64,000 bases of DNA from an uncultured Clostridia bacterium (GTDB taxonomy: Bacteria > Bacillota > Clostridia > Oscillospirales > Ruminococcaceae), in assembly GCA_947625125.1 (NCBI GenBank), contig CANQNF010000001.1:62001-126000 (forward strand), read 5' to 3'. Both the position numbers and the translations under genes were made by a program. The notes under the pieces are model-generated. The model saw nothing but the letters and a program-made list of their open reading frames with translations, made no database searches and was not told the origin of the DNA. Positions within the stretch are counted from its first letter, which is position 1, and each line of letters starts with the position of its first letter. Shown here in pieces: positions 1 to 64,000 of this stretch.

Positions 1-644
1 CAGTCGCAGTCAACCGACATGTTCGCCATGACGTTGATATAGGCGATGTTGCCCTTGAAATATTTTATGACAGAGCTTGCCGCGTCCGCCATGGATTCGA
101 GGAAGCTGTCGTGCGGAGCCGCCCAGATATTATGCTCGGTATCGCCCGAGCCGTGGATATAGGCCTTTCCGTAGGACGACGCCACGCCGATGGAAAGCTG
201 TTTCAGCGCTCCGCCGTACCCGCCCATGGGATGCCCCTTGAAGTGGGAAAGAACGAGCATGGAGTCGTATTTTACGAGATTTTTTCCGACAAAATTCTTT
301 TTGATGACCTTTCCCTCGGGTATCTCAAGGACGAGGTCGGGACCCTCGGCGTCAAGAAGATCGAAGTCGAAATAATCGTTCCAGCCGTGCTTTCTGATGG
401 CCTTAAGGTGCTTTTCGGTGGTATTGCGCTGGCCGTCGTAAGCGGTGTTACACTCGGTAACGGTGCCGCCGACATGCTCAACGACAGGCTTCCAAAAAGC
501 AGGTCTTAGGAAGTTCTGGTTCCCGACTTCGCCGGAGTGGACCTTGATTGCGACCTTTCCGGGAAGCGTAACGCCGAGCTTTTCGTAAAGTTTTAGCACG
601 GCCTCGGGGCTGACAGATTTTGTGAAGTAAACAATAGGTTTCAT
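1..644 (-). CDS. DUF362 family protein, 3' end beyond window
   Basis: The visible N-terminal ~214 residues begin MKPIVYFTK and include a GNQNFLRP stretch, a YDSMLVLSHFKGHPMGGYGGA segment and an IAYINVM segment, which match DUF362-type proteins. In this family a DUF362 domain is often followed by a ferredoxin-like 4Fe-4S domain, but that part lies outside the window, so cofactor binding cannot be judged. The start at 644 has a GGAGG site 7 bases upstream. A promoter TTGCAT-17-TATTGT-type pair lies about 25-50 bases further upstream. The biochemical function of the family is unsettled; a redox role is often suggested. Confidence 0.75.
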   Translation of the reverse strand, partial: MKPIVYFTKSVSPEAVLKLYEKLGVTLPGKVAIKVHSGEVGNQNFLRPAFWKPVVEHVGGTVTECNTAYDGQRNTTEKHLKAIRKHGWNDYFDFDLLDAEGPDLVLEIPEGKVIKKNFVGKNLVKYDSMLVLSHFKGHPMGGYGGALKQLSIGVASSYGKAYIHGSGDTEHNIWAAPHDSFLESMADAASSVIKYFKGNIAYINVMANMSVDCD

Positions 645-668
645 GACTAACCTCCGATTTTTTTCTTT

Positions 669-697
669 ATTGTACCACAGTTTTATTAAAAATGCAA
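669..697 (-). promoter_or_regulatory. Promoter of the DUF362 gene
   Basis: On the minus strand, TTGCAT (692-697) and TACAAT (669-674) are separated by 17 bases and sit just upstream of the ribosome site of the DUF362 gene. Confidence 0.55.
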
Positions 698-822
698 GAG
701 CGATATTTGAGGGAAGGGTAAGGAATGAAGTCGAACATATAGCAAGAACCGGTCGAGGATGAGCAGTACAATATTTTGAAATAAAAAATTTGTAATAATT
801 ATAGTTTCGTCCTAAAAAGACT

Positions 823-1380
823 TTAATTATACATTGTATTAACAGATTCTGCTTTACTGTAAACCGAATTTGAACAAATCATATATGCAGGATGGCAGTA
901 GGGGAGCGCTCGCGGATAAAAATCTGAATGGCATGCCTTTCCATTCGCTCTCCCGAGGTCATTGACAGAAATTCTCTTTTTCTTTTTCATCCCCTCCACC
1001 CCCACGATATCGTCGAGGCTTACTTCGCTTCTGTCCTCGAAAAGCATCGCCCGTTCCGCTAAATTCACCGCCCGCACGGTCTTGACCTCCGAAACGTACC
1101 GCCCGCCCTGCTTTTTCTCGTCCGGCACAAAATAGGTCACCCTCACCGTCTGCTTCGGGTTTTCCACCAGTTCCATCAGCCTTTCGTTCAGCAGCTGCGC
1201 CTCGTACTCGCTTAAAACTATCCTGCCGTCGGTCAGGCGCGCCGTCTCCTCCATGGCCTCGCTGTGCCCGGAAAGAGCCGCAAACGGGCTGAACTGTGCG
1301 GCCCTGTCGCGATTCGACATGTGCGCTCGCGTCTCGGACTGCTTGTGCGGAAGATGTATTATATCGTCATATTTTCCCAT
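823..1380 (-). CDS. YolD-like protein with unusual C-terminal extension
   Basis: The protein starts MGKYDDIIHLPHKQSETR and continues with MSNRDRAAQFSPFAALSGH, the signature of the YolD-like family that accompanies Y-family polymerases in Firmicutes. The start at 1380 is chosen over a longer frame because GAGGTG lies 6-7 bases upstream and the family N-terminus begins there. The domain runs to about residue 130 (SLDDIVGVEG). The remaining ~50 residues have no family counterpart and read through a hairpin-like sequence at about 900-955, so an ancestral stop may have been lost. The role is inferred from the operon: an accessory factor for error-prone repair synthesis. Confidence 0.8.
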   Translation of the reverse strand: MGKYDDIIHLPHKQSETRAHMSNRDRAAQFSPFAALSGHSEAMEETARLTDGRIVLSEYEAQLLNERLMELVENPKQTVRVTYFVPDEKKQGGRYVSEVKTVRAVNLAERAMLFEDRSEVSLDDIVGVEGMKKKKRISVNDLGRANGKACHSDFYPRALPYCHPAYMICSNSVYSKAESVNTMYN

Positions 1381-1385
1381 TTTTT

Positions 1386-1934
1386 TCACCTCATTTTTGA
1401 CATGATCGCGGTCCCGTTTTGCTTGAGCCAGCCGTTCCACCTGTGATAATCCGGGAACGCCCGCAGGACCTAGGCGTAGAACCGTTCCGAATGGTTCATC
1501 TCTTTTCTGTGGCATAGCTCATGCACCACCACGGCGTCCACCACCTCCGGCGGCGCCAGCATGAGCAGGCAGTTAAAGCTCAGATTTCCCTTTGACGAGC
1601 AGCTTCCCCATTTCGAGCGCTGGTTTCTTATCGTGATTTTTCCGTAGCTTACTCCGATTTTTTGGGCATAGTATGCTGCTCTCTCGGGTATTATCTTAGC
1701 GGCCTTTTCGGCGAGCTCTTTAATTTCATCCGCGCTCAGGGGCTCCACGTCTCCGAGTGCGGCTTTTCTTTCCTCTATTTTTCTGAGATTTTTCTCTATC
1801 CAGTCACGATGCGCCATGACGAATTTTTCTATCTCGCCGGCGCTTATCCTCATCGGCGCCCTCACCGTAACGCCGTCCGGACCCACCTCTATGCCGAGGG
1901 TCTTTCTTTTGCTCCTTATGATTTTATAGTTCAT
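1386..1934 (-). pseudogene. M48/YgjP-type (DUF45) metallopeptidase with in-frame TAG
   Basis: The frame begins MNYKIIRSKRKTLGIEV and carries the zinc-binding HELCHRKEMNHS region, as in YgjP/DUF45 metal-dependent hydrolases, with the usual SKWGSCSSKGNLSFN segment before it. A TAG at 1470-1472 stops the frame directly after NHSERFYA. The same frame then continues with VLRAFPDY...WNGWL to a TGA at 1386-1388, which is exactly the C-terminal helix expected of the family. One base change therefore separates it from an intact gene ending 5 bases before yolD. The ATG overlaps the polymerase stop (ATGA), indicating translational coupling. The zinc ligands precede the stop, but the final helix would be lost unless the codon is read through. 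Confidence 0.75.
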
Positions 1935-3418
1935 GCCTTGTGTCCTCCTATCTGGCGGTTGCGCTCTCTGGCGGTAGCGCCCTCCTCAAAATTCATTCCC
2001 TTTAAAACCGCGTTTTTTCCGTATTTTTTCTTAAGACCCACCACCGCTTTTTGCAGGTTATGCTCCTTTTCAAGCGCGATTTTTTGCAGCTCTCGCTCCT
2101 TATCGAGCTTTTCATAATCCGTGAACATATCGAGCTGCTCCGGCGCATCTTCCGGAATATCCGTTTCGGGCATGACGTTGCAGGCGGCTATCGTTATTCT
2201 TCTCACGAGCATGTTTTTATCGACTATTCTGTCGTACAGCTTCATGACCGCCTCCGTCATAATTTTTGCGGAGCTTGTAAGGCGCTCTAAATTTTCGGTG
2301 CCGTGGGCATGCTTCGGGATTTTCCTGCCGTAGCGGTCTATCGTCACCTCGCCGCTGTAGCCCTTTGAAATATTTTCGACGTCGTATCCTATCGTCAGGA
2401 CGAGCTGATTTGTGACAAATCCCTTGTCCACCAAATCGAGCGCCAATATATCCGTCATCTCTTTGACAATAAGTCTTGCCTTTTCGGACGGATACGGCTC
2501 TGTCAGCACCTGTCCCGAGCTTATGCTCTTTGTTTCGGGACGGTATGCCTTTATGTCAGCTAAAGTGACCGGTTCCCATCCCCAGGCATGGTCTATCAGA
2601 AGCTCCGCGTTTATGCCGAAAAGCCTGTAGAACAGGCTCTCGTCGCGAAGAGACTGCCTCGCCACGTCGCCCATCGTGAACATATTGTACTGCTCAAGCT
2701 TTGAGGCATAGCCGCTGCCTATCCGCCAAAAATCCGTCAGTGGACGGTGGTCCCAAAGCTTTTCCCGATAGCTTTCCTCGTCGAGTTCGGCTATCCTGAC
2801 GCCGTCCTTATCCGGCTGCATCTTTTTTGCGACTATGTCCATGGCTATCTTGCAAAGGTAAAGATTCGTGCCGATTCCGGCTGTGGCGGTAATGCCGGTG
2901 GTTTTAAGCACGTCTCGTATAAGGGTCATCGCGAAGTCGTGCGCCGAAAGCCCGTATGTCGTGAGATAGCCGGTCGCGTTGATAAACACCTCGTCTATCG
3001 AGTATATGTGAATATCCTCAGGCGCCACATATTTAAGATAGACCTCGTAGATTTTGGTGCTGTATTCGATGTAATAAGCCATCCTCGGGACCGCCACGAT
3101 ATACGATACCGCAAGAGACGGGTCGGCTGTCAGCTCCTCCGAAAGAAAGCTTTCCCCGACTAATTTTCTTTTGGGAGATCTTCGCGCACGAACGGCGTTG
3201 ACCTCTCTGACTTTTTGCACGACCTCGAAAAGCCTGGGCCGTCCGGAGATTCCGTAGGATTTCAGCGACGGCGAGACCGCAAGGCAGATGGTTTTTTCGG
3301 TCCTTGAGGAGTCCGCGACGACAAGATTCGTCTTAAGCGGGTCGAGCCCGCGCTCCCGGCACTCGACCGATGCATAGAAGCTTTTAAGGTCGATAGCGAT
3401 GTAAATTTTCCCCGTCAT
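1931..3418 (-). CDS. Y-family DNA polymerase (DinB/UvrX-like)
   Basis: This is a 495-residue translesion polymerase. It begins MTGKIYIAIDLKSFYASVE, which contains the first catalytic aspartate and the steric-gate region, and it has YSIDEVFIN with the second acidic pair near residue 130. The thumb and little-finger regions follow, and the C-terminus is charged and helical. The start at 3418 rather than the longer frame is supported by GGAGG 7 bases upstream and by the family N-terminus. It heads a coupled three-gene cassette with a metallopeptidase and YolD. A LexA-type box lies immediately upstream, so SOS induction is expected. The likely role is bypass synthesis over damaged template. Confidence 0.9.
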   Translation of the reverse strand: MTGKIYIAIDLKSFYASVECRERGLDPLKTNLVVADSSRTEKTICLAVSPSLKSYGISGRPRLFEVVQKVREVNAVRARRSPKRKLVGESFLSEELTADPSLAVSYIVAVPRMAYYIEYSTKIYEVYLKYVAPEDIHIYSIDEVFINATGYLTTYGLSAHDFAMTLIRDVLKTTGITATAGIGTNLYLCKIAMDIVAKKMQPDKDGVRIAELDEESYREKLWDHRPLTDFWRIGSGYASKLEQYNMFTMGDVARQSLRDESLFYRLFGINAELLIDHAWGWEPVTLADIKAYRPETKSISSGQVLTEPYPSEKARLIVKEMTDILALDLVDKGFVTNQLVLTIGYDVENISKGYSGEVTIDRYGRKIPKHAHGTENLERLTSSAKIMTEAVMKLYDRIVDKNMLVRRITIAACNVMPETDIPEDAPEQLDMFTDYEKLDKERELQKIALEKEHNLQKAVVGLKKKYGKNAVLKGMNFEEGATARERNRQIGGHKA

Positions 3419-3447
3419 GCCGCGCCCTCCTCTCCCGAATGTAATAG

Positions 3448-3461
3448 AGAACAAATGTTCT
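3448..3461. promoter_or_regulatory. LexA (DinR) operator
   Basis: AGAACAAATGTTCT is a perfect dyad that matches the Gram-positive GAAC-N4-GTTC LexA box. It lies between the -10 element and the start of the Y-family polymerase, where bound repressor would block transcription. Confidence 0.85.
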
Positions 3462-3468
3462 TTATAAC

Positions 3469-3496
3469 ATTATACCACATTCTCCCGTTTTGTCAA
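3469..3496 (-). promoter_or_regulatory. Promoter of the SOS polymerase cassette
   Basis: Consensus TTGACA (3491-3496) and TATAAT (3469-3474) with a 16-base spacer on the minus strand, including a TGG extended -10. The LexA box begins 8 bases downstream. Confidence 0.85.
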
Positions 3497-3586
3497 GAGA
3501 AAATAAGGAGTAAAATTTCGGAAAGAAAGCGCCACGACCCCGTGGGTTTCACAATATGCACCCCACCCTCTCTCCATCCCCCTCTC

Positions 3587-3711
3587 CCCTCATCTTCTGC
3601 CTCACCGGGCGAAGCCCGGGTTCAGCTTCGCTGAACCCAAACGCCGGCTTCGCCGGCGTTTCGTCGGCCTGCGGCCGACGGGGGCTTCGCCCCATTGGCA
3701 GAAGATGAGGG
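3587..3711. repeat. Hairpin-cluster element with 15-bp terminal inverted repeats
   Basis: CCCTCATCTTCTGCC (3587-3601) is inverted exactly at 3697-3711. Between the arms lie five consecutive palindromes at 3605-3619, 3618-3638, 3640-3660, 3662-3680 and 3681-3693, mostly with TTC or CGAAG-type loops. No coding sequence fits. The rest of 3455-3799 is promoter and featureless GC-rich sequence. Confidence 0.85.
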
Positions 3712-3799
3712 CCGCACACCCCCCCGCGCACCCCCAAAAAAAGCCCCAACGGCGGCAGTCCTCGCCCTTGGAGCTTAAATCCGTTTTTGTCAGCGCCCA

Positions 3800-5485
3800 T
3801 TACCCCCAAAGCGTGCTCAGGTAATCCACCCTTTCCCTCGCCCAGTTCACCGTCGCGACCGACTTTGACGACCGACTCACGCCGTCCTTGTCGAAGTCGT
3901 CCTCATAGTCCCTCGCGGTCTTTTCAACGCCGTCCATGGCGGAGATTATCGCGGGCTTTCTGGCCTGCCACTTCTCTTTTACAAGATCTTGGAACCAGTC
4001 CGCCGAGTAGAAGAGTATCAGCCACGGGTTGGAGCGGTCCCCCCAGTTGCTGACGAAATAATCGTCCTTGAACCTTGCGACGTACAGCCCGCCGTCGGGT
4101 TCGCAGTGATAGTCTGAGTATCCCCAGTCAAAGTCCCAGGGCGCGACCATCGTCAGACGGGGATATTTCGAGCCGCTCCCGTAGTCGACTGCAAAGAAGA
4201 ACGACCCGCCGCCGACGTCCTGGTCGTTTACGATCTCGTAGGTGATATACATATCCACTACCGAATCAACGTCAATGACGGCGTTTATGCAGTCGTATGC
4301 CGAGGCAAATTCATCCTGCGCGGGCTGAATCTCAAGGTTTTCATCAACCTTGTAATATTCCCCGTATTTGATGGCGCGCATCGCTATCTCCCAAAAAATC
4401 TCGAACCGTCTCTCGATAAATTTAAGCTGTTCGTCGGTGTTTAAGTCGTTTTTGACAGAGTATGCATATTTTCTCGGCACCCTCTCCGTGCCGTAAACGT
4501 CGGTTATAGGCTCGCTGTTATATATGAGATAAAAATACGGGTCGTCGTCGGATGTGGCATAGTTGTCGAGCTCGACAAGATACCCTATATCCGTGCCCTC
4601 GTAGCCGTTTTCGGCTTCGTTTATATCCACGCGCTCGGAATTCTCCTGAGTCTGCTCGCAGAGTATATACATCCCGGCATATTCCTCGTTGACATAGACC
4701 TGCACGGGCGTCGCGTCTGAGACATAGTAATTTCCCTCGTTGACGGCGTCGGCGATTTTGAATGCCAAAAGATTTCTCACGCCGGTGTCATAGGCCTTTA
4801 ATAATACCCATGAGCGGCACCTTGCAAACTGATTCAGCCCGAGCATCGGCTGTTTCTCGTCAAATTTTATCCTGTAGGACACGATGTTGTGGCGTATAAA
4901 ATCCACGTCTCCGTAGTCGGCGCTTGCGTTGCCCCTTACCCTTATGCCGCCGGTCGCGGCTATTTTATATATATCGTCGCAGTTCATCGTCTCGACGAGG
5001 CAGTTTGTGTATTCCTCAAGAGACAAAATCTCCGACTCTCCCTCGGTCGAAATGTGGATTATCGGCAGCTTACATTCCGAGCAAATCTGTTGATAGTAGC
5101 TCTCCCTTGCGGCAGGGTCTATCCGAAAGCTTTCATAAAGCCCGCTTACCTCGGCAGGCGGCGTTATATCTACGTCGCTCCTCCAGTCGTCTATTATCAT
5201 TCCCGAGCCGTCTTTCTGCTGAGTTTCGGTCACGGGGGCAGGGGACGCTTCGGTAACGCTTGCCGTCTCCTCGGGCAGGGTCTCGGGAGCAGGCTCCGTC
5301 GCTTCGGTCTCGACAAACTGCGGAACATCGGGGTCTCTCGGGGGCTCATAGCTTGTAATGCCGTTTGTTGCTTCGGGGGGAGCGGTTATCTCCTCCTCAT
5401 GAGAATATAAAGACGAGCAGGACGACAGCGCCAGAGCTATCGCCGTCATAAAAGCCAAAGCGGCTGTTTTTCGGTTATATATCAT
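3800..5485 (-). CDS. CotH-like (CotH kinase family) lipoprotein
   Basis: A 561-residue secreted lipoprotein. It has a signal peptide ending in a lipobox (ALALSSC), then a ~90-residue Pro/Thr/Glu-rich linker, then a CotH domain with QVYVNEEYAGMYILCEQTQ and a late APWDFDWGYSDYH motif. CotH of Bacillus spores is a protein kinase for coat proteins. Clostridial surface homologues also occur next to cellulosomal or adhesion genes, so the substrate is unknown here. The start at 5485 is set by GGAGG with 5-base spacing. No functional neighbour is visible. Long relatives often carry extra domains; none is seen here. Confidence 0.85.
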   Translation of the reverse strand: MIYNRKTAALAFMTAIALALSSCSSLYSHEEEITAPPEATNGITSYEPPRDPDVPQFVETEATEPAPETLPEETASVTEASPAPVTETQQKDGSGMIIDDWRSDVDITPPAEVSGLYESFRIDPAARESYYQQICSECKLPIIHISTEGESEILSLEEYTNCLVETMNCDDIYKIAATGGIRVRGNASADYGDVDFIRHNIVSYRIKFDEKQPMLGLNQFARCRSWVLLKAYDTGVRNLLAFKIADAVNEGNYYVSDATPVQVYVNEEYAGMYILCEQTQENSERVDINEAENGYEGTDIGYLVELDNYATSDDDPYFYLIYNSEPITDVYGTERVPRKYAYSVKNDLNTDEQLKFIERRFEIFWEIAMRAIKYGEYYKVDENLEIQPAQDEFASAYDCINAVIDVDSVVDMYITYEIVNDQDVGGGSFFFAVDYGSGSKYPRLTMVAPWDFDWGYSDYHCEPDGGLYVARFKDDYFVSNWGDRSNPWLILFYSADWFQDLVKEKWQARKPAIISAMDGVEKTARDYEDDFDKDGVSRSSKSVATVNWARERVDYLSTLWG

Positions 5486-5646
5486 ATTTCCTCCGGATAT
5501 GAGCAAATAATTATGTAGCGATCATGAATTTTTCGGCGCAAAATGCCTTTTGATATAATTATACCACCCTTTTTGAAAATATCAATAACAAACCGGTAAC
5601 AATAATCGAAAATTAAGAAATTTTTAAGAATTTTGCGGGATGATTT

Positions 5647-6597
5647 TCACTTTATCAGGCTCATAAACTCCGGCTCGTCCGATAAAAATTCCTTTCCGTT
5701 CAGATAATAAAGCGGCGAGGTCTCATCCTTTATCTCAAATTTCAGTCTGTTTGCGCATAGCGCCTGGCGTTTGGCCTTATAGCGGCGGTTCGGTTCATTG
5801 CGGCCGTACTTTCCGTCCCCCAAAAGCGGGCAGCCGATGTATGCCATATGCGCCCTTATCTGGTGAGTTCTCCCTGTCACAAGCTCCACCTCGCACAGAC
5901 AAAGCTCCCCCAGATTTTTCACGACCCTATACCTCGTCACGGCAATTTTCGCGCCCGGAGTTTTTTCGGGCCTGACATAGACGGTGTTTTCCTTTTCGTC
6001 TTTAAAAAGGTAGGTTTTTATCTCTCCTGCCCTTTCACGGGGAGTCCCGACGGTAAGGCAGAGATAGCTTTTTTTGATTTCGCGGTCGCGTATCAGGCGG
6101 TTTAGCTCTCTTAAGCTTTCGGCATTTTTTGCGCATATGACAAGGCCCTCGGTGTTTCGGTCGAGGCGGTGGGCGAGTGCCGGCGCGAAAGAAAGTTCGC
6201 TTTTGGGGTCGTATTCGCCTTTTTCGGCGAGATATGCCGTAGCGCGGGCGATGAGCGTGTCAGTCTCGCCGCTGTCGTCCTCGTGAACGACGAGCCCCGC
6301 GGGCTTTTGCACTATTAAAATATTTTCATCCTCATATACGACATTTATTTCCGAGGAAACGTTTTTTTCCGTGGGCGCGCTGTCAGGCACCGCAAAAAAT
6401 TCGTCGGGAATATACAGCCTCAGCACGTCGCCCTCGCAGAGCCTGTCGGAAATCTCGCAGCGCCTGCCGTTGAGCTTTATGTCCTTTTGGCGTATGTATT
6501 TATACATTCTTCCTGCGGGCAGCCCTGGCACGGCCTTTCTTAAAAACCGGTCGAGCCTCTGCCCCGCGTCATTTTTCCCGATCACGAGTTCTCTCAT
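5647..6597 (-). CDS. RluA-family pseudouridine synthase
   Basis: A 316-residue enzyme with an N-terminal S4 RNA-binding domain (about residues 1-75, GQRLDRFLRK...) and a catalytic domain containing the HRLDRNTEGL motif, whose aspartate is the nucleophile of the RluA/RluC/RluD family. It isomerises uridines in rRNA or tRNA; which site cannot be told from sequence. TGRTHQIRAHM and GCPLLGDGKYG further match the family. AAGGAGG lies 8 bases before the ATG, and a consensus promoter is upstream. It is apparently a single-gene transcript. Confidence 0.92.
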   Translation of the reverse strand: MRELVIGKNDAGQRLDRFLRKAVPGLPAGRMYKYIRQKDIKLNGRRCEISDRLCEGDVLRLYIPDEFFAVPDSAPTEKNVSSEINVVYEDENILIVQKPAGLVVHEDDSGETDTLIARATAYLAEKGEYDPKSELSFAPALAHRLDRNTEGLVICAKNAESLRELNRLIRDREIKKSYLCLTVGTPRERAGEIKTYLFKDEKENTVYVRPEKTPGAKIAVTRYRVVKNLGELCLCEVELVTGRTHQIRAHMAYIGCPLLGDGKYGRNEPNRRYKAKRQALCANRLKFEIKDETSPLYYLNGKEFLSDEPEFMSLIK

Positions 6598-6627
6598 AAA
6601 ACCCCTCCTTCCCGGGACGGTAAAATA

Positions 6628-6655
6628 ATTATACCATTTTTATAAGGATTGTCAA
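6628..6655 (-). promoter_or_regulatory. Promoter of the pseudouridine synthase gene
   Basis: TTGACA (6650-6655) and TATAAT (6628-6633) with 16-base spacing on the minus strand. Confidence 0.85.
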
Positions 6656-6684
6656 CAGCGGGAAAAGATATAAAATATTGCCGC

Positions 6685-6740
6685 AGGCGACACCTCGAAA
6701 TTCTGACATCTGATTTCTGACTTCCGTATTCTTGATGCGG
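6685..6740. repeat. 56-bp dispersed repeat, copy 1
   Basis: This segment aligns without gaps to 17515-17570 with about 7 differences in 56. It lies 20 bases upstream of the -35 of the topoisomerase promoter. Confidence 0.8.
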
Positions 6741-6760
6741 ACGCATTTTTGCCCAACCAC

Positions 6761-6789
6761 TTGCATTAGTTGAAAAAATGTGTTATAAT
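6761..6789 (+). promoter_or_regulatory. Promoter of the topoisomerase operon
   Basis: TTGCAT (6761-6766) and TATAAT (6784-6789) with 17-base spacing, 40 bases before the start codon of the B subunit. Confidence 0.75.
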
Positions 6790-6829
6790 AACTACATATT
6801 GTACTTTGATTTTCCAAGGAGGATTCAAA

Positions 6830-8815
6830 ATGCCGGGAAAAAAGGAATACGGCAACGAGGCCATACGCTCTTTAAAAGGCGCCGACAGGGTCAGAAAGCG
6901 CCCTGCGGTAATATTCGGCTCGGACGGTCTCGAGGGCTGCAAGCACTCCGTCTTTGAAATTATCTCAAACTCCGTCGACGAGGCGCACCAGGGCTACGGC
7001 AAGAAAATTTTCATAACCCGCTACAACGACAATTCCATCGAGGTCGAGGACCAGGGCCGAGGCTGCCCGGTCGACTTCAACAAGGTCGAGAACCGCTATA
7101 ATTGGGAGCTTGTCTACTGCGAACTCTATGCCGGCGGCAAATACGACAACGCCAAGGGCGACGGCAGCTATGAATATTCGCTCGGTCTGAACGGCCTCGG
7201 AGCATGCGCTACCCAGTACGCCTCAAAATACATGGACGTCGAAGTGTACCGCGACGGCTACAAATACGACCTGCACTTTGAAAAGGGCGAGAACATCGGC
7301 GGTCTCAAAAAAGAGGAGACCAAGCGCCGCCAGACAGGCACCAAGACCCGCTGGCTGCCCGATTTAGAGGTCTTTACCGACATCGTCATCGAGAAAGAAT
7401 ACTTTACCGATATGCTCAAAAAGCAGTCTATCGTCAACCCGGGCATACAGTTCGTGCTTCGGTATCAAAACGACGACGGCGATTTTGAGACGTTTGAATA
7501 TCTGTACGAAAACGGAATTTTGGACTATGTCAACGAGATAGTCGGGCTTGATTATCTGACGGCTCCGCAGCTTTGGACTGCCGACCGCAAGGGCCGCGAC
7601 CGCGACGACATGAACGATTATAAGGTCAAATATAATTTTGCATTTGCATTCTCAAAGACCGTCAGGCTTGCCGAGTATTACCATAACTCAAGTTTTTTGG
7701 AATACGGCGGCTCTACCGAAAAGGCGGTAAGACAGGCTTTCACAAGCTTCATCGACAGCTACATGAAGCAAAACGGAAAGTATCTCAAAAACGAGGCCAA
7801 GATACAGTATCAGGACATCGAGGACTGCCTTGTGATGGTGTCGAGTTCATTCTCGACGCAGGCTTCCTATGAAAACCAGACCAAAAAGGCGATAAACAAC
7901 AAATTTATCTACGACGCCGCCGTCGATTTTCTGAAGCATCAGCTTGAGGTCTATTTCATCGAGAACCCCGAGGACGCCGGAAAGATATGCGACCAGGTCA
8001 TGATAAACAAGCGCTCGCGTGAATCCGCCGAAAAGACGAGGATAACCCAGAAGAAGATATTCACCGAAAAACTCGACATGGCGAACATGGTCAAAAAGTT
8101 CGTCGACTGCCGCTCCAAGGACGTCGAAAAGCGTGAGCTTTATATCGTGGAGGGCGACTCGGCGCTCGGCTCTGTCAAGCTTGCAAGAAACGCCGAATTC
8201 CAGGCCGTCATCCCGGTCAGAGGAAAGATCTTAAACTGCTTAAAAGCCAGCTATAACAAGATTTTCGAGAGCGAGATTATAACCGACTTAATGAAAGTCT
8301 TAGGCTGCGGAGTCGAGGTAAAAAGCTCCAAAAACAAGGACCTTTCAAGCTTTAATCTTGCGAATCTGAGATGGTCAAAAATAGTCATCTGCACCGACGC
8401 GGACTATGACGGCTTCCAGATAAGAACGCTTATCCTGACGATGCTCTACACCTTGGCGCCGACCCTCATCGAAAAAGGCTACGTCTTTATTGCCGAGTCT
8501 CCGCTTTATGAGATAAACACCAAGGACCGCACTTATTTTGCATACGACGAGGCCGAGCGCGCCGACATCATGAAGCAGATAGATGGCCAGAAATTCACCA
8601 TCCAGCGCTCAAAGGGACTCGGCGAAAACGAGCCGGATATGATGAGCCTGACGACGATGAACCCCGAGACCCGCAGGCTTATAAAGGTCGGCCCCGATGA
8701 AGTCGAGCACACGAAATTCATGTTCGATATGCTTTTGGGGGACAACCTCTCCGCCAGAAAGGAATTCATAAACAACAACGGCCACGACTATCTGGAACTC
8801 GCCGATATATCCTGA
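6830..8815 (+). CDS. Type IIA topoisomerase B subunit (GyrB/ParE-like)
   Basis: A 661-residue ATPase subunit. It has a GHKL domain (EIISNSVDEAHQGYG, DQGRGCPVD and a GLNGLGA lid) and a Toprim domain with EGDSALGS and the metal-binding DADYDG near the C-terminus. The start at 6830 follows AAGGAGG; the longer upstream frame is unsupported. With the downstream A subunit it would form an ATP-dependent topoisomerase that passes one duplex through another. The sequence departs from standard motifs: EGDSALGS rather than EGDSAGGS, and DADYDGFQI rather than DADVDGAHI. It is therefore likely a lineage-specific topo IV-like paralogue rather than the housekeeping gyrase. Confidence 0.88.
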   Translation: MPGKKEYGNEAIRSLKGADRVRKRPAVIFGSDGLEGCKHSVFEIISNSVDEAHQGYGKKIFITRYNDNSIEVEDQGRGCPVDFNKVENRYNWELVYCELYAGGKYDNAKGDGSYEYSLGLNGLGACATQYASKYMDVEVYRDGYKYDLHFEKGENIGGLKKEETKRRQTGTKTRWLPDLEVFTDIVIEKEYFTDMLKKQSIVNPGIQFVLRYQNDDGDFETFEYLYENGILDYVNEIVGLDYLTAPQLWTADRKGRDRDDMNDYKVKYNFAFAFSKTVRLAEYYHNSSFLEYGGSTEKAVRQAFTSFIDSYMKQNGKYLKNEAKIQYQDIEDCLVMVSSSFSTQASYENQTKKAINNKFIYDAAVDFLKHQLEVYFIENPEDAGKICDQVMINKRSRESAEKTRITQKKIFTEKLDMANMVKKFVDCRSKDVEKRELYIVEGDSALGSVKLARNAEFQAVIPVRGKILNCLKASYNKIFESEIITDLMKVLGCGVEVKSSKNKDLSSFNLANLRWSKIVICTDADYDGFQIRTLILTMLYTLAPTLIEKGYVFIAESPLYEINTKDRTYFAYDEAERADIMKQIDGQKFTIQRSKGLGENEPDMMSLTTMNPETRRLIKVGPDEVEHTKFMFDMLLGDNLSARKEFINNNGHDYLELADIS

Positions 8816-8921
8816 CCCCGGGCTCGCCACCTGCTCGCACAGCCCCTTTGGGGCGCGCTCCGCAGACGGCTCGCCCTCGCCCTATGCGCGCCCGCTCAAA
8901 TAATTCAGAAAGAGGATCCGT

Positions 8922-11165
8922 ATGCCTAAAAAATCAAAAGATAAAGAAATTAAACAGCCTAAACTTTCCGAGCGCCACGCTCAGGCCTATATCCAGGGCG
9001 CCGGCGCCGTAGTCGACGAGCCGATAACGATAACGCTTGAAAAAAACTATATGCCTTATGCCATGTCGGTCATCGTTTCGCGCGCGTTCCCGGAAATCGA
9101 CGGCTTTAAACCGTCCCACCGCAAGCTCCTTTACACCATGTATAAGATGGGGCTTTTGACCGGCCCGAGGACTAAATCCGCAAATATCGTCGGTCAGACG
9201 ATGAAATTAAACCCACACGGCGACCAGGCCATCTATGAGACGATGGTCAGGCTTGCAAGGGGAAACGAAGCGCTCCTGCACCCCTATATCGACTCAAAGG
9301 GAAATTTCGGCAAGGCGTATTCAAGCGATATGCAGTATGCGGCTTCGAGATACACCGAGGCAAAGCTTGAGCCTATCTGCAACGAGCTTTTTTCCGACAT
9401 CGACAAGGACACCGTCAACTTTGTACCGAACTACGACAACACGATGCAGGAGCCGGAGCTTCTGCCGGTGACGTTCCCCTCTATTCTTGTGAACTCGAAC
9501 GTCGGCATCGGCGTATCGATGGCGAGCGCGGTCTGCCCGTTTAATCTTAAGGAGTTATGCGAAGCCACGATCTCTCTGATGAGAGACCCCGAATACGACG
9601 TCATGCAGTCGATGAAAGGCCCGGATTTTCCGGGCGGCGGCTATATGATATGGGATGAAGATAAGTTAAGACAAATTTACAACACCGGCCGCGGCTCTGT
9701 CAGGGTAAGGGCAAAGTACAGCTATGACAAGTCGGCGAACTGCATAGAGATAACCGAGATACCCCCGACGACCACGGTAGAGGCCATCATTGAAAAGGTC
9801 ATAGATCTTGCAAAATCCGGCCTCAAGGAAGTCTCCTACATCCGCGACGAGACCGACCTTTCGGGTCTTAAAATCGCAATAGACCTCAAGAGGGGAGTGG
9901 ACCCCGACGAGCTGATGCGAAAGTTATATAAGCTGACCCCGTTGCAGGACAACTTCTCCGCAAACTTCAATATCTTAGTCAACGGCTATCCCAAGGTCTT
10001 GGGCGTGACGGATATTTTGCGGGAGTGGATAAAATTCCGGGTAGGCTGCGTAAAAAGGCGCGTGGCGTTTGACCTCAACAAAAAGTCCGAGAGACTGCAC
10101 CTTTTGGAGGGCCTTGAAAAGATACTCCTCGACATCGACAAGGCGATAAAGATTGTCCGTGAGACCGAGGAAGAGGCGGACGTCGTCCCGAACCTGATGA
10201 TAGGCTTCTCCATCGACGAGACTCAGGCCGAGTACGTCGCCGAAATAAAACTTAGGCATTTAAACCGCGAATACATCCTGAACCGTTTAAAGGACGTTTC
10301 CGACCTTACAAAAGAAATTGCCGATTTGCAGGACGTTTTGGGCAGCGAGCGCAAAATAAAGCTCATCATCATCGACGAGCTTAAAAAGGTCTCGGAAAAA
10401 TACGGCCAGCCTCGAAAGACCGAGATAATCTACATCGACGACGAGCCAGAAGTCTCGACCGAGGTCGAGGTCCCGGATTATCCCTGCCGCCTGATACTGA
10501 CAAAAGAGGGTTATTTCAAGAAAATCACCCCCCAGAGCCTGCGCATGTCCTCCGAGCACAAGCTTAAAGAGGCGGACGTCATTACCACCGAGATAGATTT
10601 GTCGAACCGTGCGGACCTGCTGTTCTTTACAAATAATGCCAAATGTTATAAGGCAAAGGCTTCCCAGTTCTCCGACTCAAAGGCGAGCGTTTTGGGAGAT
10701 TTTATCCCCGTGGCATTGAAGTTTGACGACGGCGAGGGCGTAAGGGCGATGGCGGCGACCCTCGACTATTCGGGCTGTCTGGTGTTTGTGTATAAAAACG
10801 GCAAGGCGGCAAAGGTGCCCTTAAGCTCGTTTGAGACAAAGACGAACAGAAAGGTGCTTTTAAAAGCGTACTGCGAGAAGCAGGAGCTTATCGCGATACT
10901 TGACGTCAAGGACGGCAGCGAGGTCATGGTCCGCTCCACGAACGGCAGGATGATAATATTCAACACCGGCATGATACTCCCGAAGTCGACCCGCGACACT
11001 CAGGGCGTTCAGGTCATGACCCTGAAAGTGGGCGCGTCGGTCGAGAGCGCGAGGGTCATAACTCCCGAGCAGGCTTCCGAGCTCTCGAAGTTCCGCACAA
11101 AGACCCTCCCGGCCGCCGGCCCATTTGCCAAGGACATCCCCGACCCGGACCAGATGACGCTGTAA
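8922..11165 (+). CDS. Type IIA topoisomerase A subunit (ParC/GyrA-like)
   Basis: A 747-residue DNA-cleaving subunit. It contains YMPYAMSVIVSRAFPEIDGFKPSHRKLLY in the winged-helix region and the catalytic tyrosine at about residue 143 in AASRYTEAKL. A coiled-coil tower follows, with a C-terminal domain from about residue 510 that resembles the GyrA beta-pinwheel but has no clear GyrA box. The AGAGGATC ribosome site lies 4 bases before the ATG. The ~105-base gap after the B subunit is GC-rich with no separate promoter visible, so the two are probably co-transcribed. A terminator follows. Confidence 0.88.
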   Translation: MPKKSKDKEIKQPKLSERHAQAYIQGAGAVVDEPITITLEKNYMPYAMSVIVSRAFPEIDGFKPSHRKLLYTMYKMGLLTGPRTKSANIVGQTMKLNPHGDQAIYETMVRLARGNEALLHPYIDSKGNFGKAYSSDMQYAASRYTEAKLEPICNELFSDIDKDTVNFVPNYDNTMQEPELLPVTFPSILVNSNVGIGVSMASAVCPFNLKELCEATISLMRDPEYDVMQSMKGPDFPGGGYMIWDEDKLRQIYNTGRGSVRVRAKYSYDKSANCIEITEIPPTTTVEAIIEKVIDLAKSGLKEVSYIRDETDLSGLKIAIDLKRGVDPDELMRKLYKLTPLQDNFSANFNILVNGYPKVLGVTDILREWIKFRVGCVKRRVAFDLNKKSERLHLLEGLEKILLDIDKAIKIVRETEEEADVVPNLMIGFSIDETQAEYVAEIKLRHLNREYILNRLKDVSDLTKEIADLQDVLGSERKIKLIIIDELKKVSEKYGQPRKTEIIYIDDEPEVSTEVEVPDYPCRLILTKEGYFKKITPQSLRMSSEHKLKEADVITTEIDLSNRADLLFFTNNAKCYKAKASQFSDSKASVLGDFIPVALKFDDGEGVRAMAATLDYSGCLVFVYKNGKAAKVPLSSFETKTNRKVLLKAYCEKQELIAILDVKDGSEVMVRSTNGRMIIFNTGMILPKSTRDTQGVQVMTLKVGASVESARVITPEQASELSKFRTKTLPAAGPFAKDIPDPDQMTL

Positions 11166-11201
11166 AATGATAGCCGGATTTAAAAAATGATTTTTAAAAT
11201 G

Positions 11202-11241
11202 CCGCCGCAGGCGATGGAAAACTTGCGACGGCGTTTTTTAT
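11202..11241 (+). terminator. Terminator of the topoisomerase operon
   Basis: GCCGCCGC and GCGACGGC arms (one mismatch) are followed by GTTTTTTATTTT. Confidence 0.7.
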
Positions 11242-11247
11242 TTTAAT

Positions 11248-12351
11248 TTATGAGAACCACATGCCGAAAATCGGCGAGAGCGGTATCATAAATACCGAGA
11301 ATATCATTGACGATACCGAAATAAGCGTCGCCCGTTGGGCAGACGGGAAGCGGTCGTTCAGCCTTTTGTCGCTTACAAGCTCTAAGCTGTCGTCAAGAAA
11401 TCCCGCCATAAAGCCCGAAGCCATCAGCACCGAAAGACGAGTTCCTCTTGCCGCAAAAGCGCACAGCAAAACGCCCACCCCCGTCAATGCAACGGCTTTG
11501 GAATAGGACAGTCGGTCGAGTTTATTTGTCAGCAGTCCCGCCAGACCTCCACCCAACTCCAGCACAAACAGCGCCGGCCCGAGCAGTGCGGGAACCGCCA
11601 CAGCCGCTTCTAATTTTTCTTGCAGATAAAATCCCGTCAGCGTTGCGCATGCCCCGACGAGGGCGTTAAGTATCATTATCCGTACAGCCACGCCGTCAGA
11701 TTTTATCAGCGCCCACGCTTCTCGGACGGTTTTTGCCAAGGCTGCGGGCAACGTCCGAAAATTTATACCCGAGTCGTCCCGTTCGGGCTCGGTTAAAGTC
11801 AGAACGGCGGCTAAACCGATGAGGGCGATAACCGTATCCAAAAGGTACGCCGCCCGCCAGCCTAAGAGGACGGTTGACCCTGCCAAAAGCATAGCTCCGC
11901 CGCTGCTGAAGCGGTAAACGCCGTGCTGAACGGAAGAAAATTTAAGATATTCAGACCCCTGACCCGCTTGAAGCATGGATTCATATGTGACAGCCTCGCG
12001 GGTTCCCGATTCGAGATTATACCCAAGAGCCGAAGCGGCCAAAGACAGGCATACCCCGACCATGCCATGCGAAATAACCATCAGCAATGTCGAGAGCACG
12101 AACATAACGTGACTTGCCGTCAGAGTTCGCTTCCTGCCCAGAACGTCCGCCAAAAGTCCCGACGGAAGCTCACAGCACAGGCTTACGACGTGAAACACAG
12201 CCTCTGCAAAGCCGATCTCCACCAAGGAAAACCCCCGAAGAGCCAGCAGCAGGACCCACACGCTTCCGGCCGGTCGAAATCCCACCGACCATTCCAAAAT
12301 CAGAAGAGCCGTTTTTTGTTTTGATATTGATAATTTTTTATTTTTTGGCAT
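11248..12351 (-). CDS. MFS transporter
   Basis: A 367-residue polytopic membrane protein with about 11-12 hydrophobic segments. The loop after the second helix reads GLLADVLGRKRTL, the major-facilitator signature between helices 2 and 3. The substrate cannot be named; small Firmicute members of this shape are often drug exporters. Its upstream region holds a 28-codon leader peptide, and its own ribosome site (AAAGGA) lies inside a hairpin. That arrangement resembles translational attenuation of resistance genes. Confidence 0.85.
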   Translation of the reverse strand: MPKNKKLSISKQKTALLILEWSVGFRPAGSVWVLLLALRGFSLVEIGFAEAVFHVVSLCCELPSGLLADVLGRKRTLTASHVMFVLSTLLMVISHGMVGVCLSLAASALGYNLESGTREAVTYESMLQAGQGSEYLKFSSVQHGVYRFSSGGAMLLAGSTVLLGWRAAYLLDTVIALIGLAAVLTLTEPERDDSGINFRTLPAALAKTVREAWALIKSDGVAVRIMILNALVGACATLTGFYLQEKLEAAVAVPALLGPALFVLELGGGLAGLLTNKLDRLSYSKAVALTGVGVLLCAFAARGTRLSVLMASGFMAGFLDDSLELVSDKRLNDRFPSAQRATLISVSSMIFSVFMIPLSPIFGMWFS

Positions 12352-12361
12352 AAAAATTGCG

Positions 12362-12388
12362 CCATCCTTTCTTTTTAATAAGAAAAGG
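12362..12388 (-). promoter_or_regulatory. Hairpin sequestering the MFS ribosome site
   Basis: On the minus strand TCCTTTTCTT can pair with AAGAAAGGA (one bulged base, ATTAAA-type loop). The AAAGGA Shine-Dalgarno of the transporter lies in the 3' arm. Confidence 0.55.
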
Positions 12389-12418
12389 ACAAGCGCGGCC
12401 GCTTATTTTGACATGGTG

Positions 12419-12505
12419 TCAGCTGAAAAAGGGCGCACTTATCCTGTGGATGGCCGTATCATAGCCGTTAAAATGCAGTACCAAGCCGTTTTGCACCCAC
12501 TGCAT
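12419..12505 (-). CDS. 28-residue leader peptide upstream of the MFS gene
   Basis: A short frame starts MQWVQNGLVLHFN and ends APFFS. It has a strong GGAGGGCGCAAT ribosome site and lies 30-odd bases after a consensus promoter. Its stop lies about 30 bases before the hairpin that hides the transporter ribosome site. Ribosome stalling or slow passage here could open that hairpin. There is no homology evidence for the peptide; the case rests on position and ribosome site. Confidence 0.55.
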   Translation of the reverse strand: MQWVQNGLVLHFNGYDTAIHRISAPFFS

Positions 12506-12534
12506 ATTGCGCCCTCCTCTCGAAAAGATAAGTT

Positions 12535-12563
12535 ATTATAGCATGAATAGAAGCAGATGTCAA
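12535..12563 (-). promoter_or_regulatory. Promoter of the leader-MFS transcript
   Basis: TTGACA (12558-12563) and TATAAT (12535-12540), 17-base spacer, with TGC before the -10. Confidence 0.85.
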
Positions 12564-12649
12564 GGAGCTTACCTCTTTGGGAGTGGCCATTTCGACCACA
12601 TTATATAAATTTATGCCTGATGATTTTCCGTTACTAAACGTTTTCCGCC

Positions 12650-12897
12650 TTTCCCACTTGCCGCACTTTCTGCCTCATAAAAAACTTCGAGGCGCTTTGA
12701 TTGCAGCTTCTCAGGCCTATCCAACAAGCCAAAAACATACCGGCACCCTTGCGGGCACCAAAAAGGGGCTCCCGCAAACGCTTGCGTTTGTGGGGTAAAG
12801 CCGGAATCAGAAGCGTTATTTCTTCCCGTTCGCTCTCGCTCGCCGTGACGAATTGGCTCGCGGAGCTCACGGAGAAATAATCGCGTCTGGCGACGGA
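12650..12897. repeat. Diverged partial copy of the 382-bp tandem repeat
   Basis: This stretch contains counterparts of the later units: CTTCTCAGGCCTA near 12707, a CCGGCACCCTTGCGGGCACC hairpin, CAAACGCTTGCGTTTG, and a TTATTTCTTC ... GAGAAATAA inverted pair. It is clearly diverged, and no protein fits. Confidence 0.6.
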
Positions 12898-13191
12898 TGA
12901 ATGAGCGGTGGCATTTATTCAGTTATAAGAATGCCGCCGCGAACGATATGAAGCTTGCGACGCCGTGGTCTGTCCGACAGGAATCGTAACCTCAAAAGAT
13001 GCGTTATTTCTTCCTGCTCAACTTCCCTCGGCGACAACGATTGCCTCGGTCGTTTCGCAGAGAAATAATCGCATCTATGCCCAAAGCGTCGCACCTCCTG
13101 CGTTTTTCGCGGCAATGAGATTGTCCTACTTTCTGCACATTCTAAACTTTCGCAGCGCTTTGGGGTCGCAGTTTCTCAGGCCTACCCAACA
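12898..13191. repeat. Tandem repeat unit A
   Basis: This 294-base segment is repeated at 13280-13573 with a few differences (period 382). It contains a 21-base copy of the 3' end of the neighbouring tRNA-Arg (from 12966) and an inverted pair around GATGCG...TTATTTCT / AGAAATAAT..CGCATC. The 66-codon frames within are not supported as genes. Confidence 0.85.
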
Positions 13192-13279
13192 ATCCAAAAA
13201 CATACCGGCACCCTTGCGGGCACCAAAAAGGGGCCCCCGCAAACGCTTGCGTTTGTGGGGATAAGCCGGAGCGACGAAG

Positions 13280-13573
13280 TGAATGAGCGGGGGCATTTAT
13301 TCAGTTATAAGAATGCCGCCGCGAACGATACGAAGTCCGCGACGGCGTGGTCTGTCCGACAGGAATCGTAACCTCAAAAGATGCGTTATTTCTTCCTGCT
13401 CAACTTCCCTCGGCGGCAACGATTGCCTCGGTCGTTTCGCAGAGAAATAATCGCATCTATGCCCAAAGCGTCGCACCTCCTGCGTTTTTCGCGGCAATGA
13501 GATTGTCCTACTTTCTGCACATTCTAAACTTTCGCAGCGCTTTGGGGTCGCAGTTTCTCAGGCCTACCCAACA
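13280..13573. repeat. Tandem repeat unit B
   Basis: The second near-identical copy of unit A. Its tRNA-like 21-mer starts at 13348, and the unit ends directly before the tRNA-Arg terminator. The 88-base spacer 13192-13279 matches the start of the diverged upstream unit. Confidence 0.85.
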
Positions 13574-13576
13574 CTC

Positions 13577-13604
13577 CAAAAAATAAAACCGCCCTAAAGG
13601 GCGG
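13577..13604 (-). terminator. Terminator of tRNA-Arg
   Basis: CCGCCC-TTTA-GGGCGG is followed on the minus strand by TTTTATTTTTT. Confidence 0.9.
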
Positions 13605-13614
13605 CCTTATTTTT

Positions 13615-13689
13615 TGGTCTGTCCGACAGGAATCGAACCTGCGCGCATACGGTCGGAGCGTAATGCTCTATCCACTGAGCTACGGACAG
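13615..13689 (-). tRNA. tRNA-Arg (anticodon CCG)
   Basis: The acceptor arms CTGTCCG and CGGACAG pair fully. The D arm is GCTC/GAGC, and the anticodon loop CTCCGAC gives CCG. The T arm contains GGTTCGATTCC, and CCA is encoded at the 3' end. It reads CGG codons. A terminator follows directly. Confidence 0.95.
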
Positions 13690-13760
13690 CTATCGCAATT
13701 ATAATACCGCATTTTCCCCGAAATGTCAAGTGCCGGGGAAATTTTTTACGGTTATTTTTG

Positions 13761-14699
13761 TTATTTTTTGGCAGGATTATCTCCCGACCCACCTGATTTT
13801 TTTGTTTTCGGTGCAGCTTTCATCTTCTGCGCCGTGAGTTCATAGCTCATATTTATAAGCGCCTTTATCTCTTCAAAATCGACGCTCCCGTCGAGCCTTG
13901 CCGTCAGCCAGTGCGCCTTTGACATATGATAGGCAGGGTGGCAGCCATCCTTTTCGAGAAACGAGCCGAGCGCGATAGGGTCGCATTTTATGTTCAGAAT
14001 ATCCACGGGCGCCGAGTCTTTAAACCCGAGTTTATCGCGTGAAATGCGCATAATAAGCCCGTACCATTTTTTATTCCGGGCATTTCTCAGGACAGCATAC
14101 TCCGGCTCGTCGTCCCAAGGATAATCCGGCTCGGTCCCGTAGTATTCAAGGCAGTACCTCAGCACTTCATCGCGGAAAGTAAACATTTTTCTCCTTTTGT
14201 TCATAAACTCAGTTACAGAATTTTTTGCCATTGTATACCATCTCGGTATGAGCTGCTTCATATTATCAAACTGACAAAGAATATCCGTGTTCATAGTCAG
14301 TATATCTTTTAATCTCTCGGGTGCAAAATATTTTGCCCATACAATCGAGGTAATCGCACTGACGGAGAGGTAGTATGCCAGAAGCCGCCAAAAATCTTCG
14401 GGAACCAAGTCTTTAAAATATCCGTCAATCCATGTTAATAAAGTATATACTTTTTTGTCTTCACCGAAAACGCCGAAATCCACCGGCTGCGGCATGGGGA
14501 TTTTCAATTCGGCAAACTGCTTCAGCAGCCGGTATTCCTTTTGCTTTCGCTGAAGATCCTGCGGGTCTGAAATCCGCAGCAGCAACCGCTGATCGTCGGT
14601 TGTAGTGATGCAATATTTTTCATCTCCCGACATTCCTTTGCGGATGGGCTTGACGTCGCGAAACGCGGAAAATATAGGGAGTTCTCTCAAATAGCTCAT
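13761..14699 (-). CDS. Fusion of an internally deleted APH-type kinase with a YjbR/MmcQ domain
   Basis: 312 residues. Residues ~1-95 look like the N-lobe of an aminoglycoside phosphotransferase-like kinase. Residues ~100-170 (VPEDFWRLLAYYLSVSAI..., then DNMKQLIPRWY) match the C-terminal end of such kinases. The part between, which should carry the catalytic HGD loop and the metal-binding aspartate, is absent. Residues ~180-295 are a YjbR/MmcQ double-wing domain (FRDEVLRYCLEYYGTEPDYPWDD, KAHWLTARLDGS). The kinase half is therefore very probably inactive. The start at 14699 has GGAGAG upstream; the longer frame lacks support. A stable fusion or a decaying composite are both possible. Confidence 0.75.
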   Translation of the reverse strand: MSYLRELPIFSAFRDVKPIRKGMSGDEKYCITTTDDQRLLLRISDPQDLQRKQKEYRLLKQFAELKIPMPQPVDFGVFGEDKKVYTLLTWIDGYFKDLVPEDFWRLLAYYLSVSAITSIVWAKYFAPERLKDILTMNTDILCQFDNMKQLIPRWYTMAKNSVTEFMNKRRKMFTFRDEVLRYCLEYYGTEPDYPWDDEPEYAVLRNARNKKWYGLIMRISRDKLGFKDSAPVDILNIKCDPIALGSFLEKDGCHPAYHMSKAHWLTARLDGSVDFEEIKALINMSYELTAQKMKAAPKTKKSGGSGDNPAKK

Positions 14700-14778
14700 A
14701 CGGTCTCTCCAAACAGGCGGCCTAACAAATACCGTCTTGCAAAACGGCCGCCGTCCGAACATGCGGGCAATGTTGTCG

Positions 14779-15327
14779 TCACAGCCCAAACCTCTCTTTT
14801 ATCATCCTCGCCGCCTCGTCTGCCGGGACGTCGGTATTATCTATCCTGAGATAATTTTCAAACCCCGTCTCTCCCGGCAGGCTCTCCACACGGCAGGTCT
14901 TTTCGTCATGCAAAAGAGCCTCGGAAAATTCAATATCCCGCTTGCCGGGCTTATTGACAAGGCGGTTTTCGGTGCGGTTGCGCCTCAGCCTTTCCTCAAA
15001 GTCGGCGACAAGCTCGACAAGATAGACCTCGCCGCCCGCGTTCTCAAAAATCTTTTTCACATTTTTGATATATTCCCCGTCGCTGTCCGATGAAAAATCC
15101 CAGATATAGGTAAACACCATGCCGTAGTTGTCGCTTTTGGCATAATTTTCAAAGACAGTCTGCCGAAGCGCAAGTATCGTTTCGGGCTCAAAATACCCGA
15201 AAACCTGCGTCACAAGGTCTATCGTCATGTGGTTGTGAAAAAGTCTGAGGCCGGTTATTTTGCATAGCTCCTGGCCGACCGTCATCTTCCCCGAAGCGCC
15301 TCCGCCGATAATGATGACAAGCTTCAT
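14779..15327 (-). CDS. Small P-loop kinase/ATPase
   Basis: 182 residues beginning MKLVIIIGGGASGKMTVGQ, a Walker A motif of the shikimate-kinase/AAA_33 type. A FHNHM segment and a DFEERLRRNRTENR lid-like region follow. Such proteins phosphorylate small molecules, but the substrate is unknown. The ATG lies one base after the metG stop, so it is translated from the metG message. The downstream fusion gene is ~80 bases further on. Confidence 0.75.
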   Translation of the reverse strand: MKLVIIIGGGASGKMTVGQELCKITGLRLFHNHMTIDLVTQVFGYFEPETILALRQTVFENYAKSDNYGMVFTYIWDFSSDSDGEYIKNVKKIFENAGGEVYLVELVADFEERLRRNRTENRLVNKPGKRDIEFSEALLHDEKTCRVESLPGETGFENYLRIDNTDVPADEAARMIKERFGL

Positions 15328-15328
15328 T

Positions 15329-17296
15329 TTACCTTATCTTAGCGCCTGCCGGCACGCCGTCGTCAAGGAAGCACACCTTTGCAGACCCGTCCGGCATATC
15401 TGCGGCGCATATCATGCCCTCGCTAAGTTCTCCTGCAAGCTTTGCAGGCTTTAAATTCGCGACAAACAGCACAGTCTTCCCGACAAGGTCCTCCGGAGCA
15501 TACCACTTGGCAATGCCGGATAGCACCTGTCTGCCGCCCATTCCGTCGTCGATTCTGATTCTTAGGAGTTTTTTGGACTTCTCGACCTTTTCGCAGGAAA
15601 CTATCTTTCCCGCCCTTAAATCGGCCTTGAAGAATTCGTCAATATCTATTTCGGGCGCAAGGGGAGCGACCTCGGCGTTCTCCTCAGCCTCTTTAGCGGC
15701 CTTTTCGGCGGCAGCCTTGGCTTTCATAGCCTCCATCTCGGCGATAAGCTCGTTGAGCATCTTTTCGCTGTCGATTCTTGCAAACAGCGGCTTTGCCTCT
15801 CCCACGTTTGTCCCGGCGGCATATCCACCGAACGCCGAAAGCGAGTCGAAGGACTTCACGTCGGTGTTTATCTGTTTAAATATCTCTTCGCCGGTTGCGG
15901 GCATGACCGGGCTCGCCAGTACCCCTATGAACCGAATCGCTTCGATAAGCTCATACATTACGGTCTCAAGCCTTGATTTATCCTCATCTTTGGCGAGTAC
16001 CCATGGCGACGTCTCGTCGATATACTTGTTTGCGCGCCTTGCAAGGGCGATGACATCCTCGGTGGCGTCGGCGAGCCTGAAAGCGTCGACGTGTCTGATG
16101 TAATTTTTGGCGGCTTCTACGCAGCAGGCTTCGAGGTCGAGGTCTGTTTCGGTTTTTTCATGAGGAGCATGCACCGTGCCCCCGAAATATTTATTTACCA
16201 TCGCGACGGTGCGGTTCACGAGGTTTCCGAGGGTGTTCGCAAGGTCGGTGTTATATCTGTCGATAAACGCCTCATAGCTCATCGAACCGTCCGCTGCAAA
16301 GGGCATTTCGGAGAGCATGTAGTATCTTGTGGCGTCGGCTCCGAAGCGGCCGGACATCTCTTCGGCATAGATGACGTTGCCCTTGGATTTTGACATTTTA
16401 TCCTCGCCGAACAAAAGCCACGGATGTGCGAATATTTTTTCCGGCAGTTTAGCGCCGAGAGCCATAAGTTCGATTATCCAGTAAATCGAGTGGAATCTTA
16501 AGATATCCTTGCCTATGATATGGGTACAGTTTTCCCAGTATTTGCTATAATTTTCGGAAGAATTGCCGTCGGGGTCATACCCGAGCCCGGTGATATAGTT
16601 CGAGAGAGCGTCTATCCAGACGTAGATGACGTGTTTCGGGTCAAAGTCCACGGGAATGCCCCACTTAAAGCTCGAACGCGACACGCAGAGGTCCTGAAGC
16701 CCCGGCTTGATAAAGTTATTTATCATTTCCTTTTTGCGGCTTTCGGGCTGTATAAAATCGGGATGAGCGTCCAAAAACTCCTCAAGCTGCTTCTGATACT
16801 TAGAGAGTCTTAAGAAGTATGCGTCCTCCTTGGCGCGCCTTACCTCGGCTCCGCAGTCGGGACAGCGGCCGTCCTTGAGCTGGACTTCGGTAAAGAAGCT
16901 TTCGCACGGCAGGCAGTACCAGCCCTCGTATTCGGACTTGTAGATATCGCCCTGCTCGTAAAGCTTTTTAAATATCTTCTGCACGGTTTTTTCGTGCTCG
17001 GGGTCGGTGGTGCGTATGAATTTATCATAGCTTACGTTCAGGCTGTCTATATCCTTTCGGATTATCGAGGAGATGTTGTCGACGTGCTGTTTCGGGGTTA
17101 TGCCCTGTTTGCCGGCTTCTTCTTCGATCTTCTGGCCGTGTTCGTCGGTGCCGGTGAGGAAGAAAACGTCATAGCCCTCCATTCGCTTTGTCCTCGCAAT
17201 CATATCTGCGCAGACGTGGTCGTACATATTGCCGATATGCGGTCTTTTAGAGGCGTATGCGATAGCGGTGGTGATTAAAAAGGGCTTTTTGTCCAT
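15329..17296 (-). CDS. metG: Methionyl-tRNA synthetase
   Basis: A 655-residue class I synthetase that charges tRNA-Met. HIGN near residue 21 and KMSKSKGN near residue 305 are the ATP-binding signatures. A zinc-knuckle region (CLPCESF...CPDCGAE) shows it to be of the Cys4 or two-Cys-pair type. The last ~105 residues form the EMAP/Trbp111-type tRNA-binding domain (DIDEFFKADLRAGKIVSCEKV) used for dimerisation. A consensus promoter lies ~65 bases upstream and no T-box is seen. A small kinase gene follows immediately. Confidence 0.97.
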   Translation of the reverse strand: MDKKPFLITTAIAYASKRPHIGNMYDHVCADMIARTKRMEGYDVFFLTGTDEHGQKIEEEAGKQGITPKQHVDNISSIIRKDIDSLNVSYDKFIRTTDPEHEKTVQKIFKKLYEQGDIYKSEYEGWYCLPCESFFTEVQLKDGRCPDCGAEVRRAKEDAYFLRLSKYQKQLEEFLDAHPDFIQPESRKKEMINNFIKPGLQDLCVSRSSFKWGIPVDFDPKHVIYVWIDALSNYITGLGYDPDGNSSENYSKYWENCTHIIGKDILRFHSIYWIIELMALGAKLPEKIFAHPWLLFGEDKMSKSKGNVIYAEEMSGRFGADATRYYMLSEMPFAADGSMSYEAFIDRYNTDLANTLGNLVNRTVAMVNKYFGGTVHAPHEKTETDLDLEACCVEAAKNYIRHVDAFRLADATEDVIALARRANKYIDETSPWVLAKDEDKSRLETVMYELIEAIRFIGVLASPVMPATGEEIFKQINTDVKSFDSLSAFGGYAAGTNVGEAKPLFARIDSEKMLNELIAEMEAMKAKAAAEKAAKEAEENAEVAPLAPEIDIDEFFKADLRAGKIVSCEKVEKSKKLLRIRIDDGMGGRQVLSGIAKWYAPEDLVGKTVLFVANLKPAKLAGELSEGMICAADMPDGSAKVCFLDDGVPAGAKIR

Positions 17297-17361
17297 GATA
17301 AACTTCCTTTCAGCTTGTAATTCTTTAAGCCCCGTCCGGGCCCAAAGTAACGGTAAATTAT

Positions 17362-17389
17362 ATTATACACCATTTTTTAAAGATGTCAA
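17362..17389 (-). promoter_or_regulatory. Promoter of metG
   Basis: TTGACA (17384-17389) and TATAAT (17362-17367) with 16-base spacing on the minus strand. Confidence 0.85.
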
Positions 17390-17514
17390 GAAGCAGGGGA
17401 GGGCAGAAGACAGAATTTAAATGAATAGAAGAAAAAATTAAAGCGCATAAAATACTTTTGCTTCGGAAGAGGACAAAGCGGCCGCATTATTCACTATTTT
17501 AAAATCGTCACCAT

Positions 17515-17570
17515 AGGCGACACCTTGAAAATCTGTCATCTGATTTCTGACGTCTGTTTTCTTGATGTGG
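17515..17570. repeat. 56-bp dispersed repeat, copy 2
   Basis: This copy matches 6685-6740 without gaps. It lies 33 bases upstream of the -35 of the antiporter promoter. The stretch 17390-17514 holds nothing else recognisable. Confidence 0.8.
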
Positions 17571-17603
17571 GCGATTAGGACGCATCTTCTTGCTTCGGTT
17601 CAC

Positions 17604-17632
17604 TTGACATCCCCGCAAAAATGTGCTATACT
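17604..17632 (+). promoter_or_regulatory. Promoter of the riboswitch-antiporter transcript
   Basis: TTGACA (17604-17609) and TATACT (17627-17632) with 17-base spacing and TGC before the -10. Confidence 0.85.
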
Positions 17633-17636
17633 GTTC

Positions 17637-17786
17637 CCGATAGGGGAGTAATTGGCGCTATGCGTTTACTAAGTCAACAATCGCGGCGGGCTTTCCGTCT
17701 GGCTTGGTTATAAGACCCTGCGGCTTCGCACGGACTTAACAATGAGACTTATCTGCTTTTTATGGGGCGGATAGGTCATTTTTATT
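17637..17786 (+). promoter_or_regulatory. yybP-ykoY (Mn2+) riboswitch with terminator switch
   Basis: The leader begins GATAGGGGAGTA and ends AATGAGACTTATC, the conserved ends of the manganese-sensing yybP-ykoY class. GATAGG (17639-17644) can pair with CTTATC (17748-17753) as helix P1. Alternatively ACTTATCTGC (17747-17756) pairs with GCGGATAGGT (17767-17776) before CATTTTTATT, a terminator-like hairpin. The two pairings exclude each other, so ligand binding should permit read-through. Confidence 0.75.
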
Positions 17787-17816
17787 GCCCCAAATTCTGT
17801 AAAAGAGGTTATTCAT

Positions 17817-18815
17817 ATGTCGATCTGGCTGCACTTTTTACTTTTTGCGATAGGCATTGCGCTCATCGTCAAGGGCGGAGATTTCTTCGTCGACTCGGCG
17901 TCATACATCGCCGAAATATCCGGCATTCCCAAGTTCATCGTCGGCGCTACGATAGTCTCGCTTGCCACGACAATGCCGGAAATGCTGGTGTCCCTGATGG
18001 CTTCGTTCCAGGGGGCTGCCCTCGGCGACGCCGCCGAAGCTGCGGGAAAATATTCTATGGCCGTCGGAAACGCCATCGGTTCCGTCACCGCCAACACCGG
18101 TCTTATCCTTTCCATCGCCATCATTTTCATGAGCATTGCCGTGTCAAGAAAAAAATACCTCGTGAAGAGCGTGCTTTTGATAGCGTCCGTCGTGACTGTC
18201 TGGCTCGGCTGCCTCAGCGGTAAGCTCTCGATAATTGCGAGCGTTATTCTTCTTGTTATTTTTGCGGCATTTGTTGTCGAGAACATCAAATCCGCAAAAT
18301 CGGACATGACCGGAAGCGACGAGAGGCCGGAATTTGTCAAAAAAGAATTCATAATTAAAATTGTTTTATTCATAGTCGGTGCGGCGATGCTGGTCGTCGG
18401 CTCTGATCTTCTTGTAGACCACGGCACCCCGATAGCGCAGTTCTTCCACGTCCCCGACGGCATCATTGCGGTGACGATGATCGCCATCGGCACGTCCCTG
18501 CCCGAGCTTGTCACGACCCTGACCGCGATTATCAAGAAGCAGTCGAGCCTCTCGGCAGGAAACATCATCGGCGCAAATATCATCGACCTGACGCTTATTC
18601 TGCCGCTCAGCTCGCTGGTGTCCGGCGGCCGCCTGACGATTGATTCCCAAGGTATAACTTTCGACATCCCTGCCTGCATGATAGTGATTCTTATCGCCAT
18701 GCTTCCGACGCTTTTCACCGAAAAATTCCGCAAGTGGCAGGGCGCCGTGATGCTCGCGGTATATGCGGGCTACATCGCCCTCGTCGTCTCCAACGGCGCC
18801 GGCACGGTTGCGTAG
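17817..18815 (+). CDS. Calcium/sodium antiporter, CaCA family (YrbG-like)
   Basis: 332 residues with about ten membrane helices and two inverted alpha-repeat signatures: GATIVSLATTMPEMLVSLMA near residue 43 and MIAIGTSLPELVTTL near residue 222. These conserved Glu/Asn/Thr positions bind the exchanged ions. Bacterial members exchange Ca2+ for Na+ or H+. A yybP-ykoY riboswitch upstream suggests Mn2+-dependent expression, so manganese export or cation-toxicity relief is a plausible role. The ribosome site is AAGAGG. A terminator follows. Confidence 0.9.
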   Translation: MSIWLHFLLFAIGIALIVKGGDFFVDSASYIAEISGIPKFIVGATIVSLATTMPEMLVSLMASFQGAALGDAAEAAGKYSMAVGNAIGSVTANTGLILSIAIIFMSIAVSRKKYLVKSVLLIASVVTVWLGCLSGKLSIIASVILLVIFAAFVVENIKSAKSDMTGSDERPEFVKKEFIIKIVLFIVGAAMLVVGSDLLVDHGTPIAQFFHVPDGIIAVTMIAIGTSLPELVTTLTAIIKKQSSLSAGNIIGANIIDLTLILPLSSLVSGGRLTIDSQGITFDIPACMIVILIAMLPTLFTEKFRKWQGAVMLAVYAGYIALVVSNGAGTVA

Positions 18816-18870
18816 GCGGCAGTATTTTAGCGCGATATTAAGCGAGCTTGCACATATATCCCGAAATAAC

Positions 18871-18915
18871 ACCCGCACCGTTTTATCAATCAAAGCGGTG
18901 CGGGTTTATATATAA
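18871..18915 (+). terminator. Terminator of the antiporter gene
   Basis: ACCCGCACCG (18871-18880) pairs with CGGTGCGGGT (18896-18905), followed by a T/A-rich stretch. Confidence 0.8.
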
Positions 18916-18931
18916 AGGCGCTCCTCCCACC

Positions 18932-18974
18932 CCTCGCTCGCGAACGCTGCCGCGTTCGCTCACTCGGGGCTTTG
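18932..18974 (-). repeat. Solo end module of the hairpin-chain repeat family
   Basis: CCCCTCGCTCGCGAACG...CTCGGGGCTT is the reverse complement of the terminal module of the elements at 36.2, 54.2 and 59.5 kb, here alone between two genes. Confidence 0.75.
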
Positions 18975-19047
18975 CGCTAAGCCAAGGCCCCCTGACCCTT
19001 CCTTTCCCATTACCCCGTAAACAATCCGTAAAGATTTTTCCTTTCTC

Positions 19048-19076
19048 TTGCTATTTTCCGAAAAATGCTGTATAAT
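19048..19076 (+). promoter_or_regulatory. Promoter of the response regulator
   Basis: TTGCTA (19048-19053) and TATAAT (19071-19076) with 17-base spacing. Confidence 0.65.
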
Positions 19077-19103
19077 AAAACCATCAAACCACGGGAGGCG
19101 GAC

Positions 19104-19778
19104 ATGAAAACAATACTGATCGTCGACGACGACGTGCACATCGGCGACATGCTCGAGGAGGCTCTTTCAAAGGAGCGCTACCTTACAAGGCGAGCATATT
19201 CGGGCACGGAGGCGATAATGATACTTGAAAATTTCCGTCCCGACCTTGTTCTTCTGGACCTCATGCTTCCCGGTGCGTGCGGCGAGGAGGTCCTGCAAAA
19301 GACGGGCGACATCCCCGTGATTGTTTTATCGGCAAAGGCCGACCCCGATTCAAAGGTGTCTCTTCTTTTGGGCGGCGCGCGTGATTATGTCGCAAAACCC
19401 TTTAATTTGGGGGAATTGATGGCGAGGATATCGGTGCAGCTTCGCGGTGCTCCGGACGCTTCCGGCGGGCTCTGCGAATTTGACGGTATATCCCTTGACA
19501 GCCTTAATCGAACGGTTAGCTATCATGGCGAGCCGGTAAAGCTCACGAGGACCGAATATGCGATTCTGAAGATCATGATCCAGCGCCCGAAGCAGGTTTT
19601 CACAAAGACCCAGATTTTAGACAGAATATCTTCGGACACGCCCGACTGCACGGACAGTTCTTTAAAGATACATATATCGAACCTGCGGAAAAAACTCCGC
19701 GAGGTCTCCGGCAAGGACTATATTGAGGCTGTTTGGGGCATCGGCTTCAAGCTCGAACAGGGCTCCAAAAAGCAATAA
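19104..19778 (+). CDS. OmpR/PhoB-type response regulator (orphan)
   Basis: 224 residues. The receiver domain (1-115) has the acidic DDD near residue 9, the phospho-acceptor aspartate in LVLLDLMLPG, and the conserved lysine in YVAKPF. The winged-helix DNA-binding domain (125-222) ends YIEAVWGIGFKL. The start at 19104 follows GGGAGG; the longer frame adds unrelated residues. No histidine kinase is encoded beside it, so its partner lies elsewhere. The convergent ABC operon is separated from it by three hairpins. The regulated genes are unknown. Confidence 0.92.
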   Translation: MKTILIVDDDVHIGDMLEEALSKERYLTRRAYSGTEAIMILENFRPDLVLLDLMLPGACGEEVLQKTGDIPVIVLSAKADPDSKVSLLLGGARDYVAKPFNLGELMARISVQLRGAPDASGGLCEFDGISLDSLNRTVSYHGEPVKLTRTEYAILKIMIQRPKQVFTKTQILDRISSDTPDCTDSSLKIHISNLRKKLREVSGKDYIEAVWGIGFKLEQGSKKQ

Positions 19779-19854
19779 AAAACAGAGTCTTAGGCAGTCT
19801 CGCATAAAACAACAAAACCAAAATTTTAATGCGGCGGTCTGCCAAAAGGGTGCT

Positions 19855-19953
19855 AAACTAATTTCATTAGTTTACACAAAGCCATTCCGAGCAATCGGGT
19901 ATGGCTTTTGCTTGAATAAAGAAAACCATCGGTGCCGCCGGTGGTTTTCTTTG
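19855..19953. terminator. Three successive hairpins between convergent operons
   Basis: AAACTAAT/ATTAGTTT (19855-19873), AAAGCCAT/ATGGCTTT (19878-19908) and GAAAACCATCGG/CCGGTGGTTTTC (19921-19949), with T or A runs on both sides. These allow bidirectional termination. The rest of 19954-20067 is featureless. Confidence 0.8.
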
Positions 19954-20067
19954 GACAATAAAATCAAATACAAATTGGAACTCGCGCTGTGATAACCGGG
20001 ATTTGAAATCATCATTTATTGATTCTTAAGTATTGGTGCTTTAACTATATGGATTTAAGCGCAATCA

Positions 20068-22161
20068 TTATATAAGCAATTTAAAAATCTCTCGGTTCCC
20101 GCTGACCCGCCAGCAGAGCCACTGCATAAAGTCCGCGCCCGCGAGATAGATGACGATCGGCAGGGCGAACGCCGCAAGAGTGATTACCGTCGCGGTCGTC
20201 GGGCTTTTGCATTTATAAGAGATGAACAGTACGACCTCCGCGAAAATCGTCAATGAAATTATGCGGTAGAACGTAAGCAAAACTAAGTATCCCAGCACCG
20301 GCAGGCCGCCTAATTTTGCATATGCCGAAATCGCGGAAATCGGCTCAAAAAGCCCCTGCGAGCCGTAGGTCAGAATCATCTCGACATAGTGCGGGACGTA
20401 CACCGCGAGGCAGATTATCAGCGTAAAAATCGCGGCGACGGCGGAGTTATGCTCGAAATAAGTGCGCTTGCCCGCTTTAGTGGTATAAAGCAAAAAGCCG
20501 ATTCGCGCGCGGTTGTCATAGGCTATAAGCGGCGAAATTGCGAGGCAAATCCCCAAAATCGCGACCAGCCCGAGCTTATAGTCGGTCTTGAAGCCGTTCA
20601 CGCCGAAAAGCTCTTCCCAGCCGGTCGTGTAGTACATAAATTCGGGCACATCTCGTGCGGAAAGGCTAACCGCATTATTATATTGGCTAACGAGTTTTTC
20701 AAATCCGCTGCGCTTAGACCAGTATTCGTTGTCGGTGAAAGCGCCTGACATCGCGGCTTTATAGCCCTCGGCGAGCTTGTCGGCGGCCGCACGCATGTAC
20801 TCGTAGACCTCTGCGGGGCTTTGTTTCGCGTAAGCCTCGGAGGCGTAAGCGCGATAATAGTTGTCGCTAGAACTGTACGGGCGTACGTAGTTATATTCGC
20901 TGTAAAGCGAAAAAGCAAGCACGGCGGCGAATATCAAAAGCCCCTTATGAAGAAGGAATAATTTGTGCATAGAATATGCAAAAAGCCGTTTCGGAGGCTT
21001 TATTTTTATGATTCTTTTGCGGGATTTCTTGACCTCGGATATTGATATATTCTCATAAAGCCTTACCGTCACAAAAATTAACAAAATTATCAATATGGCG
21101 AGCACTGCCGTCGTCGTTCCGAGCAGATTTATCGGAAAACCGAACAGGTTGATGTTTGCATATGTTTTGAACAGGTGCGCCGAATTGATAAACGCAGCTA
21201 AGTTTATCTGCTTTATCGGCGAGAGCACCGACGTCTCGGAGATGATGAGATAAAGTGCGGTTTCGACCCCTCCCGCAAGCAGGAGCACGAAGTACGCAGT
21301 TGTGTTTTTGAAGCGTATAAACAGGCTTTGCGCGATGAGCGCGCAGATAAACATCGCCAAAATCTTGTAGATGAACACGAGCGCGAGCAGCTGCAGAACG
21401 CTTATTCTGAGGTTGCAGCCAAGGAAACCTTTTAAGGACTGCGCGGGTCTCGACAGATCCCCCAAGCCGAAGCGAACCGAGCCTATCCACAGATTCAGAA
21501 GAAAGAAACCGCCCCCGAAGAGTAAACACACAGAGAACACCGCCGCCGTTTTTGACAGCGCAAGCCGGGTTCTTCCGTATCGCAGAGGTTTGACTAATCC
21601 TACTATCCCGCACTCGCGGTCTTTATAAAAAATCACGGTTACGGCGGTGAATATTATGAATAATAAAAGTATATCCGACGGCGTGTTCTCAATCGCCAAA
21701 AGCACTCCGTTTGACGGCGCAAAGACCGGCTGAATGCTCCGAACGCTGTCATACGCGGCCGGAGTTTTGACGATATTTCGGTAAGCAAAGCTCGAGGGGT
21801 CTGCAAAAATCGAGACCGCGGTCATCGTCGCTGCTGCGTCATCGATCGACTGCAAATACTGACGATACGTCCCGACGGCCTTTAGCTGCTCGATTTCTTC
21901 ATTCATCATCTGCCGGACTTCCCACTTGCCGGCTTCCCACCCGCCGAACATATTGTCACGCCGGGCGACCGAGTAGTCGTAGGCTTGCTCAAACGTCTTG
22001 CCCTCGGCGAGGGCGTAGTATTCCTTGTACTCTTTCGCCGGGCAGTACATTCCGAAAGTCTGCGAGCAGGATATGTAAATATTCAGCAAAACCGCGCAAA
22101 TAGCCACTAAAACGAACATTTTTTGGTGCAAAAGTTTGTAAATCTCGTTACGGAATATCAT
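20068..22161 (-). CDS. ABC-2-type transporter permease
   Basis: 697 residues in two similar halves. Each half has a first helix, a large extracytoplasmic region (~residues 35-150 and 425-530) and a membrane bundle. RDRECGIVGLVKPLRYGRTRLALSK is the cytoplasmic signature common in clostridial ABC-2 exporters. It is the membrane half of the exporter with the ATPase whose stop overlaps its start by 4 bases. The substrate is unknown. The presence of two surface lipoproteins in the operon suggests a role in envelope sensing, peptide export or resistance. Confidence 0.85.
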   Translation of the reverse strand: MIFRNEIYKLLHQKMFVLVAICAVLLNIYISCSQTFGMYCPAKEYKEYYALAEGKTFEQAYDYSVARRDNMFGGWEAGKWEVRQMMNEEIEQLKAVGTYRQYLQSIDDAAATMTAVSIFADPSSFAYRNIVKTPAAYDSVRSIQPVFAPSNGVLLAIENTPSDILLLFIIFTAVTVIFYKDRECGIVGLVKPLRYGRTRLALSKTAAVFSVCLLFGGGFFLLNLWIGSVRFGLGDLSRPAQSLKGFLGCNLRISVLQLLALVFIYKILAMFICALIAQSLFIRFKNTTAYFVLLLAGGVETALYLIISETSVLSPIKQINLAAFINSAHLFKTYANINLFGFPINLLGTTTAVLAILIILLIFVTVRLYENISISEVKKSRKRIIKIKPPKRLFAYSMHKLFLLHKGLLIFAAVLAFSLYSEYNYVRPYSSSDNYYRAYASEAYAKQSPAEVYEYMRAAADKLAEGYKAAMSGAFTDNEYWSKRSGFEKLVSQYNNAVSLSARDVPEFMYYTTGWEELFGVNGFKTDYKLGLVAILGICLAISPLIAYDNRARIGFLLYTTKAGKRTYFEHNSAVAAIFTLIICLAVYVPHYVEMILTYGSQGLFEPISAISAYAKLGGLPVLGYLVLLTFYRIISLTIFAEVVLFISYKCKSPTTATVITLAAFALPIVIYLAGADFMQWLCWRVSGNREIFKLLI

Positions 22162-22889
22162 GTGTCGTCACCGTAGTATTGCATATATAAGTTCTCTAAG
22201 TTTTTCTCGCCGGTTTTAACCTTTTCGCATAATTCGGGGACGGTTCCCTCGTCGATGAGCTCGCCCTGCTTTATGAGCAAAATGCGGTCGGCGATGGTCT
22301 CAATGTCGCTGACGATATGCGTTGAAATTATGACGATTTTGTCTTTCGATAGCCTTGAAATCAGGTTTCGCGTGATGACCCGCTGTTTCGGGTCAAGACC
22401 CGCCGTCGGCTCGTCCAAAATAAGCAGCTTCGGATTACCTAAGAGCGCCTGCGCTATCAGCACCCGCTGCTTCATTCCGCCCGAGAAGCCGCCTAACTTT
22501 TGGTCGGCCTGCTCGGAAAGCTCCACCAAATCAAGCACCCGCTCGACTTCGCCGCGAATCTTCTCCTTTTTAATGCCTTTTAGCGCGGCAAGATACCCTA
22601 CAAACCGCGAGGCGGTGAATGAGGGGTAAAGCTCCTGCTGTTGGGGCATGAAGCCGATTTTGCGGCGGTATTTCGCCTGTAATTTTTCGATGTCCTCGCC
22701 GTTCCAAAGAATTTCGCTGTCGGTGTCGGCGGGGATATTTTGCGTTATGAGGTTCATCATCGTCGACTTGCCCGCGCCGTTAGGGCCTAAAAGCCCATAA
22801 ACGCCGTCGTGAAAGTCATAATCGAAGTCGATGAGCGCGTGATTCTGGCCGTAGTGCTTGTTCACGCCGTTTAAGGATAGTGTGTTCAT
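22158..22889 (-). CDS. ABC transporter ATP-binding protein
   Basis: 243 residues with Walker A GPNGAGKSTM near residue 35, signature LGGFSGGMKQRV, Walker B KLLILDEPTAGLD and the switch histidine in VIISTHIVSD. This matches drug/antibiotic-type ABC exporter ATPases. It overlaps both neighbours by 4 bases, so the lipoprotein, ATPase and permease are translationally coupled. It powers the permease. Confidence 0.95.
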   Translation of the reverse strand: MNTLSLNGVNKHYGQNHALIDFDYDFHDGVYGLLGPNGAGKSTMMNLITQNIPADTDSEILWNGEDIEKLQAKYRRKIGFMPQQQELYPSFTASRFVGYLAALKGIKKEKIRGEVERVLDLVELSEQADQKLGGFSGGMKQRVLIAQALLGNPKLLILDEPTAGLDPKQRVITRNLISRLSKDKIVIISTHIVSDIETIADRILLIKQGELIDEGTVPELCEKVKTGEKNLENLYMQYYGDDT

Positions 22890-23968
22890 GGCTCACTCCT
22901 TTTGAACATCTCATCTTCAGGGACTTTTTTGAAATTATCTCCCCCGAACTCGCTGTAAATAATATAACTGCCGTCGTGATAGCAAAGAACATAGTTATAT
23001 TTTGGGATAACTCCCTTGTTGATCTCGAGTATTTCACCGGTCGAAAGGTCGATAGCGGTGCCGTCGGTATTGAAGAAATACCCGTTGACAGGTAACACGG
23101 CAATGTTATCAGGCAGCTCATAGTTTTCATAAACCATTTCATTGCCTTCGCTGTCAACTATGACTGCATTGTCGCCGTCCATATATCCGTAGTAGCCGCC
23201 GCTTGCAAACATCGGTTTGTAGGCATCGTATTCATTGATTGAGGATAAAGGCATATCCCAATCGGTTATCTCACCTGTTTCGAGGTCGAAACGAAGAAAA
23301 ATACTGTTATAATCGCGTATATACAAGCCTCCGTTATATTCTCCGAGTATACTCGGAAGTGCGGGATAATCTGTAAGCTGCCATTTATTGTATTCCTTAT
23401 TTGTAAAATCATAGCTGCAGATATATGTTTCTCCGTCACCCGTTGCGACGCCCGTGTGAGGCTCGTGCTCCTCCTCGATAGTGGTAAAATAGGCGACCGA
23501 ACCTTTCATCACAAGGTCCTGAATGTAGTCGACATCTTCAAGGGTATCATACTTTATCCTCGAGCTGCCGTCAAGCTCCGCCTTATAGATATCCTTATAA
23601 ACGTGCAGATTTTCGTCTTTGTCCCACTCGGAATTATAGCGGAAAAAGTAAAGACTATTCCCTACAACTGTCGGGTGGAAATCCATTCCGAAAGAAGTGC
23701 AGATATCGGGATCGTTGTGCCGGCAGTTCGGTTTCGAGCACATTAACGCCGACTTCATCGAATCGAAGTCGAAAAACCACAGCCGCTGAGCCATAAAATC
23801 GTCGCCGTCATAATCCTCGGAATAAAACATGCCGTTCAGATTGAGATTTGAGAATCTGCTGTTCCTGCGAGCGGTTTCATAGCCCTCGGCGTAATCGGCT
23901 TTCTTTTCCGCGCCGCATGCTGTCATAATAAACAGAGCGGCAAAAATAAATATAAGTATTTTTTTCAT
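22886..23968 (-). CDS. Surface lipoprotein with C-x2-P-x-C-x-H motif (paralogue B)
   Basis: 360 residues with a signal peptide and lipobox (FIMTACG). The body consists of repeating beta-strand blocks typical of propeller-like proteins. Near residue 75 it has CSKPNCRHNDPDIC, shared with the neighbouring lipoprotein and with the sigma-linked membrane protein at 52.9 kb. The spaced Cys/His set could bind metal or form disulphides; this is inference. The start at 23968 follows AGAGGTG. The last bases overlap the ABC ATPase start, so it belongs to the transporter operon. No function is assigned. Confidence 0.75.
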   Translation of the reverse strand: MKKILIFIFAALFIMTACGAEKKADYAEGYETARRNSRFSNLNLNGMFYSEDYDGDDFMAQRLWFFDFDSMKSALMCSKPNCRHNDPDICTSFGMDFHPTVVGNSLYFFRYNSEWDKDENLHVYKDIYKAELDGSSRIKYDTLEDVDYIQDLVMKGSVAYFTTIEEEHEPHTGVATGDGETYICSYDFTNKEYNKWQLTDYPALPSILGEYNGGLYIRDYNSIFLRFDLETGEITDWDMPLSSINEYDAYKPMFASGGYYGYMDGDNAVIVDSEGNEMVYENYELPDNIAVLPVNGYFFNTDGTAIDLSTGEILEINKGVIPKYNYVLCYHDGSYIIYSEFGGDNFKKVPEDEMFKRSEP

Positions 23969-24021
23969 ATAAATCACCTCTATAACCATCATATCACAAG
24001 CCTAAAAGGCTGTCAACAGCA

Positions 24022-25200
24022 TTATCTTTTCTCCTCGAAAATTTCCTCAGGCGAGACCCTGCGATAGCTCCCGTAATCAATACCCGTTCTCACTATATAG
24101 CCGCCATCGCGATAGTCTAAAACAAAATCTCCCGAAGTCACAACATCTGCGTTAAGTTGGCGTATCTCAAGCGTATTTGTATCAAGCGCCATGCCGTAAA
24201 ATGGGCTGAACAGAAATCCGTTTACAAGGCAGCTGCCTATATTTGGAACAAAGTCGGTTTCCACAGCGTCCTCGCCCTGCCGCACAATGAAACTTTTCTC
24301 GCCTGTTTGGAAACAGAGTATACCGCCGCCTGCAAAAAATTCTCCCAGCGGGTCGATGTCATACGGCGGGTCTTTAAGATTTCCGCCTGCCAAATCATAG
24401 GTTTTATATGCGTTCACCGTCATTTTCTGACCCTCGTCGATATAGGCGTTCCAGTCCTCATCGGTCGCCGTCGAGAAGTCGATAGGTTCCTGCTTTTCGT
24501 TTTTATAGCTCGCTCTGACGTACAGTTTTCCGTCAAAATAACCTTTTATTTCGGCAGAAGTATCATAGCCCCGGCAGATCTCGCAAAGCGTCTCGGCCTT
24601 GTTTGTTTCGCAGTTGAACGAGCACAGTCTGACGGTTTTAAGTCCGCTTTCGGTAAAGCCGTCGTCGTTGAATTCCGACTCGGAAACAGTGAAACAGAGC
24701 GTTTTGCCGATTATTGCGATAGGTGTGAGCGAATCCGAAGCGCAGTTTTTGATTTCGGCAAGTTTAATTCTACCGGTGCCGTCCATGCCCGCGCTGTAAA
24801 TTTTGACAGCCTGTTCGGGGCCCCACTCCGGGTCGTTTGTCATAAAATAAATTTTGCCGTCGACAGCGACCGGGTGGTTTCCCATGCCGAATGCCGAGCA
24901 GGTCTCGGGGTCGTCGTGAGGGCAGTTCGGCTTTGAGCATATGGCGGTCGATTTAAGCGTATCGAAGTCGGTAAAATTCAGTCGGAAATCCGCAAACTGC
25001 GCGGTCATCACCTGCTCGGTGTAAAACTCGCCGCCTTTCGCGGACATATGGGTGTTTGTGTTGATGACCGATGTTTCGTCGGTCGAAACAACGGGCGCCG
25101 GCTCAACCGTATGCGGGCCTTCCGATTCTTTTTGCGCCGTTTCGCCGCAAGCCGTCAGAAGCGTCAGTGCTGCCAAAACCAATGCAAATAATTTATTCAT
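24022..25200 (-). CDS. Surface lipoprotein with C-x2-P-x-C-x-H motif (paralogue A)
   Basis: 392 residues, signal peptide with lipobox LLTACG, then a Ser/Thr/Glu-rich linker. Near residue 92 it has CSKPNCPHDDPETC followed by SAFGMGNHP, closely matching the downstream paralogue (CTSFGMDFHP). Both genes also share the ribosome-site region GAGGTGATTTATATGAA, so they look like a tandem duplication. It lies 53 bases upstream of paralogue B in the same operon. The function is unknown; the structure suggests a beta-propeller on the outer face. Confidence 0.75.
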   Translation of the reverse strand: MNKLFALVLAALTLLTACGETAQKESEGPHTVEPAPVVSTDETSVINTNTHMSAKGGEFYTEQVMTAQFADFRLNFTDFDTLKSTAICSKPNCPHDDPETCSAFGMGNHPVAVDGKIYFMTNDPEWGPEQAVKIYSAGMDGTGRIKLAEIKNCASDSLTPIAIIGKTLCFTVSESEFNDDGFTESGLKTVRLCSFNCETNKAETLCEICRGYDTSAEIKGYFDGKLYVRASYKNEKQEPIDFSTATDEDWNAYIDEGQKMTVNAYKTYDLAGGNLKDPPYDIDPLGEFFAGGGILCFQTGEKSFIVRQGEDAVETDFVPNIGSCLVNGFLFSPFYGMALDTNTLEIRQLNADVVTSGDFVLDYRDGGYIVRTGIDYGSYRRVSPEEIFEEKR

Positions 25201-25341
25201 ATAAATCACCTCTTTGACATTATACCCCCCCGCGAAAATTTGTCAAGGGGCGAGAGTGGTTATCCTTAGGCCTCAAAAAGCTCATCGATTGCCGCTCTTA
25301 TGTATTCCCCTTGATTCTTTATGACATATTCCCCACCGATT

Positions 25342-25770
25342 TTATAAACCACTTCGGCGGAGGCGGGGATTTTTGCTCGAATAATCTTTATTATAAAAAA
25401 CCGTGCGCATCACTTCATAAAACTGCCGATCGCTGACCGAGAAAAAGTCTTTATATTCGCCGAGCTTTGCAAACAATTCTCTTGTGTCCTCTGTGTCCTC
25501 GCGGTCGCGGGTGTTGTAAAGCTGACGGATTTTCACCTGAAGCCGACTGTTCTCAAACTCCTCTCGGCTTGCGGGCAGAAGCATCAGCGCGTCGGAATAT
25601 CCGAGCCGCTGTAGTAGCGATCTCAGAGTATTTCCATGAGGAACATAATTACCGTTTTCAATTCGTGAAAGGGTCATCGGCGAGCACAATCCCTCGGCAA
25701 GCTCCGCTTGCGTGATTCCGAGCTCATCCCGCCGCTGTTTTATAAAATTCCCGATGTTAAATAGCGCCAT
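25342..25770 (-). CDS. XRE-family transcriptional regulator, possibly truncated
   Basis: 142 residues with an N-terminal helix-turn-helix (FIKQRRDELGITQAELAEG...MTLSRIENGNYVP, residues 8-60) and a helical tail. The frame ends with KNPRLRRSGL. Another frame then continues to a TAA at 25266-25268 with coding-like AKIPASAEVVYKIGGEYVI and AAIDELFEA segments, so a frameshift or small deletion near 25345-25375 is suspected. It probably controls the lipoprotein/ABC operon that begins ~140 bases downstream. Promoter: TTGAAA-17-TATAAT at about 25804-25832. Confidence 0.75.
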   Translation of the reverse strand: MALFNIGNFIKQRRDELGITQAELAEGLCSPMTLSRIENGNYVPHGNTLRSLLQRLGYSDALMLLPASREEFENSRLQVKIRQLYNTRDREDTEDTRELFAKLGEYKDFFSVSDRQFYEVMRTVFYNKDYSSKNPRLRRSGL

Positions 25771-25898
25771 ATATATCATTCCTTAATCGTGGTGATTATT
25801 TTATTATAGCGCAAATATGACGATATTTCAATAGAAGCGGGAGATTTAATGCTGAATATAAGGGAAAATCACGATAAAATTGAAAGTTTTATTGGGCA

Positions 25899-26015
25899 TT
25901 AACAGTGACGGGGATTGAATTTCAAGAAGAAAATACACTTGGCAAATTGGTGCTCACCGTCCTTCAGGCACTCCATGACCGGCGCAAAAAATTCAAAATA
26001 CTTCGGGATCGCTAT
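25899..26015 (-). pseudogene. Remnant of an Mrr-like restriction endonuclease N-terminus
   Basis: A frame of ~38 codons reads AIPKYFEFFAPVMECLKDGE, similar to the N-terminal domain of Mrr-type endonucleases. The expected start position holds ATA (26013-26015) with an AAGGAG site (26024-26029) at the right spacing, as if ATG had mutated. The frame stops after HC, and no Mrr catalytic domain follows. It starts 18 bases after the end of the preceding gene, so it was probably its operon partner. Confidence 0.45.
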
Positions 26016-26032
26016 GACGTATCTCCTTATAA

Positions 26033-26596
26033 TTATTGCTTACTGGCAGTCAACCTGAGAATCGCATCCATATTATCGATAATAAACTGCTGTGCTTCGC
26101 GGTTATATACGACGACGCGGTAATCGCCGTACATTCCGTGCCTGAAATCGACGGAAATGCCAAGCTTTTCGCCCTCTTCTGTCGGGGTCTTTATAGGCTT
26201 CCCGTTCAAGTCTGTCGTTTCGGAAAGGGCACCTATGCTGATGAGCCATTCCGTTATTCTCCTGTGACTAAGCGGCTTCATGGCGTCATCGTCGATAAGT
26301 TTGTTAAACCTTTTGGTTATTTCACTTATCGGCATCGGATATATAGAAAACTGAAATGCAGAGAGCTGTTCCTGCGTGATTTCAAAAGGATTCTTCGCTG
26401 ATTTTTTAGCGGGACCGACCCCGCCGGCCTCGATGACGCGTCTCAAAACGTCCGACACAAAGAAGAAGCACCTTGACAGCCTGATGTTGTTGACTATGTC
26501 CGTTTCGGCGACCGGTTGTCCGTCGAGCGGATTAAAACCGTTAGCCAGCTTATCAATAAATGTCTTTGCATACTCAATTTTTTCAAGCTCTGTCAT
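26033..26596 (-). CDS. Conserved hypothetical protein (187 aa)
   Basis: I do not recognise a named family. The protein is soluble and begins MTELEKIEYAKTFIDKLANG with NNIRLSRCFFFVSDVLRRV. A winged-helix-like C-terminal half (HRRITEWLISIGAL...GISVDFRHG) suggests DNA binding. GGAGGAC precedes the ATG. The promoter TTGACT-16-TATAAT is at 26644-26671. It was probably followed in its operon by the Mrr-like remnant, so a link to restriction or defence is possible but unproven. Confidence 0.65.
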   Translation of the reverse strand: MTELEKIEYAKTFIDKLANGFNPLDGQPVAETDIVNNIRLSRCFFFVSDVLRRVIEAGGVGPAKKSAKNPFEITQEQLSAFQFSIYPMPISEITKRFNKLIDDDAMKPLSHRRITEWLISIGALSETTDLNGKPIKTPTEEGEKLGISVDFRHGMYGDYRVVVYNREAQQFIIDNMDAILRLTASKQ

Positions 26597-26643
26597 ATTG
26601 TCCTCCGAAATAAATAATATTTAGGTAATTTGCCTATATTTTT

Positions 26644-26671
26644 ATTATACACAGATAATGGGGATAGTCAA
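26644..26671 (-). promoter_or_regulatory. Promoter of the 187-aa protein gene
   Basis: TTGACT (26666-26671) and TATAAT (26644-26649), 16-base spacer on the minus strand. Confidence 0.75.
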
Positions 26672-26717
26672 GAAAAATTGATATATAGCGATTTATCACG
26701 GTGATTCGCAAAGTAAT

Positions 26718-26752
26718 AAATCCCGCCGGGCCTCTGTTCAGCGGGATTTTTC
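26718..26752 (+). terminator. Terminator-like hairpin
   Basis: AAATCCCGC (26718-26726) pairs with GCGGGATTT (26741-26749), then TTTC. It lies between divergent promoters, so it may be left over from an older arrangement. Confidence 0.6.
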
Positions 26753-26808
26753 ATATCTCTATTTCATGCCATGTCACATTCCCGCACCCAAATGTTACAT
26801 TTCCGTTA

Positions 26809-26837
26809 TTGACCTATCGCGGCGGACGCGGTATAAT
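26809..26837 (+). promoter_or_regulatory. Promoter of the XRE membrane protein gene
   Basis: TTGACC (26809-26814) and TATAAT (26832-26837) with 17-base spacing. Confidence 0.75.
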
Positions 26838-26866
26838 GGAGCCAAAACCCGAAAGGAAGTGCAAAA

Positions 26867-27931
26867 ATGCAATTTAACGAAACGCTTGCCATGCTGCGAA
26901 AATCGCGTGGCCTTACCCAGGAACAGCTCGCCGAACAGCTCGGCGTGTCCCGCCAGGCGATCGCCAGATGGGAGTCCGGCGAGACCGCCCCCGACGTCTA
27001 CATTTTAAGCGATCTTTCCGAAATTTTTGAGGTATCGGCGGACAATTTACTTAACGGTGTTAATGAAGCTTCTGCTTCCGCAGCGACCCTGCCTCCTGCC
27101 GAGCCGACCGAAATATCTGCGAAAGCTGTAGACACCGCGCCGCTTCGGGCAAAGCTTAAATTCGCTGCCGCAGTCATTGCAATCGCTGCCGTCACCGTTA
27201 CGGTAAACATCGGAATAATTAAATTTTCCGGCATTAAATCCTCTGGCATGGCAAATATATACGGCCCATCAGGCGAGGAGACCCTGAAGCTCACGAGCCT
27301 GTCAAATGCCCCAAAAACCGAGTTTTGGACGGCTGACGAATATGAAAAATGGGCGGACGAGCAGCTCGAGATCTACCGAGAAAAATTTGAAAATGGTGAT
27401 AAAATTTTGTGGCATACCGACGGCGGAGAGCAAAGCCGGGCGCTGACGGAAAATGACCTTAAAAATATCGAAAAAGCCTTTTCCGAGACCCTTTCGGCCA
27501 TCAAAAAAGGCGACCTTTTCACGAAAGACGAGACGTTTTTCTGGACGGACGAGAGCGGCGAAACCTACTTTGTGGCGCATGACGACGCGTTTGTCACAGC
27601 CGATTCGGGGGAGACTACGGTCACCGAAATCAGCGATGATTTTGAGATTTTTGATGATACTGCGGCTTAAAGCGTCGCGCAGAGGAATGCCGAAAACGGC
27701 GGGAATACGTTTGAGGAAATATTCGCAAAATACACAAAATTCGGCCTGAAATATGTGGAAACCGACGGAAAACGCATGCTCTATTACAACGGAAAAGCGG
27801 TCGGAAAGTTTATCGACATCGACCCCGACGGCGGGATATTTGTATTTACTCCCGACGGCTCCGGCACTCTTACCGTGCAGGCGGAGTACGATGACGAGGG
27901 CAATCTGAGCGGAGTAGTGGAGGCAGAGTAG
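26867..27931 (+). pseudogene. XRE-family membrane protein interrupted by in-frame TAA
   Basis: The N-terminus (residues 1-65) is an XRE helix-turn-helix with LTQEQLAEQLGVSRQAIARWE. A membrane helix follows at about residues 88-112, then an extracytoplasmic acidic domain. A TAA at 27668-27670 ends the frame after FDDTAA. The same frame continues without further stops for 87 codons (SVAQRNAENGGNTFEE..., VETDGKRMLYYNGK, TPDGSGTLTV) to TAG at 27929-27931. The continuation has coding character and domain-like sequence, so this is one gene with a recent nonsense change. The truncated 267-residue form still has the DNA-binding and membrane parts. Confidence 0.7.
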
Positions 27932-28007
27932 GCGAGGACTTGGGGGAGATACTAAACTGCCGCGCACCTACTTCTTGCCGACAAAAGAGAGATCACACGT
28001 TGTCCCC

Positions 28008-28036
28008 TTGACACCTCCCTGAGAATATGCTAAACT
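28008..28036 (+). promoter_or_regulatory. Promoter of the GH43-like gene
   Basis: TTGACA (28008-28013) and TAAACT (28031-28036) with 17-base spacing and TGC before the -10. Confidence 0.7.
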
Positions 28037-28082
28037 CCATTTAACAGCGCGCCGCAGATGCGGCAAAAAATCGATTGGAGCA

Positions 28083-29843
28083 ATGAAAAATATGAGAATA
28101 TGTAAATCATCCTGCGAAAATAAATCAGACTTTCGCATGATCGCCTACACCCGAAAGCCCGCCCCCGACTATTCCGAATTTTTGGGGCATAGCGTGCACT
28201 TCGCCGTGGCCTCGGCCGACCGCGTCGAACCGCTCTACATGGGCTACGGAAAGCTCTTTGCGGAGTGCAGCTTCAGCGAGGAAAACGGCGTCGTCTCCCG
28301 AGGCTGCCACGACGTCGACGTCCGCCTTGTCGACGGCGTTTATATCATCACTGCCCGCGAGATAGTAAGGACCAACCATGGGCACGGCGAATTTTCCCGC
28401 GCCGACTCGGGGCGATTCGTGCGCTGGAAAACCACTGATTTTGCGGACTTTTCCGGTCCCGAAATAACCTCGGAGCGCTATGCCGAAAATGAACTTTCAA
28501 ACACCGAAATCGCATGCTCGGAATTTTCTTCCGACAGTCTCGACGTCGCCGAAAAAGCCGTTTCTATCCCCGCTTCTGCGGATTTGGCGGCAAGGCTTCT
28601 TGAAAAAAATATTACGGTAAAGTATTTGTCGACAGAGCTTCCCGCCGAGGTGACTGCCGAAAGCAAAAAAGATGTTGAAAAATTAAATGCTTTAATTAAA
28701 TATACAGACGGCTCGGTCCATCGCAAGCGCGTAAAATGGGACCTTAGCGGCGTTGACTTTTCAAAGCCCGGCAGATACACAGTCCATGGTGAAATCGTTG
28801 CCCGGCATTTCCCGTTCCCGGTCGAAAACCACCCCTGGGGAGACCCGGTCCTCACCTATTTTAACGGAAAATACTATTTTATCGCAACGAACGACGCAAA
28901 CGGCGACACCTCTTTTGAGATACGCGAAGCAGATACCCCTGAGGCCCTTTTTGAGGACGGCGTTCGTCGGCAGGTGATTCTGAGCGCCGAAACGACTGTC
29001 TATAAAAATACTTTCTGGGCGCCCGAGTTTCATATTATCGGCGGAAAAATGCGGATATTCTGCGCTCTTACGACGGGCACGGGATTTGACCCGCAGTGCC
29101 ATGTGATGACCCTTAAGGACGGCGGAGACATGCTTTGCCCGGACGACTGGAGCGCTCCCGTCAGGTGCGTCATGCCGGACGGCAGGAATCTTAATATCGA
29201 CCCGCTCGGCGACGGCAAAAACGGTATCACCCTCGACATGAACTGCTTCGACTCGGGCGGCAGGAGCTATGTCGTCTGGTCTTATAGGACATGGGCAGGC
29301 ACGGACAGCGGCTCCATGCTGATGATAGCCGAAACGAACCCGGACGAGCCGTGGAAGCTTAAAACGTTTCCGAAGCTTCTTTCGAGGCCGGTTTACGGTT
29401 GGGAGAACAACAACGGCACCGACAACAACGAGGGCCCGTACGCGCTCGTGACCGATAAAAAGGTATATCTTGCATATTCGGGAGGCGACGCGAGGGGCCA
29501 GACCTATGTTGTGGGCCTGCTGAGCGCGAATGTAAACGACGACCTCTGCGATATTTCCAATTGGGATATTCCGGGGGCACCCGCGCTCGCCTCAAATTTT
29601 GTTCCGGGGCAGTACGGCTGCGGCCACAACGCCTTTTTCCGGGATGAATTCGGCGACGTATATATAACTTATCACGGCGTCACCTCTCCCGAGAGCAGGG
29701 CCATCGTCCCCGGCGTCCGCCGCGTGCATTTTTCCAAGGACGGCGCCCCGATACTTTATATGTCAAACGCCCAGGACCTCCCGGATGATAAAAAATCGGT
29801 AACGCTGACGGTCATAGTAAAAGGGGAGGGGAGAGGGAAATAA
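28083..29843 (+). CDS. GH43-like glycoside hydrolase
   Basis: 586 residues with no signal peptide. The first ~240 residues are beta-rich with an Ig-like segment (WDLSGVDFSKPGRYTVHG). A five-bladed GH43-type propeller begins near residue 250 (HPWGDPVLTYFNGKYYFIAT, with the expected catalytic aspartate in GDP). A general acid is likely in NNEGPYALV. Family members release arabinose or xylose from plant polysaccharides; the exact bond cannot be told. The lack of a signal suggests it acts on imported oligosaccharides. TTGGAGC precedes the ATG. The sequence 29844-30103 after it holds only a weak AAAACC/GGTTTT hairpin. Confidence 0.8.
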   Translation: MKNMRICKSSCENKSDFRMIAYTRKPAPDYSEFLGHSVHFAVASADRVEPLYMGYGKLFAECSFSEENGVVSRGCHDVDVRLVDGVYIITAREIVRTNHGHGEFSRADSGRFVRWKTTDFADFSGPEITSERYAENELSNTEIACSEFSSDSLDVAEKAVSIPASADLAARLLEKNITVKYLSTELPAEVTAESKKDVEKLNALIKYTDGSVHRKRVKWDLSGVDFSKPGRYTVHGEIVARHFPFPVENHPWGDPVLTYFNGKYYFIATNDANGDTSFEIREADTPEALFEDGVRRQVILSAETTVYKNTFWAPEFHIIGGKMRIFCALTTGTGFDPQCHVMTLKDGGDMLCPDDWSAPVRCVMPDGRNLNIDPLGDGKNGITLDMNCFDSGGRSYVVWSYRTWAGTDSGSMLMIAETNPDEPWKLKTFPKLLSRPVYGWENNNGTDNNEGPYALVTDKKVYLAYSGGDARGQTYVVGLLSANVNDDLCDISNWDIPGAPALASNFVPGQYGCGHNAFFRDEFGDVYITYHGVTSPESRAIVPGVRRVHFSKDGAPILYMSNAQDLPDDKKSVTLTVIVKGEGRGK

Positions 29844-30103
29844 ATGCTCTTTCATCAGTTGAGCGGATTTTTTAGTTAAAATGAGATAAACAGTCATCGC
29901 CTGTGAAAAAGCATAGGCGCTTTACTTTTTGAAGCCGTGCGCTAAAACTGATTCTAAGGAAAATAAAAACCACTCAGACCGACAAATGCCGTATCTAAGC
30001 GGTTTTGGCTTGGCCTATTTGCACAATTATGACAACAAATAATCTAAGTATCAATGCGGTGCGATGTTATACCCCAAAATTTGTGAGGAATCCTCATTTT
30101 CCT

Positions 30104-31096
30104 TCACCCCCACCTCACATGCAGTATCTTATGCATGCTCGCCTCCTCCCCGTTTGAATCAACCTCGATCAACCCCTCATCCGTTTCTGCAAACAGCGTG
30201 TACGGCAGCTTTTTCAGGCCGTTCAGCACGACAACTGCCTTTGTCTGTCTTGAACGAAAACCCTGTTTTATATCCGTCTGAGCCTCTTTCAGACCGTCCG
30301 CCTTTTTCAATTCCCAGCTTCCGCCCTGATTCAGCTTAAAAACTATGTATTCCGGGCAGTCGATTTGCGTATCTTCGGCAATTTGGCCGCCCTTATCTTC
30401 TCTTCGTCTTGTCCGCATGTTCAGCGGCCAATCGGATGCCATATACGCCCTGCCGATAAGCTTTTCCGCCGTAACGTCAGTCTCTGTTTCTTCATGCAGA
30501 GCGTCGGCGACAGCTTTAAACAGCTCACCTGTGGAGACCCAATTCGGCGTGTGATTTTTCTTTGCGAGCTCGGCGGCCCTTTCTTTGTATATCTGCTCCA
30601 AAACGATTCTGCCCAAAACTTTGGCAGCCCTTTTTACGACATACGGGCGGTCAGGCACAATGCTTCGGACTTTTGTTTCACTCGGCCGTTTTCCCGGGCC
30701 TACGACAGGGTCTTTCTGACGGTACATTATAAGATGAACCAAGTCGTCGTCCAAATCCTCTCCGATGATACTTGCATATCCGAATTCAAGGCCGATTTCT
30801 TTTAGGGCAGAAATCACCTTGTCAAGCTGTTCGGCCAAAATATCGTAGATTATTTGATTGGCTTTCTCCTGTTCGGTTTTAGGGGCAGGCCCTTTGTGCT
30901 CCTGCGTGAGCTCATAAAGATAGAATTCTTCCTGCTGATAGACGTTTTTGTTGAACAGGATGTCAAGCGCAGGCCTCTCGCCCGGTTCAAACTTCGGAAT
31001 ATCGCCGGAAAGGGCGTCCACCGCCTTTTTCGGCAGCTCTGTATCGTAAATTTTCGCGTCTATAAAGGCTTCCCTGATTTTTTCTCGATCATTCAT
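30104..31096 (-). CDS. Hypothetical protein (330 aa)
   Basis: Unrecognised soluble protein starting MNDREKIREAF. It has a helical N-terminal half and a C-terminal half with beta-strands (PEYIVFKLNQGGSWELKKAD, TKAVVVLNGLKKLPYTLFAE). The middle segment KNHTPNWVSTGELFKAVADAL could be a helix-turn-helix. The start at 31096 is set by AGGAGGAAGC; the longer frame is unsupported. The promoter TTGAAA-17-TATAAT at 31383-31411 gives a long ~280-base leader in which I see no convincing gene. Confidence 0.65.
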   Translation of the reverse strand: MNDREKIREAFIDAKIYDTELPKKAVDALSGDIPKFEPGERPALDILFNKNVYQQEEFYLYELTQEHKGPAPKTEQEKANQIIYDILAEQLDKVISALKEIGLEFGYASIIGEDLDDDLVHLIMYRQKDPVVGPGKRPSETKVRSIVPDRPYVVKRAAKVLGRIVLEQIYKERAAELAKKNHTPNWVSTGELFKAVADALHEETETDVTAEKLIGRAYMASDWPLNMRTRRREDKGGQIAEDTQIDCPEYIVFKLNQGGSWELKKADGLKEAQTDIKQGFRSRQTKAVVVLNGLKKLPYTLFAETDEGLIEVDSNGEEASMHKILHVRWG

Positions 31097-31382
31097 TTTG
31101 CTTCCTCCTAAACTTTTTATAAATGATTTATTTGCACGTTCATCCGCCATGCCAAAGAATAACGGCAAGCGCACGAAACCGCGAACTTTGCCGTCAAAAC
31201 GAGCCTATGCACGCCCGACCCAAAGCTGTGCATGCCCGATTTTTTATGCCCATAATCCATTCCGATATTTTCTCTTCCAAGCCCCAAAATCGTATTTTTC
31301 AGCTCCGAATCGTCGGCATATTTTTGAAAATGCGCCATACCTAACCGCTTCGCCCATTAGGCAGCCATTTATTTTTTTGTCA

Positions 31383-31411
31383 ATTATAACACACGAATGC
31401 CGCAATTTCAA
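31383..31411 (-). promoter_or_regulatory. Promoter upstream of the 330-aa protein
   Basis: TTGAAA (31406-31411) and TATAAT (31383-31388), 17-base spacer on the minus strand. Confidence 0.65.
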
Positions 31412-31468
31412 CATGTCAGGCGACAGAGTACAAAAATTCGGACTCATTATGAGCATATTTATCAAACA

Positions 31469-31484
31469 GTCCAAACTTTTGGAC
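31469..31484. promoter_or_regulatory. Perfect 16-base palindrome, possible operator
   Basis: GTCCAAA-CT-TTTGGAC lies ~50 bases before the start of the 31532 gene and near the opposite-strand promoter. Confidence 0.5.
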
Positions 31485-31531
31485 GCATTTCATGCTACAA
31501 TACAATTGACAAAATAAAAGGAGCTGATTTT

Positions 31532-32188
31532 ATGATGATCTCGCCCGAAAGCTACTACATGGGCTTAGAAGGCAAAACGGCGGAGGAAATTCTTACGGAA
31601 CTTAACGGGCTGCGCAGGGAGATCTCCGAGCTTAAAGCCGCGCTGCGATCAAATGATTTCACTGTGCCCGACATTAAGCCGAGCAGGGGTGTGCGGCTGT
31701 CAATGGCGCTCGACTATTTCGATATGGCGAAAAAGGCGCTTTTGGAGGCAGGCGGCGAGTATGTACCGACCGAGGACGAGCAAAGGGCGCTTGCTTTCAA
31801 CGCTCGGCTCGACAAGCTGACGGTGATTGAATTCACGGTCAGCAGGCATTTTTTGATAACTAAAACCTTGTCTGCAGACTTTTCGGGCGGCAAGACCTCC
31901 GTGAAAATTATCTCCGTGACAAACCCGCTGTACGGGAACGAAAGGCGGAAAAAGGTCGGCGAAATCGAGCGCGAAAGGCTTATTTCCGAGCTTAAAAGCA
32001 TTCACATGGGCGACTGGGACAGCGCGTATAATCTGCCCGGAATTATGGACGGCGAGGACTGGAGCGTAACGCTGAAATTTTCCGACGGCTCGGATGAGTG
32101 TTTCCACGGCAGCAACGCATACCCGTTTTCATTTACGCGATTTTGTGGTGTTATGGGGTATGACGAGGACGACGAGATGGAATTTTAG
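31532..32188 (+). CDS. Hypothetical protein with C-terminal small domain
   Basis: 218 residues. It has a coiled-coil-like N-terminus (TAEEILTELNGLRREISELKAAL), a middle alpha/beta part, and a C-terminal segment WSVTLKFSDGSDECFHGSNAYP that resembles short domains seen in many clostridial hypotheticals. The start at 31532 follows AAGGAGC; the longer upstream frame covers the promoter region. No function is assigned. Confidence 0.65.
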   Translation: MMISPESYYMGLEGKTAEEILTELNGLRREISELKAALRSNDFTVPDIKPSRGVRLSMALDYFDMAKKALLEAGGEYVPTEDEQRALAFNARLDKLTVIEFTVSRHFLITKTLSADFSGGKTSVKIISVTNPLYGNERRKKVGEIERERLISELKSIHMGDWDSAYNLPGIMDGEDWSVTLKFSDGSDECFHGSNAYPFSFTRFCGVMGYDEDDEMEF

Positions 32189-32302
32189 AGGAAAATAAAG
32201 AAATTTAATTGCATGCGATAAGTCAGTCTGCGATAATGCTGTATGTATTCTATACAATGCCTCTTTTAAATCATAATCTAACCATTTTCAAAATCATGGT
32301 CA

Positions 32303-32490
32303 TTGAATTTTTGAACACAATATTGTATAATAAATAAAAGCCTATGGTATTATAGGGATTCATTGTGTATAATAACCTGTGCATTCAGGAACAGTGTTAT
32401 ATCTCGAGGTCGCGCATTAGGGCGTGAGGCGCTAATATAATAAATACATAAAAGCGCCTATCGTCTTAGTAGTGATAGGCTATTTCATCA
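32303..32490 (+). ncRNA. Possible small RNA transcript
   Basis: TTGAAT (32303-32308) and TATAAT (32326-32331), 17 bases apart, would start a transcript with no reading frame. It contains TTAG...CTAA and GCCTATC (32456-32462)/GATAGGC (32474-32480) hairpins, followed by TATTTC. The terminator is weak, so this is tentative. The rest of 32189-32617 shows nothing else. Confidence 0.25.
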
Positions 32491-32617
32491 GGAAGCAGAC
32501 ATTCCATCCACATTATAAAAATCCGTTGCCCGATGAGTCATATTTGCTAACTACTTTTCACTAACCATTCTTCATTTAAATGCGGTCGCTTTGGAAACAC
32601 ACTTTCATTATATTATC

Positions 32618-32646
32618 TTGCAAATGAAATATTTATGTGTTATAAT
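32618..32646 (+). promoter_or_regulatory. Promoter of the pcrA operon
   Basis: TTGCAA (32618-32623) and TATAAT (32641-32646) with 17-base spacing and TGT before the -10. Confidence 0.8.
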
Positions 32647-32678
32647 GATAATTGAAAAAAAGATATTTCGGAGGAACC

Positions 32679-35033
32679 ATGACTGACGCTGAATTTTTAT
32701 CCGCCAAGCGAGCTGCGCTTAAAAAATATTTTTCACATTTGAATCCCATGCAGCAGGAGGCCGTCTTTACCGTGAACGGCCCGCTTCTTATTCTTGCGGG
32801 AGCAGGAAGCGGCAAGACCACCGTGCTTGTAAACCGAGTTGCGAACATGATATATTTCGGCAACGCGTATATGGACGAGACCCGTTTTGCGGGAGTCTCG
32901 CCGGCCGACTGCAAATTCCTCGAGGATTACGCCGCAGGCCTTGAGACCGACAACCGCAGGTTAAAGAGCATAGTCGCCGTCGACTGCGTGAACCCCTGGA
33001 GCATCCTCGCCATCACCTTTACCAACAAGGCCGCAGGGGAGCTCAAGACCCGTCTCGGACTCATGCTCGGGCAGGACGCCGACGGCATAACCGCCGCCAC
33101 GTTCCACTCCGCCTGCGTGAGGATACTCCGCCGTGAGATTGACCGCCTCGGCTACGCCTCAAACTTCACCATCTACGACGCCGACGACTCCCAAAGGGTC
33201 ATAAAATCCTGCCTTGAGCAGCTCGGCATGTCCGACAAGCTCTTTGCGCCGAAGATGATACTTTCCGAGATCTCCCATTCCAAGGAATCGAGGATAACCG
33301 CCGAGGAATACATGGCGCAAAACATGAACGACTACCGCAAAAAGCGCATCGGCGACGTCTACAGCGCCTACCAGCGCAGACTGAAGGAAGCCAACGCCGT
33401 CGACTTCGACGATATACTTCTTTTGACGGTGGAGCTTTTCGAGCAGTTCCCCGACGTCTTGGAGCACTACCAGAACCTCTATAAATACATACTTGTCGAC
33501 GAGTACCAGGACACCAACATGGTCCAGTACCGCCTTGTGTCGCTTTTGTCGCAAAAAAGGGGCAACCTCTGCGTAGTCGGCGACGACGACCAGTCGATTT
33601 ATAAATTCCGCGGAGCGACGATAGAGAACATCCTGAGCTTCGAGAACCAGTTTGAGAACGCCCGGGTCATCCGTCTTGAACAGAATTACCGCTCCACTCA
33701 AGCCATCCTCAACTGCGCAAACGAAGTCATAAAAAACAACCGCGGCAGAAAGGGCAAGAACCTTTGGACTGCCGGCGGCGAGGGCGACAAGGTGACGGTA
33801 TACCGTGCCGCAAGCGAGCAGGGCGAGGCGAGATTCGTCGCGCAGACAATTTATGAAAGCGTAAAATCAGGCGGCAGGTGGGGAGACAACGCCGTTTTAT
33901 ACCGCATGAACGCCCAGTCAAACGCCATAGAGCGCGCTCTTGTGGCCTCGGGGATAAGCTATAGGGTCATAGGCGGCGTGAAGTTTTACGAGCGCAAGGA
34001 GATAAAGGACATAGTCGCGTATCTCTCCGTTCTGAATAACGAAAGCGACGTTTTAAGGCTCAGAAGGATAATCAACGAGCCTAAGAGGGGAATAGGGGAC
34101 CAGAGCGTCGCCTCTCTTGAAGCCGTCGCGGCAGGTATCGGCGAAAGCCCCATGAGCATAATGCGGCAGGCGTTCGACTACCCGGTTTTGTCAAGGACTG
34201 CCCAGAAGTTTACAGATTTTGCAAGAATGATGGACGAATTAAAGGAGATCTCCGAGACCGAGCCACTTGATGTTTTGCTTGATGAATTGGTGGAAAAGAC
34301 CGGGTATCGGGATATGCTTATCATGCAGGGCGAAGAGGGCGCGGGCAGGCTTGAGAACATCGAGGAATTGAAGTCCACGATGGTCAGCTACTCCCAGGCA
34401 GCCGAAGAACCGAGCCTTTCGGGATTTTTGGAGGAGATAGCCCTTTACACCGACGTCGACAGCCTCGACTCGGACGCCGACGCGGTCACGCTCATGACCG
34501 TCCACGCCGCAAAGGGCCTCGAATTCACCAACGTCTTTGTCGTCGGCCTTGAGGAGAATATCTTCCCGAGCTCGCGCTCCAACGATACCGAGGAGGATTT
34601 AGAGGAGGAAAGGCGGCTCTGCTACGTCGCCATAACCCGCGCAAAAAAGCGGCTTTACCTTTGCTGTGCGCGCCAGAGAATGCTGTTCGGTCAGACCCAG
34701 TACAACAAGCCGTCCCGGTTCATGGGCGAGCTGCCAAAGGAATTCTGCCGTGAAATTTCCGAGGAACAGCCTAAAATATCTTCGGGGTATTCCTCCGAGC
34801 GCTCACGGCCTGCCAAATCGTCCGGCTTCGGGTCGTCTCCCGCACAGCGGACTTCGGCTCCCACGGCCTCCGCTAACTTCCTGCCGGGAGATCGGGTGTC
34901 CCACAACATCTTCGGCGAGGGCACGGTAAGAAAGGCGACCGCCATGTCAAACGACACGCTTTTGGAGATAGAATTCGAGCGGGTCGGGGTCAAGAAGATC
35001 ATGGCAAATTTTGCAAGGATAAGAAAGCTGTGA
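32679..35033 (+). CDS. pcrA: UvrD/PcrA-type superfamily 1 DNA helicase
   Basis: 784 residues. Motifs in order: Q-motif LNPMQQEAV, Walker A AGAGSGKTT (~residue 45), TFTNKAAGELKTRL, DEYQDTN (motif II), VVGDDDQSIYKFRGA (III), LEQNYRST (IV), TVHAAKGLEF (V) and VAITRAKKRL (VI). The PcrA-type C-terminal tail PGDRVSHNIFGEGTV is present. The protein unwinds 3'-tailed DNA in repair and removes RecA. A ~25-residue insertion follows motif I. Start 32679 is set by GGAGGAACC. It heads an operon with DUF4364 and an HD hydrolase. Confidence 0.95.
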   Translation: MTDAEFLSAKRAALKKYFSHLNPMQQEAVFTVNGPLLILAGAGSGKTTVLVNRVANMIYFGNAYMDETRFAGVSPADCKFLEDYAAGLETDNRRLKSIVAVDCVNPWSILAITFTNKAAGELKTRLGLMLGQDADGITAATFHSACVRILRREIDRLGYASNFTIYDADDSQRVIKSCLEQLGMSDKLFAPKMILSEISHSKESRITAEEYMAQNMNDYRKKRIGDVYSAYQRRLKEANAVDFDDILLLTVELFEQFPDVLEHYQNLYKYILVDEYQDTNMVQYRLVSLLSQKRGNLCVVGDDDQSIYKFRGATIENILSFENQFENARVIRLEQNYRSTQAILNCANEVIKNNRGRKGKNLWTAGGEGDKVTVYRAASEQGEARFVAQTIYESVKSGGRWGDNAVLYRMNAQSNAIERALVASGISYRVIGGVKFYERKEIKDIVAYLSVLNNESDVLRLRRIINEPKRGIGDQSVASLEAVAAGIGESPMSIMRQAFDYPVLSRTAQKFTDFARMMDELKEISETEPLDVLLDELVEKTGYRDMLIMQGEEGAGRLENIEELKSTMVSYSQAAEEPSLSGFLEEIALYTDVDSLDSDADAVTLMTVHAAKGLEFTNVFVVGLEENIFPSSRSNDTEEDLEEERRLCYVAITRAKKRLYLCCARQRMLFGQTQYNKPSRFMGELPKEFCREISEEQPKISSGYSSERSRPAKSSGFGSSPAQRTSAPTASANFLPGDRVSHNIFGEGTVRKATAMSNDTLLEIEFERVGVKKIMANFARIRKL

Positions 35034-35041
35034 GGTAAATT

Positions 35042-35635
35042 ATGGCAAATTACGACAATTTTATGACCCCGAATATGCTCTCTTTAGACGACGCATACGC
35101 GGTCAAGATACTTATATGTTATTTTCTTCGTCAGATAAATCGGCCCATCACGCCCGACCAGCTGACCGAAATAGCCACCGACGACGGAATAATCAATTAT
35201 TTTGTTTTCATGGAGGCAATGAACCAGCTCCTTGAGGCAAAGACCGTTACTCTTGAAAAGCAGGACGACGGCGAGGACGCCTATGTCCTTTCTGAGCTTG
35301 CGAAGTTGGGGGCGGACGAGTTCAAGAGAATGCTTCCGAAAATTCTTCGGGACAAGATATTGAGCTCGGGACTCAGATTTTTTGCGAAGCTTAAAAATGA
35401 AAATAACGTCGATTCATATGTCACCGAGATGGAGAGGGGATATGCGGTCGGGGTCAGGTGCACGGACGGCCCGTTCGTTCTTATGGATCTGAAGCTCTAT
35501 GCCCCGGACAGGGAGCAGGCCGAGCTTTTGCAGGATAAAATAGTGAAAAACCCCGCCGACTTTTATGCCAAGGTGCTCGACTTTGCCCTTGAGAATGAGG
35601 ATTATAAGCCCGAGCCCAAGGAGGTGGAGCTGTGA
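35042..35635 (+). CDS. DUF4364 family protein
   Basis: 197 residues. The N-terminus (LSLDDAYAVKILICYFLRQINRPITPDQLTEI...) looks like a winged helix of the kind seen in PadR- or MarR-like regulators, and the whole matches DUF4364 proteins widespread in Clostridia. The role is unknown, probably DNA binding. It starts 8 bases after pcrA and its stop overlaps the next start by 4 bases. Confidence 0.8.
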   Translation: MANYDNFMTPNMLSLDDAYAVKILICYFLRQINRPITPDQLTEIATDDGIINYFVFMEAMNQLLEAKTVTLEKQDDGEDAYVLSELAKLGADEFKRMLPKILRDKILSSGLRFFAKLKNENNVDSYVTEMERGYAVGVRCTDGPFVLMDLKLYAPDREQAELLQDKIVKNPADFYAKVLDFALENEDYKPEPKEVEL

Positions 35636-36219
35636 GCGGAAGCTTTTTTGCACTGTGCTCGAGGATGAAATATATCAACCGCTGGGGGCTGATGAGAAAT
35701 TCAAGAGAGGAAAATATCGCCGAGCATTCCCTTGAAACGGCTATTATTACCCATCTTTTGTGCGAACTGAGAAACCGCAGATTCGGCGGCTGCATAAATG
35801 CCGAAAAAGCTGTGTTGACGGCTATTTACCACGACGTCCCCGAGATAATTACGGGGGATCTGCCCACGCCGGTGAAATATTATGACCCCGAGATTCGGGA
35901 CGCCTATAAAAGGGTAGAGAACGCGGCATGCGAGAAGCTTTTAAGCTGCATCCCCGAGGATTTAAGGGAGGGCTACTGCGAGGTCTTAAATGAGCCGGAG
36001 GACGAGGATATCCGCGAGATAGTCAAGGCCGCGGATAAACTTTCGGCGCTTATTAAGTGTATTGAGGAGAGAAGAAGCGGCAACACGGATTTTGAGGAGG
36101 CGGAGAAGTCGACGCTTGAGAGCATACGCAGGATGGGATTAAAAGAGGCGGACGCATTTTTGGCGGAGATACTCCCGAGTTATTATCTAACGCTTGATGA
36201 ATTGACTGAGGATAGATGA
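35632..36219 (+). CDS. HD-domain phosphohydrolase (YfbR-like 5'-nucleotidase)
   Basis: 195 residues, GTG start overlapping the previous stop, with GGAGG upstream. The metal-binding motif IAEHSLETAI, HDVPE and AADKL mark the HD fold, and the length fits YfbR, which dephosphorylates deoxynucleoside monophosphates. The stop is followed within 15 bases by a hairpin-chain repeat. Confidence 0.85.
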   Translation: MSGSFFALCSRMKYINRWGLMRNSREENIAEHSLETAIITHLLCELRNRRFGGCINAEKAVLTAIYHDVPEIITGDLPTPVKYYDPEIRDAYKRVENAACEKLLSCIPEDLREGYCEVLNEPEDEDIREIVKAADKLSALIKCIEERRSGNTDFEEAEKSTLESIRRMGLKEADAFLAEILPSYYLTLDELTEDR

Positions 36220-36233
36220 GAAGCGCGTTTAGC

Positions 36234-36607
36234 GCAAGCCCGAAGCAAGCAAAATCTAAAAAGTTCGCCAGCCTTTCAAGGCTGCAGGGGTCTTGGGGAC
36301 GGAGTCCCCAAGTCGCAGCCCGCAGGCTGCGAAATCCCCCGAGAGAACGCCGGCAGGCGTTCTCGAGGGATAAGCGACAGCGAAGCGCAGGAAAGGGAGC
36401 AAAAACAGTCCTGTGGACAGTTTTGCCGTAGGGGACCCTCGCCGGGGGTCCCCTATGCGGCGAGCGCGAATGCGCGAGCCGCACTCGGAAAAGGGTTCGG
36501 GGAAAACCCTGCAAGGGTTTTCCCCGAAAGTTACCGGTCTGCACAAGCCCCGAGCGAGCGAACGCGGCAGAGTTCGCGAGCGAGGGGGAGAGGCGCAAAG
36601 GCAAAAG
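36234..36607 (+). repeat. Hairpin-chain repeat element, copy 1
   Basis: Shares left boundary GCAAGCCCGAAG, the internal CGCAGCCCGCAGGCTGCG hairpin, AAACAGTCC/GGAC pair, GGGGACCC/GGGTCCCC, GGGGAAAAC..TTTTCCCC and the end module AAGCCCCGAGCGAGCG with copies 2 and 3. No protein is supported. A GC hairpin and pyrimidine tract fill 36608-36880. Confidence 0.85.
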
Positions 36608-36845
36608 TCAGCACCAACACCCCTCCCTTGGGGGAGGGGTCGGGGGAGGGGGATATTAAATAGCATGAGCGAAGCGAATACCTTTTTAACTCGGGAGGCA
36701 TGGACAGGAATTAAAATTCTCGGACTATTCTTATCTTTTGGGGCGGGTTCGAGGCACAAATCCATAGCCTTACTCCCTCTCTCCCGCATCCGTCTGTAGC
36801 TGCGAACTTGGTGAGTAACGCTGCAAATTCCCGCCCTCTCCTCAC

Positions 36846-36878
36846 CTCTATCCTCTACCCTCTATTTTCTATCTTCTA
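36846..36878. repeat. CTCTATC-type tract, copy 1
   Basis: A run of TCTATC/CTCTA units. Its inverted counterpart is at 59363-59396. Each lies beside a hairpin-chain element. Confidence 0.7.
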
Positions 36879-36880
36879 TG

Positions 36881-36909
36881 TTGACTTCACCCCGAAAAAG
36901 TGCTAAAAT
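36881..36909 (+). promoter_or_regulatory. Promoter of the ROK kinase gene
   Basis: TTGACT (36881-36886) and TAAAAT (36904-36909) with 17-base spacing. Confidence 0.7.
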
Positions 36910-36931
36910 AATAAAAAAGGAGGAGATTTCC

Positions 36932-37879
36932 GTGAAATATTACATAGGTATCGACCTCGGCGGCACGAATATAGCCGCAGGAGTCTGCAATTCGGAATTT
37001 AAAATAATCGCCAAGGCTTCCACCCCGACCAACCGTCCGAGGCCCTGTAAGGATATCTGCTACGATATGGTTAAGGTCTCGCTTGAGGCGATAGAAAAGG
37101 CAGGCCTTACGCTTTCCGACATCGAGTCGGTGGGCGTGGGTTCGCCGGGGACGGTGAACAGCGACCTCGGGGTCATCGAGTATTCCAACAACCTCGATTT
37201 TTATAACGAGCCCGTCGCCAAGTATATCCGCGACGAGATGGGCCTGCCGGTCTATGTCGAAAACGACGCCAACGCGGCGGCTTACGGAGAATTTGTGGCA
37301 GGCGCTGCAAAGGGCGCTAAGGACGCGGTCTGCATAACCCTCGGCACGGGCGTCGGCGGCGGAATAATCATCGGCGGAAAAATTTATTCGGGATTTAATT
37401 ATGCCGGAGCAGAGATCGGCCATATGGTGGTCGAGGTCGACGGCGTACAGTGCACATGCGGCAGAAAGGGCTGTTTCGAGGCGTACAGCTCTGCCACCGG
37501 TCTTATAAGGATGACGAAAGAGGCCATGGACGCTCACCCCGAGTCTAAGATGCACGAAATGATGGGAGATCACGTCTCCGGCCGTCTTGCGTTTAACGCC
37601 ATGCGCGCAGGCGACGAGGCCGCAAAATCCGTCGTAGACAAATACATAAAATATCTCGCCGAGGGCATCGCCAATACTATAAATATTTTCCAGCCTGAAA
37701 TTCTCTGCATCGGCGGGGGAGTCTGCAACGAGGGAGACGCGCTTATGGAGCCGTTAAAGGCCGAGGTCAGGGAGCTTGTCTATTCCAAGCGTTCCGAGAG
37801 AAACACGGCGATAGTAAGGGCCGAGCTCGGCAACGAAGCCGGCGTCATCGGCGCCGCATTCCTCGGGATAAGCAAGTAA
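36932..37879 (+). CDS. ROK-family glucokinase
   Basis: 315 residues from a GTG start with GGAGGAG upstream. It contains DLGGTNIAAGV (phosphate loop), VENDANAAAYGE (catalytic aspartate), LGTGVGGGIIIGG and the zinc-binding CTCGRKGCFEAY of ROK proteins. There is no N-terminal helix-turn-helix, so it is a kinase rather than a repressor. Glucose is the most likely substrate, with phosphate from ATP. The longer ATG frame overlaps the promoter and is rejected. Confidence 0.92.
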   Translation: MKYYIGIDLGGTNIAAGVCNSEFKIIAKASTPTNRPRPCKDICYDMVKVSLEAIEKAGLTLSDIESVGVGSPGTVNSDLGVIEYSNNLDFYNEPVAKYIRDEMGLPVYVENDANAAAYGEFVAGAAKGAKDAVCITLGTGVGGGIIIGGKIYSGFNYAGAEIGHMVVEVDGVQCTCGRKGCFEAYSSATGLIRMTKEAMDAHPESKMHEMMGDHVSGRLAFNAMRAGDEAAKSVVDKYIKYLAEGIANTINIFQPEILCIGGGVCNEGDALMEPLKAEVRELVYSKRSERNTAIVRAELGNEAGVIGAAFLGISK

Positions 37880-37888
37880 GGGAAAATT

Positions 37889-38962
37889 ATGGGCATTTTT
37901 AAATCATTATTTGGCAGTAATTCTAAAACTCCTGAGTCTGAGAAGAATACTGAAAAAGTATCTGATTCCAAAAGAGGGTATGTCAGTGCCGGCGGTTTAT
38001 ATCCCGATGAACTTGCTATGCTTGCTCTCGCTGAAAAATTCAAGACCGAGGAGACAAATTATCCGGATTATTTAAGGTCAAAATTCTTTATTGGTTTCCC
38101 GTCGAGCACTTTGAATTCCCTTTTGTCTCGCGGCTTTTTAAGAATGAGCACGCCCTCGGAAATGCTTTCTACTTTAAAATTGTCTGATTTAAAGAAGATA
38201 GCGTCCGAACACGGCTTAAAAGTCAGCGGGTCAAAAGAGGAATTATGTGGTAGGATTTCTTCTTCTTTAGACGAGTCTGAGTATGCAGATGCAGTGCATG
38301 TTAAATACTGGAAGCTGACAGATAAAGGCTATAATGAACTTGCAGCAAACCCATATATAACTTATATGACTGCAAAACATTTATATAGTCTTGAAAATCA
38401 CGGCATAAATATTGTCACCTTGAATTCAATAATACATAATTTGCCGAAATATAGTATAAGAGATATTGTATGGTCCGAAATGAACAAGGCAAGAATTATT
38501 GAATATAAACAAGCAATCAAAGAACGTAATTTTCAACAGTATGCCAATTTGCTATACACAGCAACATTGTTTTTGAAAGAAGAGTCAAAATTTAGAAACG
38601 CTTTAAATTCTTATTTTGACTATATTTTCTATAGGGAAAATTTTGTAGCCGGAGCGAACGGTATAATTCTTGGTTCCTCGAAAAGCAACCTGTCAATAGA
38701 CTTTTATGTTTATGCCGAGCTTATGCCTTATGAATTAGATATAATAAGTGAATTGACGGAGAAAAATGGGCTTGATGAAAAATCTTTAAGAGAATTGATG
38801 AATAATAATTTTTCAGCTCAACAGGATAGCGGCGTTTTCAGTAACAAGCAGCTCATAGATTTTGTTATATCGGAAATGAATGGGAGAAAAAAGGATTCGC
38901 AGGAGATTTGCTTGGATGTCGAAAAGAACATAAGAAGGATATTGAAAAAAGGTCATTTCTAA
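37889..38962 (+). CDS. SAP-domain protein of foreign-looking composition
   Basis: 357 residues. Residues ~95-130 (MLSTLKLSDLKKIASEHGLKVSGSKEELCGRI) form a SAP motif, a small DNA-binding helical pair. The rest is helical and unrecognised. Codons are visibly richer in A/T than the flanking genes, which points to recent transfer. It starts 10 bases after the ROK kinase. The function is unknown; phage and mobile-element proteins often carry SAP domains. Confidence 0.7.
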   Translation: MGIFKSLFGSNSKTPESEKNTEKVSDSKRGYVSAGGLYPDELAMLALAEKFKTEETNYPDYLRSKFFIGFPSSTLNSLLSRGFLRMSTPSEMLSTLKLSDLKKIASEHGLKVSGSKEELCGRISSSLDESEYADAVHVKYWKLTDKGYNELAANPYITYMTAKHLYSLENHGINIVTLNSIIHNLPKYSIRDIVWSEMNKARIIEYKQAIKERNFQQYANLLYTATLFLKEESKFRNALNSYFDYIFYRENFVAGANGIILGSSKSNLSIDFYVYAELMPYELDIISELTEKNGLDEKSLRELMNNNFSAQQDSGVFSNKQLIDFVISEMNGRKKDSQEICLDVEKNIRRILKKGHF

Positions 38963-39007
38963 GATTTAAAAGGTTTAATTAAGTTTTTACAAAATCGGAG
39001 GACCGCC

Positions 39008-39475
39008 ATGAGCCTTTTGATCAGGCAGAAGATCTTCACCCTGACCGATACCTACGAGGTCAGAGACGACGCCGGCAGGCCGAGATACGCCGTATCTACG
39101 GAGTTCCTGACCCTCGGGCACCACATCCACATCGTCGACCTTGAGACCGGCCGCGAGGAGGCCTCGATAGACGAGAAGCTGCTGACATTTTTGCAGAAAG
39201 CCGATATAACGGTCCGCGGCAGCAGTATTCTCATGCGCCGTGAGTTTACGTTTTTCGTCCCGAGATACAGCCTTTCTAACGGCTGGAGCGTGGACGGCGA
39301 CTTTTTGGGACTTGAATATGATATAAAAAATTCCTTGGGAGACGCTGTCGCACGGGTCTCCAAAAGGCTTCTGAGTTTAAGCGATACATACGAGCTTTAC
39401 ACATATGAGCGCTCGAACGAACTTGCGGCGATGGCGGTGGCGATAACTATAGACATGATGAACTGCCGGAATTAG
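39008..39475 (+). CDS. LURP-one-related family protein
   Basis: 155 residues beginning MSLLIRQKIFTLTDTYEV, with repeated YEVRD / YELYT strands and MRREFTFFVPRYSL. This matches LOR/YxjI-like proteins, which fold as a 12-stranded barrel around a central helix. Their bacterial function is unknown. GGAGG lies 5 bases upstream. It is translated just before ruvX. Confidence 0.8.
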   Translation: MSLLIRQKIFTLTDTYEVRDDAGRPRYAVSTEFLTLGHHIHIVDLETGREEASIDEKLLTFLQKADITVRGSSILMRREFTFFVPRYSLSNGWSVDGDFLGLEYDIKNSLGDAVARVSKRLLSLSDTYELYTYERSNELAAMAVAITIDMMNCRN

Positions 39476-39483
39476 GAGGACAA

Positions 39484-39921
39484 ATGGTAATTTTAGCGAT
39501 AGATTACGGCGATTCGAGGACGGGCCTTGCCGTCTGCCAGAAGTCCGAAGCGATAGCCTCTCCGCTCGGGACGGTGTTTGAAAAAAGCCCCGAAAAGCGC
39601 TTTGAAAAGCTAAAAGCGGCCGCATTGGAGCAGGGGGCCGAGCTAATCGTCGTGGGTCATCCCGTGAACATGGACGGCAGCGTCGGAGAGCGCGCAAGAC
39701 TCTGCGAAGAGTTTGCCCATCGGCTTGAGCAGGAGACCGGGATAAAGACGGTCCTTTGGGACGAGCGCGTGACGACCGTTCAGGCCATCGGCATTTTAAA
39801 CGAGACCAACGTCCGCGGCAAAAAGCGCAAGGAGGTCATCGATTCGGTGGCGGCGACGCTTATCCTCGAAAGCTATCTTGACTACCGAAGAAAAAAGGGC
39901 CTCAGCGGCCTGAAATATTGA
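39484..39921 (+). CDS. ruvX: Holliday junction resolvase-like RuvX (YqgF)
   Basis: 145 residues with an RNase H-like fold: IDYGDSRTGLAV carries the first catalytic aspartate, VVGHPVNMDGS follows, then WDERVTTVQA and IDSVAATLILESYLD. The family acts in pre-16S rRNA 5' processing or junction resolution. GGAGG lies 6 bases before the ATG. A terminator follows at once. Confidence 0.93.
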   Translation: MVILAIDYGDSRTGLAVCQKSEAIASPLGTVFEKSPEKRFEKLKAAALEQGAELIVVGHPVNMDGSVGERARLCEEFAHRLEQETGIKTVLWDERVTTVQAIGILNETNVRGKKRKEVIDSVAATLILESYLDYRRKKGLSGLKY

Positions 39922-39927
39922 AAAAAT

Positions 39928-39957
39928 CCCACCCGGACGATCTCCGAGTGGGTTTTT
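39928..39957 (+). terminator. Terminator after ruvX
   Basis: CCCACCCGG and CCGAGTGGG arms (one mismatch), then TTTTT. Confidence 0.85.
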
Positions 39958-39972
39958 GAATCATTATTTTTA

Positions 39973-40905
39973 TCATGCTTTGGCGGTCTCGGCCTCTTTC
40001 TCCTCGGCTTCGAGGGCGTAGGCTGTCTCGATTTTTTTGAGCAGTTTTATCATATCCTCGCTCTGACGGGGGGTCTTTTTATATTTCCCGAGCGTTCCGG
40101 CCAATTTTCTCGCCAGATCCTTGCGCCCGAGCCTTAAATACACCAACCCGAGGTACAGCCCCGCCCAGACCCTTACCTCGATGGGCTTGCAGTCGAGCAT
40201 ATCCTCAAACCCTGCTTTAGCGCCGTAGAAGTCCTTTTCGGCATACTTGAGCAGCGCGTCCGTCAGAAGCTTCTCCGGCATATCCGGGTATCTTGACACG
40301 AACGACTGACCGAGCGCGACGGTGGATTTGGCGCTCTCAATATCGCCGGTCAGGAGAAAAAGATAGGTGTAGAGCGTGTAATATCTTGCGGCAAGCCTTG
40401 GGTCGAAGCGGTCGAGGTCGATATCTCTTAAGACTGCGAAAGCGTCCTCATATCTTCTTCCGTCGCAGTACGCTTTAGCAGCGCAAAGGTCGTTTCTTGC
40501 GCCAAGCGAGGTCCCGCTCAATTCTCTGCGCTTGTCCTCGATAAGGTCGAAGTATTCCTTTGAATAGCCCGTTTTTTTGAGCACCTTGGCCGCACGCCTG
40601 CGCTGAAGTCTGTAGATCGTTAAAACGATGATGTAGATAAGAAGCGCCGTGAGCGCGAATACCGCAATTATGCAGGCTATCGAGCAGGCAAAGCTGAAGT
40701 TTTCGGTGAGCCATGCCGGCAGATCGGTCCCCATGAACGAGCCGCTTATGCTGAGATTAAAATTTAGGATAGGGAACCAGTTATAGATATTTTTTTCGGA
40801 AATAAGGCCGATGACGACTGCTCCGATAAGAAGCGCCGACAGAAAGAGGACGATGCAGAAGAGCCAGATGCGGAGGCTTCTGGCCTCAAGTCTTGACTTA
40901 ATCAT
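39973..40905 (-). CDS. Membrane protein with TPR-like repeats
   Basis: 310 residues. There are two membrane helices (~12-36 and ~70-100), then a cytoplasmic helical solenoid with TPR character (AAKAYCDGRRYEDAFAVLRDID, LGLVYLRLGRKDLARKLAG). No family name is certain. It follows the type VII-like operon by 142 bases on the same strand and could be its last member or an independent gene. A scaffold role is plausible. Confidence 0.65.
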   Translation of the reverse strand: MIKSRLEARSLRIWLFCIVLFLSALLIGAVVIGLISEKNIYNWFPILNFNLSISGSFMGTDLPAWLTENFSFACSIACIIAVFALTALLIYIIVLTIYRLQRRRAAKVLKKTGYSKEYFDLIEDKRRELSGTSLGARNDLCAAKAYCDGRRYEDAFAVLRDIDLDRFDPRLAARYYTLYTYLFLLTGDIESAKSTVALGQSFVSRYPDMPEKLLTDALLKYAEKDFYGAKAGFEDMLDCKPIEVRVWAGLYLGLVYLRLGRKDLARKLAGTLGKYKKTPRQSEDMIKLLKKIETAYALEAEEKEAETAKA

Positions 40906-41047
40906 GGATTAACACCTCGCAGTTTAGGGGCAAAATCATGCCGTATAACCATCATATCACATTTTTCAAAAAAACGCAACTGTTATTTTTTAAAAATAAG
41001 GCAGAAAAACGGCGAAGAAAACAGGGGGTACTTGTCATCTCAAGGGG

Positions 41048-42328
41048 TCAATATACGAAGTTGAGAACAGAAATCAGCTCCCAGTCTTCGTTAATCTCAT
41101 TATTTATCATTATCGGAGACTTGTTGTAAGCGGATTCCCTTATCGGCAAATTATCGCTGTCATATTCTATTATATAAAGGTAATGCGGCAATTCCATGTC
41201 CATATATTGATCATAAAATTTTTCTTCGATCCTGACCAAATTTCCCACGGAGTCATACTCGTAATATATGTATCTTGTCCATGTCGGCCCACGGTTGTCA
41301 AAAATCTTAATTATCCGGCCGTTCGAGTCAAAATCATATGTATAAATTTCTTCTTGATCAATACCGGAAATATATGTAGAAACAGATGCATTGGTAAGCT
41401 TGTTCTGACTGTCGTATTTATACGTCACTGTCTCGCTTCCGTTTGCGACCGATTGGAACGATTTAACAATATAGCCGTCCTTGTTATACTCCGAGTACAT
41501 TTCTTTAATATAGCCTGAGTCGTCGGTAAAGTTAAGTACCCAAACTTCTCTTTCAGGGTCATACTCGAGTAAACTGGCATTAGCGGCTTCATCGTAGGGC
41601 TGAGGGTCCTCATATTTATTTTCCGTCTTAGTCACATTTACATTATGTTCTCCCGGATCTGTAAGTGGGTTGAAGTTGTTATCACTGCTCATATAGGCAG
41701 TATGAGCAACAGCTTTTCCGGAGTCGTCATATTCGGTTTCGTTCATCCCCAGCCATTGCCGAGAAGTTGAGTATATCGAGAATTGATTATAGCGCTTGAC
41801 ATTGGGGTTGTCGGATGGTGCGCGCTGCACAAAGCCGCCGAAAGCTATTATCGAAAAGTCGGGCTCTACTATCGGCATAACCTCCGGCGTTTCCTCCTCC
41901 TGCTCCGTTTGCTCTTCCTGCCCGGTCGTCTCCGGCCCGCCCCTGTCCTCATCCCCGCCGGCCTCGGTCTCGCCTTGGCCCTCGCCGCCTGCAGAGGCCG
42001 CCGCTTCCGCAAGCGCTCTTATCTCCTCGAGTTTTGCCCGCAGCTCGTCGCTGTCGGTCTCGGCGATGCCCCTCTCAAGCGCTTCAATGGCGCTCTCATA
42101 GTCCCCAAGCGCGGCATATGCGTCCGCAAGGCCGATGTACGCTTCAACATTTTTCGGGTCGATTTCGATGACCCGGTTAAATTCGACGATTGCCTGCTCA
42201 TAATTACCGTCGAGCAGGTATTTTTGTCCCAAATCAAGATGCGACTGCCACTCTGCCTTTTGAGCAGCGCACGAAACCAGCCCGAGCGCAAGCGCAAAGA
42301 CTGTTAAAAAAACAATAAATTTTTTCAT
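41048..42328 (-). CDS. TPR lipoprotein with YD-type repeats
   Basis: 426 residues. Lipobox GLVSCA; TPRs at about 30-105 (GQKYLLDGNYEQAIVEFNRV and AYIGLADAYAALGDYESAI); a Glu/Gly-rich linker (~110-150); then strand repeats like TYKYDSQNKLTNASV and YYEYDSVGNLVRIEE, reminiscent of YD/Rhs repeats. It is anchored outside the membrane. It sits 12 bases after the 50-residue membrane protein in the secretion operon, so it may form the extracellular part of that system; that is inference. Confidence 0.75.
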   Translation of the reverse strand: MKKFIVFLTVFALALGLVSCAAQKAEWQSHLDLGQKYLLDGNYEQAIVEFNRVIEIDPKNVEAYIGLADAYAALGDYESAIEALERGIAETDSDELRAKLEEIRALAEAAASAGGEGQGETEAGGDEDRGGPETTGQEEQTEQEEETPEVMPIVEPDFSIIAFGGFVQRAPSDNPNVKRYNQFSIYSTSRQWLGMNETEYDDSGKAVAHTAYMSSDNNFNPLTDPGEHNVNVTKTENKYEDPQPYDEAANASLLEYDPEREVWVLNFTDDSGYIKEMYSEYNKDGYIVKSFQSVANGSETVTYKYDSQNKLTNASVSTYISGIDQEEIYTYDFDSNGRIIKIFDNRGPTWTRYIYYEYDSVGNLVRIEEKFYDQYMDMELPHYLYIIEYDSDNLPIRESAYNKSPIMINNEINEDWELISVLNFVY

Positions 42329-42340
42329 TTTTATTCCTCT

Positions 42341-42493
42341 TTATTCCGATTTTCCGTATTCGCGGTCGAGTTTTTTCCTGAGCCGTTTGCGGCTTCCGGC
42401 TAAGGCCGCCGTCACGATGACCGCGGCGATTGCCGTAACCGCAAGCCCTAAAATACCGCCGTAGAAAAGAATTTCGCCATGCGTTAAAGCCAT
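42341..42493 (-). CDS. 50-residue membrane protein in the secretion operon
   Basis: A short frame with strong AAAGGAGG, beginning MALTHGEILFYGGIL. It has one membrane helix (GGILGLAVTAIAAVIVTAAL) and a basic tail (SRKRLRKKLDREYGKSE). It lies 12 bases after the kinase gene and 12 bases before the lipoprotein gene, as expected of a true operon member. It could be a small subunit of the secretion channel. Confidence 0.75.
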   Translation of the reverse strand: MALTHGEILFYGGILGLAVTAIAAVIVTAALAGSRKRLRKKLDREYGKSE

Positions 42494-42505
42494 AATTTTC
42501 CTCCT

Positions 42506-44578
42506 TTACAGCCAGCCGTTGTCCCTAAGCTCCGAAATAAGCCCCTCGAGGCGCTGCATTTCGGGGTCGGATTCTCCCGGCTTCACGCTGTTTTTATACA
42601 TTTCCTGCGCGCTCTCAAAGTACTTTTCTGCCTCAGAATAGTCCCTCTCGTCCGTCGGCGCCATGCTCTGGCGGTCGGCCTCCAAAAACGCCTGCCTCAT
42701 CGGCACCCGGTAGTTGTCCGGGAAGTCCTCCGACATTTTTTTCAGAATATCGTCCGCAAGCTCGAATTTTCCGGCATTGTGATAGAGTATCGCCAGATCC
42801 TGCATTATCCTGAAATCGGGCGAACCCTCGCCGATAAGCTCCTCAAAGACTCCTATCGCCTTTTCGGTATCTCCGAGGGCGATATATGCGTCGGCAAGCC
42901 TCTCTTTCATCTCAAACTCCCGTCCCACGGGAATTTTATCAAAGCAGCTTTCCAAAAGCTCCGCAGATTTTTCTGTCATTCCGAGACGGCGGTATGCTTC
43001 ATCGGCGGTCTTGACGGCGCGGTATCTTATATATTCGTCGCCCGACGTACCGGATAGCCCGCAGAGAATCTCTGCCGCGGCCTCGAAATTGTCCTCCGAA
43101 AAAGCCGCTTCGCCGTTTAAAAGGCTGAGGCTGTCGTCCGAAATTCTGAGTTCATTCGCTCTTGAAATTATTTTTCTCGCACCGTCACTGTCGCCGGTTC
43201 TTGCAAGCGAGATGGCGTAGTCGCGGAAGTATGCCGGCTCGTTCGGGGCGTTTTCCGTGGCAGTCTTAAAACAGTCTCTTGCGGCGGCATAGTCCGGCTC
43301 GGCGGCCTGATAATAGGTGTTCCCGAGAATGTAATATATCCCGCCGTAGTCGGCCCTTGCCTCCGGGATGTCCCTGAACTCGGCGATATTTCCGAGGTTG
43401 CTTTCAATATATGCCCGGCATGCGGCAGCGTCTCCGTCGTTCCATAGCCTCTCGGCCATGGCCCTGTAGGGGTCTATCCTGTCCCAGAAGAGCGACAGCG
43501 CGTCGTCGTAGGAGCTTTCCGGCTCGCTTCCGTTGATTATTCCGTACACGTCGTTGAAATAGCGCTCCTCTTTTTCCTGGGCCATGGTTTTGCTGCCGAA
43601 AACGGTCATCCCGGCAAATCCCGCAAAAGCGAGCGCAAGAACGGCTCCTGCTATGGCGGAACGTCTTTTTGAGGCGCGCCAGCGGGAGTCGAGCTTATAT
43701 ATTGAATTTATCGCGTCATAAAGCTGAGCCGCAGAGGGAAATCTTTCTTTCGGCTCAAGTCTCATGCATTTTTCGATTATGCTCACGACGGCCATGCCGT
43801 ACTTTCCGGATTTCTTTAATGACGCCGTCTTTCCGGCGTTTTCCGGGGGTCGTACGCCGCTGAGAAGATGATACATCGTCGCCCCGAGGCTGTAAATGTC
43901 CGACAGCTTCCAATCTATCCCCAAAGAGACGTTTTTCGGCTTTACCTCGGGCTTTTTGGTTTTATCTAAAATTTCGGTGAGCTCTTCGTCAGACCCGTCG
44001 TCCGGGACTTCTGGAGCGCTCATCCGCTTTTTGAAGCTTTCGTATATTTCATATTGCTCGGGAGAGGCATACCCGAGGCTTCGGCTTATGAGCCTTACGT
44101 CGTTGCCGCTTACAAGCGCCGCGTTAAAGTCGATAAGACATACGTCCCCGCTCGGACCGAGCATGATATTCGCGGGCTTTATATCGCGGTGGCAGATATT
44201 CTGCTTATGTATAACGCTCAGGGCGGACGCAAGCTGTCCGAACCACTTTACCACCTGCTGCTGAGTAAATTTTTCCCCACGGTCCAAGAGCTTGTCCATG
44301 CTCTCGCCCTCGACAAACTCCATCACCGTAAAGACGCGTCCGTCCTGCTGGATAAAGTCAAGGACCTGCGGCAGATATGGGCTCTTCACGTTTTTAAGAG
44401 CCTCGGCCTCGTTTCTTCTGGTGCCGGTGTCGGCGCCCTCGGGGTCCTTGAGTTCCTTTATAACTACATATTTTTCCAGTCTTGTATGCCACGCCTTGTA
44501 GACTTTTCCGCCGCCGCCCTCGCCGAGTTCCCTCTCTATTTTGAACGACGGGTCGGAGAGTATGCTGTTTTCCTCCAT
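42506..44578 (-). CDS. Ser/Thr protein kinase with membrane helix and TPR domain
   Basis: 690 residues. The kinase domain (~12-290) has glycine loop GEGGGGKVYKA, lysine in VVIKELK, catalytic HRDIKPANIM, and DFN where most kinases have DFG. It is followed by SLGYASPEQYE. A membrane helix lies at ~308-330, then an external part rich in TPRs (~390-660). The order kinase-helix-outside recalls EssB/YukC, the pseudokinase of type VII systems, but here catalytic residues are present. It is therefore a candidate replacement for EssB and regulator of the neighbouring FHA protein. Confidence 0.88.
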   Translation of the reverse strand: MEENSILSDPSFKIERELGEGGGGKVYKAWHTRLEKYVVIKELKDPEGADTGTRRNEAEALKNVKSPYLPQVLDFIQQDGRVFTVMEFVEGESMDKLLDRGEKFTQQQVVKWFGQLASALSVIHKQNICHRDIKPANIMLGPSGDVCLIDFNAALVSGNDVRLISRSLGYASPEQYEIYESFKKRMSAPEVPDDGSDEELTEILDKTKKPEVKPKNVSLGIDWKLSDIYSLGATMYHLLSGVRPPENAGKTASLKKSGKYGMAVVSIIEKCMRLEPKERFPSAAQLYDAINSIYKLDSRWRASKRRSAIAGAVLALAFAGFAGMTVFGSKTMAQEKEERYFNDVYGIINGSEPESSYDDALSLFWDRIDPYRAMAERLWNDGDAAACRAYIESNLGNIAEFRDIPEARADYGGIYYILGNTYYQAAEPDYAAARDCFKTATENAPNEPAYFRDYAISLARTGDSDGARKIISRANELRISDDSLSLLNGEAAFSEDNFEAAAEILCGLSGTSGDEYIRYRAVKTADEAYRRLGMTEKSAELLESCFDKIPVGREFEMKERLADAYIALGDTEKAIGVFEELIGEGSPDFRIMQDLAILYHNAGKFELADDILKKMSEDFPDNYRVPMRQAFLEADRQSMAPTDERDYSEAEKYFESAQEMYKNSVKPGESDPEMQRLEGLISELRDNGWL

Positions 44579-44594
44579 TTTTCCCTCATTTCCC

Positions 44595-45134
44595 TTAAAT
44601 TCTCAAAAATTTGGTCTGGCTGTTGAGTTTCGACATCCCGTCTTTGCCGAGGCTGCAATCTTCGACGATAAGAACGGTCCTGCCGCAGGTTATCTTATCG
44701 CCGGGCTTTATCTTCTCCCTGCCCTCTAAGGGGGAGTCGTTCAGCGCGGTGATATTTGAAGCGCTGAGATTTTCGATATAAAGCTCGCTGTCGATTTTAA
44801 ACTGCTTTCTTGAGACGCTCTGGTCCGCCAGAACAAGGTCGCAGCTCTTTTCGCGGCCGATAAGCACCTCTTTTTCTATCACCATGGTCTTCGACTCTTC
44901 CGGCCTTTCAAGGTTCACGAGCCTCACAAAATGCGCGCCCTCGGGGATGGGTCCGTCGTCTGTCTTGAGAAATTCAGTCTCTCCGGCAGGGTCCACCTTT
45001 TTCTTGCCGATGCCGAAAATACCCGCTCCCAAAGCATACGGAGCCGCTAACCCCGCTGTCGGTTTTTTGGCGGTAATGCTCATGCAGGTCAGCGCTAAGA
45101 CTGCTATCGCCATGGTCAGAATGATTTTTTTCAT
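44595..45134 (-). CDS. FHA-domain protein with N-terminal membrane segment
   Basis: 179 residues. The N-terminal hydrophobic helix is a signal or anchor. The FHA domain (~90-165) carries LIGREKSCDLVLADQSVSRKQF, with the phosphothreonine-binding Arg and Ser/Arg residues. FHA domains bind phosphothreonine peptides, and the adjacent kinase is the obvious source. AGGAGG precedes the ATG, and its start overlaps the previous stop by 4 bases. Confidence 0.88.
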   Translation of the reverse strand: MKKIILTMAIAVLALTCMSITAKKPTAGLAAPYALGAGIFGIGKKKVDPAGETEFLKTDDGPIPEGAHFVRLVNLERPEESKTMVIEKEVLIGREKSCDLVLADQSVSRKQFKIDSELYIENLSASNITALNDSPLEGREKIKPGDKITCGRTVLIVEDCSLGKDGMSKLNSQTKFLRI

Positions 45135-45406
45135 GATTTTTCCTCCTGTTTTTCATTTCGTCCTATCCCGAAAGACCCGGTCAGGTCGTAATAAATTCCG
45201 CATACGTCAAAAAGCTTCGCAGATATATCCGCAAGGTTTCCGGATATCGCTCCCGCTTCTTCGCATATCTCCTCGGCTTGTTCCGAGATTTTTCCGTCGA
45301 GCATTATCTCCGACGTCCTTTTTTTGACCGTAAGAAGCATGTCCGAAAGCTCGGAAATCTTTACGGCGGCGGCCCTTATGGCCTCGGTATCAGCAGATAT
45401 TATCAT
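45131..45406 (-). CDS. WXG100-like small helical protein (91 aa)
   Basis: A helical-hairpin-sized protein: MIISADTEAIRAAAVKISEL resembles the N-terminal helix of ESAT-6/WXG100 proteins, and the family length is right. No clear WXG turn is present. Overlaps of 4 bases on both sides place it inside the secretion operon. It is probably a substrate, partner or chaperone of the EssC machine. Confidence 0.65.
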   Translation of the reverse strand: MIISADTEAIRAAAVKISELSDMLLTVKKRTSEIMLDGKISEQAEEICEEAGAISGNLADISAKLFDVCGIYYDLTGSFGIGRNEKQEEKS

Positions 45407-45711
45407 ATTCCCTCCATGCCGGAAAACATCGCGGAAATCCTTTCTTCACAGGCGAGCGCCTCCTCCAAAAGCCTTTCCAGTCTGTCGGCGCTCTCCACGG
45501 CTTTTTCCGCAGACTCCTCAAGCTGAACCGTCTTTTTTTCCAATCCTCTGTCGGCCTTGTCAACGCTGTCGGGAAGCGGCGAATCGGGAAAGAGTATCCT
45601 GCGGCGGGCCTCCTTTTCAAGCCCGTCGGCATAGTCGAGATATGCCGCCGAAAGGTCTCTTTCATAAAACGCCGCCTTTTCTATTTTTTCAAGATCAATA
45701 CGGAATTTCAT
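45403..45711 (-). CDS. Small helical secretion-operon protein (102 aa)
   Basis: Starts MKFRIDLEKIEKAAFYERDL after GGAGG; the longer frame is unsupported. It is all-helical with a long Glu/Arg-rich coiled coil and no WXG motif, and it resembles LXG/DUF5082-type partner proteins of type VII toxins in size only. It is coupled to both neighbours. Confidence 0.65.
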   Translation of the reverse strand: MKFRIDLEKIEKAAFYERDLSAAYLDYADGLEKEARRRILFPDSPLPDSVDKADRGLEKKTVQLEESAEKAVESADRLERLLEEALACEERISAMFSGMEGI

Positions 45712-46123
45712 TTTCGATTTCCTCCGCAAATTCTCCTGCCGAAATAAGCGCGGAAATTTCACCGGCGCGCTCTCTGAGGGCGGCGGCCTCGGTTTTTAAG
45801 CTCTCCACGTCTGAGCTTATCCTGCTTTTTTCGTTTTTTACGGCGGATATCGCGTTCTTGACATTGTCGTCGTCGGCGCCCTTGTCCGTTCCGGCTTCAT
45901 AAAAAGAGCTGCCGGGCTCGATTGCGCCGTCTAAGCATTCCGCAAGCCGCTTTGCCTTGGAGTTTATCCTGTCGGAAAATTCCGCCGCAGACGAATCCAC
46001 CGAGTAAATTATCTCCTCAAGGAGCACGCCTATCATCACAAGCGCCGAAAGCTCTCTTGAAATTTCGGTCAGCCTCTCGCTTATAGAGGCAAGCTCCGCA
46101 TAAAGGGCCGCACGGTAAAGCAT
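45695..46123 (-). CDS. Helical secretion-operon protein (142 aa)
   Basis: Begins MLYRAALYAELASISERLTE. Two long helical regions flank a short polar linker (SSFYEAGTDKGADDD). The pattern suits an ESAT-6-like or partner protein. It overlaps the preceding gene by one base and the next by 17. No motif gives a function. Confidence 0.6.
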   Translation of the reverse strand: MLYRAALYAELASISERLTEISRELSALVMIGVLLEEIIYSVDSSAAEFSDRINSKAKRLAECLDGAIEPGSSFYEAGTDKGADDDNVKNAISAVKNEKSRISSDVESLKTEAAALRERAGEISALISAGEFAEEIENEIPY

Positions 46124-46344
46124 TACTCGTTCAGCTCCTTTCTTAAGTCTGCGCAGGCGTTCTCGGCCTTTTCATAAAGCGCCGAGACCCGCTTTATCTC
46201 TCTTTCCATCCTCTCCCAGAAAGCCTCTGCGCCCGGGCTCTGCCAGTCTCTTGCAAGCGCCCTGACGGTATTTTTAAGCTCGGAAAGTATCTCCGCTATC
46301 TCCTCTGATTCAAGGTTTAATTGCCTGAGTTCCTCGTCAGTCAT
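46123..46344 (-). CDS. WXG100-family protein
   Basis: 73 residues beginning MTDEELRQLNLESEEIAEIL. The turn DWQSPGAEAFWERM between two helices is a WXG100-type motif with Ser in place of Gly. Members dimerise and are exported by FtsK/SpoIIIE-type ATPases. Its start lies within the end of the EssC gene (8-base overlap). Confidence 0.75.
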   Translation of the reverse strand: MTDEELRQLNLESEEIAEILSELKNTVRALARDWQSPGAEAFWERMEREIKRVSALYEKAENACADLRKELNE

Positions 46345-49300
46345 CGCCGTCGCCTCTTTCGGGGTCGGAGAACCTGACCCTCTCAAGCCCCTCGCCGTTT
46401 AAGATATATCCGTCTGACGCAAACGCCGGCCGCACATATCTTCTCAGCTCTGACGGAGTGAGCCTTAAACTGCCTATGAAATCGACTCTTCTTAAATCGT
46501 CGAAGATTATGTATCCCCTGAGATTTTTGACAAGCCTCGTCGCCTCCAGCGAGCCGAAGCCTCCCGCTCCCGGGATGTCGGAAAATACCGTGAAAACATT
46601 CCCCGAAGCCGTAAGAGCGGCTATTTCCCCGGCATATTTTTCAACTGCCTTTCGGTCGTTAAGTATTATAAGCGCGCGCTCTCCGCTTTCTTTTAACGCA
46701 TCAAGCTCTTCTCCGAGGTCGTCCGTTAAGACCCTCTTGCAGCCGGTGATATTTAACCCGCTGTCCGCCCTGTCGGAAATGATGATTTTGATTTTACAGG
46801 ATTTTTTGAGCGCGCCCGCGACTATCGTCTTTATGACGGCCGTTTTTATCCCAGATGATTTCGCCGCAATTCCGATATTTTCCTCCGTAAGGTCTATAAA
46901 CACCGGCTCGGCAGTCTCAAAATCAAGTCCCACGGCTATCTTTTCGTCATTCGGATTTCCGAGCATAGCCGTCTCCTCAACGCTCAAGGACTTCGGCAGC
47001 TCCGGCATTTTCACCGGCCCCGGCTTTGGATATGCTTTATTTATTTTTTCGGCAAACTGCTCCTCCGAAACGTCCTGTCCGAACGGGCTGTAGGTCTGGA
47101 ACAGATACATATTTCCGTCGACCCTTACGCGCCCTCTCCCGGGGACGCTCTTTGAGGCCGGCACGGTTTTACCGAGAATTCCGATATAAGAGCCCGGGTC
47201 GGTAAGGTGCAGGGCGATCCTTACCGGGAAGCAGCTCATGAACTTGCTGCCTATTCCCGAGGCGGACGTGTCGGAAGCCAATGTATAGACCCCGACCGAC
47301 GGACCCTCTCTTAAAAGATACACGGCGTCGCTATCGTACTCCTTGACGGCTTCACGGAATTCCGAAAGATTGTCGATGATTACGACCTCGGAGGTCATAA
47401 CTTCCGTACCCGCCGCAAGCGTTTTTCTTCGGCTTATTTCCCGGCAGATAAATTCTACTGCCCGCCTTAGGCTCTCCCCGGGGTCGGTCGCAAGACCTAT
47501 GCAGTGCCGAAGCCTTGACATGCCCATAAGCGCCTTAGAGGCAAGGTCGATTATCATGAACCCGAACTGCTCGGGCGAATTTTTTGAGCACAGCGAGCGA
47601 ATAAATGTCTTACAGAGCTCCGTCTTTCCCGAACCCGATTCGCCCACGACAAGGACGTTTCCGTCCGAAATATCGAGCCTGAAAACGGGCTGGGACTGCT
47701 TTTCGACGTCGTCGATAATGCCTATCTCGGAGTCCATAGCGCCGTCTGATGATAGATCATCGGTCGGAAAATCTATATTTTCCGGCAGGGGACTTAAGAA
47801 TATCGGGGACGGCACGGGCTCTCCCGAGGTTTTTACATAATCCGAAATATAATCGATAACTGCCCGAAGCTGTGTCAGGCGTTCGCCGTTTGAATCGGAC
47901 GCCTTTTTCACATACACCGGCGTTCTCACTCCGCTGAAAGATACTTCAGAGACGGTGAATTCGCGCGCGCTTCCGTTTTTGTCGCTGAGGGCCGACGCCC
48001 CGGTATACGCCGACTGAAACAGGGTAAAGACTTCGTTGTTCCCGACCTGCAAATATGCCTGGCCGCGCTCCTTGATCTCGGAGGCGAGGGGAGTCCTCAG
48101 GACTTCATAGCTGTCGTCGCGGGACGCCACTTTCAGGCAGATGCGGAAGCGGGAGTTGGAAAGTATCTGTTCGCTGACCTGGCCCGCGGGCTTCTGTGTG
48201 GAGAGGATGAGGTGAACTCCGAGGCTTCGGCCTATTCTTGCCGCGCTTATGAGCTCGCGCATGAATTCCGGATGCTCGGCCTTGAGCTCGGCGAATTCAT
48301 CCACGGTTATGACAAGATGCGGCAAGGGTATTTCGGCCGCCCCGGCACGGTATTTTCTTATGTAGCCGTCTATGCTGCTGACGTTTTCGTCTGCAAACAG
48401 CCTTTTGCGGCGCTCTATCTCGGACCTTATCGAGCGCAGAGACCTCTCTGTACCCTCGCCGTCGTTGTCGGTGATTATGCCGACGATATGCGGCAGGCCC
48501 TCAAACTGGTTCGCCATTCCGCCGCCCTTGAAATCTATGAGCAGGAAAGCAAGCTCGGTCGGCCTGTAATTAAGCGCTGCCGAAAGAATATATGTAGACA
48601 GAAGCTCGCTCTTGCCCGAGCCGGTAGTGCCGGCAATAAGCCCGTGGGGGCCGTGCGCGCGTTCGCTTATATCGAGCCTCAGAACGTTTCCGAGGGCGTC
48701 GAGTCCCAAAGGCACGGACAGAGAATGCGAAACGTCCGCTTTTTTCCATTTTTCGGGCATGCCGTAGTCCTCGGGCTCGAGGATGTTGAGTATCTCAAAC
48801 AGGCTTACATCCGTCGGAAGCTTTGCCGCCAAGGATGTGCCCGAGGCGTATATCGGCGCAAGTCTTTCGGCGATGAACGATATGCTGAAATCGTTTATTT
48901 CATCGGGCGTGAACTTTCTCTCGGCGTTTCCGTCGTTTTTGGAGGAAACGCTGCACCCCGACGTATCGAGTTTTATTATTTCGGAGCAGTTTTTCGGCAG
49001 GTTCTCGCAGTATGACCCGAAGAAAACAAAGCTCACACCAAGCTCGGAAAATTCCTCGGAGAAGTTATAAAGAGGATGCTTTTTTACGTCGAATTCCTCA
49101 AGCGCGAACACGACGATATGGGGGCTTTTTATCTCTCTGCCCGATTCAAGAGCGGACTTTCTCTCCGACATCACAGAGTAAAGATACTCAAATACCCGGT
49201 CCCTGCTCTCTCTGTCGCAGACTATCCCTCTCAGCTCTCCGCCCACGCCGTTGAGATGCGGGAACCACTTTACCCAGCCGTATTTTTCCGTCTCGCCGGA

Positions 49301-50731
49301 CGGTATCATTAAAATCACCTTTACGTCCTCGTATGAGTGGAGGATACAGACCTGCGCCAAAAGCGTCTTGAAAAATTCATAGCGCATTTGCTCATCGCCG
49401 ATAACGCCTATAGTACCGGACGCCCGTATATCCACTCTCACGGGAGTCCCGTCCACCTCGGAATATTTTTCGCACACGCTTTTGGCAAGCGCCGTCATTT
49501 CGTTTTCAGCGCCCGAGTGGTCCATAGGCTTAAAGACCGGCTTTCTCATCGCCGGGTTGGAGCCCGTCCCGAGACTGAGGCTCAGAAAATCATCGTCGGC
49601 GGGAGATCTCTCAAAAATCCTGCCGGAAAAGGTCTTTACGAATTCCCGCAGGCTTTCGCAGTCCGGATAAATATGCCAAAGCTCCGTCTGCTCGCGGAAT
49701 TTTTCATCCTCAAGCTCGGCAGTCTTTTTGAGGATGATTTCCCTGTACCCGTTCTCCCATTTTTTTAAGGATGAGCGGTAGGTGAGCCTGCCGTGCGCGA
49801 ACCCGAAAACGGTGGTCAGAATGCCGACCGCAAGAGTCGAAAAGTTTGAGATGACAAGTCCCGCGCCCTTAACGCCCGAACCTATAAGGCTTGCCTGGGA
49901 CAGTGCTGAGACCGCTATCATCGCAAGGGTAGGGGAGAGCTGTAAAATAAGGCTCGTTTTGGGAGCGTCCGGCTTTTTCGGAGGGCCTGCAATCTCTATA
50001 GGCTCCGCCCCGAGGTCTTTTTTGAGCCTCGGTCCGCGGTTCAACTCGGGATACCGATACGCCGGGGTCTCCTCTCTTAGCGGCATATAATCAAGTCCCG
50101 AAGCGACGGAGAGGTCCTCCCTTTCCGGGGTATACAGAACGCCGTTTTTAAAGTAGAATATGAAATCCCCGAGGGAGATAAAATCAAAGTCGGAAATTTT
50201 TGCTATACCGAAAAAGCGCTCGCCGTTCAAAAGCGCGCTGTTAGGCGCAAAGGACGCGTCGGCGGATATATCGCCGTCATCATTTGAGAGGACGATATAC
50301 TCCCCCGAAATAATATCCGAGTCAAGCTTTATATGCGCGCCGTCGGTGTTTCCGATGACGACATGGGAGAGGTCTCTTATATCGATTATCGCGTCATAGT
50401 CGGGAGCGGGATCGGGGTAGGAAAAATATGTATAAAATTTTAAAACATCGGCGCCGCCTTGTCTTAAAGAAAAAATATCGCCGTGCAAAACGCCGAATTC
50501 CGAAGCCTCTTTGCCGGTTCTTGAGATAAGCGCCGCTCCCTCTTCGCAGGATATCCTCCAGCCGTCCCCGGAAAAGCAAACCGTGACGAGAACAGGACCG
50601 TCGAAAAGCTCTCTTTTAAGCCTTATATCGCAGTCCGAGACGCTGCCTATTCTTATCCCGGGCCTGTTTTCCGAGAGCACGGCCGCCCTTGTGACTCCTC
50701 CGCCCTCGATTATAAGCTTCAGCTCATTCAT
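46337..50731 (-). CDS. essC: Type VII secretion FtsK/SpoIIIE ATPase (EssC/YukBA)
   Basis: 1464 residues. Two N-terminal FHA-like regions (~1-95 and ~105-200), membrane helices near 265-325, and three ATPase modules follow. Walker A GTTGSGKSE lies near residue 700 with LLIDFKGGG as Walker B, a second GESGSGKTE near 1029, and a third, degenerate module near 1290. This order is that of EssC, the motor and channel protein of Firmicute type VII secretion. It overlaps the EsaB gene upstream and a WXG100 gene downstream. Confidence 0.95.
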   Translation of the reverse strand: MNELKLIIEGGGVTRAAVLSENRPGIRIGSVSDCDIRLKRELFDGPVLVTVCFSGDGWRISCEEGAALISRTGKEASEFGVLHGDIFSLRQGGADVLKFYTYFSYPDPAPDYDAIIDIRDLSHVVIGNTDGAHIKLDSDIISGEYIVLSNDDGDISADASFAPNSALLNGERFFGIAKISDFDFISLGDFIFYFKNGVLYTPEREDLSVASGLDYMPLREETPAYRYPELNRGPRLKKDLGAEPIEIAGPPKKPDAPKTSLILQLSPTLAMIAVSALSQASLIGSGVKGAGLVISNFSTLAVGILTTVFGFAHGRLTYRSSLKKWENGYREIILKKTAELEDEKFREQTELWHIYPDCESLREFVKTFSGRIFERSPADDDFLSLSLGTGSNPAMRKPVFKPMDHSGAENEMTALAKSVCEKYSEVDGTPVRVDIRASGTIGVIGDEQMRYEFFKTLLAQVCILHSYEDVKVILMIPSGETEKYGWVKWFPHLNGVGGELRGIVCDRESRDRVFEYLYSVMSERKSALESGREIKSPHIVVFALEEFDVKKHPLYNFSEEFSELGVSFVFFGSYCENLPKNCSEIIKLDTSGCSVSSKNDGNAERKFTPDEINDFSISFIAERLAPIYASGTSLAAKLPTDVSLFEILNILEPEDYGMPEKWKKADVSHSLSVPLGLDALGNVLRLDISERAHGPHGLIAGTTGSGKSELLSTYILSAALNYRPTELAFLLIDFKGGGMANQFEGLPHIVGIITDNDGEGTERSLRSIRSEIERRKRLFADENVSSIDGYIRKYRAGAAEIPLPHLVITVDEFAELKAEHPEFMRELISAARIGRSLGVHLILSTQKPAGQVSEQILSNSRFRICLKVASRDDSYEVLRTPLASEIKERGQAYLQVGNNEVFTLFQSAYTGASALSDKNGSAREFTVSEVSFSGVRTPVYVKKASDSNGERLTQLRAVIDYISDYVKTSGEPVPSPIFLSPLPENIDFPTDDLSSDGAMDSEIGIIDDVEKQSQPVFRLDISDGNVLVVGESGSGKTELCKTFIRSLCSKNSPEQFGFMIIDLASKALMGMSRLRHCIGLATDPGESLRRAVEFICREISRRKTLAAGTEVMTSEVVIIDNLSEFREAVKEYDSDAVYLLREGPSVGVYTLASDTSASGIGSKFMSCFPVRIALHLTDPGSYIGILGKTVPASKSVPGRGRVRVDGNMYLFQTYSPFGQDVSEEQFAEKINKAYPKPGPVKMPELPKSLSVEETAMLGNPNDEKIAVGLDFETAEPVFIDLTEENIGIAAKSSGIKTAVIKTIVAGALKKSCKIKIIISDRADSGLNITGCKRVLTDDLGEELDALKESGERALIILNDRKAVEKYAGEIAALTASGNVFTVFSDIPGAGGFGSLEATRLVKNLRGYIIFDDLRRVDFIGSLRLTPSELRRYVRPAFASDGYILNGEGLERVRFSDPERGDGDD

Positions 50732-50996
50732 CCCTCTGCTCCTCCGTTCCGACGATATTTATAACGCTGCCGTTTCTGAGACCGAACTCGCGCAGGGTCT
50801 TGTCGCCTCTTAAAAAAGCGACGGGTCTTTCGGCTCTCAGGCAGTATTTTTCGGGCTTTCCGAGAAATTCCGGAAAATATGAGGAATAAAGCGCTTCGCA
50901 TAGCTCGAACGCGGATATGTCAAGCGGCACCTCGAGGTCTTTGGAGAAGCTGCCGCCGACGGCGCTCACGGTGATAACGATGTTCTTGTCCGACAT
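50724..50996 (-). CDS. EsaB/YukD-like ubiquitin-fold protein
   Basis: 90 residues, MSDKNIVITVSAVGGSFSKDLEVPLDISAFELCEAL, ending TLREFGLRNGSVINIVGTE, a beta-grasp fold as in YukD/EsaB, a cytoplasmic regulator of type VII secretion. First gene of the operon, downstream of a promoter at 51027-51055. Confidence 0.85.
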   Translation of the reverse strand: MSDKNIVITVSAVGGSFSKDLEVPLDISAFELCEALYSSYFPEFLGKPEKYCLRAERPVAFLRGDKTLREFGLRNGSVINIVGTEEQRDE

Positions 50997-51026
50997 AACA
51001 CCCTCCGAAAATAAATATACAAAACT

Positions 51027-51055
51027 ATAATATCACATTTTTCCCGAAATTTCAA
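51027..51055 (-). promoter_or_regulatory. Promoter of the type VII-like operon
   Basis: TTGAAA (51050-51055) and TATTAT (51027-51032), 17-base spacer, minus strand. Confidence 0.65.
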
Positions 51056-51240
51056 TACTTTATATTTAAAAGATATGACGTATGCCGGGGACTCATAGCG
51101 CCGCCCGAGATGACGGAAATGCCCGGCTTGTGCATCCTGCCAAAAAACGCTCTGAAAATTTGTCATAACTCACAATTCCCATTTGCTTCCCTGGATGTTA
51201 TACTAAAGGCGAACATAACTGCGAAAGGAGAGTTTAAAAA

Positions 51241-52209
51241 ATGAGCGGCAAGCTTTTTACGCTGGTAAATCCGAACGCTCAGCAGGGCGTTAAAAACGTG
51301 CTGAAATTTTTGTCCGACATCTCGGGCGAGATGGTCGTCACCGGACAGCATACGCAGTCGATGGCGCAGGAGGAGCTGCATAAAATCCACGAGATAACCG
51401 GCCGCATGCCGGCGCTCTTGGGCTTCGAGCTTTTATCCTATTCGCCGAACATAAATTATCTCGACACCGACGAGGAGTGTCAGACCGAGGTCGAGCTTAA
51501 CTACGGGACATTGAAGCGCGCATGGGAATGGGCCGAGAAAAAGGGACTGATAACCTTTACCTGGCACTGGTTCTCTCCTTTGGGAGGGCGCTCTAAGTCG
51601 TTTTTCACCCGCAACACCGATTTCGACGCGGAAAGGGCGGTCATAGACGGCACCCCCGAAAACAGGGCGCTTTTGTCGGATATGGACTGCATGGCGGGGC
51701 TGTTAAGACCGTTTTGCGACAGGGGCGTGCCGATAATCTGGCGGCCTTTCCACGAATCCGAGGGCAGGTGGTTCTGGTGGGGCGCCAAGGGTCCCGAGAC
51801 CGCAAAAAAGCTCTTCAGGCTCATGTACGAGCGCTACACAAACGTCCACGGCTTAAATAATCTCATCTGGACCGCAAATTCACCGCTTCCGGCATGCTAC
51901 CCCGGCGACGACGTTGTGGACATAATTTCTCGGGACATCTATCCCGAGCCGCACTGCCACGAATCTCAGGAGCAGAAGTATCATGAACTGACAAAGATAA
52001 CCGAAAGCGAAAAGATAGCGGCGATAGGGGAGATAGGCGCCCTGCCGGACATAGACGAGATATGCCGCAAAAAAATCGGCTGGTCGTACTATATGACATG
52101 GTCCCACGGCTTTGTTCTGGGCGAAGAGGTCAACTCCTACGACTATCTTAAAATGCTATACGACAGCCCTTATGCGGTGACAAAGGACAACTTGCCCGAG
52201 CTTTACTGA
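51241..52209 (+). CDS. GH26 beta-mannanase-like hydrolase
   Basis: 322 residues without a signal peptide. WRPFHE near residue 180 holds the catalytic acid and AAIGEIG near residue 260 the nucleophile of GH26, a (beta/alpha)8 retaining family. FTWHWFSPLGG and WTANSPLP also fit. It cleaves beta-1,4-mannans, probably imported oligosaccharides, since no export signal is seen. AAAGGAG precedes the ATG, and a terminator follows. Confidence 0.9.
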   Translation: MSGKLFTLVNPNAQQGVKNVLKFLSDISGEMVVTGQHTQSMAQEELHKIHEITGRMPALLGFELLSYSPNINYLDTDEECQTEVELNYGTLKRAWEWAEKKGLITFTWHWFSPLGGRSKSFFTRNTDFDAERAVIDGTPENRALLSDMDCMAGLLRPFCDRGVPIIWRPFHESEGRWFWWGAKGPETAKKLFRLMYERYTNVHGLNNLIWTANSPLPACYPGDDVVDIISRDIYPEPHCHESQEQKYHELTKITESEKIAAIGEIGALPDIDEICRKKIGWSYYMTWSHGFVLGEEVNSYDYLKMLYDSPYAVTKDNLPELY

Positions 52210-52218
52210 AATTAAAAT

Positions 52219-52244
52219 CCCCGTCTTTGGCGGGGTTGTTTTTT
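52219..52244 (+). terminator. Terminator after GH26
   Basis: CCCCG/CGGGG hairpin followed by TTGTTTTTT. Confidence 0.85.
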
Positions 52245-52311
52245 GTTTTCAGCAACCTCCCGAGCGCTTTTTGCATCTTAATAGGTAGAACGTTCTGAAA
52301 TAGGAAAGCAG

Positions 52312-52872
52312 GTGACGGCCGTGGACGAAGCCGAACTTATAAAGCTGTATTTTTCCCGCGACGAGAGCGCGCTTACTCTGACTAAAAGCCTTTACGGCGG
52401 GATTCTCAAAAAGCTTGTTTTCGGGATCTTGCGTTCCGAGGAGGACAGCGAGGAGTGCCTGTCCGATGTGTATTTCAAGCTTTGGAGCACCATCCCGCCG
52501 GTGGAGCCCAAATCATTCAAGGCGTACGCTCTTAAAATTGCGAGGACCGAGGCGCTGATGGCTCTGCGAAAAAAGACCGCCAAGAAGCGCTTCGGAGGTA
52601 CGCGAATCTCTCTTGACGAGCTTTCGGACATCCTCCCCGACAGGAGCACGCCCGACGGCACCGAGGGAGAGATAGTCGCAATAATAAATTCTTTCTTAGA
52701 GGACTTAAGCCCCGATTCAAGAAAGATATTCTTGCGAAAATACTGGTTTTTCGACAGCGTGGAGGAAATATCCCGGCGCTATAATTTCAGCAGGTCCAAG
52801 GTCAAATCGAGTCTTCGTTCATCCCGGGAGAGGCTCAGAGAGCGCCTGAAACAGGAAGGAGTGGTTTTATGA
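52312..52872 (+). CDS. ECF-type RNA polymerase sigma factor
   Basis: 186 residues with GTG start and AGGAAAG site. Sigma region 2 (AELIKLYFSRDESAL...EECLSDVYFKLW, ending KAYALKIARTEALMALRKK) and region 4 (LSPDSRKIFLRKYWFFDSVEEISRRYNFSRSKVKSSLRSSRERL). It directs transcription in response to an envelope signal. Its stop overlaps the start of the membrane protein downstream, the usual sigma/anti-sigma arrangement. Confidence 0.9.
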   Translation: MTAVDEAELIKLYFSRDESALTLTKSLYGGILKKLVFGILRSEEDSEECLSDVYFKLWSTIPPVEPKSFKAYALKIARTEALMALRKKTAKKRFGGTRISLDELSDILPDRSTPDGTEGEIVAIINSFLEDLSPDSRKIFLRKYWFFDSVEEISRRYNFSRSKVKSSLRSSRERLRERLKQEGVVL

Positions 52873-54467
52873 ATATACCGAGGCTTGCAAAGCTTTTGGG
52901 AGAAGCCGACGAAAGGTATATCCTTGAAGCCGCGGAGGAGGAGACCAAAATGACCAAAAAAATAACAAGAGGAAAAATTATCGCAGTCTTGGCGGCATGC
53001 GTCTGTCTAATCTGCCTGATGGCGGCAGGCCGAGCGCTCTTTGATTCAAAAGATTATCTTGAGGATTTCGACGCCGACCCAAGCTATATGCTCCAGGACA
53101 AGATGATAACAAGCGACGGCGAGGGCAATTATTTCGGCATAATCATGTGCAGAAACGGGTTCAGGCTGATGGGCTCGGACGGCTCGGGCGGCGAGAACGC
53201 ATATAACATTTGCGACGTGCCGGGCTGCGACCATACCGACAATACGGTCTGCCTGGCGCTCGGATGGCCGGAATTCACGGGCCTGTCATTCTATGACGGA
53301 AGACTGTACTGGACGGCAAGACCCAAAGGGGTAGATTTGTCCGAAAGATTAGATACCGTCGATATACTTTCCGCAAAGGCCGACGGCAGCGATATTCGTG
53401 TGGAAAGAGAGGTTTCGGGCGAGGTGTTTGACGACACCATGTATAACAAGTATATCCGTGCGCACAGGGGCTATATGTATTTCATCGGCGTTCACGAGCC
53501 CGAGGAGGTTTTCGATTCCGAGACTATGACGTCGCATAAAAAAGACCCCGACGAAAGGTACACGCTCAACGTGTATGCCGAGGAGCTTAAGGAGAACGGC
53601 GGGAGTGAGAAGATTTTTTCTTTGGAGTATGAGGACGGCGCATATACTACGTTTACATCACAGTTTTATGCAAACGATCTTTATATCATGCTCAAGTCGC
53701 AGAGCATGGACGATCCCGAAAAAATCAAGTTTGAGATATATAAGGTCGATCTGAATTCTCATGCCTCAAAAAAAATCTACAGCACGAAAAAATACGATAT
53801 TTCCTGTTGGTGGATGGGAAGCGGCGAGAGGCTTTATTACACCGAAAACGGCAAATCGGAGCTGATGGAGCTTGACGTCGGAAAGGGCAGGCCGAAGAAG
53901 ATGTTCAATATCCCGAACGGAGACATCAAAACGGTGATAAACGGCAAGGCGGTAAGCTTGGACGGAAACGCCGAAAAGGTCTGGGTCACGGATTTTGACG
54001 GCAGGACCACGGAGCTTGATTTCAGCGCGATGGCGGAACAGGTCAGGGAAGAGTACGGCTATGCGGGGATAGCGGTCTGCGGGGTAGACGACAAGAACGT
54101 GATATTGCAGATGTGCGACGACGAATGTTTCGGGATAGTGCCGCTTGACGGAAGCGAGCCGAGGCTGATAATCGCATCCTGCATAAGCGACCCGAGGTTT
54201 GAGAGGATGGGTAATATTATCCGAGCAAGCCCGAAGAAAGAAAAAACTAAAAAGTTCGCCAGCCTTTCAAGGCTGCGGGGGTCTCGGGGACAGAGCCACC
54301 GAGTCGCAGCCCGCAGGCTGCGAAATCCCCCGAGAGAACGCCGGCAGGCGTGCTCGAGGGATAAGCGTAAGCGAAGCGCAGGAAAGGGAGCAAAAACAGT
54401 CCGGTGGACGGGTTATTATATCATTACTTTGGCGAAGACGAAGTCTTCGCTAAGCGACACTAACTAA
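52869..54467 (+). CDS. Sigma-linked membrane protein, C-terminus replaced by repeat sequence
   Basis: A ~38-residue cytoplasmic part starts MNIPRLAKLLGEADERYI. One membrane helix (~37-58) and a long outer beta-rich domain with CDVPGCDHTDNTVC near residue 115 follow, the same motif as the lipoproteins at 23-25 kb. The start overlaps the sigma gene (ATGA), so an anti-sigma or sensor role is likely. From about residue 452 the frame runs into hairpin-chain copy 2 and gains ~80 Arg/Lys-rich residues (RVAARRLRNPPRERRQ) before a chance stop. The native end has therefore been lost or displaced. Confidence 0.75.
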   Translation: MNIPRLAKLLGEADERYILEAAEEETKMTKKITRGKIIAVLAACVCLICLMAAGRALFDSKDYLEDFDADPSYMLQDKMITSDGEGNYFGIIMCRNGFRLMGSDGSGGENAYNICDVPGCDHTDNTVCLALGWPEFTGLSFYDGRLYWTARPKGVDLSERLDTVDILSAKADGSDIRVEREVSGEVFDDTMYNKYIRAHRGYMYFIGVHEPEEVFDSETMTSHKKDPDERYTLNVYAEELKENGGSEKIFSLEYEDGAYTTFTSQFYANDLYIMLKSQSMDDPEKIKFEIYKVDLNSHASKKIYSTKKYDISCWWMGSGERLYYTENGKSELMELDVGKGRPKKMFNIPNGDIKTVINGKAVSLDGNAEKVWVTDFDGRTTELDFSAMAEQVREEYGYAGIAVCGVDDKNVILQMCDDECFGIVPLDGSEPRLIIASCISDPRFERMGNIIRASPKKEKTKKFASLSRLRGSRGQSHRVAARRLRNPPRERRQACSRDKRKRSAGKGAKTVRWTGYYIITLAKTKSSLSDTN

Positions 54468-54680
54468 TGGAAAGTTTTGCAGAAAGTAAAGAGTGTCGCT
54501 TGAAACCACTCGCCGGGGGTTTCCCCGACCCGACGGCATGAAATGCCGTCGGGCTTCGCGAAAGGGGCTTGGGGAAAACACCTTGCAAAGGGGTTGTCCC
54601 CGAAAGCTGCCGGTCAGCACAAGCCCCGAGCGAGCGAACGCGGCAGCGTTCGCGAGCGATGGGGAGGCACAAAAGTAAAA
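54225..54680 (+). repeat. Hairpin-chain repeat element, copy 2
   Basis: Same module order as copy 1, with a spacer at about 54412-54500 and a CCCGACGGCAT/ATGCCGTCGGG hairpin shared with copy 3. It begins inside the 3' end of the sigma-linked gene and ends before DUF6171. Confidence 0.85.
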
Positions 54681-54720
54681 ACCCCGCCCCTCCGAGCCTT
54701 TCGCTCAAAGGGGCGTTCGT

Positions 54721-55008
54721 TTACCATTTTTTTAACGCGCTCGGACAGTAATTCTTCCTCGCCGCTGCCCTTAGCTCTACAAAGCACCCGCACTCCCGGC
54801 AGATGCCGTTCTGAAGCCCGTCGCAGCTTCTGCAAATCTCAAGCCTGCGACTGTATTCGCCGTCGGGGCACTTCACGTCCTCGGGCAGAGCCTCGATAAG
54901 CTCCCCGACTTTTTTATAGAGCCCGTCCGGGTCGACTTCCGCTAAAAGACACCGCTTGCAGACAGGTTTTCCGTCTATCAGCACAGCTCTATCGAGATAA
55001 CGGAGCAC
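54721..55008 (-). CDS. DUF6171 family protein
   Basis: Up to 95 residues. Eight cysteines in CxxC-like pairs (VCKRCLL, ICRSCDGLQNGICRECGCF, NYCPSALKKW) suggest one or two metal-binding knuckles, as in DUF6171 proteins of Clostridia. The start is uncertain: ATG at 55008 lies inside the arabinofuranosidase gene, and GTG at 54984 overlaps its stop. It is co-transcribed with abfA. Function unknown. Confidence 0.75.
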   Translation of the reverse strand: MLRYLDRAVLIDGKPVCKRCLLAEVDPDGLYKKVGELIEALPEDVKCPDGEYSRRLEICRSCDGLQNGICRECGCFVELRAAARKNYCPSALKKW

Positions 55009-56450
55009 TTGGGAAGCTTGAGAGTGAGCTTCTCGCCGTCGAGCTTGACGCCGTCATACGCCTTGGGCGAGACATTGTCGGGGTCCTCAAAGGTGTTGAT
55101 ATCGTCGTATTTTCCGGTCAGGATCTTCGCGGAAACAGTCTTGTATTCGGCCCTCGGAATGGCGCAGTCTATGTCAAAGTCCTCCGAAAGAGAAGCGTTT
55201 GATATGGTTATGTGCATCTTGCCGCTGTCGTCGACGGATACCGACTGCGAAACGGCAGGGAATTTGCCGTCCTTGGCCTCAATATCGACGTTGTCGCAGC
55301 CCGAGTAGACGAGCATTGCTTCCATATGCTCCTTATACATGTCAAAGACGTGATAGGTCGGAGTTTTTACCATCTTGTCGCCCTCGGTCAGGAGTATCGC
55401 CTGCAAAACGTTGATCATCTGCGCGATGTTCGCCATCTTTACGCGGGCGGAGTGCTCGTTGAAGAGGTTCAGGTTGATGGACGCCAGAATAGCGTCTCTT
55501 ACGGTGTTCTGTTGATAGAGGAATCCGGGGTTGGTGCCCTCCAAGACGTCGGTCCAGATTCCCCATTCGTCGACGATAAGTCCGATTTTTTTGTCATTGT
55601 CATAGCGCTGCATGACGCCCTCCTGGTCCTTGAGTATCCTCTCCATGAACCAGGTGTGCTGCAACGTGTTGTAATATTCTTCCTCGGAGAACTTGACCGA
55701 GTCGCCCTTGTGCTGCCACTGATTAGTCGGGACGGTGTAGTGATGGAGTGACAGCCCCTGCATCTGCCACGGTCCGACGTTTTTCATCATCCCGTCGGTC
55801 CAGTTGACGTCGTTAGAATTCGGTCCGCATGCTATCTGCTGTTCTGCGCCCCTGACGAAGCAGTGGAACTGCTTATAAAGGCTTGAATAATAGTCGGCGT
55901 TCATCTCGCCGCCGCAGCCCCAGTTTTCGTTGCCGATGCCGACATACTTGACTTTCCAGGGGTTCTCGCGGCCGTTTTTCTTTCTCAGCTCGGTCATCGG
56001 GCTTTCGTTGGCGGAGGTCATGTACTCCATCCATTCGGCGGCCTCCTGGACGGTGCCGGAGCCGACGTTTACGGCGACATACGCTTCGCAGCCAATAAGC
56101 TCGCAGAAGTCAAGAAACTCATGCGTGCCGAAAGAGTTGTCCTCGGTAACTCCGCCCCAGTGGATGTTTACTATCTTCTTGCGGTTTTCCTTGGGGCCGA
56201 CGCCGTCCCGCCAGTGGTATGTATCGGCGAAGCATCCGCCCGGCCAGCGAACGACGGGGACTTTGATGGCCTTAAGGGCCTCGACGACGTCTTTGCGGTA
56301 GCCCTTGATGTTCGGAACGGGGGAGTCCTCGCCGACGTAGATGCCGCCGTAGACGCATCTTCCGAGGTGTTCTGCGAAGTGGCCGTAGATCTCCTTGTTG
56401 ATTTTTGATATTTTGTTGTTTTTGTCGATGGTCATTTTAAGTGTTGCCAT
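54978..56450 (-). CDS. abfA: Alpha-L-arabinofuranosidase, GH51
   Basis: 490 residues. A (beta/alpha)8 core with VVRWPGGCFADTYHWRDGVGP, the acid/base glutamate in GIGNENWGCGG, the nucleophile in IVDEWGIW, and a C-terminal beta-sandwich (from ~390) match cytoplasmic GH51 enzymes that release arabinose from arabinan or arabinoxylan fragments. No signal peptide. GGAGGAAAAA precedes the ATG; promoter at 56478-56506. Confidence 0.95.
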   Translation of the reverse strand: MATLKMTIDKNNKISKINKEIYGHFAEHLGRCVYGGIYVGEDSPVPNIKGYRKDVVEALKAIKVPVVRWPGGCFADTYHWRDGVGPKENRKKIVNIHWGGVTEDNSFGTHEFLDFCELIGCEAYVAVNVGSGTVQEAAEWMEYMTSANESPMTELRKKNGRENPWKVKYVGIGNENWGCGGEMNADYYSSLYKQFHCFVRGAEQQIACGPNSNDVNWTDGMMKNVGPWQMQGLSLHHYTVPTNQWQHKGDSVKFSEEEYYNTLQHTWFMERILKDQEGVMQRYDNDKKIGLIVDEWGIWTDVLEGTNPGFLYQQNTVRDAILASINLNLFNEHSARVKMANIAQMINVLQAILLTEGDKMVKTPTYHVFDMYKEHMEAMLVYSGCDNVDIEAKDGKFPAVSQSVSVDDSGKMHITISNASLSEDFDIDCAIPRAEYKTVSAKILTGKYDDINTFEDPDNVSPKAYDGVKLDGEKLTLKLPKCSVISIELC

Positions 56451-56477
56451 AATTTTTCCTCCTTGCCTTTTTACCCT

Positions 56478-56506
56478 ATAATACTACGTTTAGGGCGATA
56501 TGTCAA
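56478..56506 (-). promoter_or_regulatory. Promoter of abfA
   Basis: TTGACA (56501-56506) and TATTAT (56478-56483), 17-base spacer, minus strand. Confidence 0.8.
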
Positions 56507-56734
56507 CCGTTTTATCAAAACTTTCAAAGATTTCATATACTTTTCATTTTTGATTTATCCTAAGATTGCACTAAGATATAGTTTTGCATTTATGCAGATT
56601 TGCTGACATATAATCACTGATTTCTTGCATTTTATGATATTTTTGCGGAGCATGAGGCATGGGGACCGCTTTTTTTCCTGCTCTTTTTCCACATTTTCAG
56701 CCCGCTTCGGCCGTGTTTTTATCTAATCTGCCGA

Positions 56735-56763
56735 TTGACAGAAAAGCGGGGATGTGCTATAAT
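56735..56763 (+). promoter_or_regulatory. Promoter of the T-box transcript
   Basis: TTGACA (56735-56740) and TATAAT (56758-56763), 17-base spacer with TGC before the -10. The stretch 56507-56734 shows nothing else. Confidence 0.88.
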
Positions 56764-56769
56764 CCTATA

Positions 56770-57036
56770 AATGAATAAATTCCACAAAGGCAGCGACGAA
56801 GACGGAATCCGCAAAATTTGTCGGCAGAGAGCCGGGCAAGCTGAAAACCGGCGGCATGATTACGGGTTCAAATCACTTCCGAGCCGGAACTCCGAAGTAT
56901 AAACTCAGGGGCTCCCGTGTGCGCGCGTTAAAGCGCAAGGGCTTTTAAAGAGCCTGAAGCGGCGGACTTTGTCCGCAATTTGAGTGGTACCGCGGGAACA
57001 TCCCGTCTCAAAGTTTTCTTTGGGACGGTTTTTTTA
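56770..57036 (+). promoter_or_regulatory. T-box leader, isoleucine-type specifier
   Basis: GAGTGGTACCGCGGGA (56982-56997) is the T-box sequence that pairs with uncharged tRNA. AGAGAGCCGG and GCTGAAAACCGG fit stem I. The triplet ATC (56872-56874), placed directly before ACTTCCGAG as in other T-boxes, reads as an isoleucine specifier. The terminator is CCGTC.CAAAG/CTTTG.GACGG plus T7 (57003-57036). Low charged tRNA-Ile should allow read-through. Confidence 0.88.
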
Positions 57037-57088
57037 ATGACGCGGGACTGCTTAAGAAAAGAAATTTATTTTAAGGAGAAGAAGTACC

Positions 57089-59362
57089 ATGAGCAACCAG
57101 ACTGCAAGCCGGCTCGCAGAGATCGCCGAAAGAATCCGTGAAATGCGCGAGATAATGGGCTGGACGACTGCGGAGGCGGCGGAAAAGACCGAGGTCTCCG
57201 AGGAGGAGTATCTTAAGTACGAGAGCGCGGAGGCCGATCTTCCGTTTACCTTTATCCACAAGTGCGCGCTCGCTTTCGACGTCGACCTCACCGACCTTTT
57301 GGAGGGACGTACTGCGGCGAGACTGTCGAGCTACACCCTGACAAGAAAGGGTCAGGGTCAGGTCACGGCGCATGAAAAGGGCATCGACATCGCAAATCTT
57401 GCGCCGAAATTCCGCGACAAGATAGCCGAGCCGTACTGGGTAAAGTACGACTATATCGAGTCTCAGCAGAACGTGCCGATACACCTCACCAAGCATTCGG
57501 GCCAGGAATTCGACATTATTATTTCGGGCAGCCTCAAAGTCCAGGTCGGCAGCCATATCGAGATATTAAACGAGGGCGACTCCATTTATTATAACTCTTC
57601 CACGCCTCACGGAATGATCGCCGTGAACGGAAAAGACTGCGTGTTCGTGGCGGTAGTCCTGCCGGGCGAGGATGATACCGAGGAAACGGCCCGCACGTCC
57701 CTTATTCAGGCCAACCGCCCGAAGAAGGACGCCCTTTTGGCGGAGCGCTTCGTCGATTTTATCGAAGACGAAAACGGCAAGCTTGTGGACATGAAATTCC
57801 ACGACACCGAGACGTTCAACTTCGGCTTCGACTGCGTCGACGCTATCGCCGACAAATACCCCGACAAGCTCGCGATGATACATGTTGACAAGCATAAGGT
57901 CGAGCGCAGATTTACTTTTAAGGACATGAAGCGCGCCACCAACCAGACCGCAAACTATCTTCGTTCGCTCGGCATAAAGCGGGGCGACAAGGTCATGCTC
58001 GTCTTAAAGAGGCATTATCAGTTCTGGTTCGCGATGGTTGCGCTGCATAAACTCGGAGCTATCGCCATTCCCGCCACGAACCAGCTCAAGCAGCACGACT
58101 TCGAGTACCGCTACGAGCGCGCAGGCGTTTCGGCGATACTCTGCACGGCTGACGGCGACGTCGCCGATATAGCCGAGAGAGCCGCAAAGAACTGCCCGTC
58201 GGTAAAGACCAAGATACTTGTCGGCGGCGCAAAGGACGGCTGGCACGACTTCGACAACGAGTACCAGCTCTACACCGGCAAATTCGAGCGCCCCGAGGAT
58301 TGCTCTTCGGGTCAGGAGCCGGCGCTGATGTTCTTCACTTCCGGCACGACCGGCAACCCGAAGATGGCTCAGCACGCCCATACATACGCCCTCGGCCACT
58401 TCGTGACCGCCAAATACTGGCACTGCTGCGAGCGCGACGGGCTTCACCTGACGATTTCCGACACCGGCTGGGGCAAGTCACTTTGGGGCAAGCTCTATGG
58501 GCAGTGGCTCTGCGAGGGCGCTGTGTTTGTGTATGACTTCGACAAATTCGACGCCGCGGATATTCTGCCGATGTTCGCAAAATATAATATTACGACATTC
58601 TGCGCGCCCCCGACGATGCTGAGAATGATGATAAAAGAGGACCTTTCGATATTCGATCTAAGCTCTATCCATCACATGACGACCGCAGGGGAGGCATTGA
58701 ATCCGGAGGTCGCGAAGCAGTTCAAGCAGGCGACCGGGCTTGAGATAATGGAGGGCTTCGGCCAGACCGAGACCACGCTCGTCATCGGAAACCTCTACGG
58801 CGATACGCCGAAGTACGGCTCGATGGGCAAGGCTTCTCCTCAGTATGATATAGACATTTTAGACCCCGACGGCAATCCCGTGGCGAACGGCGAAGTCGGC
58901 GAGATATGCATAAAAACCTCCGAAGAAGTCCCGCTCGGTTTGTTCTTGCAGTATTATCTGGACGACGGATTGACGAAAGAGGCATGGCACGACGGCTACT
59001 ACCACACCGGCGATACGGCGTGGAGGGATGAGGACGGGTATTTCTGGTATGTTTCGAGGATAGACGACGTCATCAAGTCCTCGGGCTACAGAATCGGCCC
59101 GTTCGAGATAGAGAGCGTCATCATGGAGCTGCCGTATGTTTTGGAATGCGGCGTATCGGCTGTGCCGGACGAGATCAGGGGTCAGATAGTCAAGGCGAGC
59201 ATAGTGCTCACAAAGGGCACGGTCGCCACGGAAGAGCTGAAAAAGGAGATACAGAACTACGTCAAGAGCCACACAGCGCCATACAAATATCCGAGAGTAA
59301 TCGTATTCAGGGATGAGCTTCCCAAGACGATAAGCGGAAAGATTCAGAGAAACAAGCTGTGA
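57089..59362 (+). CDS. XRE-cupin-acyl-CoA synthetase fusion
   Basis: 757 residues. An XRE helix-turn-helix (~8-72), a cupin (~95-190, LTKHSGQEFDIIISGSLKVQVG) and an ANL adenylating domain follow, with FFTSGTTGNPKM, YHTGDTAWRDEDGYFW, DDVIKSSGYRIGPFE and the catalytic lysine in KTISGKIQRNKL. It should activate an acid as acyl-AMP and then acyl-CoA. T-box control and the VOR/aminotransferase neighbours point to a branched short-chain acid rather than acetate; this is inference. Start 57089 follows AAGGAG. Confidence 0.85.
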   Translation: MSNQTASRLAEIAERIREMREIMGWTTAEAAEKTEVSEEEYLKYESAEADLPFTFIHKCALAFDVDLTDLLEGRTAARLSSYTLTRKGQGQVTAHEKGIDIANLAPKFRDKIAEPYWVKYDYIESQQNVPIHLTKHSGQEFDIIISGSLKVQVGSHIEILNEGDSIYYNSSTPHGMIAVNGKDCVFVAVVLPGEDDTEETARTSLIQANRPKKDALLAERFVDFIEDENGKLVDMKFHDTETFNFGFDCVDAIADKYPDKLAMIHVDKHKVERRFTFKDMKRATNQTANYLRSLGIKRGDKVMLVLKRHYQFWFAMVALHKLGAIAIPATNQLKQHDFEYRYERAGVSAILCTADGDVADIAERAAKNCPSVKTKILVGGAKDGWHDFDNEYQLYTGKFERPEDCSSGQEPALMFFTSGTTGNPKMAQHAHTYALGHFVTAKYWHCCERDGLHLTISDTGWGKSLWGKLYGQWLCEGAVFVYDFDKFDAADILPMFAKYNITTFCAPPTMLRMMIKEDLSIFDLSSIHHMTTAGEALNPEVAKQFKQATGLEIMEGFGQTETTLVIGNLYGDTPKYGSMGKASPQYDIDILDPDGNPVANGEVGEICIKTSEEVPLGLFLQYYLDDGLTKEAWHDGYYHTGDTAWRDEDGYFWYVSRIDDVIKSSGYRIGPFEIESVIMELPYVLECGVSAVPDEIRGQIVKASIVLTKGTVATEELKKEIQNYVKSHTAPYKYPRVIVFRDELPKTISGKIQRNKL

Positions 59363-59396
59363 TAGAGGATAGAAGATAGAGGGTTAGAGGATAGAG
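59363..59396. repeat. CTCTATC-type tract, copy 2 (inverted)
   Basis: TAGAGGATAGAAGATAGAGG and following bases are the reverse complement of the tract at 36846-36878, with few differences. Confidence 0.7.
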
Positions 59397-59477
59397 CAGG
59401 GTTTTAAAGCTTGTCGCAAGGTTCAGGCGAGCGAAATCTGAAAGGTTTTACCCCGCTTTTCCTCAAATGAACAAGCT

Positions 59478-59892
59478 GGTTTTGTAGCTGCGGGACTGCC
59501 CTCATCAAAAACGACCGATTCGGTTGTCCCGCAGACAAAACCCCGCGTGTTCCAGCGGGCAGGTTCCAAGGGCAGCGCCCTTGGTCGCAGCCCGCAGGCT
59601 GCGAAATCCCCCGCATCCGGAAAGGATGCCGTCAGGCATCGTTTTCGGATGCTTAATCCGAAAAAAGATCAGGAGGGTAGCCCAAACAGTCCGGTGGACT
59701 GTTTGGGCGTAGGGGACCCTATCAAGGGGTCCCCTACCCGACGGCATTTCATGCCGTCGGGCTTCGCGAAAGGGGCTCGGGGAAAACACCTTGCAAAGGG
59801 GTTGTCCCCGAAAGCTGCCGGTCAGCAGAAGCCCCGAGCGAGCGAACGCGGCAGCGTTCGCGAGCGAGGGGGGAGAGCCGCACAGGCAAGAG
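59478..59892 (+). repeat. Hairpin-chain repeat element, copy 3
   Basis: Outer arms GGTTTTGT (59478) and ACAAAACC (59535-59542) enclose a first hairpin. The modules shared with copies 1 and 2 follow, ending in AAGCCCCGAGCGAGCG...GAGCGAGG. It lies between the synthetase and the P-loop gene, whose ribosome site follows it. Confidence 0.85.
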
Positions 59893-59937
59893 CAAGCCCC
59901 CGCGCCCATCAAACAATCTCCAAAGGAGGCGGTCGAC

Positions 59938-60603
59938 ACGACATTTAAGCGAGTTACCCTTTTTGCCGGTCACTACGGCTCCGGCAAGACCAATCTTGCG
60001 GTCAATTACGCCATAGAGCTTAAAAAAACGCATGACCGCGTCGTCATCGCCGACCTTGATATCGTCAACCCCTATTTTCGCACAAAGGATTCGTCGGAGC
60101 TTCTGAACTCCATGGGTATCGAGACGGTGTCTCCCGAGTTTGCAAACTCAAACGTCGATCTCCCGGCTCTGCCGTCCGAGCTTTACGGCGTGGTTCAAAA
60201 TCGCCATAGATACGCTGTTTTGGACATCGGCGGCGACGACAGGGGAGCATACGCCCTCGGCAGGTTCGCCCCCTATATCTTAGAGGAAAACGACTTTGAG
60301 ATGATTTATGTTGCAAACTTCTGCCGCCCTCTTACGCAAAGTCCCGAGGAGGCGCTCGAGGTCATGCGCGAGATAGAGACCGCCGGAGGCATACCCTTTA
60401 CTGCGATAGTTAATAACTCAAATCTTGCACACCTCACCACCGCCGAAACAGTTCTGGACGGATATGAAAAATGCCGCGAGCTGTCTTCGCTTTGCGGCCT
60501 GCCGGTGCTTTTCAGCTCCGCAGAAAGGAGCCTCGCCGGACAACTCAGCCTTGAAAACGTCTTTCCGATAGACATTCAGAAAAAATATTACGAGCTTTAC
60601 TAA
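59938..60603 (+). CDS. P-loop ATPase of the MinD/ParA type, apparent ACG start
   Basis: About 221 residues: FKRVTLFAGHYGSGKTNLAV is a deviant Walker A, and VVIADLDIVNPYFRT and VLDIGGDD follow. Similar ATPases sit in operons of 2-oxoacid:ferredoxin oxidoreductases; a role in cofactor or cluster assembly is a guess. AAAGGAGG (59922-59929) is ideally placed for position 59938, where the codon is ACG. No ATG, GTG or TTG lies between it and the Walker motif. The longer TTG frame from 59791 reads through the repeat element and is unlikely. Confidence 0.75.
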   Translation, partial: TTFKRVTLFAGHYGSGKTNLAVNYAIELKKTHDRVVIADLDIVNPYFRTKDSSELLNSMGIETVSPEFANSNVDLPALPSELYGVVQNRHRYAVLDIGGDDRGAYALGRFAPYILEENDFEMIYVANFCRPLTQSPEEALEVMREIETAGGIPFTAIVNNSNLAHLTTAETVLDGYEKCRELSSLCGLPVLFSSAERSLAGQLSLENVFPIDIQKKYYELY

Positions 60604-60615
60604 GGAGGATATTCT

Positions 60616-60822
60616 ATGCCGAAGCTGACATTCAACGTCGATCTCTGCAAGGGCTGCGGCCTTTGCGTGGCGGCCTGCCCGAAAGGACTGCTTGTGCTGT
60701 CCAAGGACAAAATCAACAAAAAAGGACATTCTCCCGCCGAGATGACCGATCAGGAAAAGTGCATAGGCTGCGCGTTTTGCGCTACCATGTGCCCCGACTG
60801 CGTTATCACGGTAGAGAAATAA
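60616..60822 (+). CDS. 2[4Fe-4S] ferredoxin subunit of the 2-oxoacid oxidoreductase
   Basis: 68 residues with CKGCGLCVAACPK and CIGCAFCATMCPD, two CxxCxxCxxxC-type cluster motifs. It corresponds to the delta (VorD/KorD-type) subunit that carries electrons between ferredoxin and the TPP subunit. AAGGAGG precedes the ATG, and it is 12 bases from the next gene. Confidence 0.93.
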   Translation: MPKLTFNVDLCKGCGLCVAACPKGLLVLSKDKINKKGHSPAEMTDQEKCIGCAFCATMCPDCVITVEK

Positions 60823-60834
60823 AGGAGGAAGATT

Positions 60835-61893
60835 ATGGCAAAGGTTTTAATGAAAGGCAACGAGGCCATTGCCGAAGCGGCGATAAGGGCCGGCTGCCGC
60901 CACTATTTCGGATACCCCATTACTCCTCAGACCGAAGTCGCGGCCTATATGGCGAAGCGCATGCCCAAAATCGGCGGAACGTTTTTGCAGGCAGAGAGCG
61001 AGATCTCCGCGATAAATATGGTCTACGGCGTTTCGAGCGCGGGACTTAGGGTCATGACCAGCTCCTCGAGCCCCGGAGTTTCTTTGAAGCAGGAGGGCAT
61101 TTCCTATCTTGCGGGCTCCGATCTGCCGGCGCTTATAGTCAATGTTCAGCGCGGCGGCCCGGGTCTTGGCGGCATCCAGCCCTCGCAGTCCGACTATTTC
61201 CAGGCAACAAAAGGCGGCGGCCACGGCGACTACCATCTCACAGTATTGGCGCCCGCTTCCGTTCAGGAAATGGCGGACCTCACGGTAAAAGCGTTCGATC
61301 TTGCCGACAAATACCGCATGCCCGCAATGCTTTTGGCGGACGGCACGATGGGCCAGATGATGGAGCCTGTCGAGCTTCCCGAGGACTGCGTACATACCGT
61401 CGAAAAGCCGTGGGCTCTGACCGGCACTCAGGGCAAGCGCGAGCACAACATAATAAATTCTCTCTATCTTGTCCCGGAGCAGCTTGAGCAGAAAAATCTC
61501 GAAAGATACGAAAAATATAAGACCGTCGAGCAAAACGAGGTCATCTGCGAGGAATATATGCTCGATGACGCGGACGTCTGCGTAGTTGCTTTCGGCATTG
61601 CGGCAAGGGTCTCGAAAAACGCCATCACCGCCGCAAGAGCCAAGGGCATAAAGGCGGGCCTGATAAGACCCGTCACCCTCTGGCCGTTCCCGTCCGAGAT
61701 AATCAAAAAGACCGCCGATAAGGTCAATGGCTTCATATCCGTCGAGCTTTCCATGGGTCAGATGATAGAGGACGTAAAGCTTGCCGAGGAGTGCAAAAAG
61801 CCCGTCACTCTCTGCTCACGCGTAGGCGGCATGATACCCACGCCCGAACAGGTCCTCAAGGCTATTGAAGATATGGAAGGAGGAAAAATCTGA
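60835..61893 (+). CDS. 2-oxoacid:ferredoxin oxidoreductase alpha subunit (VorB-like)
   Basis: 352 residues. The N-terminal pyrimidine-binding domain (KGNEAIAEAAIRAGCRHYFGYPITPQTE) and a C-terminal transketolase-like domain (VVAFGIAARVSKNAI) match VorB/KorA. With the beta, gamma and delta genes it forms a four-subunit enzyme of the VOR/KOR class, which acts on branched 2-oxoacids or 2-oxoglutarate. The neighbouring ilvE and isoleucine T-box favour the branched type. Confidence 0.93.
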   Translation: MAKVLMKGNEAIAEAAIRAGCRHYFGYPITPQTEVAAYMAKRMPKIGGTFLQAESEISAINMVYGVSSAGLRVMTSSSSPGVSLKQEGISYLAGSDLPALIVNVQRGGPGLGGIQPSQSDYFQATKGGGHGDYHLTVLAPASVQEMADLTVKAFDLADKYRMPAMLLADGTMGQMMEPVELPEDCVHTVEKPWALTGTQGKREHNIINSLYLVPEQLEQKNLERYEKYKTVEQNEVICEEYMLDDADVCVVAFGIAARVSKNAITAARAKGIKAGLIRPVTLWPFPSEIIKKTADKVNGFISVELSMGQMIEDVKLAEECKKPVTLCSRVGGMIPTPEQVLKAIEDMEGGKI

Positions 61894-62642
61894 TGGCTGT
61901 AGTATTCAAAAAGCCGGAGGCTCTCACCGACGCCCCCTTGCACTACTGCCCCGGCTGCACACACGGAATAATCCACCGTCTTGTCGCCGAAGCGATAGAC
62001 GATTTGGGCATTTTGGGCAGGACTATAGGCGTAGCCCCCGTAGGATGCGCGGTTATGGCATACGACTATTTCTCCTGCGACATGGTAGAGGCCGCTCACG
62101 GACGCGCTCCCGCAGTCGCCACGGGTCTTAAGAGAGCCCGCCCCGAAAACATAGTTTTCACCTATCAGGGCGACGGCGATTTAGCCTCCATCGGCATGGC
62201 GGAGACCGTTCATGCCGCAACGAGAAATGAAAATATCACGGTAATATTTGTAAATAATGCGATTTACGGCATGACCGGCGGCCAGATGGCCCCCACGTCT
62301 CTGCCGGGCCAGGTCACACAGACTTCCCCCTACGGCCGCGATGTAAAGACCGTGGGATACCCGATAAAGGTCTGCGAGCTTTTGTCCGCCCTTGACGCTC
62401 CTTATTATATAGAGAGAGTCGCCGTGAACAATGTCAAAAACGTCATGAGCGCCAAAAAGGCGATAAAGAGGGCGTTTCAGAACCAGGTCGACGGCAAGGG
62501 CTTCTCGCTTATCGAAGTAGTATCGAGCTGCCCGACGAACTGGGGCATGACCCCCGAAAAGGCTCTTAAATGGGTGGAGACCGACATGATACCCTACTAT
62601 CCTTTGGGAGTTTACCGCGACAAGTCAAAGGAGGCCGAGTGA
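61893..62642 (+). CDS. 2-oxoacid:ferredoxin oxidoreductase beta subunit (TPP-binding)
   Basis: 249 residues. The TPP-binding motif GDGDLASIGMAE...NNAIYGMTGGQ and the CPGCTHG segment are typical. It holds thiamine pyrophosphate for (de)carboxylation. Its ATG shares a base with the alpha stop, so translation is coupled. Confidence 0.95.
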   Translation: MAVVFKKPEALTDAPLHYCPGCTHGIIHRLVAEAIDDLGILGRTIGVAPVGCAVMAYDYFSCDMVEAAHGRAPAVATGLKRARPENIVFTYQGDGDLASIGMAETVHAATRNENITVIFVNNAIYGMTGGQMAPTSLPGQVTQTSPYGRDVKTVGYPIKVCELLSALDAPYYIERVAVNNVKNVMSAKKAIKRAFQNQVDGKGFSLIEVVSSCPTNWGMTPEKALKWVETDMIPYYPLGVYRDKSKEAE

Positions 62643-62643
62643 T

Positions 62644-63183
62644 ATGGCATACACACAGATTCTGATTGCCGGATTCGGCGGACAGGGCGTGCTTTTCGCC
62701 GGAAAGGTCTTAGCTTATAAGGGCCTTGAGGAGGATAAGCAGATCTCCTGGCTTCCGTCCTACGGTCCCGAAATGAGAGGCGGCACGGCCAACTGCTCGG
62801 TGATTATTTCCGACACGCCCGTCGGCTCGCCGATAGTTTCCGAGCCGGACATTCTTATCGCGATGAATCTGCCGTCGCTGGATAAATACGAAAATTCGGT
62901 CGTTTCCGGCGGCAAGGTGTTTATCGATTCGTTCCTCATCGACCGCAAGATAACGAGGACAGATATAGAGGCGCACTATGTTCCGGCGACGAAGATCGCC
63001 CGCGAGATGGGACTGCCGACGCTTGCCAACATGGTGCTTTTGGGCAAGGTCATCGACAAGACCGGCGCGGTCTCAAAGGAGGGCCTCAAGGAAGCGCTCG
63101 CCAAGACCGTATCGGCAAAGCATCCCGAACTGTTGGAAGCAAATCTCAAGGCTATCCAGGCCGGGATGGAGTATGAGGAATAA
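62644..63183 (+). CDS. 2-oxoacid:ferredoxin oxidoreductase gamma subunit
   Basis: 179 residues: [39 protein letters not shown] and [10 protein letters not shown] are hallmark segments of the POR gamma domain. It begins directly after the beta stop. It completes the four-subunit set. Confidence 0.95.
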
Positions 63184-63244
63184 CCGCGCAGCCGATAATC
63201 CGATAGCTTACATCCGATCGCGGCGGCTTCTGCGCGCACCCGGT

Positions 63245-63291
63245 GGGCGAAGCCCCGCCGCCGTAAGGCGGCGCCGACCGGGGCTTCGCCC
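63245..63291. repeat. Compact hairpin cluster
   Basis: GGGCGAAGCCCC (63245-63256) pairs with GGGGCTTCGCCC (63280-63291), enclosing GCCGCC..GGCGGC. It shares the GGGGCTTCGCCCC module with the 3.6-kb element. The remaining gap 63184-63397 holds nothing else. Confidence 0.7.
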
Positions 63292-63397
63292 CGCACAAGC
63301 CGGAGGTTTCATCGCCCCCACGGCTCCTATCTCGCCGCCTGCCGCCGCCATCGGAAGCTCTCGCCCCATGCTCATAAAGAAAAATTTCAAAAAAGTG

Positions 63398-63426
63398 TTG
63401 CATTTTTCGTGGTAAAGCGTTATAAT
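63398..63426 (+). promoter_or_regulatory. Promoter of ilvE
   Basis: TTGCAT (63398-63403) and TATAAT (63421-63426), 17-base spacer. ilvE thus has its own promoter. Confidence 0.8.
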
Positions 63427-63464
63427 ATCAACGAATTAAATCTTTAACACAGGAGGGCATTTTT

Positions 63465-64000
63465 ATGCTTGACATTAAAATTCAGAAAACCTCCGAGCCC
63501 AAGCCCATCCCGAAAAAGGGAGAGCCTTTAGGATTCGGGCACATCTTCACCGACCATATGTTCATCATGAACTATACCGAGGGCAAGGGCTGGCACGACC
63601 CGAGGATAGTCCCGTTCGGCGACATCACCTTAAGCCCCGCCGCCATGGTCCTGCACTACGGCCAGGAGATGTTTGAGGGCTTAAAGGCGTACAGAGGCGA
63701 CAACGGCGACGTATATCTCTTCCGCCCCGACATGAACGCAAAGCGCGCAAATAATTCCAACGAGCGCCTCTGCATCCCGAAGATACCCGAGGATGATTTT
63801 GTTCAGGCTGTAAAGGCCGTCGTTGACGTCGACCGCGACTGGGTCCCGTATGAGGAGGGGACGTCCCTTTACATCCGTCCGTTTGTCATCTCGACCGACC
63901 CGCACCTCGGCGTTGCGCCCTCCAAGACTTATATGTTTATCATCATTCTTTCCCCGTCCGGAGCATATTACGAGAGCGGTCTTGCTCCCGTCGGCATCTG
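63465..64000 (+). CDS. ilvE: Branched-chain amino acid aminotransferase, 5' part
   Basis: The first ~178 residues (of an expected ~340-360) run MLDIKIQKTSEPKPIP..., with FTDHMFIMNYTEGKGWHDPRI, LHYGQEMFEGLKAYRG and LYIRPFVISTDPHLGV, as in fold-type IV branched-chain aminotransferases. The PLP lysine lies beyond the window edge. It exchanges amino groups between glutamate and the keto acids of Val, Leu and Ile. AGGAGG precedes the ATG. Confidence 0.93.
   Translation, partial: MLDIKIQKTSEPKPIPKKGEPLGFGHIFTDHMFIMNYTEGKGWHDPRIVPFGDITLSPAAMVLHYGQEMFEGLKAYRGDNGDVYLFRPDMNAKRANNSNERLCIPKIPEDDFVQAVKAVVDVDRDWVPYEEGTSLYIRPFVISTDPHLGVAPSKTYMFIIILSPSGAYYESGLAPVGI

Follow-up and report, generated by a model that had tools for sequence, protein, structure and literature searches.

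We describe here a strongly conserved, previously undescribed RNA-like fold that is carried by a family of repeats in one order of gut bacteria. The fold makes up the core of the repeat, a unit of about 165 nt read on the + strand, which consists of hairpins A, B and C, a linker containing CAGGA, and hairpins D and E; a pseudoknot of 3 bp joins the three bases 5' of CAGGA to the loop of hairpin E. Three copies lie in the 64,000-nucleotide stretch of clostridial DNA that we analysed (the window), and the rest of that genome holds at least 38 further strong matches. The first-pass annotation had offered a structured RNA and a non-autonomous mobile element as separate possibilities; both may hold at once, although no target duplications accompany the window's own copies. 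Nothing in our results spoke for its third possibility, a nucleoid or transcription-boundary element. On balance, we favor the explanation that these repeats are one family of non-autonomous mobile elements, with a new structured RNA whose main beneficiary is the element. A dispersed repeat in bacteria is usually a single palindrome or an empty transposon remnant, whereas this family has a covarying, pseudoknotted fold.

The copies in the window are located at 36234-36607, 54225-54680 and 59478-59892, where the first-pass annotation had placed them, and have their hairpin order and linkers in common. Each folds far better than its shuffled versions, with z scores of -7.9 for copy 1 (36225-36620), -7.8 for copy 2 (54225-54680) and -11.8 for copy 3 (59478-59892), and none of 100 shuffles was as stable in any of the three cases. 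All-against-all blastn of 34 loci of the window's genome together with the window, at a depth of at least 2, showed that the repeats are longer than these ends, covering 36229-36763, 54217-54685 and 59415-59910 on the + strand. The core of copy 1 (36260-36456, +; model R1, 89.7 bits) contains hairpin A (36269-36284), hairpin B (CTTGGGGAC/GTCCCCAAG, 36292-36312), hairpin C with the loop CGCA (36313-36332), an additional hairpin placed after C and before the linker (36343-36364) that is missing from minimal relatives, the linker GCG-CAGGA (36385-36392), hairpin D (36399-36426) and hairpin E (36429-36455), all on the + strand; the linker GCG at 36385-36387 forms the 5' side of the pseudoknot and pairs with the loop CGC at 36440-36442. 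Outside the core, on the same strand, are hairpins F (36457-36482), G (GGGGAAAACCC/GGGTTTTCCCC, 36497-36527) and H (36548-36587). In copy 2 the core (54251-54522, +) is interrupted; R1 matches 54251-54351 with 41.7 bits, the pseudoknot bases are GCG at 54376-54378 and the loop CGC at 54511-54513, and an insert of about 93 bases, M4 (54410-54502, +), takes the place of the outer portions of hairpins D and E. The same insert is found at five other places in the genome, and another insert, M1, sits in the loop of hairpin B at seven places. The core of copy 3 (59533-59737, +; R1, 102.1 bits) has a hairpin A that, by eye, is interrupted upstream by an insert, a linker GAT-CAGGA (59667-59674, +) and a hairpin E at 59710-59736 (+). 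A relic consisting of hairpin H only lies on the - strand at 18915-19003. Since insertions and deletions inside the stems set the copies apart, we put aside a protein-coding reading of the open frames that run over them.

The claim that several stems differ between the copies with both arms changed held for only the first of the three stems quoted. That stem, CTTGGGGAC/GTCCCCAAG in copy 1 and CCAAGGGC/GCCCTTGG in copy 3, has changed cleanly in both arms. The second, whose counterpart was given as GATGCC/GGCATC, turned out to be a swap of two non-homologous hairpins in one slot, and the third is not covariation, as in copies 2 and 3 GGGGAAAAC faces GTTGTCCCC with an A opposite a G. Much of the variation in the window is of the second kind, whole hairpins being exchanged between copies and the hairpin slots shuffled. 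Three copies were too few for base-by-base covariation; it was the relatives, from many genomes, that demonstrated it.

For these relatives we used a structure-free MAFFT alignment of 32 sequences (alignment A1). The sequences came from 107 pattern matches, of which 66 had a recognisable start; removal by eye of 12 truncated, unusual or unrelated loci left 54, thinning at 95% left 47, and 32 of these were used. In A1, 95.9% of the cells paired, compared with 81.0% after shuffling and at most 56.2% in slid controls. Two-sided changes numbered 250 against 74.6 in the control, and the covariation score was 0.419, the shuffled and slid controls scoring 0.149 and 0.117. Covariation thus exceeded the control in four of five measures in a structure-free alignment; the fifth, the number of further pair types, showed no excess (67 versus 63.3, a value reached by 65 of 500 shuffles). 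Among 92 model-fitted matches, 89 of them distinct (set A4), two-sided change occurred at 46 of the 47 pairs. We concluded that the core fold covaries across genomes. The loop CGCA and the CAGGA are conserved features of the core, although many of the CAGGA rows were found with a pattern fixing CAGGA; the A1 search pattern fixes CAGGA and the inner D stem with its loop, so that these parts are invariant in A1 by design.

The pseudoknot changes on both sides as well. Copy 3 has GAT (59667-59669) facing the loop ATC (59721-59723) where copy 1 has GCG and CGC, and the covariant versions found overall were GCG/CGC, ACG/CGU, GAU/AUC, AAU/AUU and UCG/CGA. It was present in all 32 A1 sequences and in 154 of 186 matches overall, where none of 1000 shuffles gave more than 110 (the 186 being 262 unique rows minus 52 short and 24 gapped ones); the full pseudoknot was missing in the other 32. 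In the window's genome it was formed in 29 of the 31 copies with a recognisable linker and not in two, and by eye it was missing in three f21 copies and one f20 copy. The pseudoknot bears directly on the proposal that the fold has no function, in which nested palindromic mini-elements, together with arm-to-arm correction at cruciforms, keep the stems paired. Such a process would be in keeping with the inserts nested in hairpins (M1 in the B loop, M4 at six places in D and E) and with the swapping of hairpins between copies, but correction within palindromes cannot yield a pseudoknot between linker and loop that covaries across hairpin D, and it leaves unexplained the conserved loop CGCA and the excess of G.U over A.C described below. 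The conserved CAGGA is a weaker point against it in view of the pattern used to find many of the rows. This proposal is already disfavored, and we regard it as very improbable.

Changes of the G.U and A.C kind distinguish the two strands. A1, to which no pairing filter was applied, contained 52 G.U and 12 A.C. In A2 and A3 together the counts were 134 and 37, taken from the 131 of 248 rows that had at least 42 pairs filled and 80% paired, a filter that counts G.U as paired and hence leans toward G.U. The top strand of the core is therefore the strand under selection, and there is strong support for the suggestion of the first-pass annotation that the fold itself is important, as five stems and the pseudoknot covary across genomes. 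Preference for the top strand suits single-stranded DNA as well as RNA, however, and the core might instead be a DNA fold whose top strand becomes extruded or exposed as the DNA replicates and then serves as the recognition target of a transposase or recombinase, as REP/BIME sequences and IS200/IS605 ends do. We found no clear sense promoter signal upstream of the core (at least 10 of 12 positions: 4.3%, versus 1.4% shuffled and 10.6% antisense), and the window's genome contains ten matches to Y1 transposases, both of which this reading would accommodate. On the other side, the two Y1 loci of the ten that were read (L171 and L172) look by eye like plain IS200 with unrelated hairpins of their own, and conserved linkers with a loop-linker pseudoknot are not obviously needed by a DNA hairpin substrate. 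Together with the evidence from the element ends presented below, this leads us to consider a DNA fold unlikely.

The core is spread over one order, with up to dozens of copies per genome. At an E value of 1e-5 or less we detected it in 64 of the 394 genomes sampled from the order (counted by hand from the result table), and at 0.001 in 94 of them; outside the order it was found in one of 392 genomes. At most seven candidates per genome were scored in the order-wide survey, so that copy numbers derived from it are floors. Among the carriers is a culturable bacterium, Caproiciproducens galactitolivorans YR-4, with a core at locus L106. Two Myroides loci (L078 and L130) that matched the short pattern but not the covariance model were dropped. 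A phage or plasmid origin was set aside, as there was no match in either collection and the core pattern had no exact match in viral contigs. Over ten families of the order the core fold was kept while the surrounding ends changed.

These ends are informative about mobility. In several relatives the core lies inside short elements with terminal inverted repeats, of the CTGTCGATAAA type and the TCTTCACGGAAAGTTGGGG type, flanked by duplicated host hairpins. To analyse the flanks we hand-picked 75 higher-scoring complete matches from 252 rows, 73 of which had enough flank (one, L188, is the same locus as L100). Direct repeats of at least 11 bases were shared by the two flanks at 18 of 73 copies from relatives and at none of 146 mispaired flanks; 12 of the 18 were at matching offsets, representing 11 distinct loci, whereas the other six lay elsewhere and may be internal repeats. 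By eye the duplicated repeats at the 11 loci look like hairpins. By folding energy, five of the 11 lay under the 5th percentile of random 45-nt windows and six did not, one of these not even falling below the median. Insertion into palindromes was also seen in one relative, where an RNase P RNA has one of its hairpins interrupted by a copy, and hairpins of 22 and 30 bases are likewise duplicated at core-less elements with similar ends. Such elements, with their inverted ends and duplicated targets, suggest transposition of double-stranded DNA, which counts against the single-stranded DNA reading. Since different genomes show different ends, the core has the appearance of cargo. In the genome of the window itself, direct repeats of at least 11 bases were found at none of 30 copies (1 of 120 controls), and inverted repeats at two of 30 were not above control (5 of 120), so that mobility there is argued from copy number alone.

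As to the enzyme, a DUF772-type transposase (PF05598), a domain which we take to be linked to the IS1182 family, was absent from all four relatives' genomes with the inverted ends that were searched, and gave two matches in the window's own genome. PF01609 was matched in one of five genomes with these ends, and that one clear match had other ends. By these two profiles an IS1182- or IS4-type transposase was thus not found, or was found with other ends, and we rejected both types as the mover. A repeated stretch of 1.9 kb at C35 showed, by eye, short frames only and no recognisable gene.

The positions of the copies relative to genes allow a different reading, in which the RNA lies in 3' untranslated regions, controls transcript stability or read-through, and is kept by the hosts. 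Placement was counted with home-made gene calls in 127 copies, each having 600 bases of sequence to either side. Among 98 copies from relatives, 42 were convergent, 26 tandem and co-oriented, 19 tandem and opposed, and 11 divergent; the upstream gene therefore pointed at the core in 68 of 98, placing these copies near 3' ends as a host function would have it. Tandem sites in the window's genome were co-oriented 12 to 3, and terminator-like hairpins followed the core in 37 of 144 copies and preceded it in 18 of 141, which also agree with that reading. In the relatives, however, 26 co-oriented against 19 opposed tandem sites is no clear bias, and the 42 convergent sites are explained by a terminator-seeking transposon. 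The locus of copy 1 is also difficult to reconcile with a host function: the orthologous locus was without a core in nine of 11 relative loci and had the core in the opposite orientation in the other two. The gene downstream of copy 1 was present in all 30 genus genomes; the upstream neighbor of copy 1 adjoined that ortholog in none of the 11 loci, and therefore no empty site could be demonstrated. We judge a host-serving RNA to be improbable.

Returning to the mobile element carrying a structured RNA, we propose that a transposase acting in trans may move the elements into palindromes, which would mostly be terminators. Because the hairpin would be duplicated on insertion, the host gene would keep its terminator. 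The core RNA would be cargo independent of any particular set of ends, and its function would therefore serve the element in general and not one host gene, perhaps as part of an RNA-protein particle that aids copying, or by making insertions harmless. The copies in the window's genome, with neither ends nor duplications, may be old or may move otherwise, and would now be exchanging hairpins and gaining nested inserts. A more specific proposal is tentative, and we think it doubtful: the core would represent a new pseudoknotted RNA class belonging to an RNA-protein mobility system that can use several kinds of transposon ends, a cargo RNA by which unrelated mini-elements that target palindromes could have spread across an order of gut bacteria. 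One fold kept while the ends change provides a ready test case for the use of RNA by a non-autonomous element, and a covariance model of the core family now exists that can be used for searches elsewhere.

Comparison with Rfam 15 gave no match to a known family over the core at gathering score, a test the first-pass annotation had named; only tRNA, T-box and RNase P reached the threshold, none of them over the core, and weak overlaps with cores were far below it (BASRCI153, 29.9 of 137 bits; PreQ1-III, 28-30 of 63). We found no published description of the element in a search that covered mainly openly accessible journal articles. HEARO RNA, the IscB guide RNA, is a large multi-hairpin pseudoknotted RNA in mobile elements and in that respect resembles the core, but besides the lack of an Rfam match here, the HEARO model matched neither the window at gathering score nor, with E limits of 0.5 or 1, any of 24 loci. 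The RRXRR domain, presumably linked to IscB, was found in none of 16 core-bearing genomes, a weak result as control genomes were also silent. The bcr1 element of Bacillus cereus is a dispersed intergenic repeat with a conserved RNA fold and compensatory changes; by description it is similar, but it belongs to another taxon. MITEs share with this family short, non-coding elements in many copies, inverted ends in some genomes and a flanking duplication; here, in contrast, one conserved fold recurs across elements with different ends, what is duplicated is a hairpin, and the copies of the window itself have neither ends nor duplication.

REP/BIME and REPIN sequences with TnpA-REP are likewise high-copy extragenic palindromes that are possibly mobilised in trans, but REPs are palindromes of 20-40 bp, compared with about 165 nt and five hairpins here (PMC8266576); no REP-type transposase was linked to our elements in the two of ten Y1 loci read. 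The mobile/repeat sequence candidates (MRSC), of which 250 were counted, resemble the core family in being covarying structured motifs with dozens of copies per genome and no consistent gene orientation, and are thought to be selfish (PMC11109978). The one compared, MRSC-65-2, is described there as a single long stem with the repeat UYCCGG in diverse phyla, whereas the core has five hairpins and a pseudoknot, occurs in one order, and lies partly inside defined ends (PMC11109978). IS1272 and those other IS1182-family elements that target palindromes recognise, as here, hairpin structure and not sequence (PMC5678879). IS1272, however, replaces the hairpin with no duplication, whereas here the hairpin is duplicated, an outcome that fits 'pathway b' of the structure-targeting transposition model, a route that is there only proposed (PMC5678879).

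The three hairpin chains with paired but varying stems proposed in the first-pass annotation proved to be related: copies 1, 2 and 3 (36229-36763, 54217-54685 and 59415-59910 by sequence comparison) all lie on the + strand, and each folds far more stably than shuffled sequence. Copy 1 starts about 10-15 bases past the stop of the upstream open frame. In the window's genome (3.17 Mb, 101 contigs), at least 76 pieces matched copy 1 at no fewer than 41 places (grouped by hand; 40 of 74 candidates scored), some being relics with hairpin H alone. The covariance model that we built gave at least 69 matches at E ≤0.01 and at least 42 at E ≤4e-8, the latter comprising 41 distinct matches when grouped by hand, 3 of them within the window; these counts are floors because 150 of 1506 candidates were scored. 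Many remaining matches were partial, or were palindromes echoed on the reverse strand. The copies of this genome are longer than those of relatives and vary in their right parts; of the inserts nested in them, one (M1) occupies the loop of hairpin B at 7 places and another (M4) the D/E hairpins at 6, including window copy 2. Directly beyond copy 1 as first annotated, at 36630-36652, lies a run GGGGGAGGGGTCGGGGGAGGGGG that could form a G-quadruplex; similar runs adjoin other copies. Two other repeats were also seen in the window: an array at 12703-13579 (two 300-nt copies 97% identical, with parts AGATGCGTTATTTCTTCC ... AGAAATAATCGCATCT), likewise partly palindromic, and a dispersed 59-nt repeat at 6685-6743 and 17515-17573 (86% identical) with no resemblance to the hairpin chains.

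Aligned copies defined a minimal unit, the core, nested within the window's larger copies and consisting of AGTTTTCG, hairpins A, B and C (loop CGCA), a linker ending in CAGGA, and hairpins D and E; hairpins F, G and H lie outside it. In remote members D and E are replaced almost entirely, and some copies of one family (f13) retain A-B-C alone. Small hairpin inserts (TTCTCGCCTGCCGGCTCGG... and TTCGCTGCCGCTACGG...) were noticed within core hairpins A, B or E in several genomes, as palindromes inside palindromes (loci L062 4880-4950, L168 1081-1151, L192, L223 and L123 3686-3741).

On a structure-free alignment of 32 sequences (A1), two-sided change occurred in 29 of 50 pairs, compared with 20.1 in shuffles, and in 250 cells, compared with 74.6; the covariation score was 0.419, relative to 0.149 for shuffles, which disregard relatedness, and at most 0.117 for a slid control, which takes account of it. 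Further pair types (67 versus 63.3, reached by 65 of 500 shuffles) did not stand out. With that exception, the fold covaries above control on A1, as had been suspected from the window alone. In A4, an alignment fitted to the model, two-sided variation was present in 46 of 47 pairs. G.U pairs exceeded A.C (52 versus 12 on A1; 134 versus 37 on two further alignments, A2+A3), indicating that the + strand is the folded strand, a preference that fits RNA and single-stranded DNA alike.

The base triplet 5' of CAGGA covaries with three bases of the E loop (GCG/CGC, ACG/CGU, GAU/AUC, AAU/AUU and UCG/CGA), forming a pseudoknot that is paired at all three positions in 32 of 32 A1 sequences. It was complete in 154 of 186 matches overall (1000 shuffles: mean 98.5, maximum 110) and in 39 of 65 rows with linkers other than GCG. 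Copy 1 pairs GCG 36385-36387 with CGC 36440-36442, and copy 3 GAT 59667-59669 with ATC 59721-59723; in copy 2 the letters are still compatible on either side of the insert. Among copies in the window's genome, hairpin slots have been shuffled: allele quartets with all four combinations numbered 16 for B versus an extra hairpin, 24 for B versus E, and 0 for linker versus E, to which the adjacency of linker and E in the core may contribute through linkage. The E loop was compatible with the linker in 29 of 31 copies of this genome having a recognisable linker; the two others are C10:54310, which has CTC, and C37:27525, whose E hairpin is a different one. By eye, the pseudoknot was absent from three copies of family f21 (L265, L266, L269) and one of f20 (L264).

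Run against GTDB genomes, a short pattern from the best-conserved stretch matched at least 113 stretches; in viral contigs it matched none. Among 80 matches listed, 2 were Myroides and the others Clostridia, Oscillospiraceae, Ruminococcaceae, Eubacteriales and named relatives such as Caproiciproducens, names from which we infer that the order bearing the core is Oscillospirales. L078 and L130 (Myroides sp. N17-2) were rejected as core members, the short pattern matching and the covariance model not. Of 394 sampled genomes of the order, 94 matched the model at E 0.001 and, counted by hand, 64 did so at 1e-5; the matches spanned ten families. Among 398 genomes sampled across the phylum and divided by means of a kinship-sorted list, 4 of 6 genomes of the order matched at 1e-5 versus 1 of 392 others (G458, E 5.5e-9).

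Neighbouring genes were convergent, tandem co-oriented, tandem opposed and divergent at 42, 26, 19 and 11 of 98 relative copies, and at 7, 12, 3 and 7 of 29 copies in the window's genome. These orientations favour gene ends, as expected for terminator-seeking insertion; any regulatory orientation relative to genes is at best weak, and a promoter scan upstream of cores gave no clear excess. Of 144 copies, 37 had a terminator-like hairpin 3' of the core, compared with 18 of 141 having one 5' of it (1 of 144 after shuffling). At the locus orthologous to copy 1, 9 of 11 relative loci were without the core and 2 carried it in opposite orientation.

The flanks of 73 relative copies shared a direct repeat of at least 11 bases in 18 cases versus 0 of 146 mispaired flanks. 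Twelve of these repeats, at 11 distinct loci, begin 36-62 bases to the left of the core and 54-68 bases to its right, and by eye are terminator-type host hairpins of up to 36 bases outside the ends AGYCTGTCGATAAA / TTTTTCTACA. Five of the 11 fell under the lowest 5% of folding energies of random 45-nt windows (-18.0), five between that value and the median (-8.3), and one at -8.0. The left end outnumbered the reversed pattern by 38 to 3 in G424, 24 to 3 in G426 and 26 to 0 in G428, but by only 5 to 0 in G425 and 3 to 2 in G427; a longer end pattern (up to 3 mismatches) occurred 26 versus 0 times in G423. Two elements of G426 with similar inverted ends, other internal hairpins and no core match (L226 and L230; about 1004-1272 and 3185-3473 of L246) have duplicated hairpins of terminator-like form, 22 and 30 bases long, on their flanks. 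In other genomes the ends around the core differ, for example TCTTCACGGAAAGTTGGGG. In one genome (G398), an antisense core (L266 2101-2269) interrupts a hairpin, which we take to be P12, in an RNase P RNA gene that is intact apart from this (202.5 bits). For copies of the window's genome, direct repeats of at least 11 bases between flanks were found in 0 of 30 (controls 1 of 120), and inverted repeats in 2 of 30, not above controls (5 of 120), which speaks against mobility of these copies. Separately, an element with a 443-aa DDE transposase gene and ends ATGTCATTAAG/CTTAATGACAT (L289, about 1080-2830) appears by eye to lie within a terminator palindrome whose centre is duplicated over 10 bp, and would be another hairpin-targeting element.

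Beyond the observed fold, pseudoknot, strand, spread and duplicated flanking repeats in relatives, we propose that a hairpin-reading enzyme acting in trans would transpose the core-bearing elements; searches of genomes having these ends for PF05598 (0 of 4) and PF01609 (1 of 5, with other ends) did not reveal the enzyme. Since the ends around the core differ from case to case, a single transposase probably does not read its RNA; the most economical guess, and only a guess, is that it does something of use to any such element. No Rfam 15 family reached threshold over the core, and our literature search found no description of a core-bearing hairpin-chain element. In PMC5678879, IS1272 is reported to target palindromes and to replace the hairpin, whereas several core-bearing elements in relatives have duplicated flanking hairpins, resembling a proposed variant there, pathway b, that duplicates the entire stem-loop. 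The closest published category is the mobile/repeat sequence candidates of PMC11109978; the example given there is one long stem, whereas the core has five hairpins and a pseudoknot.
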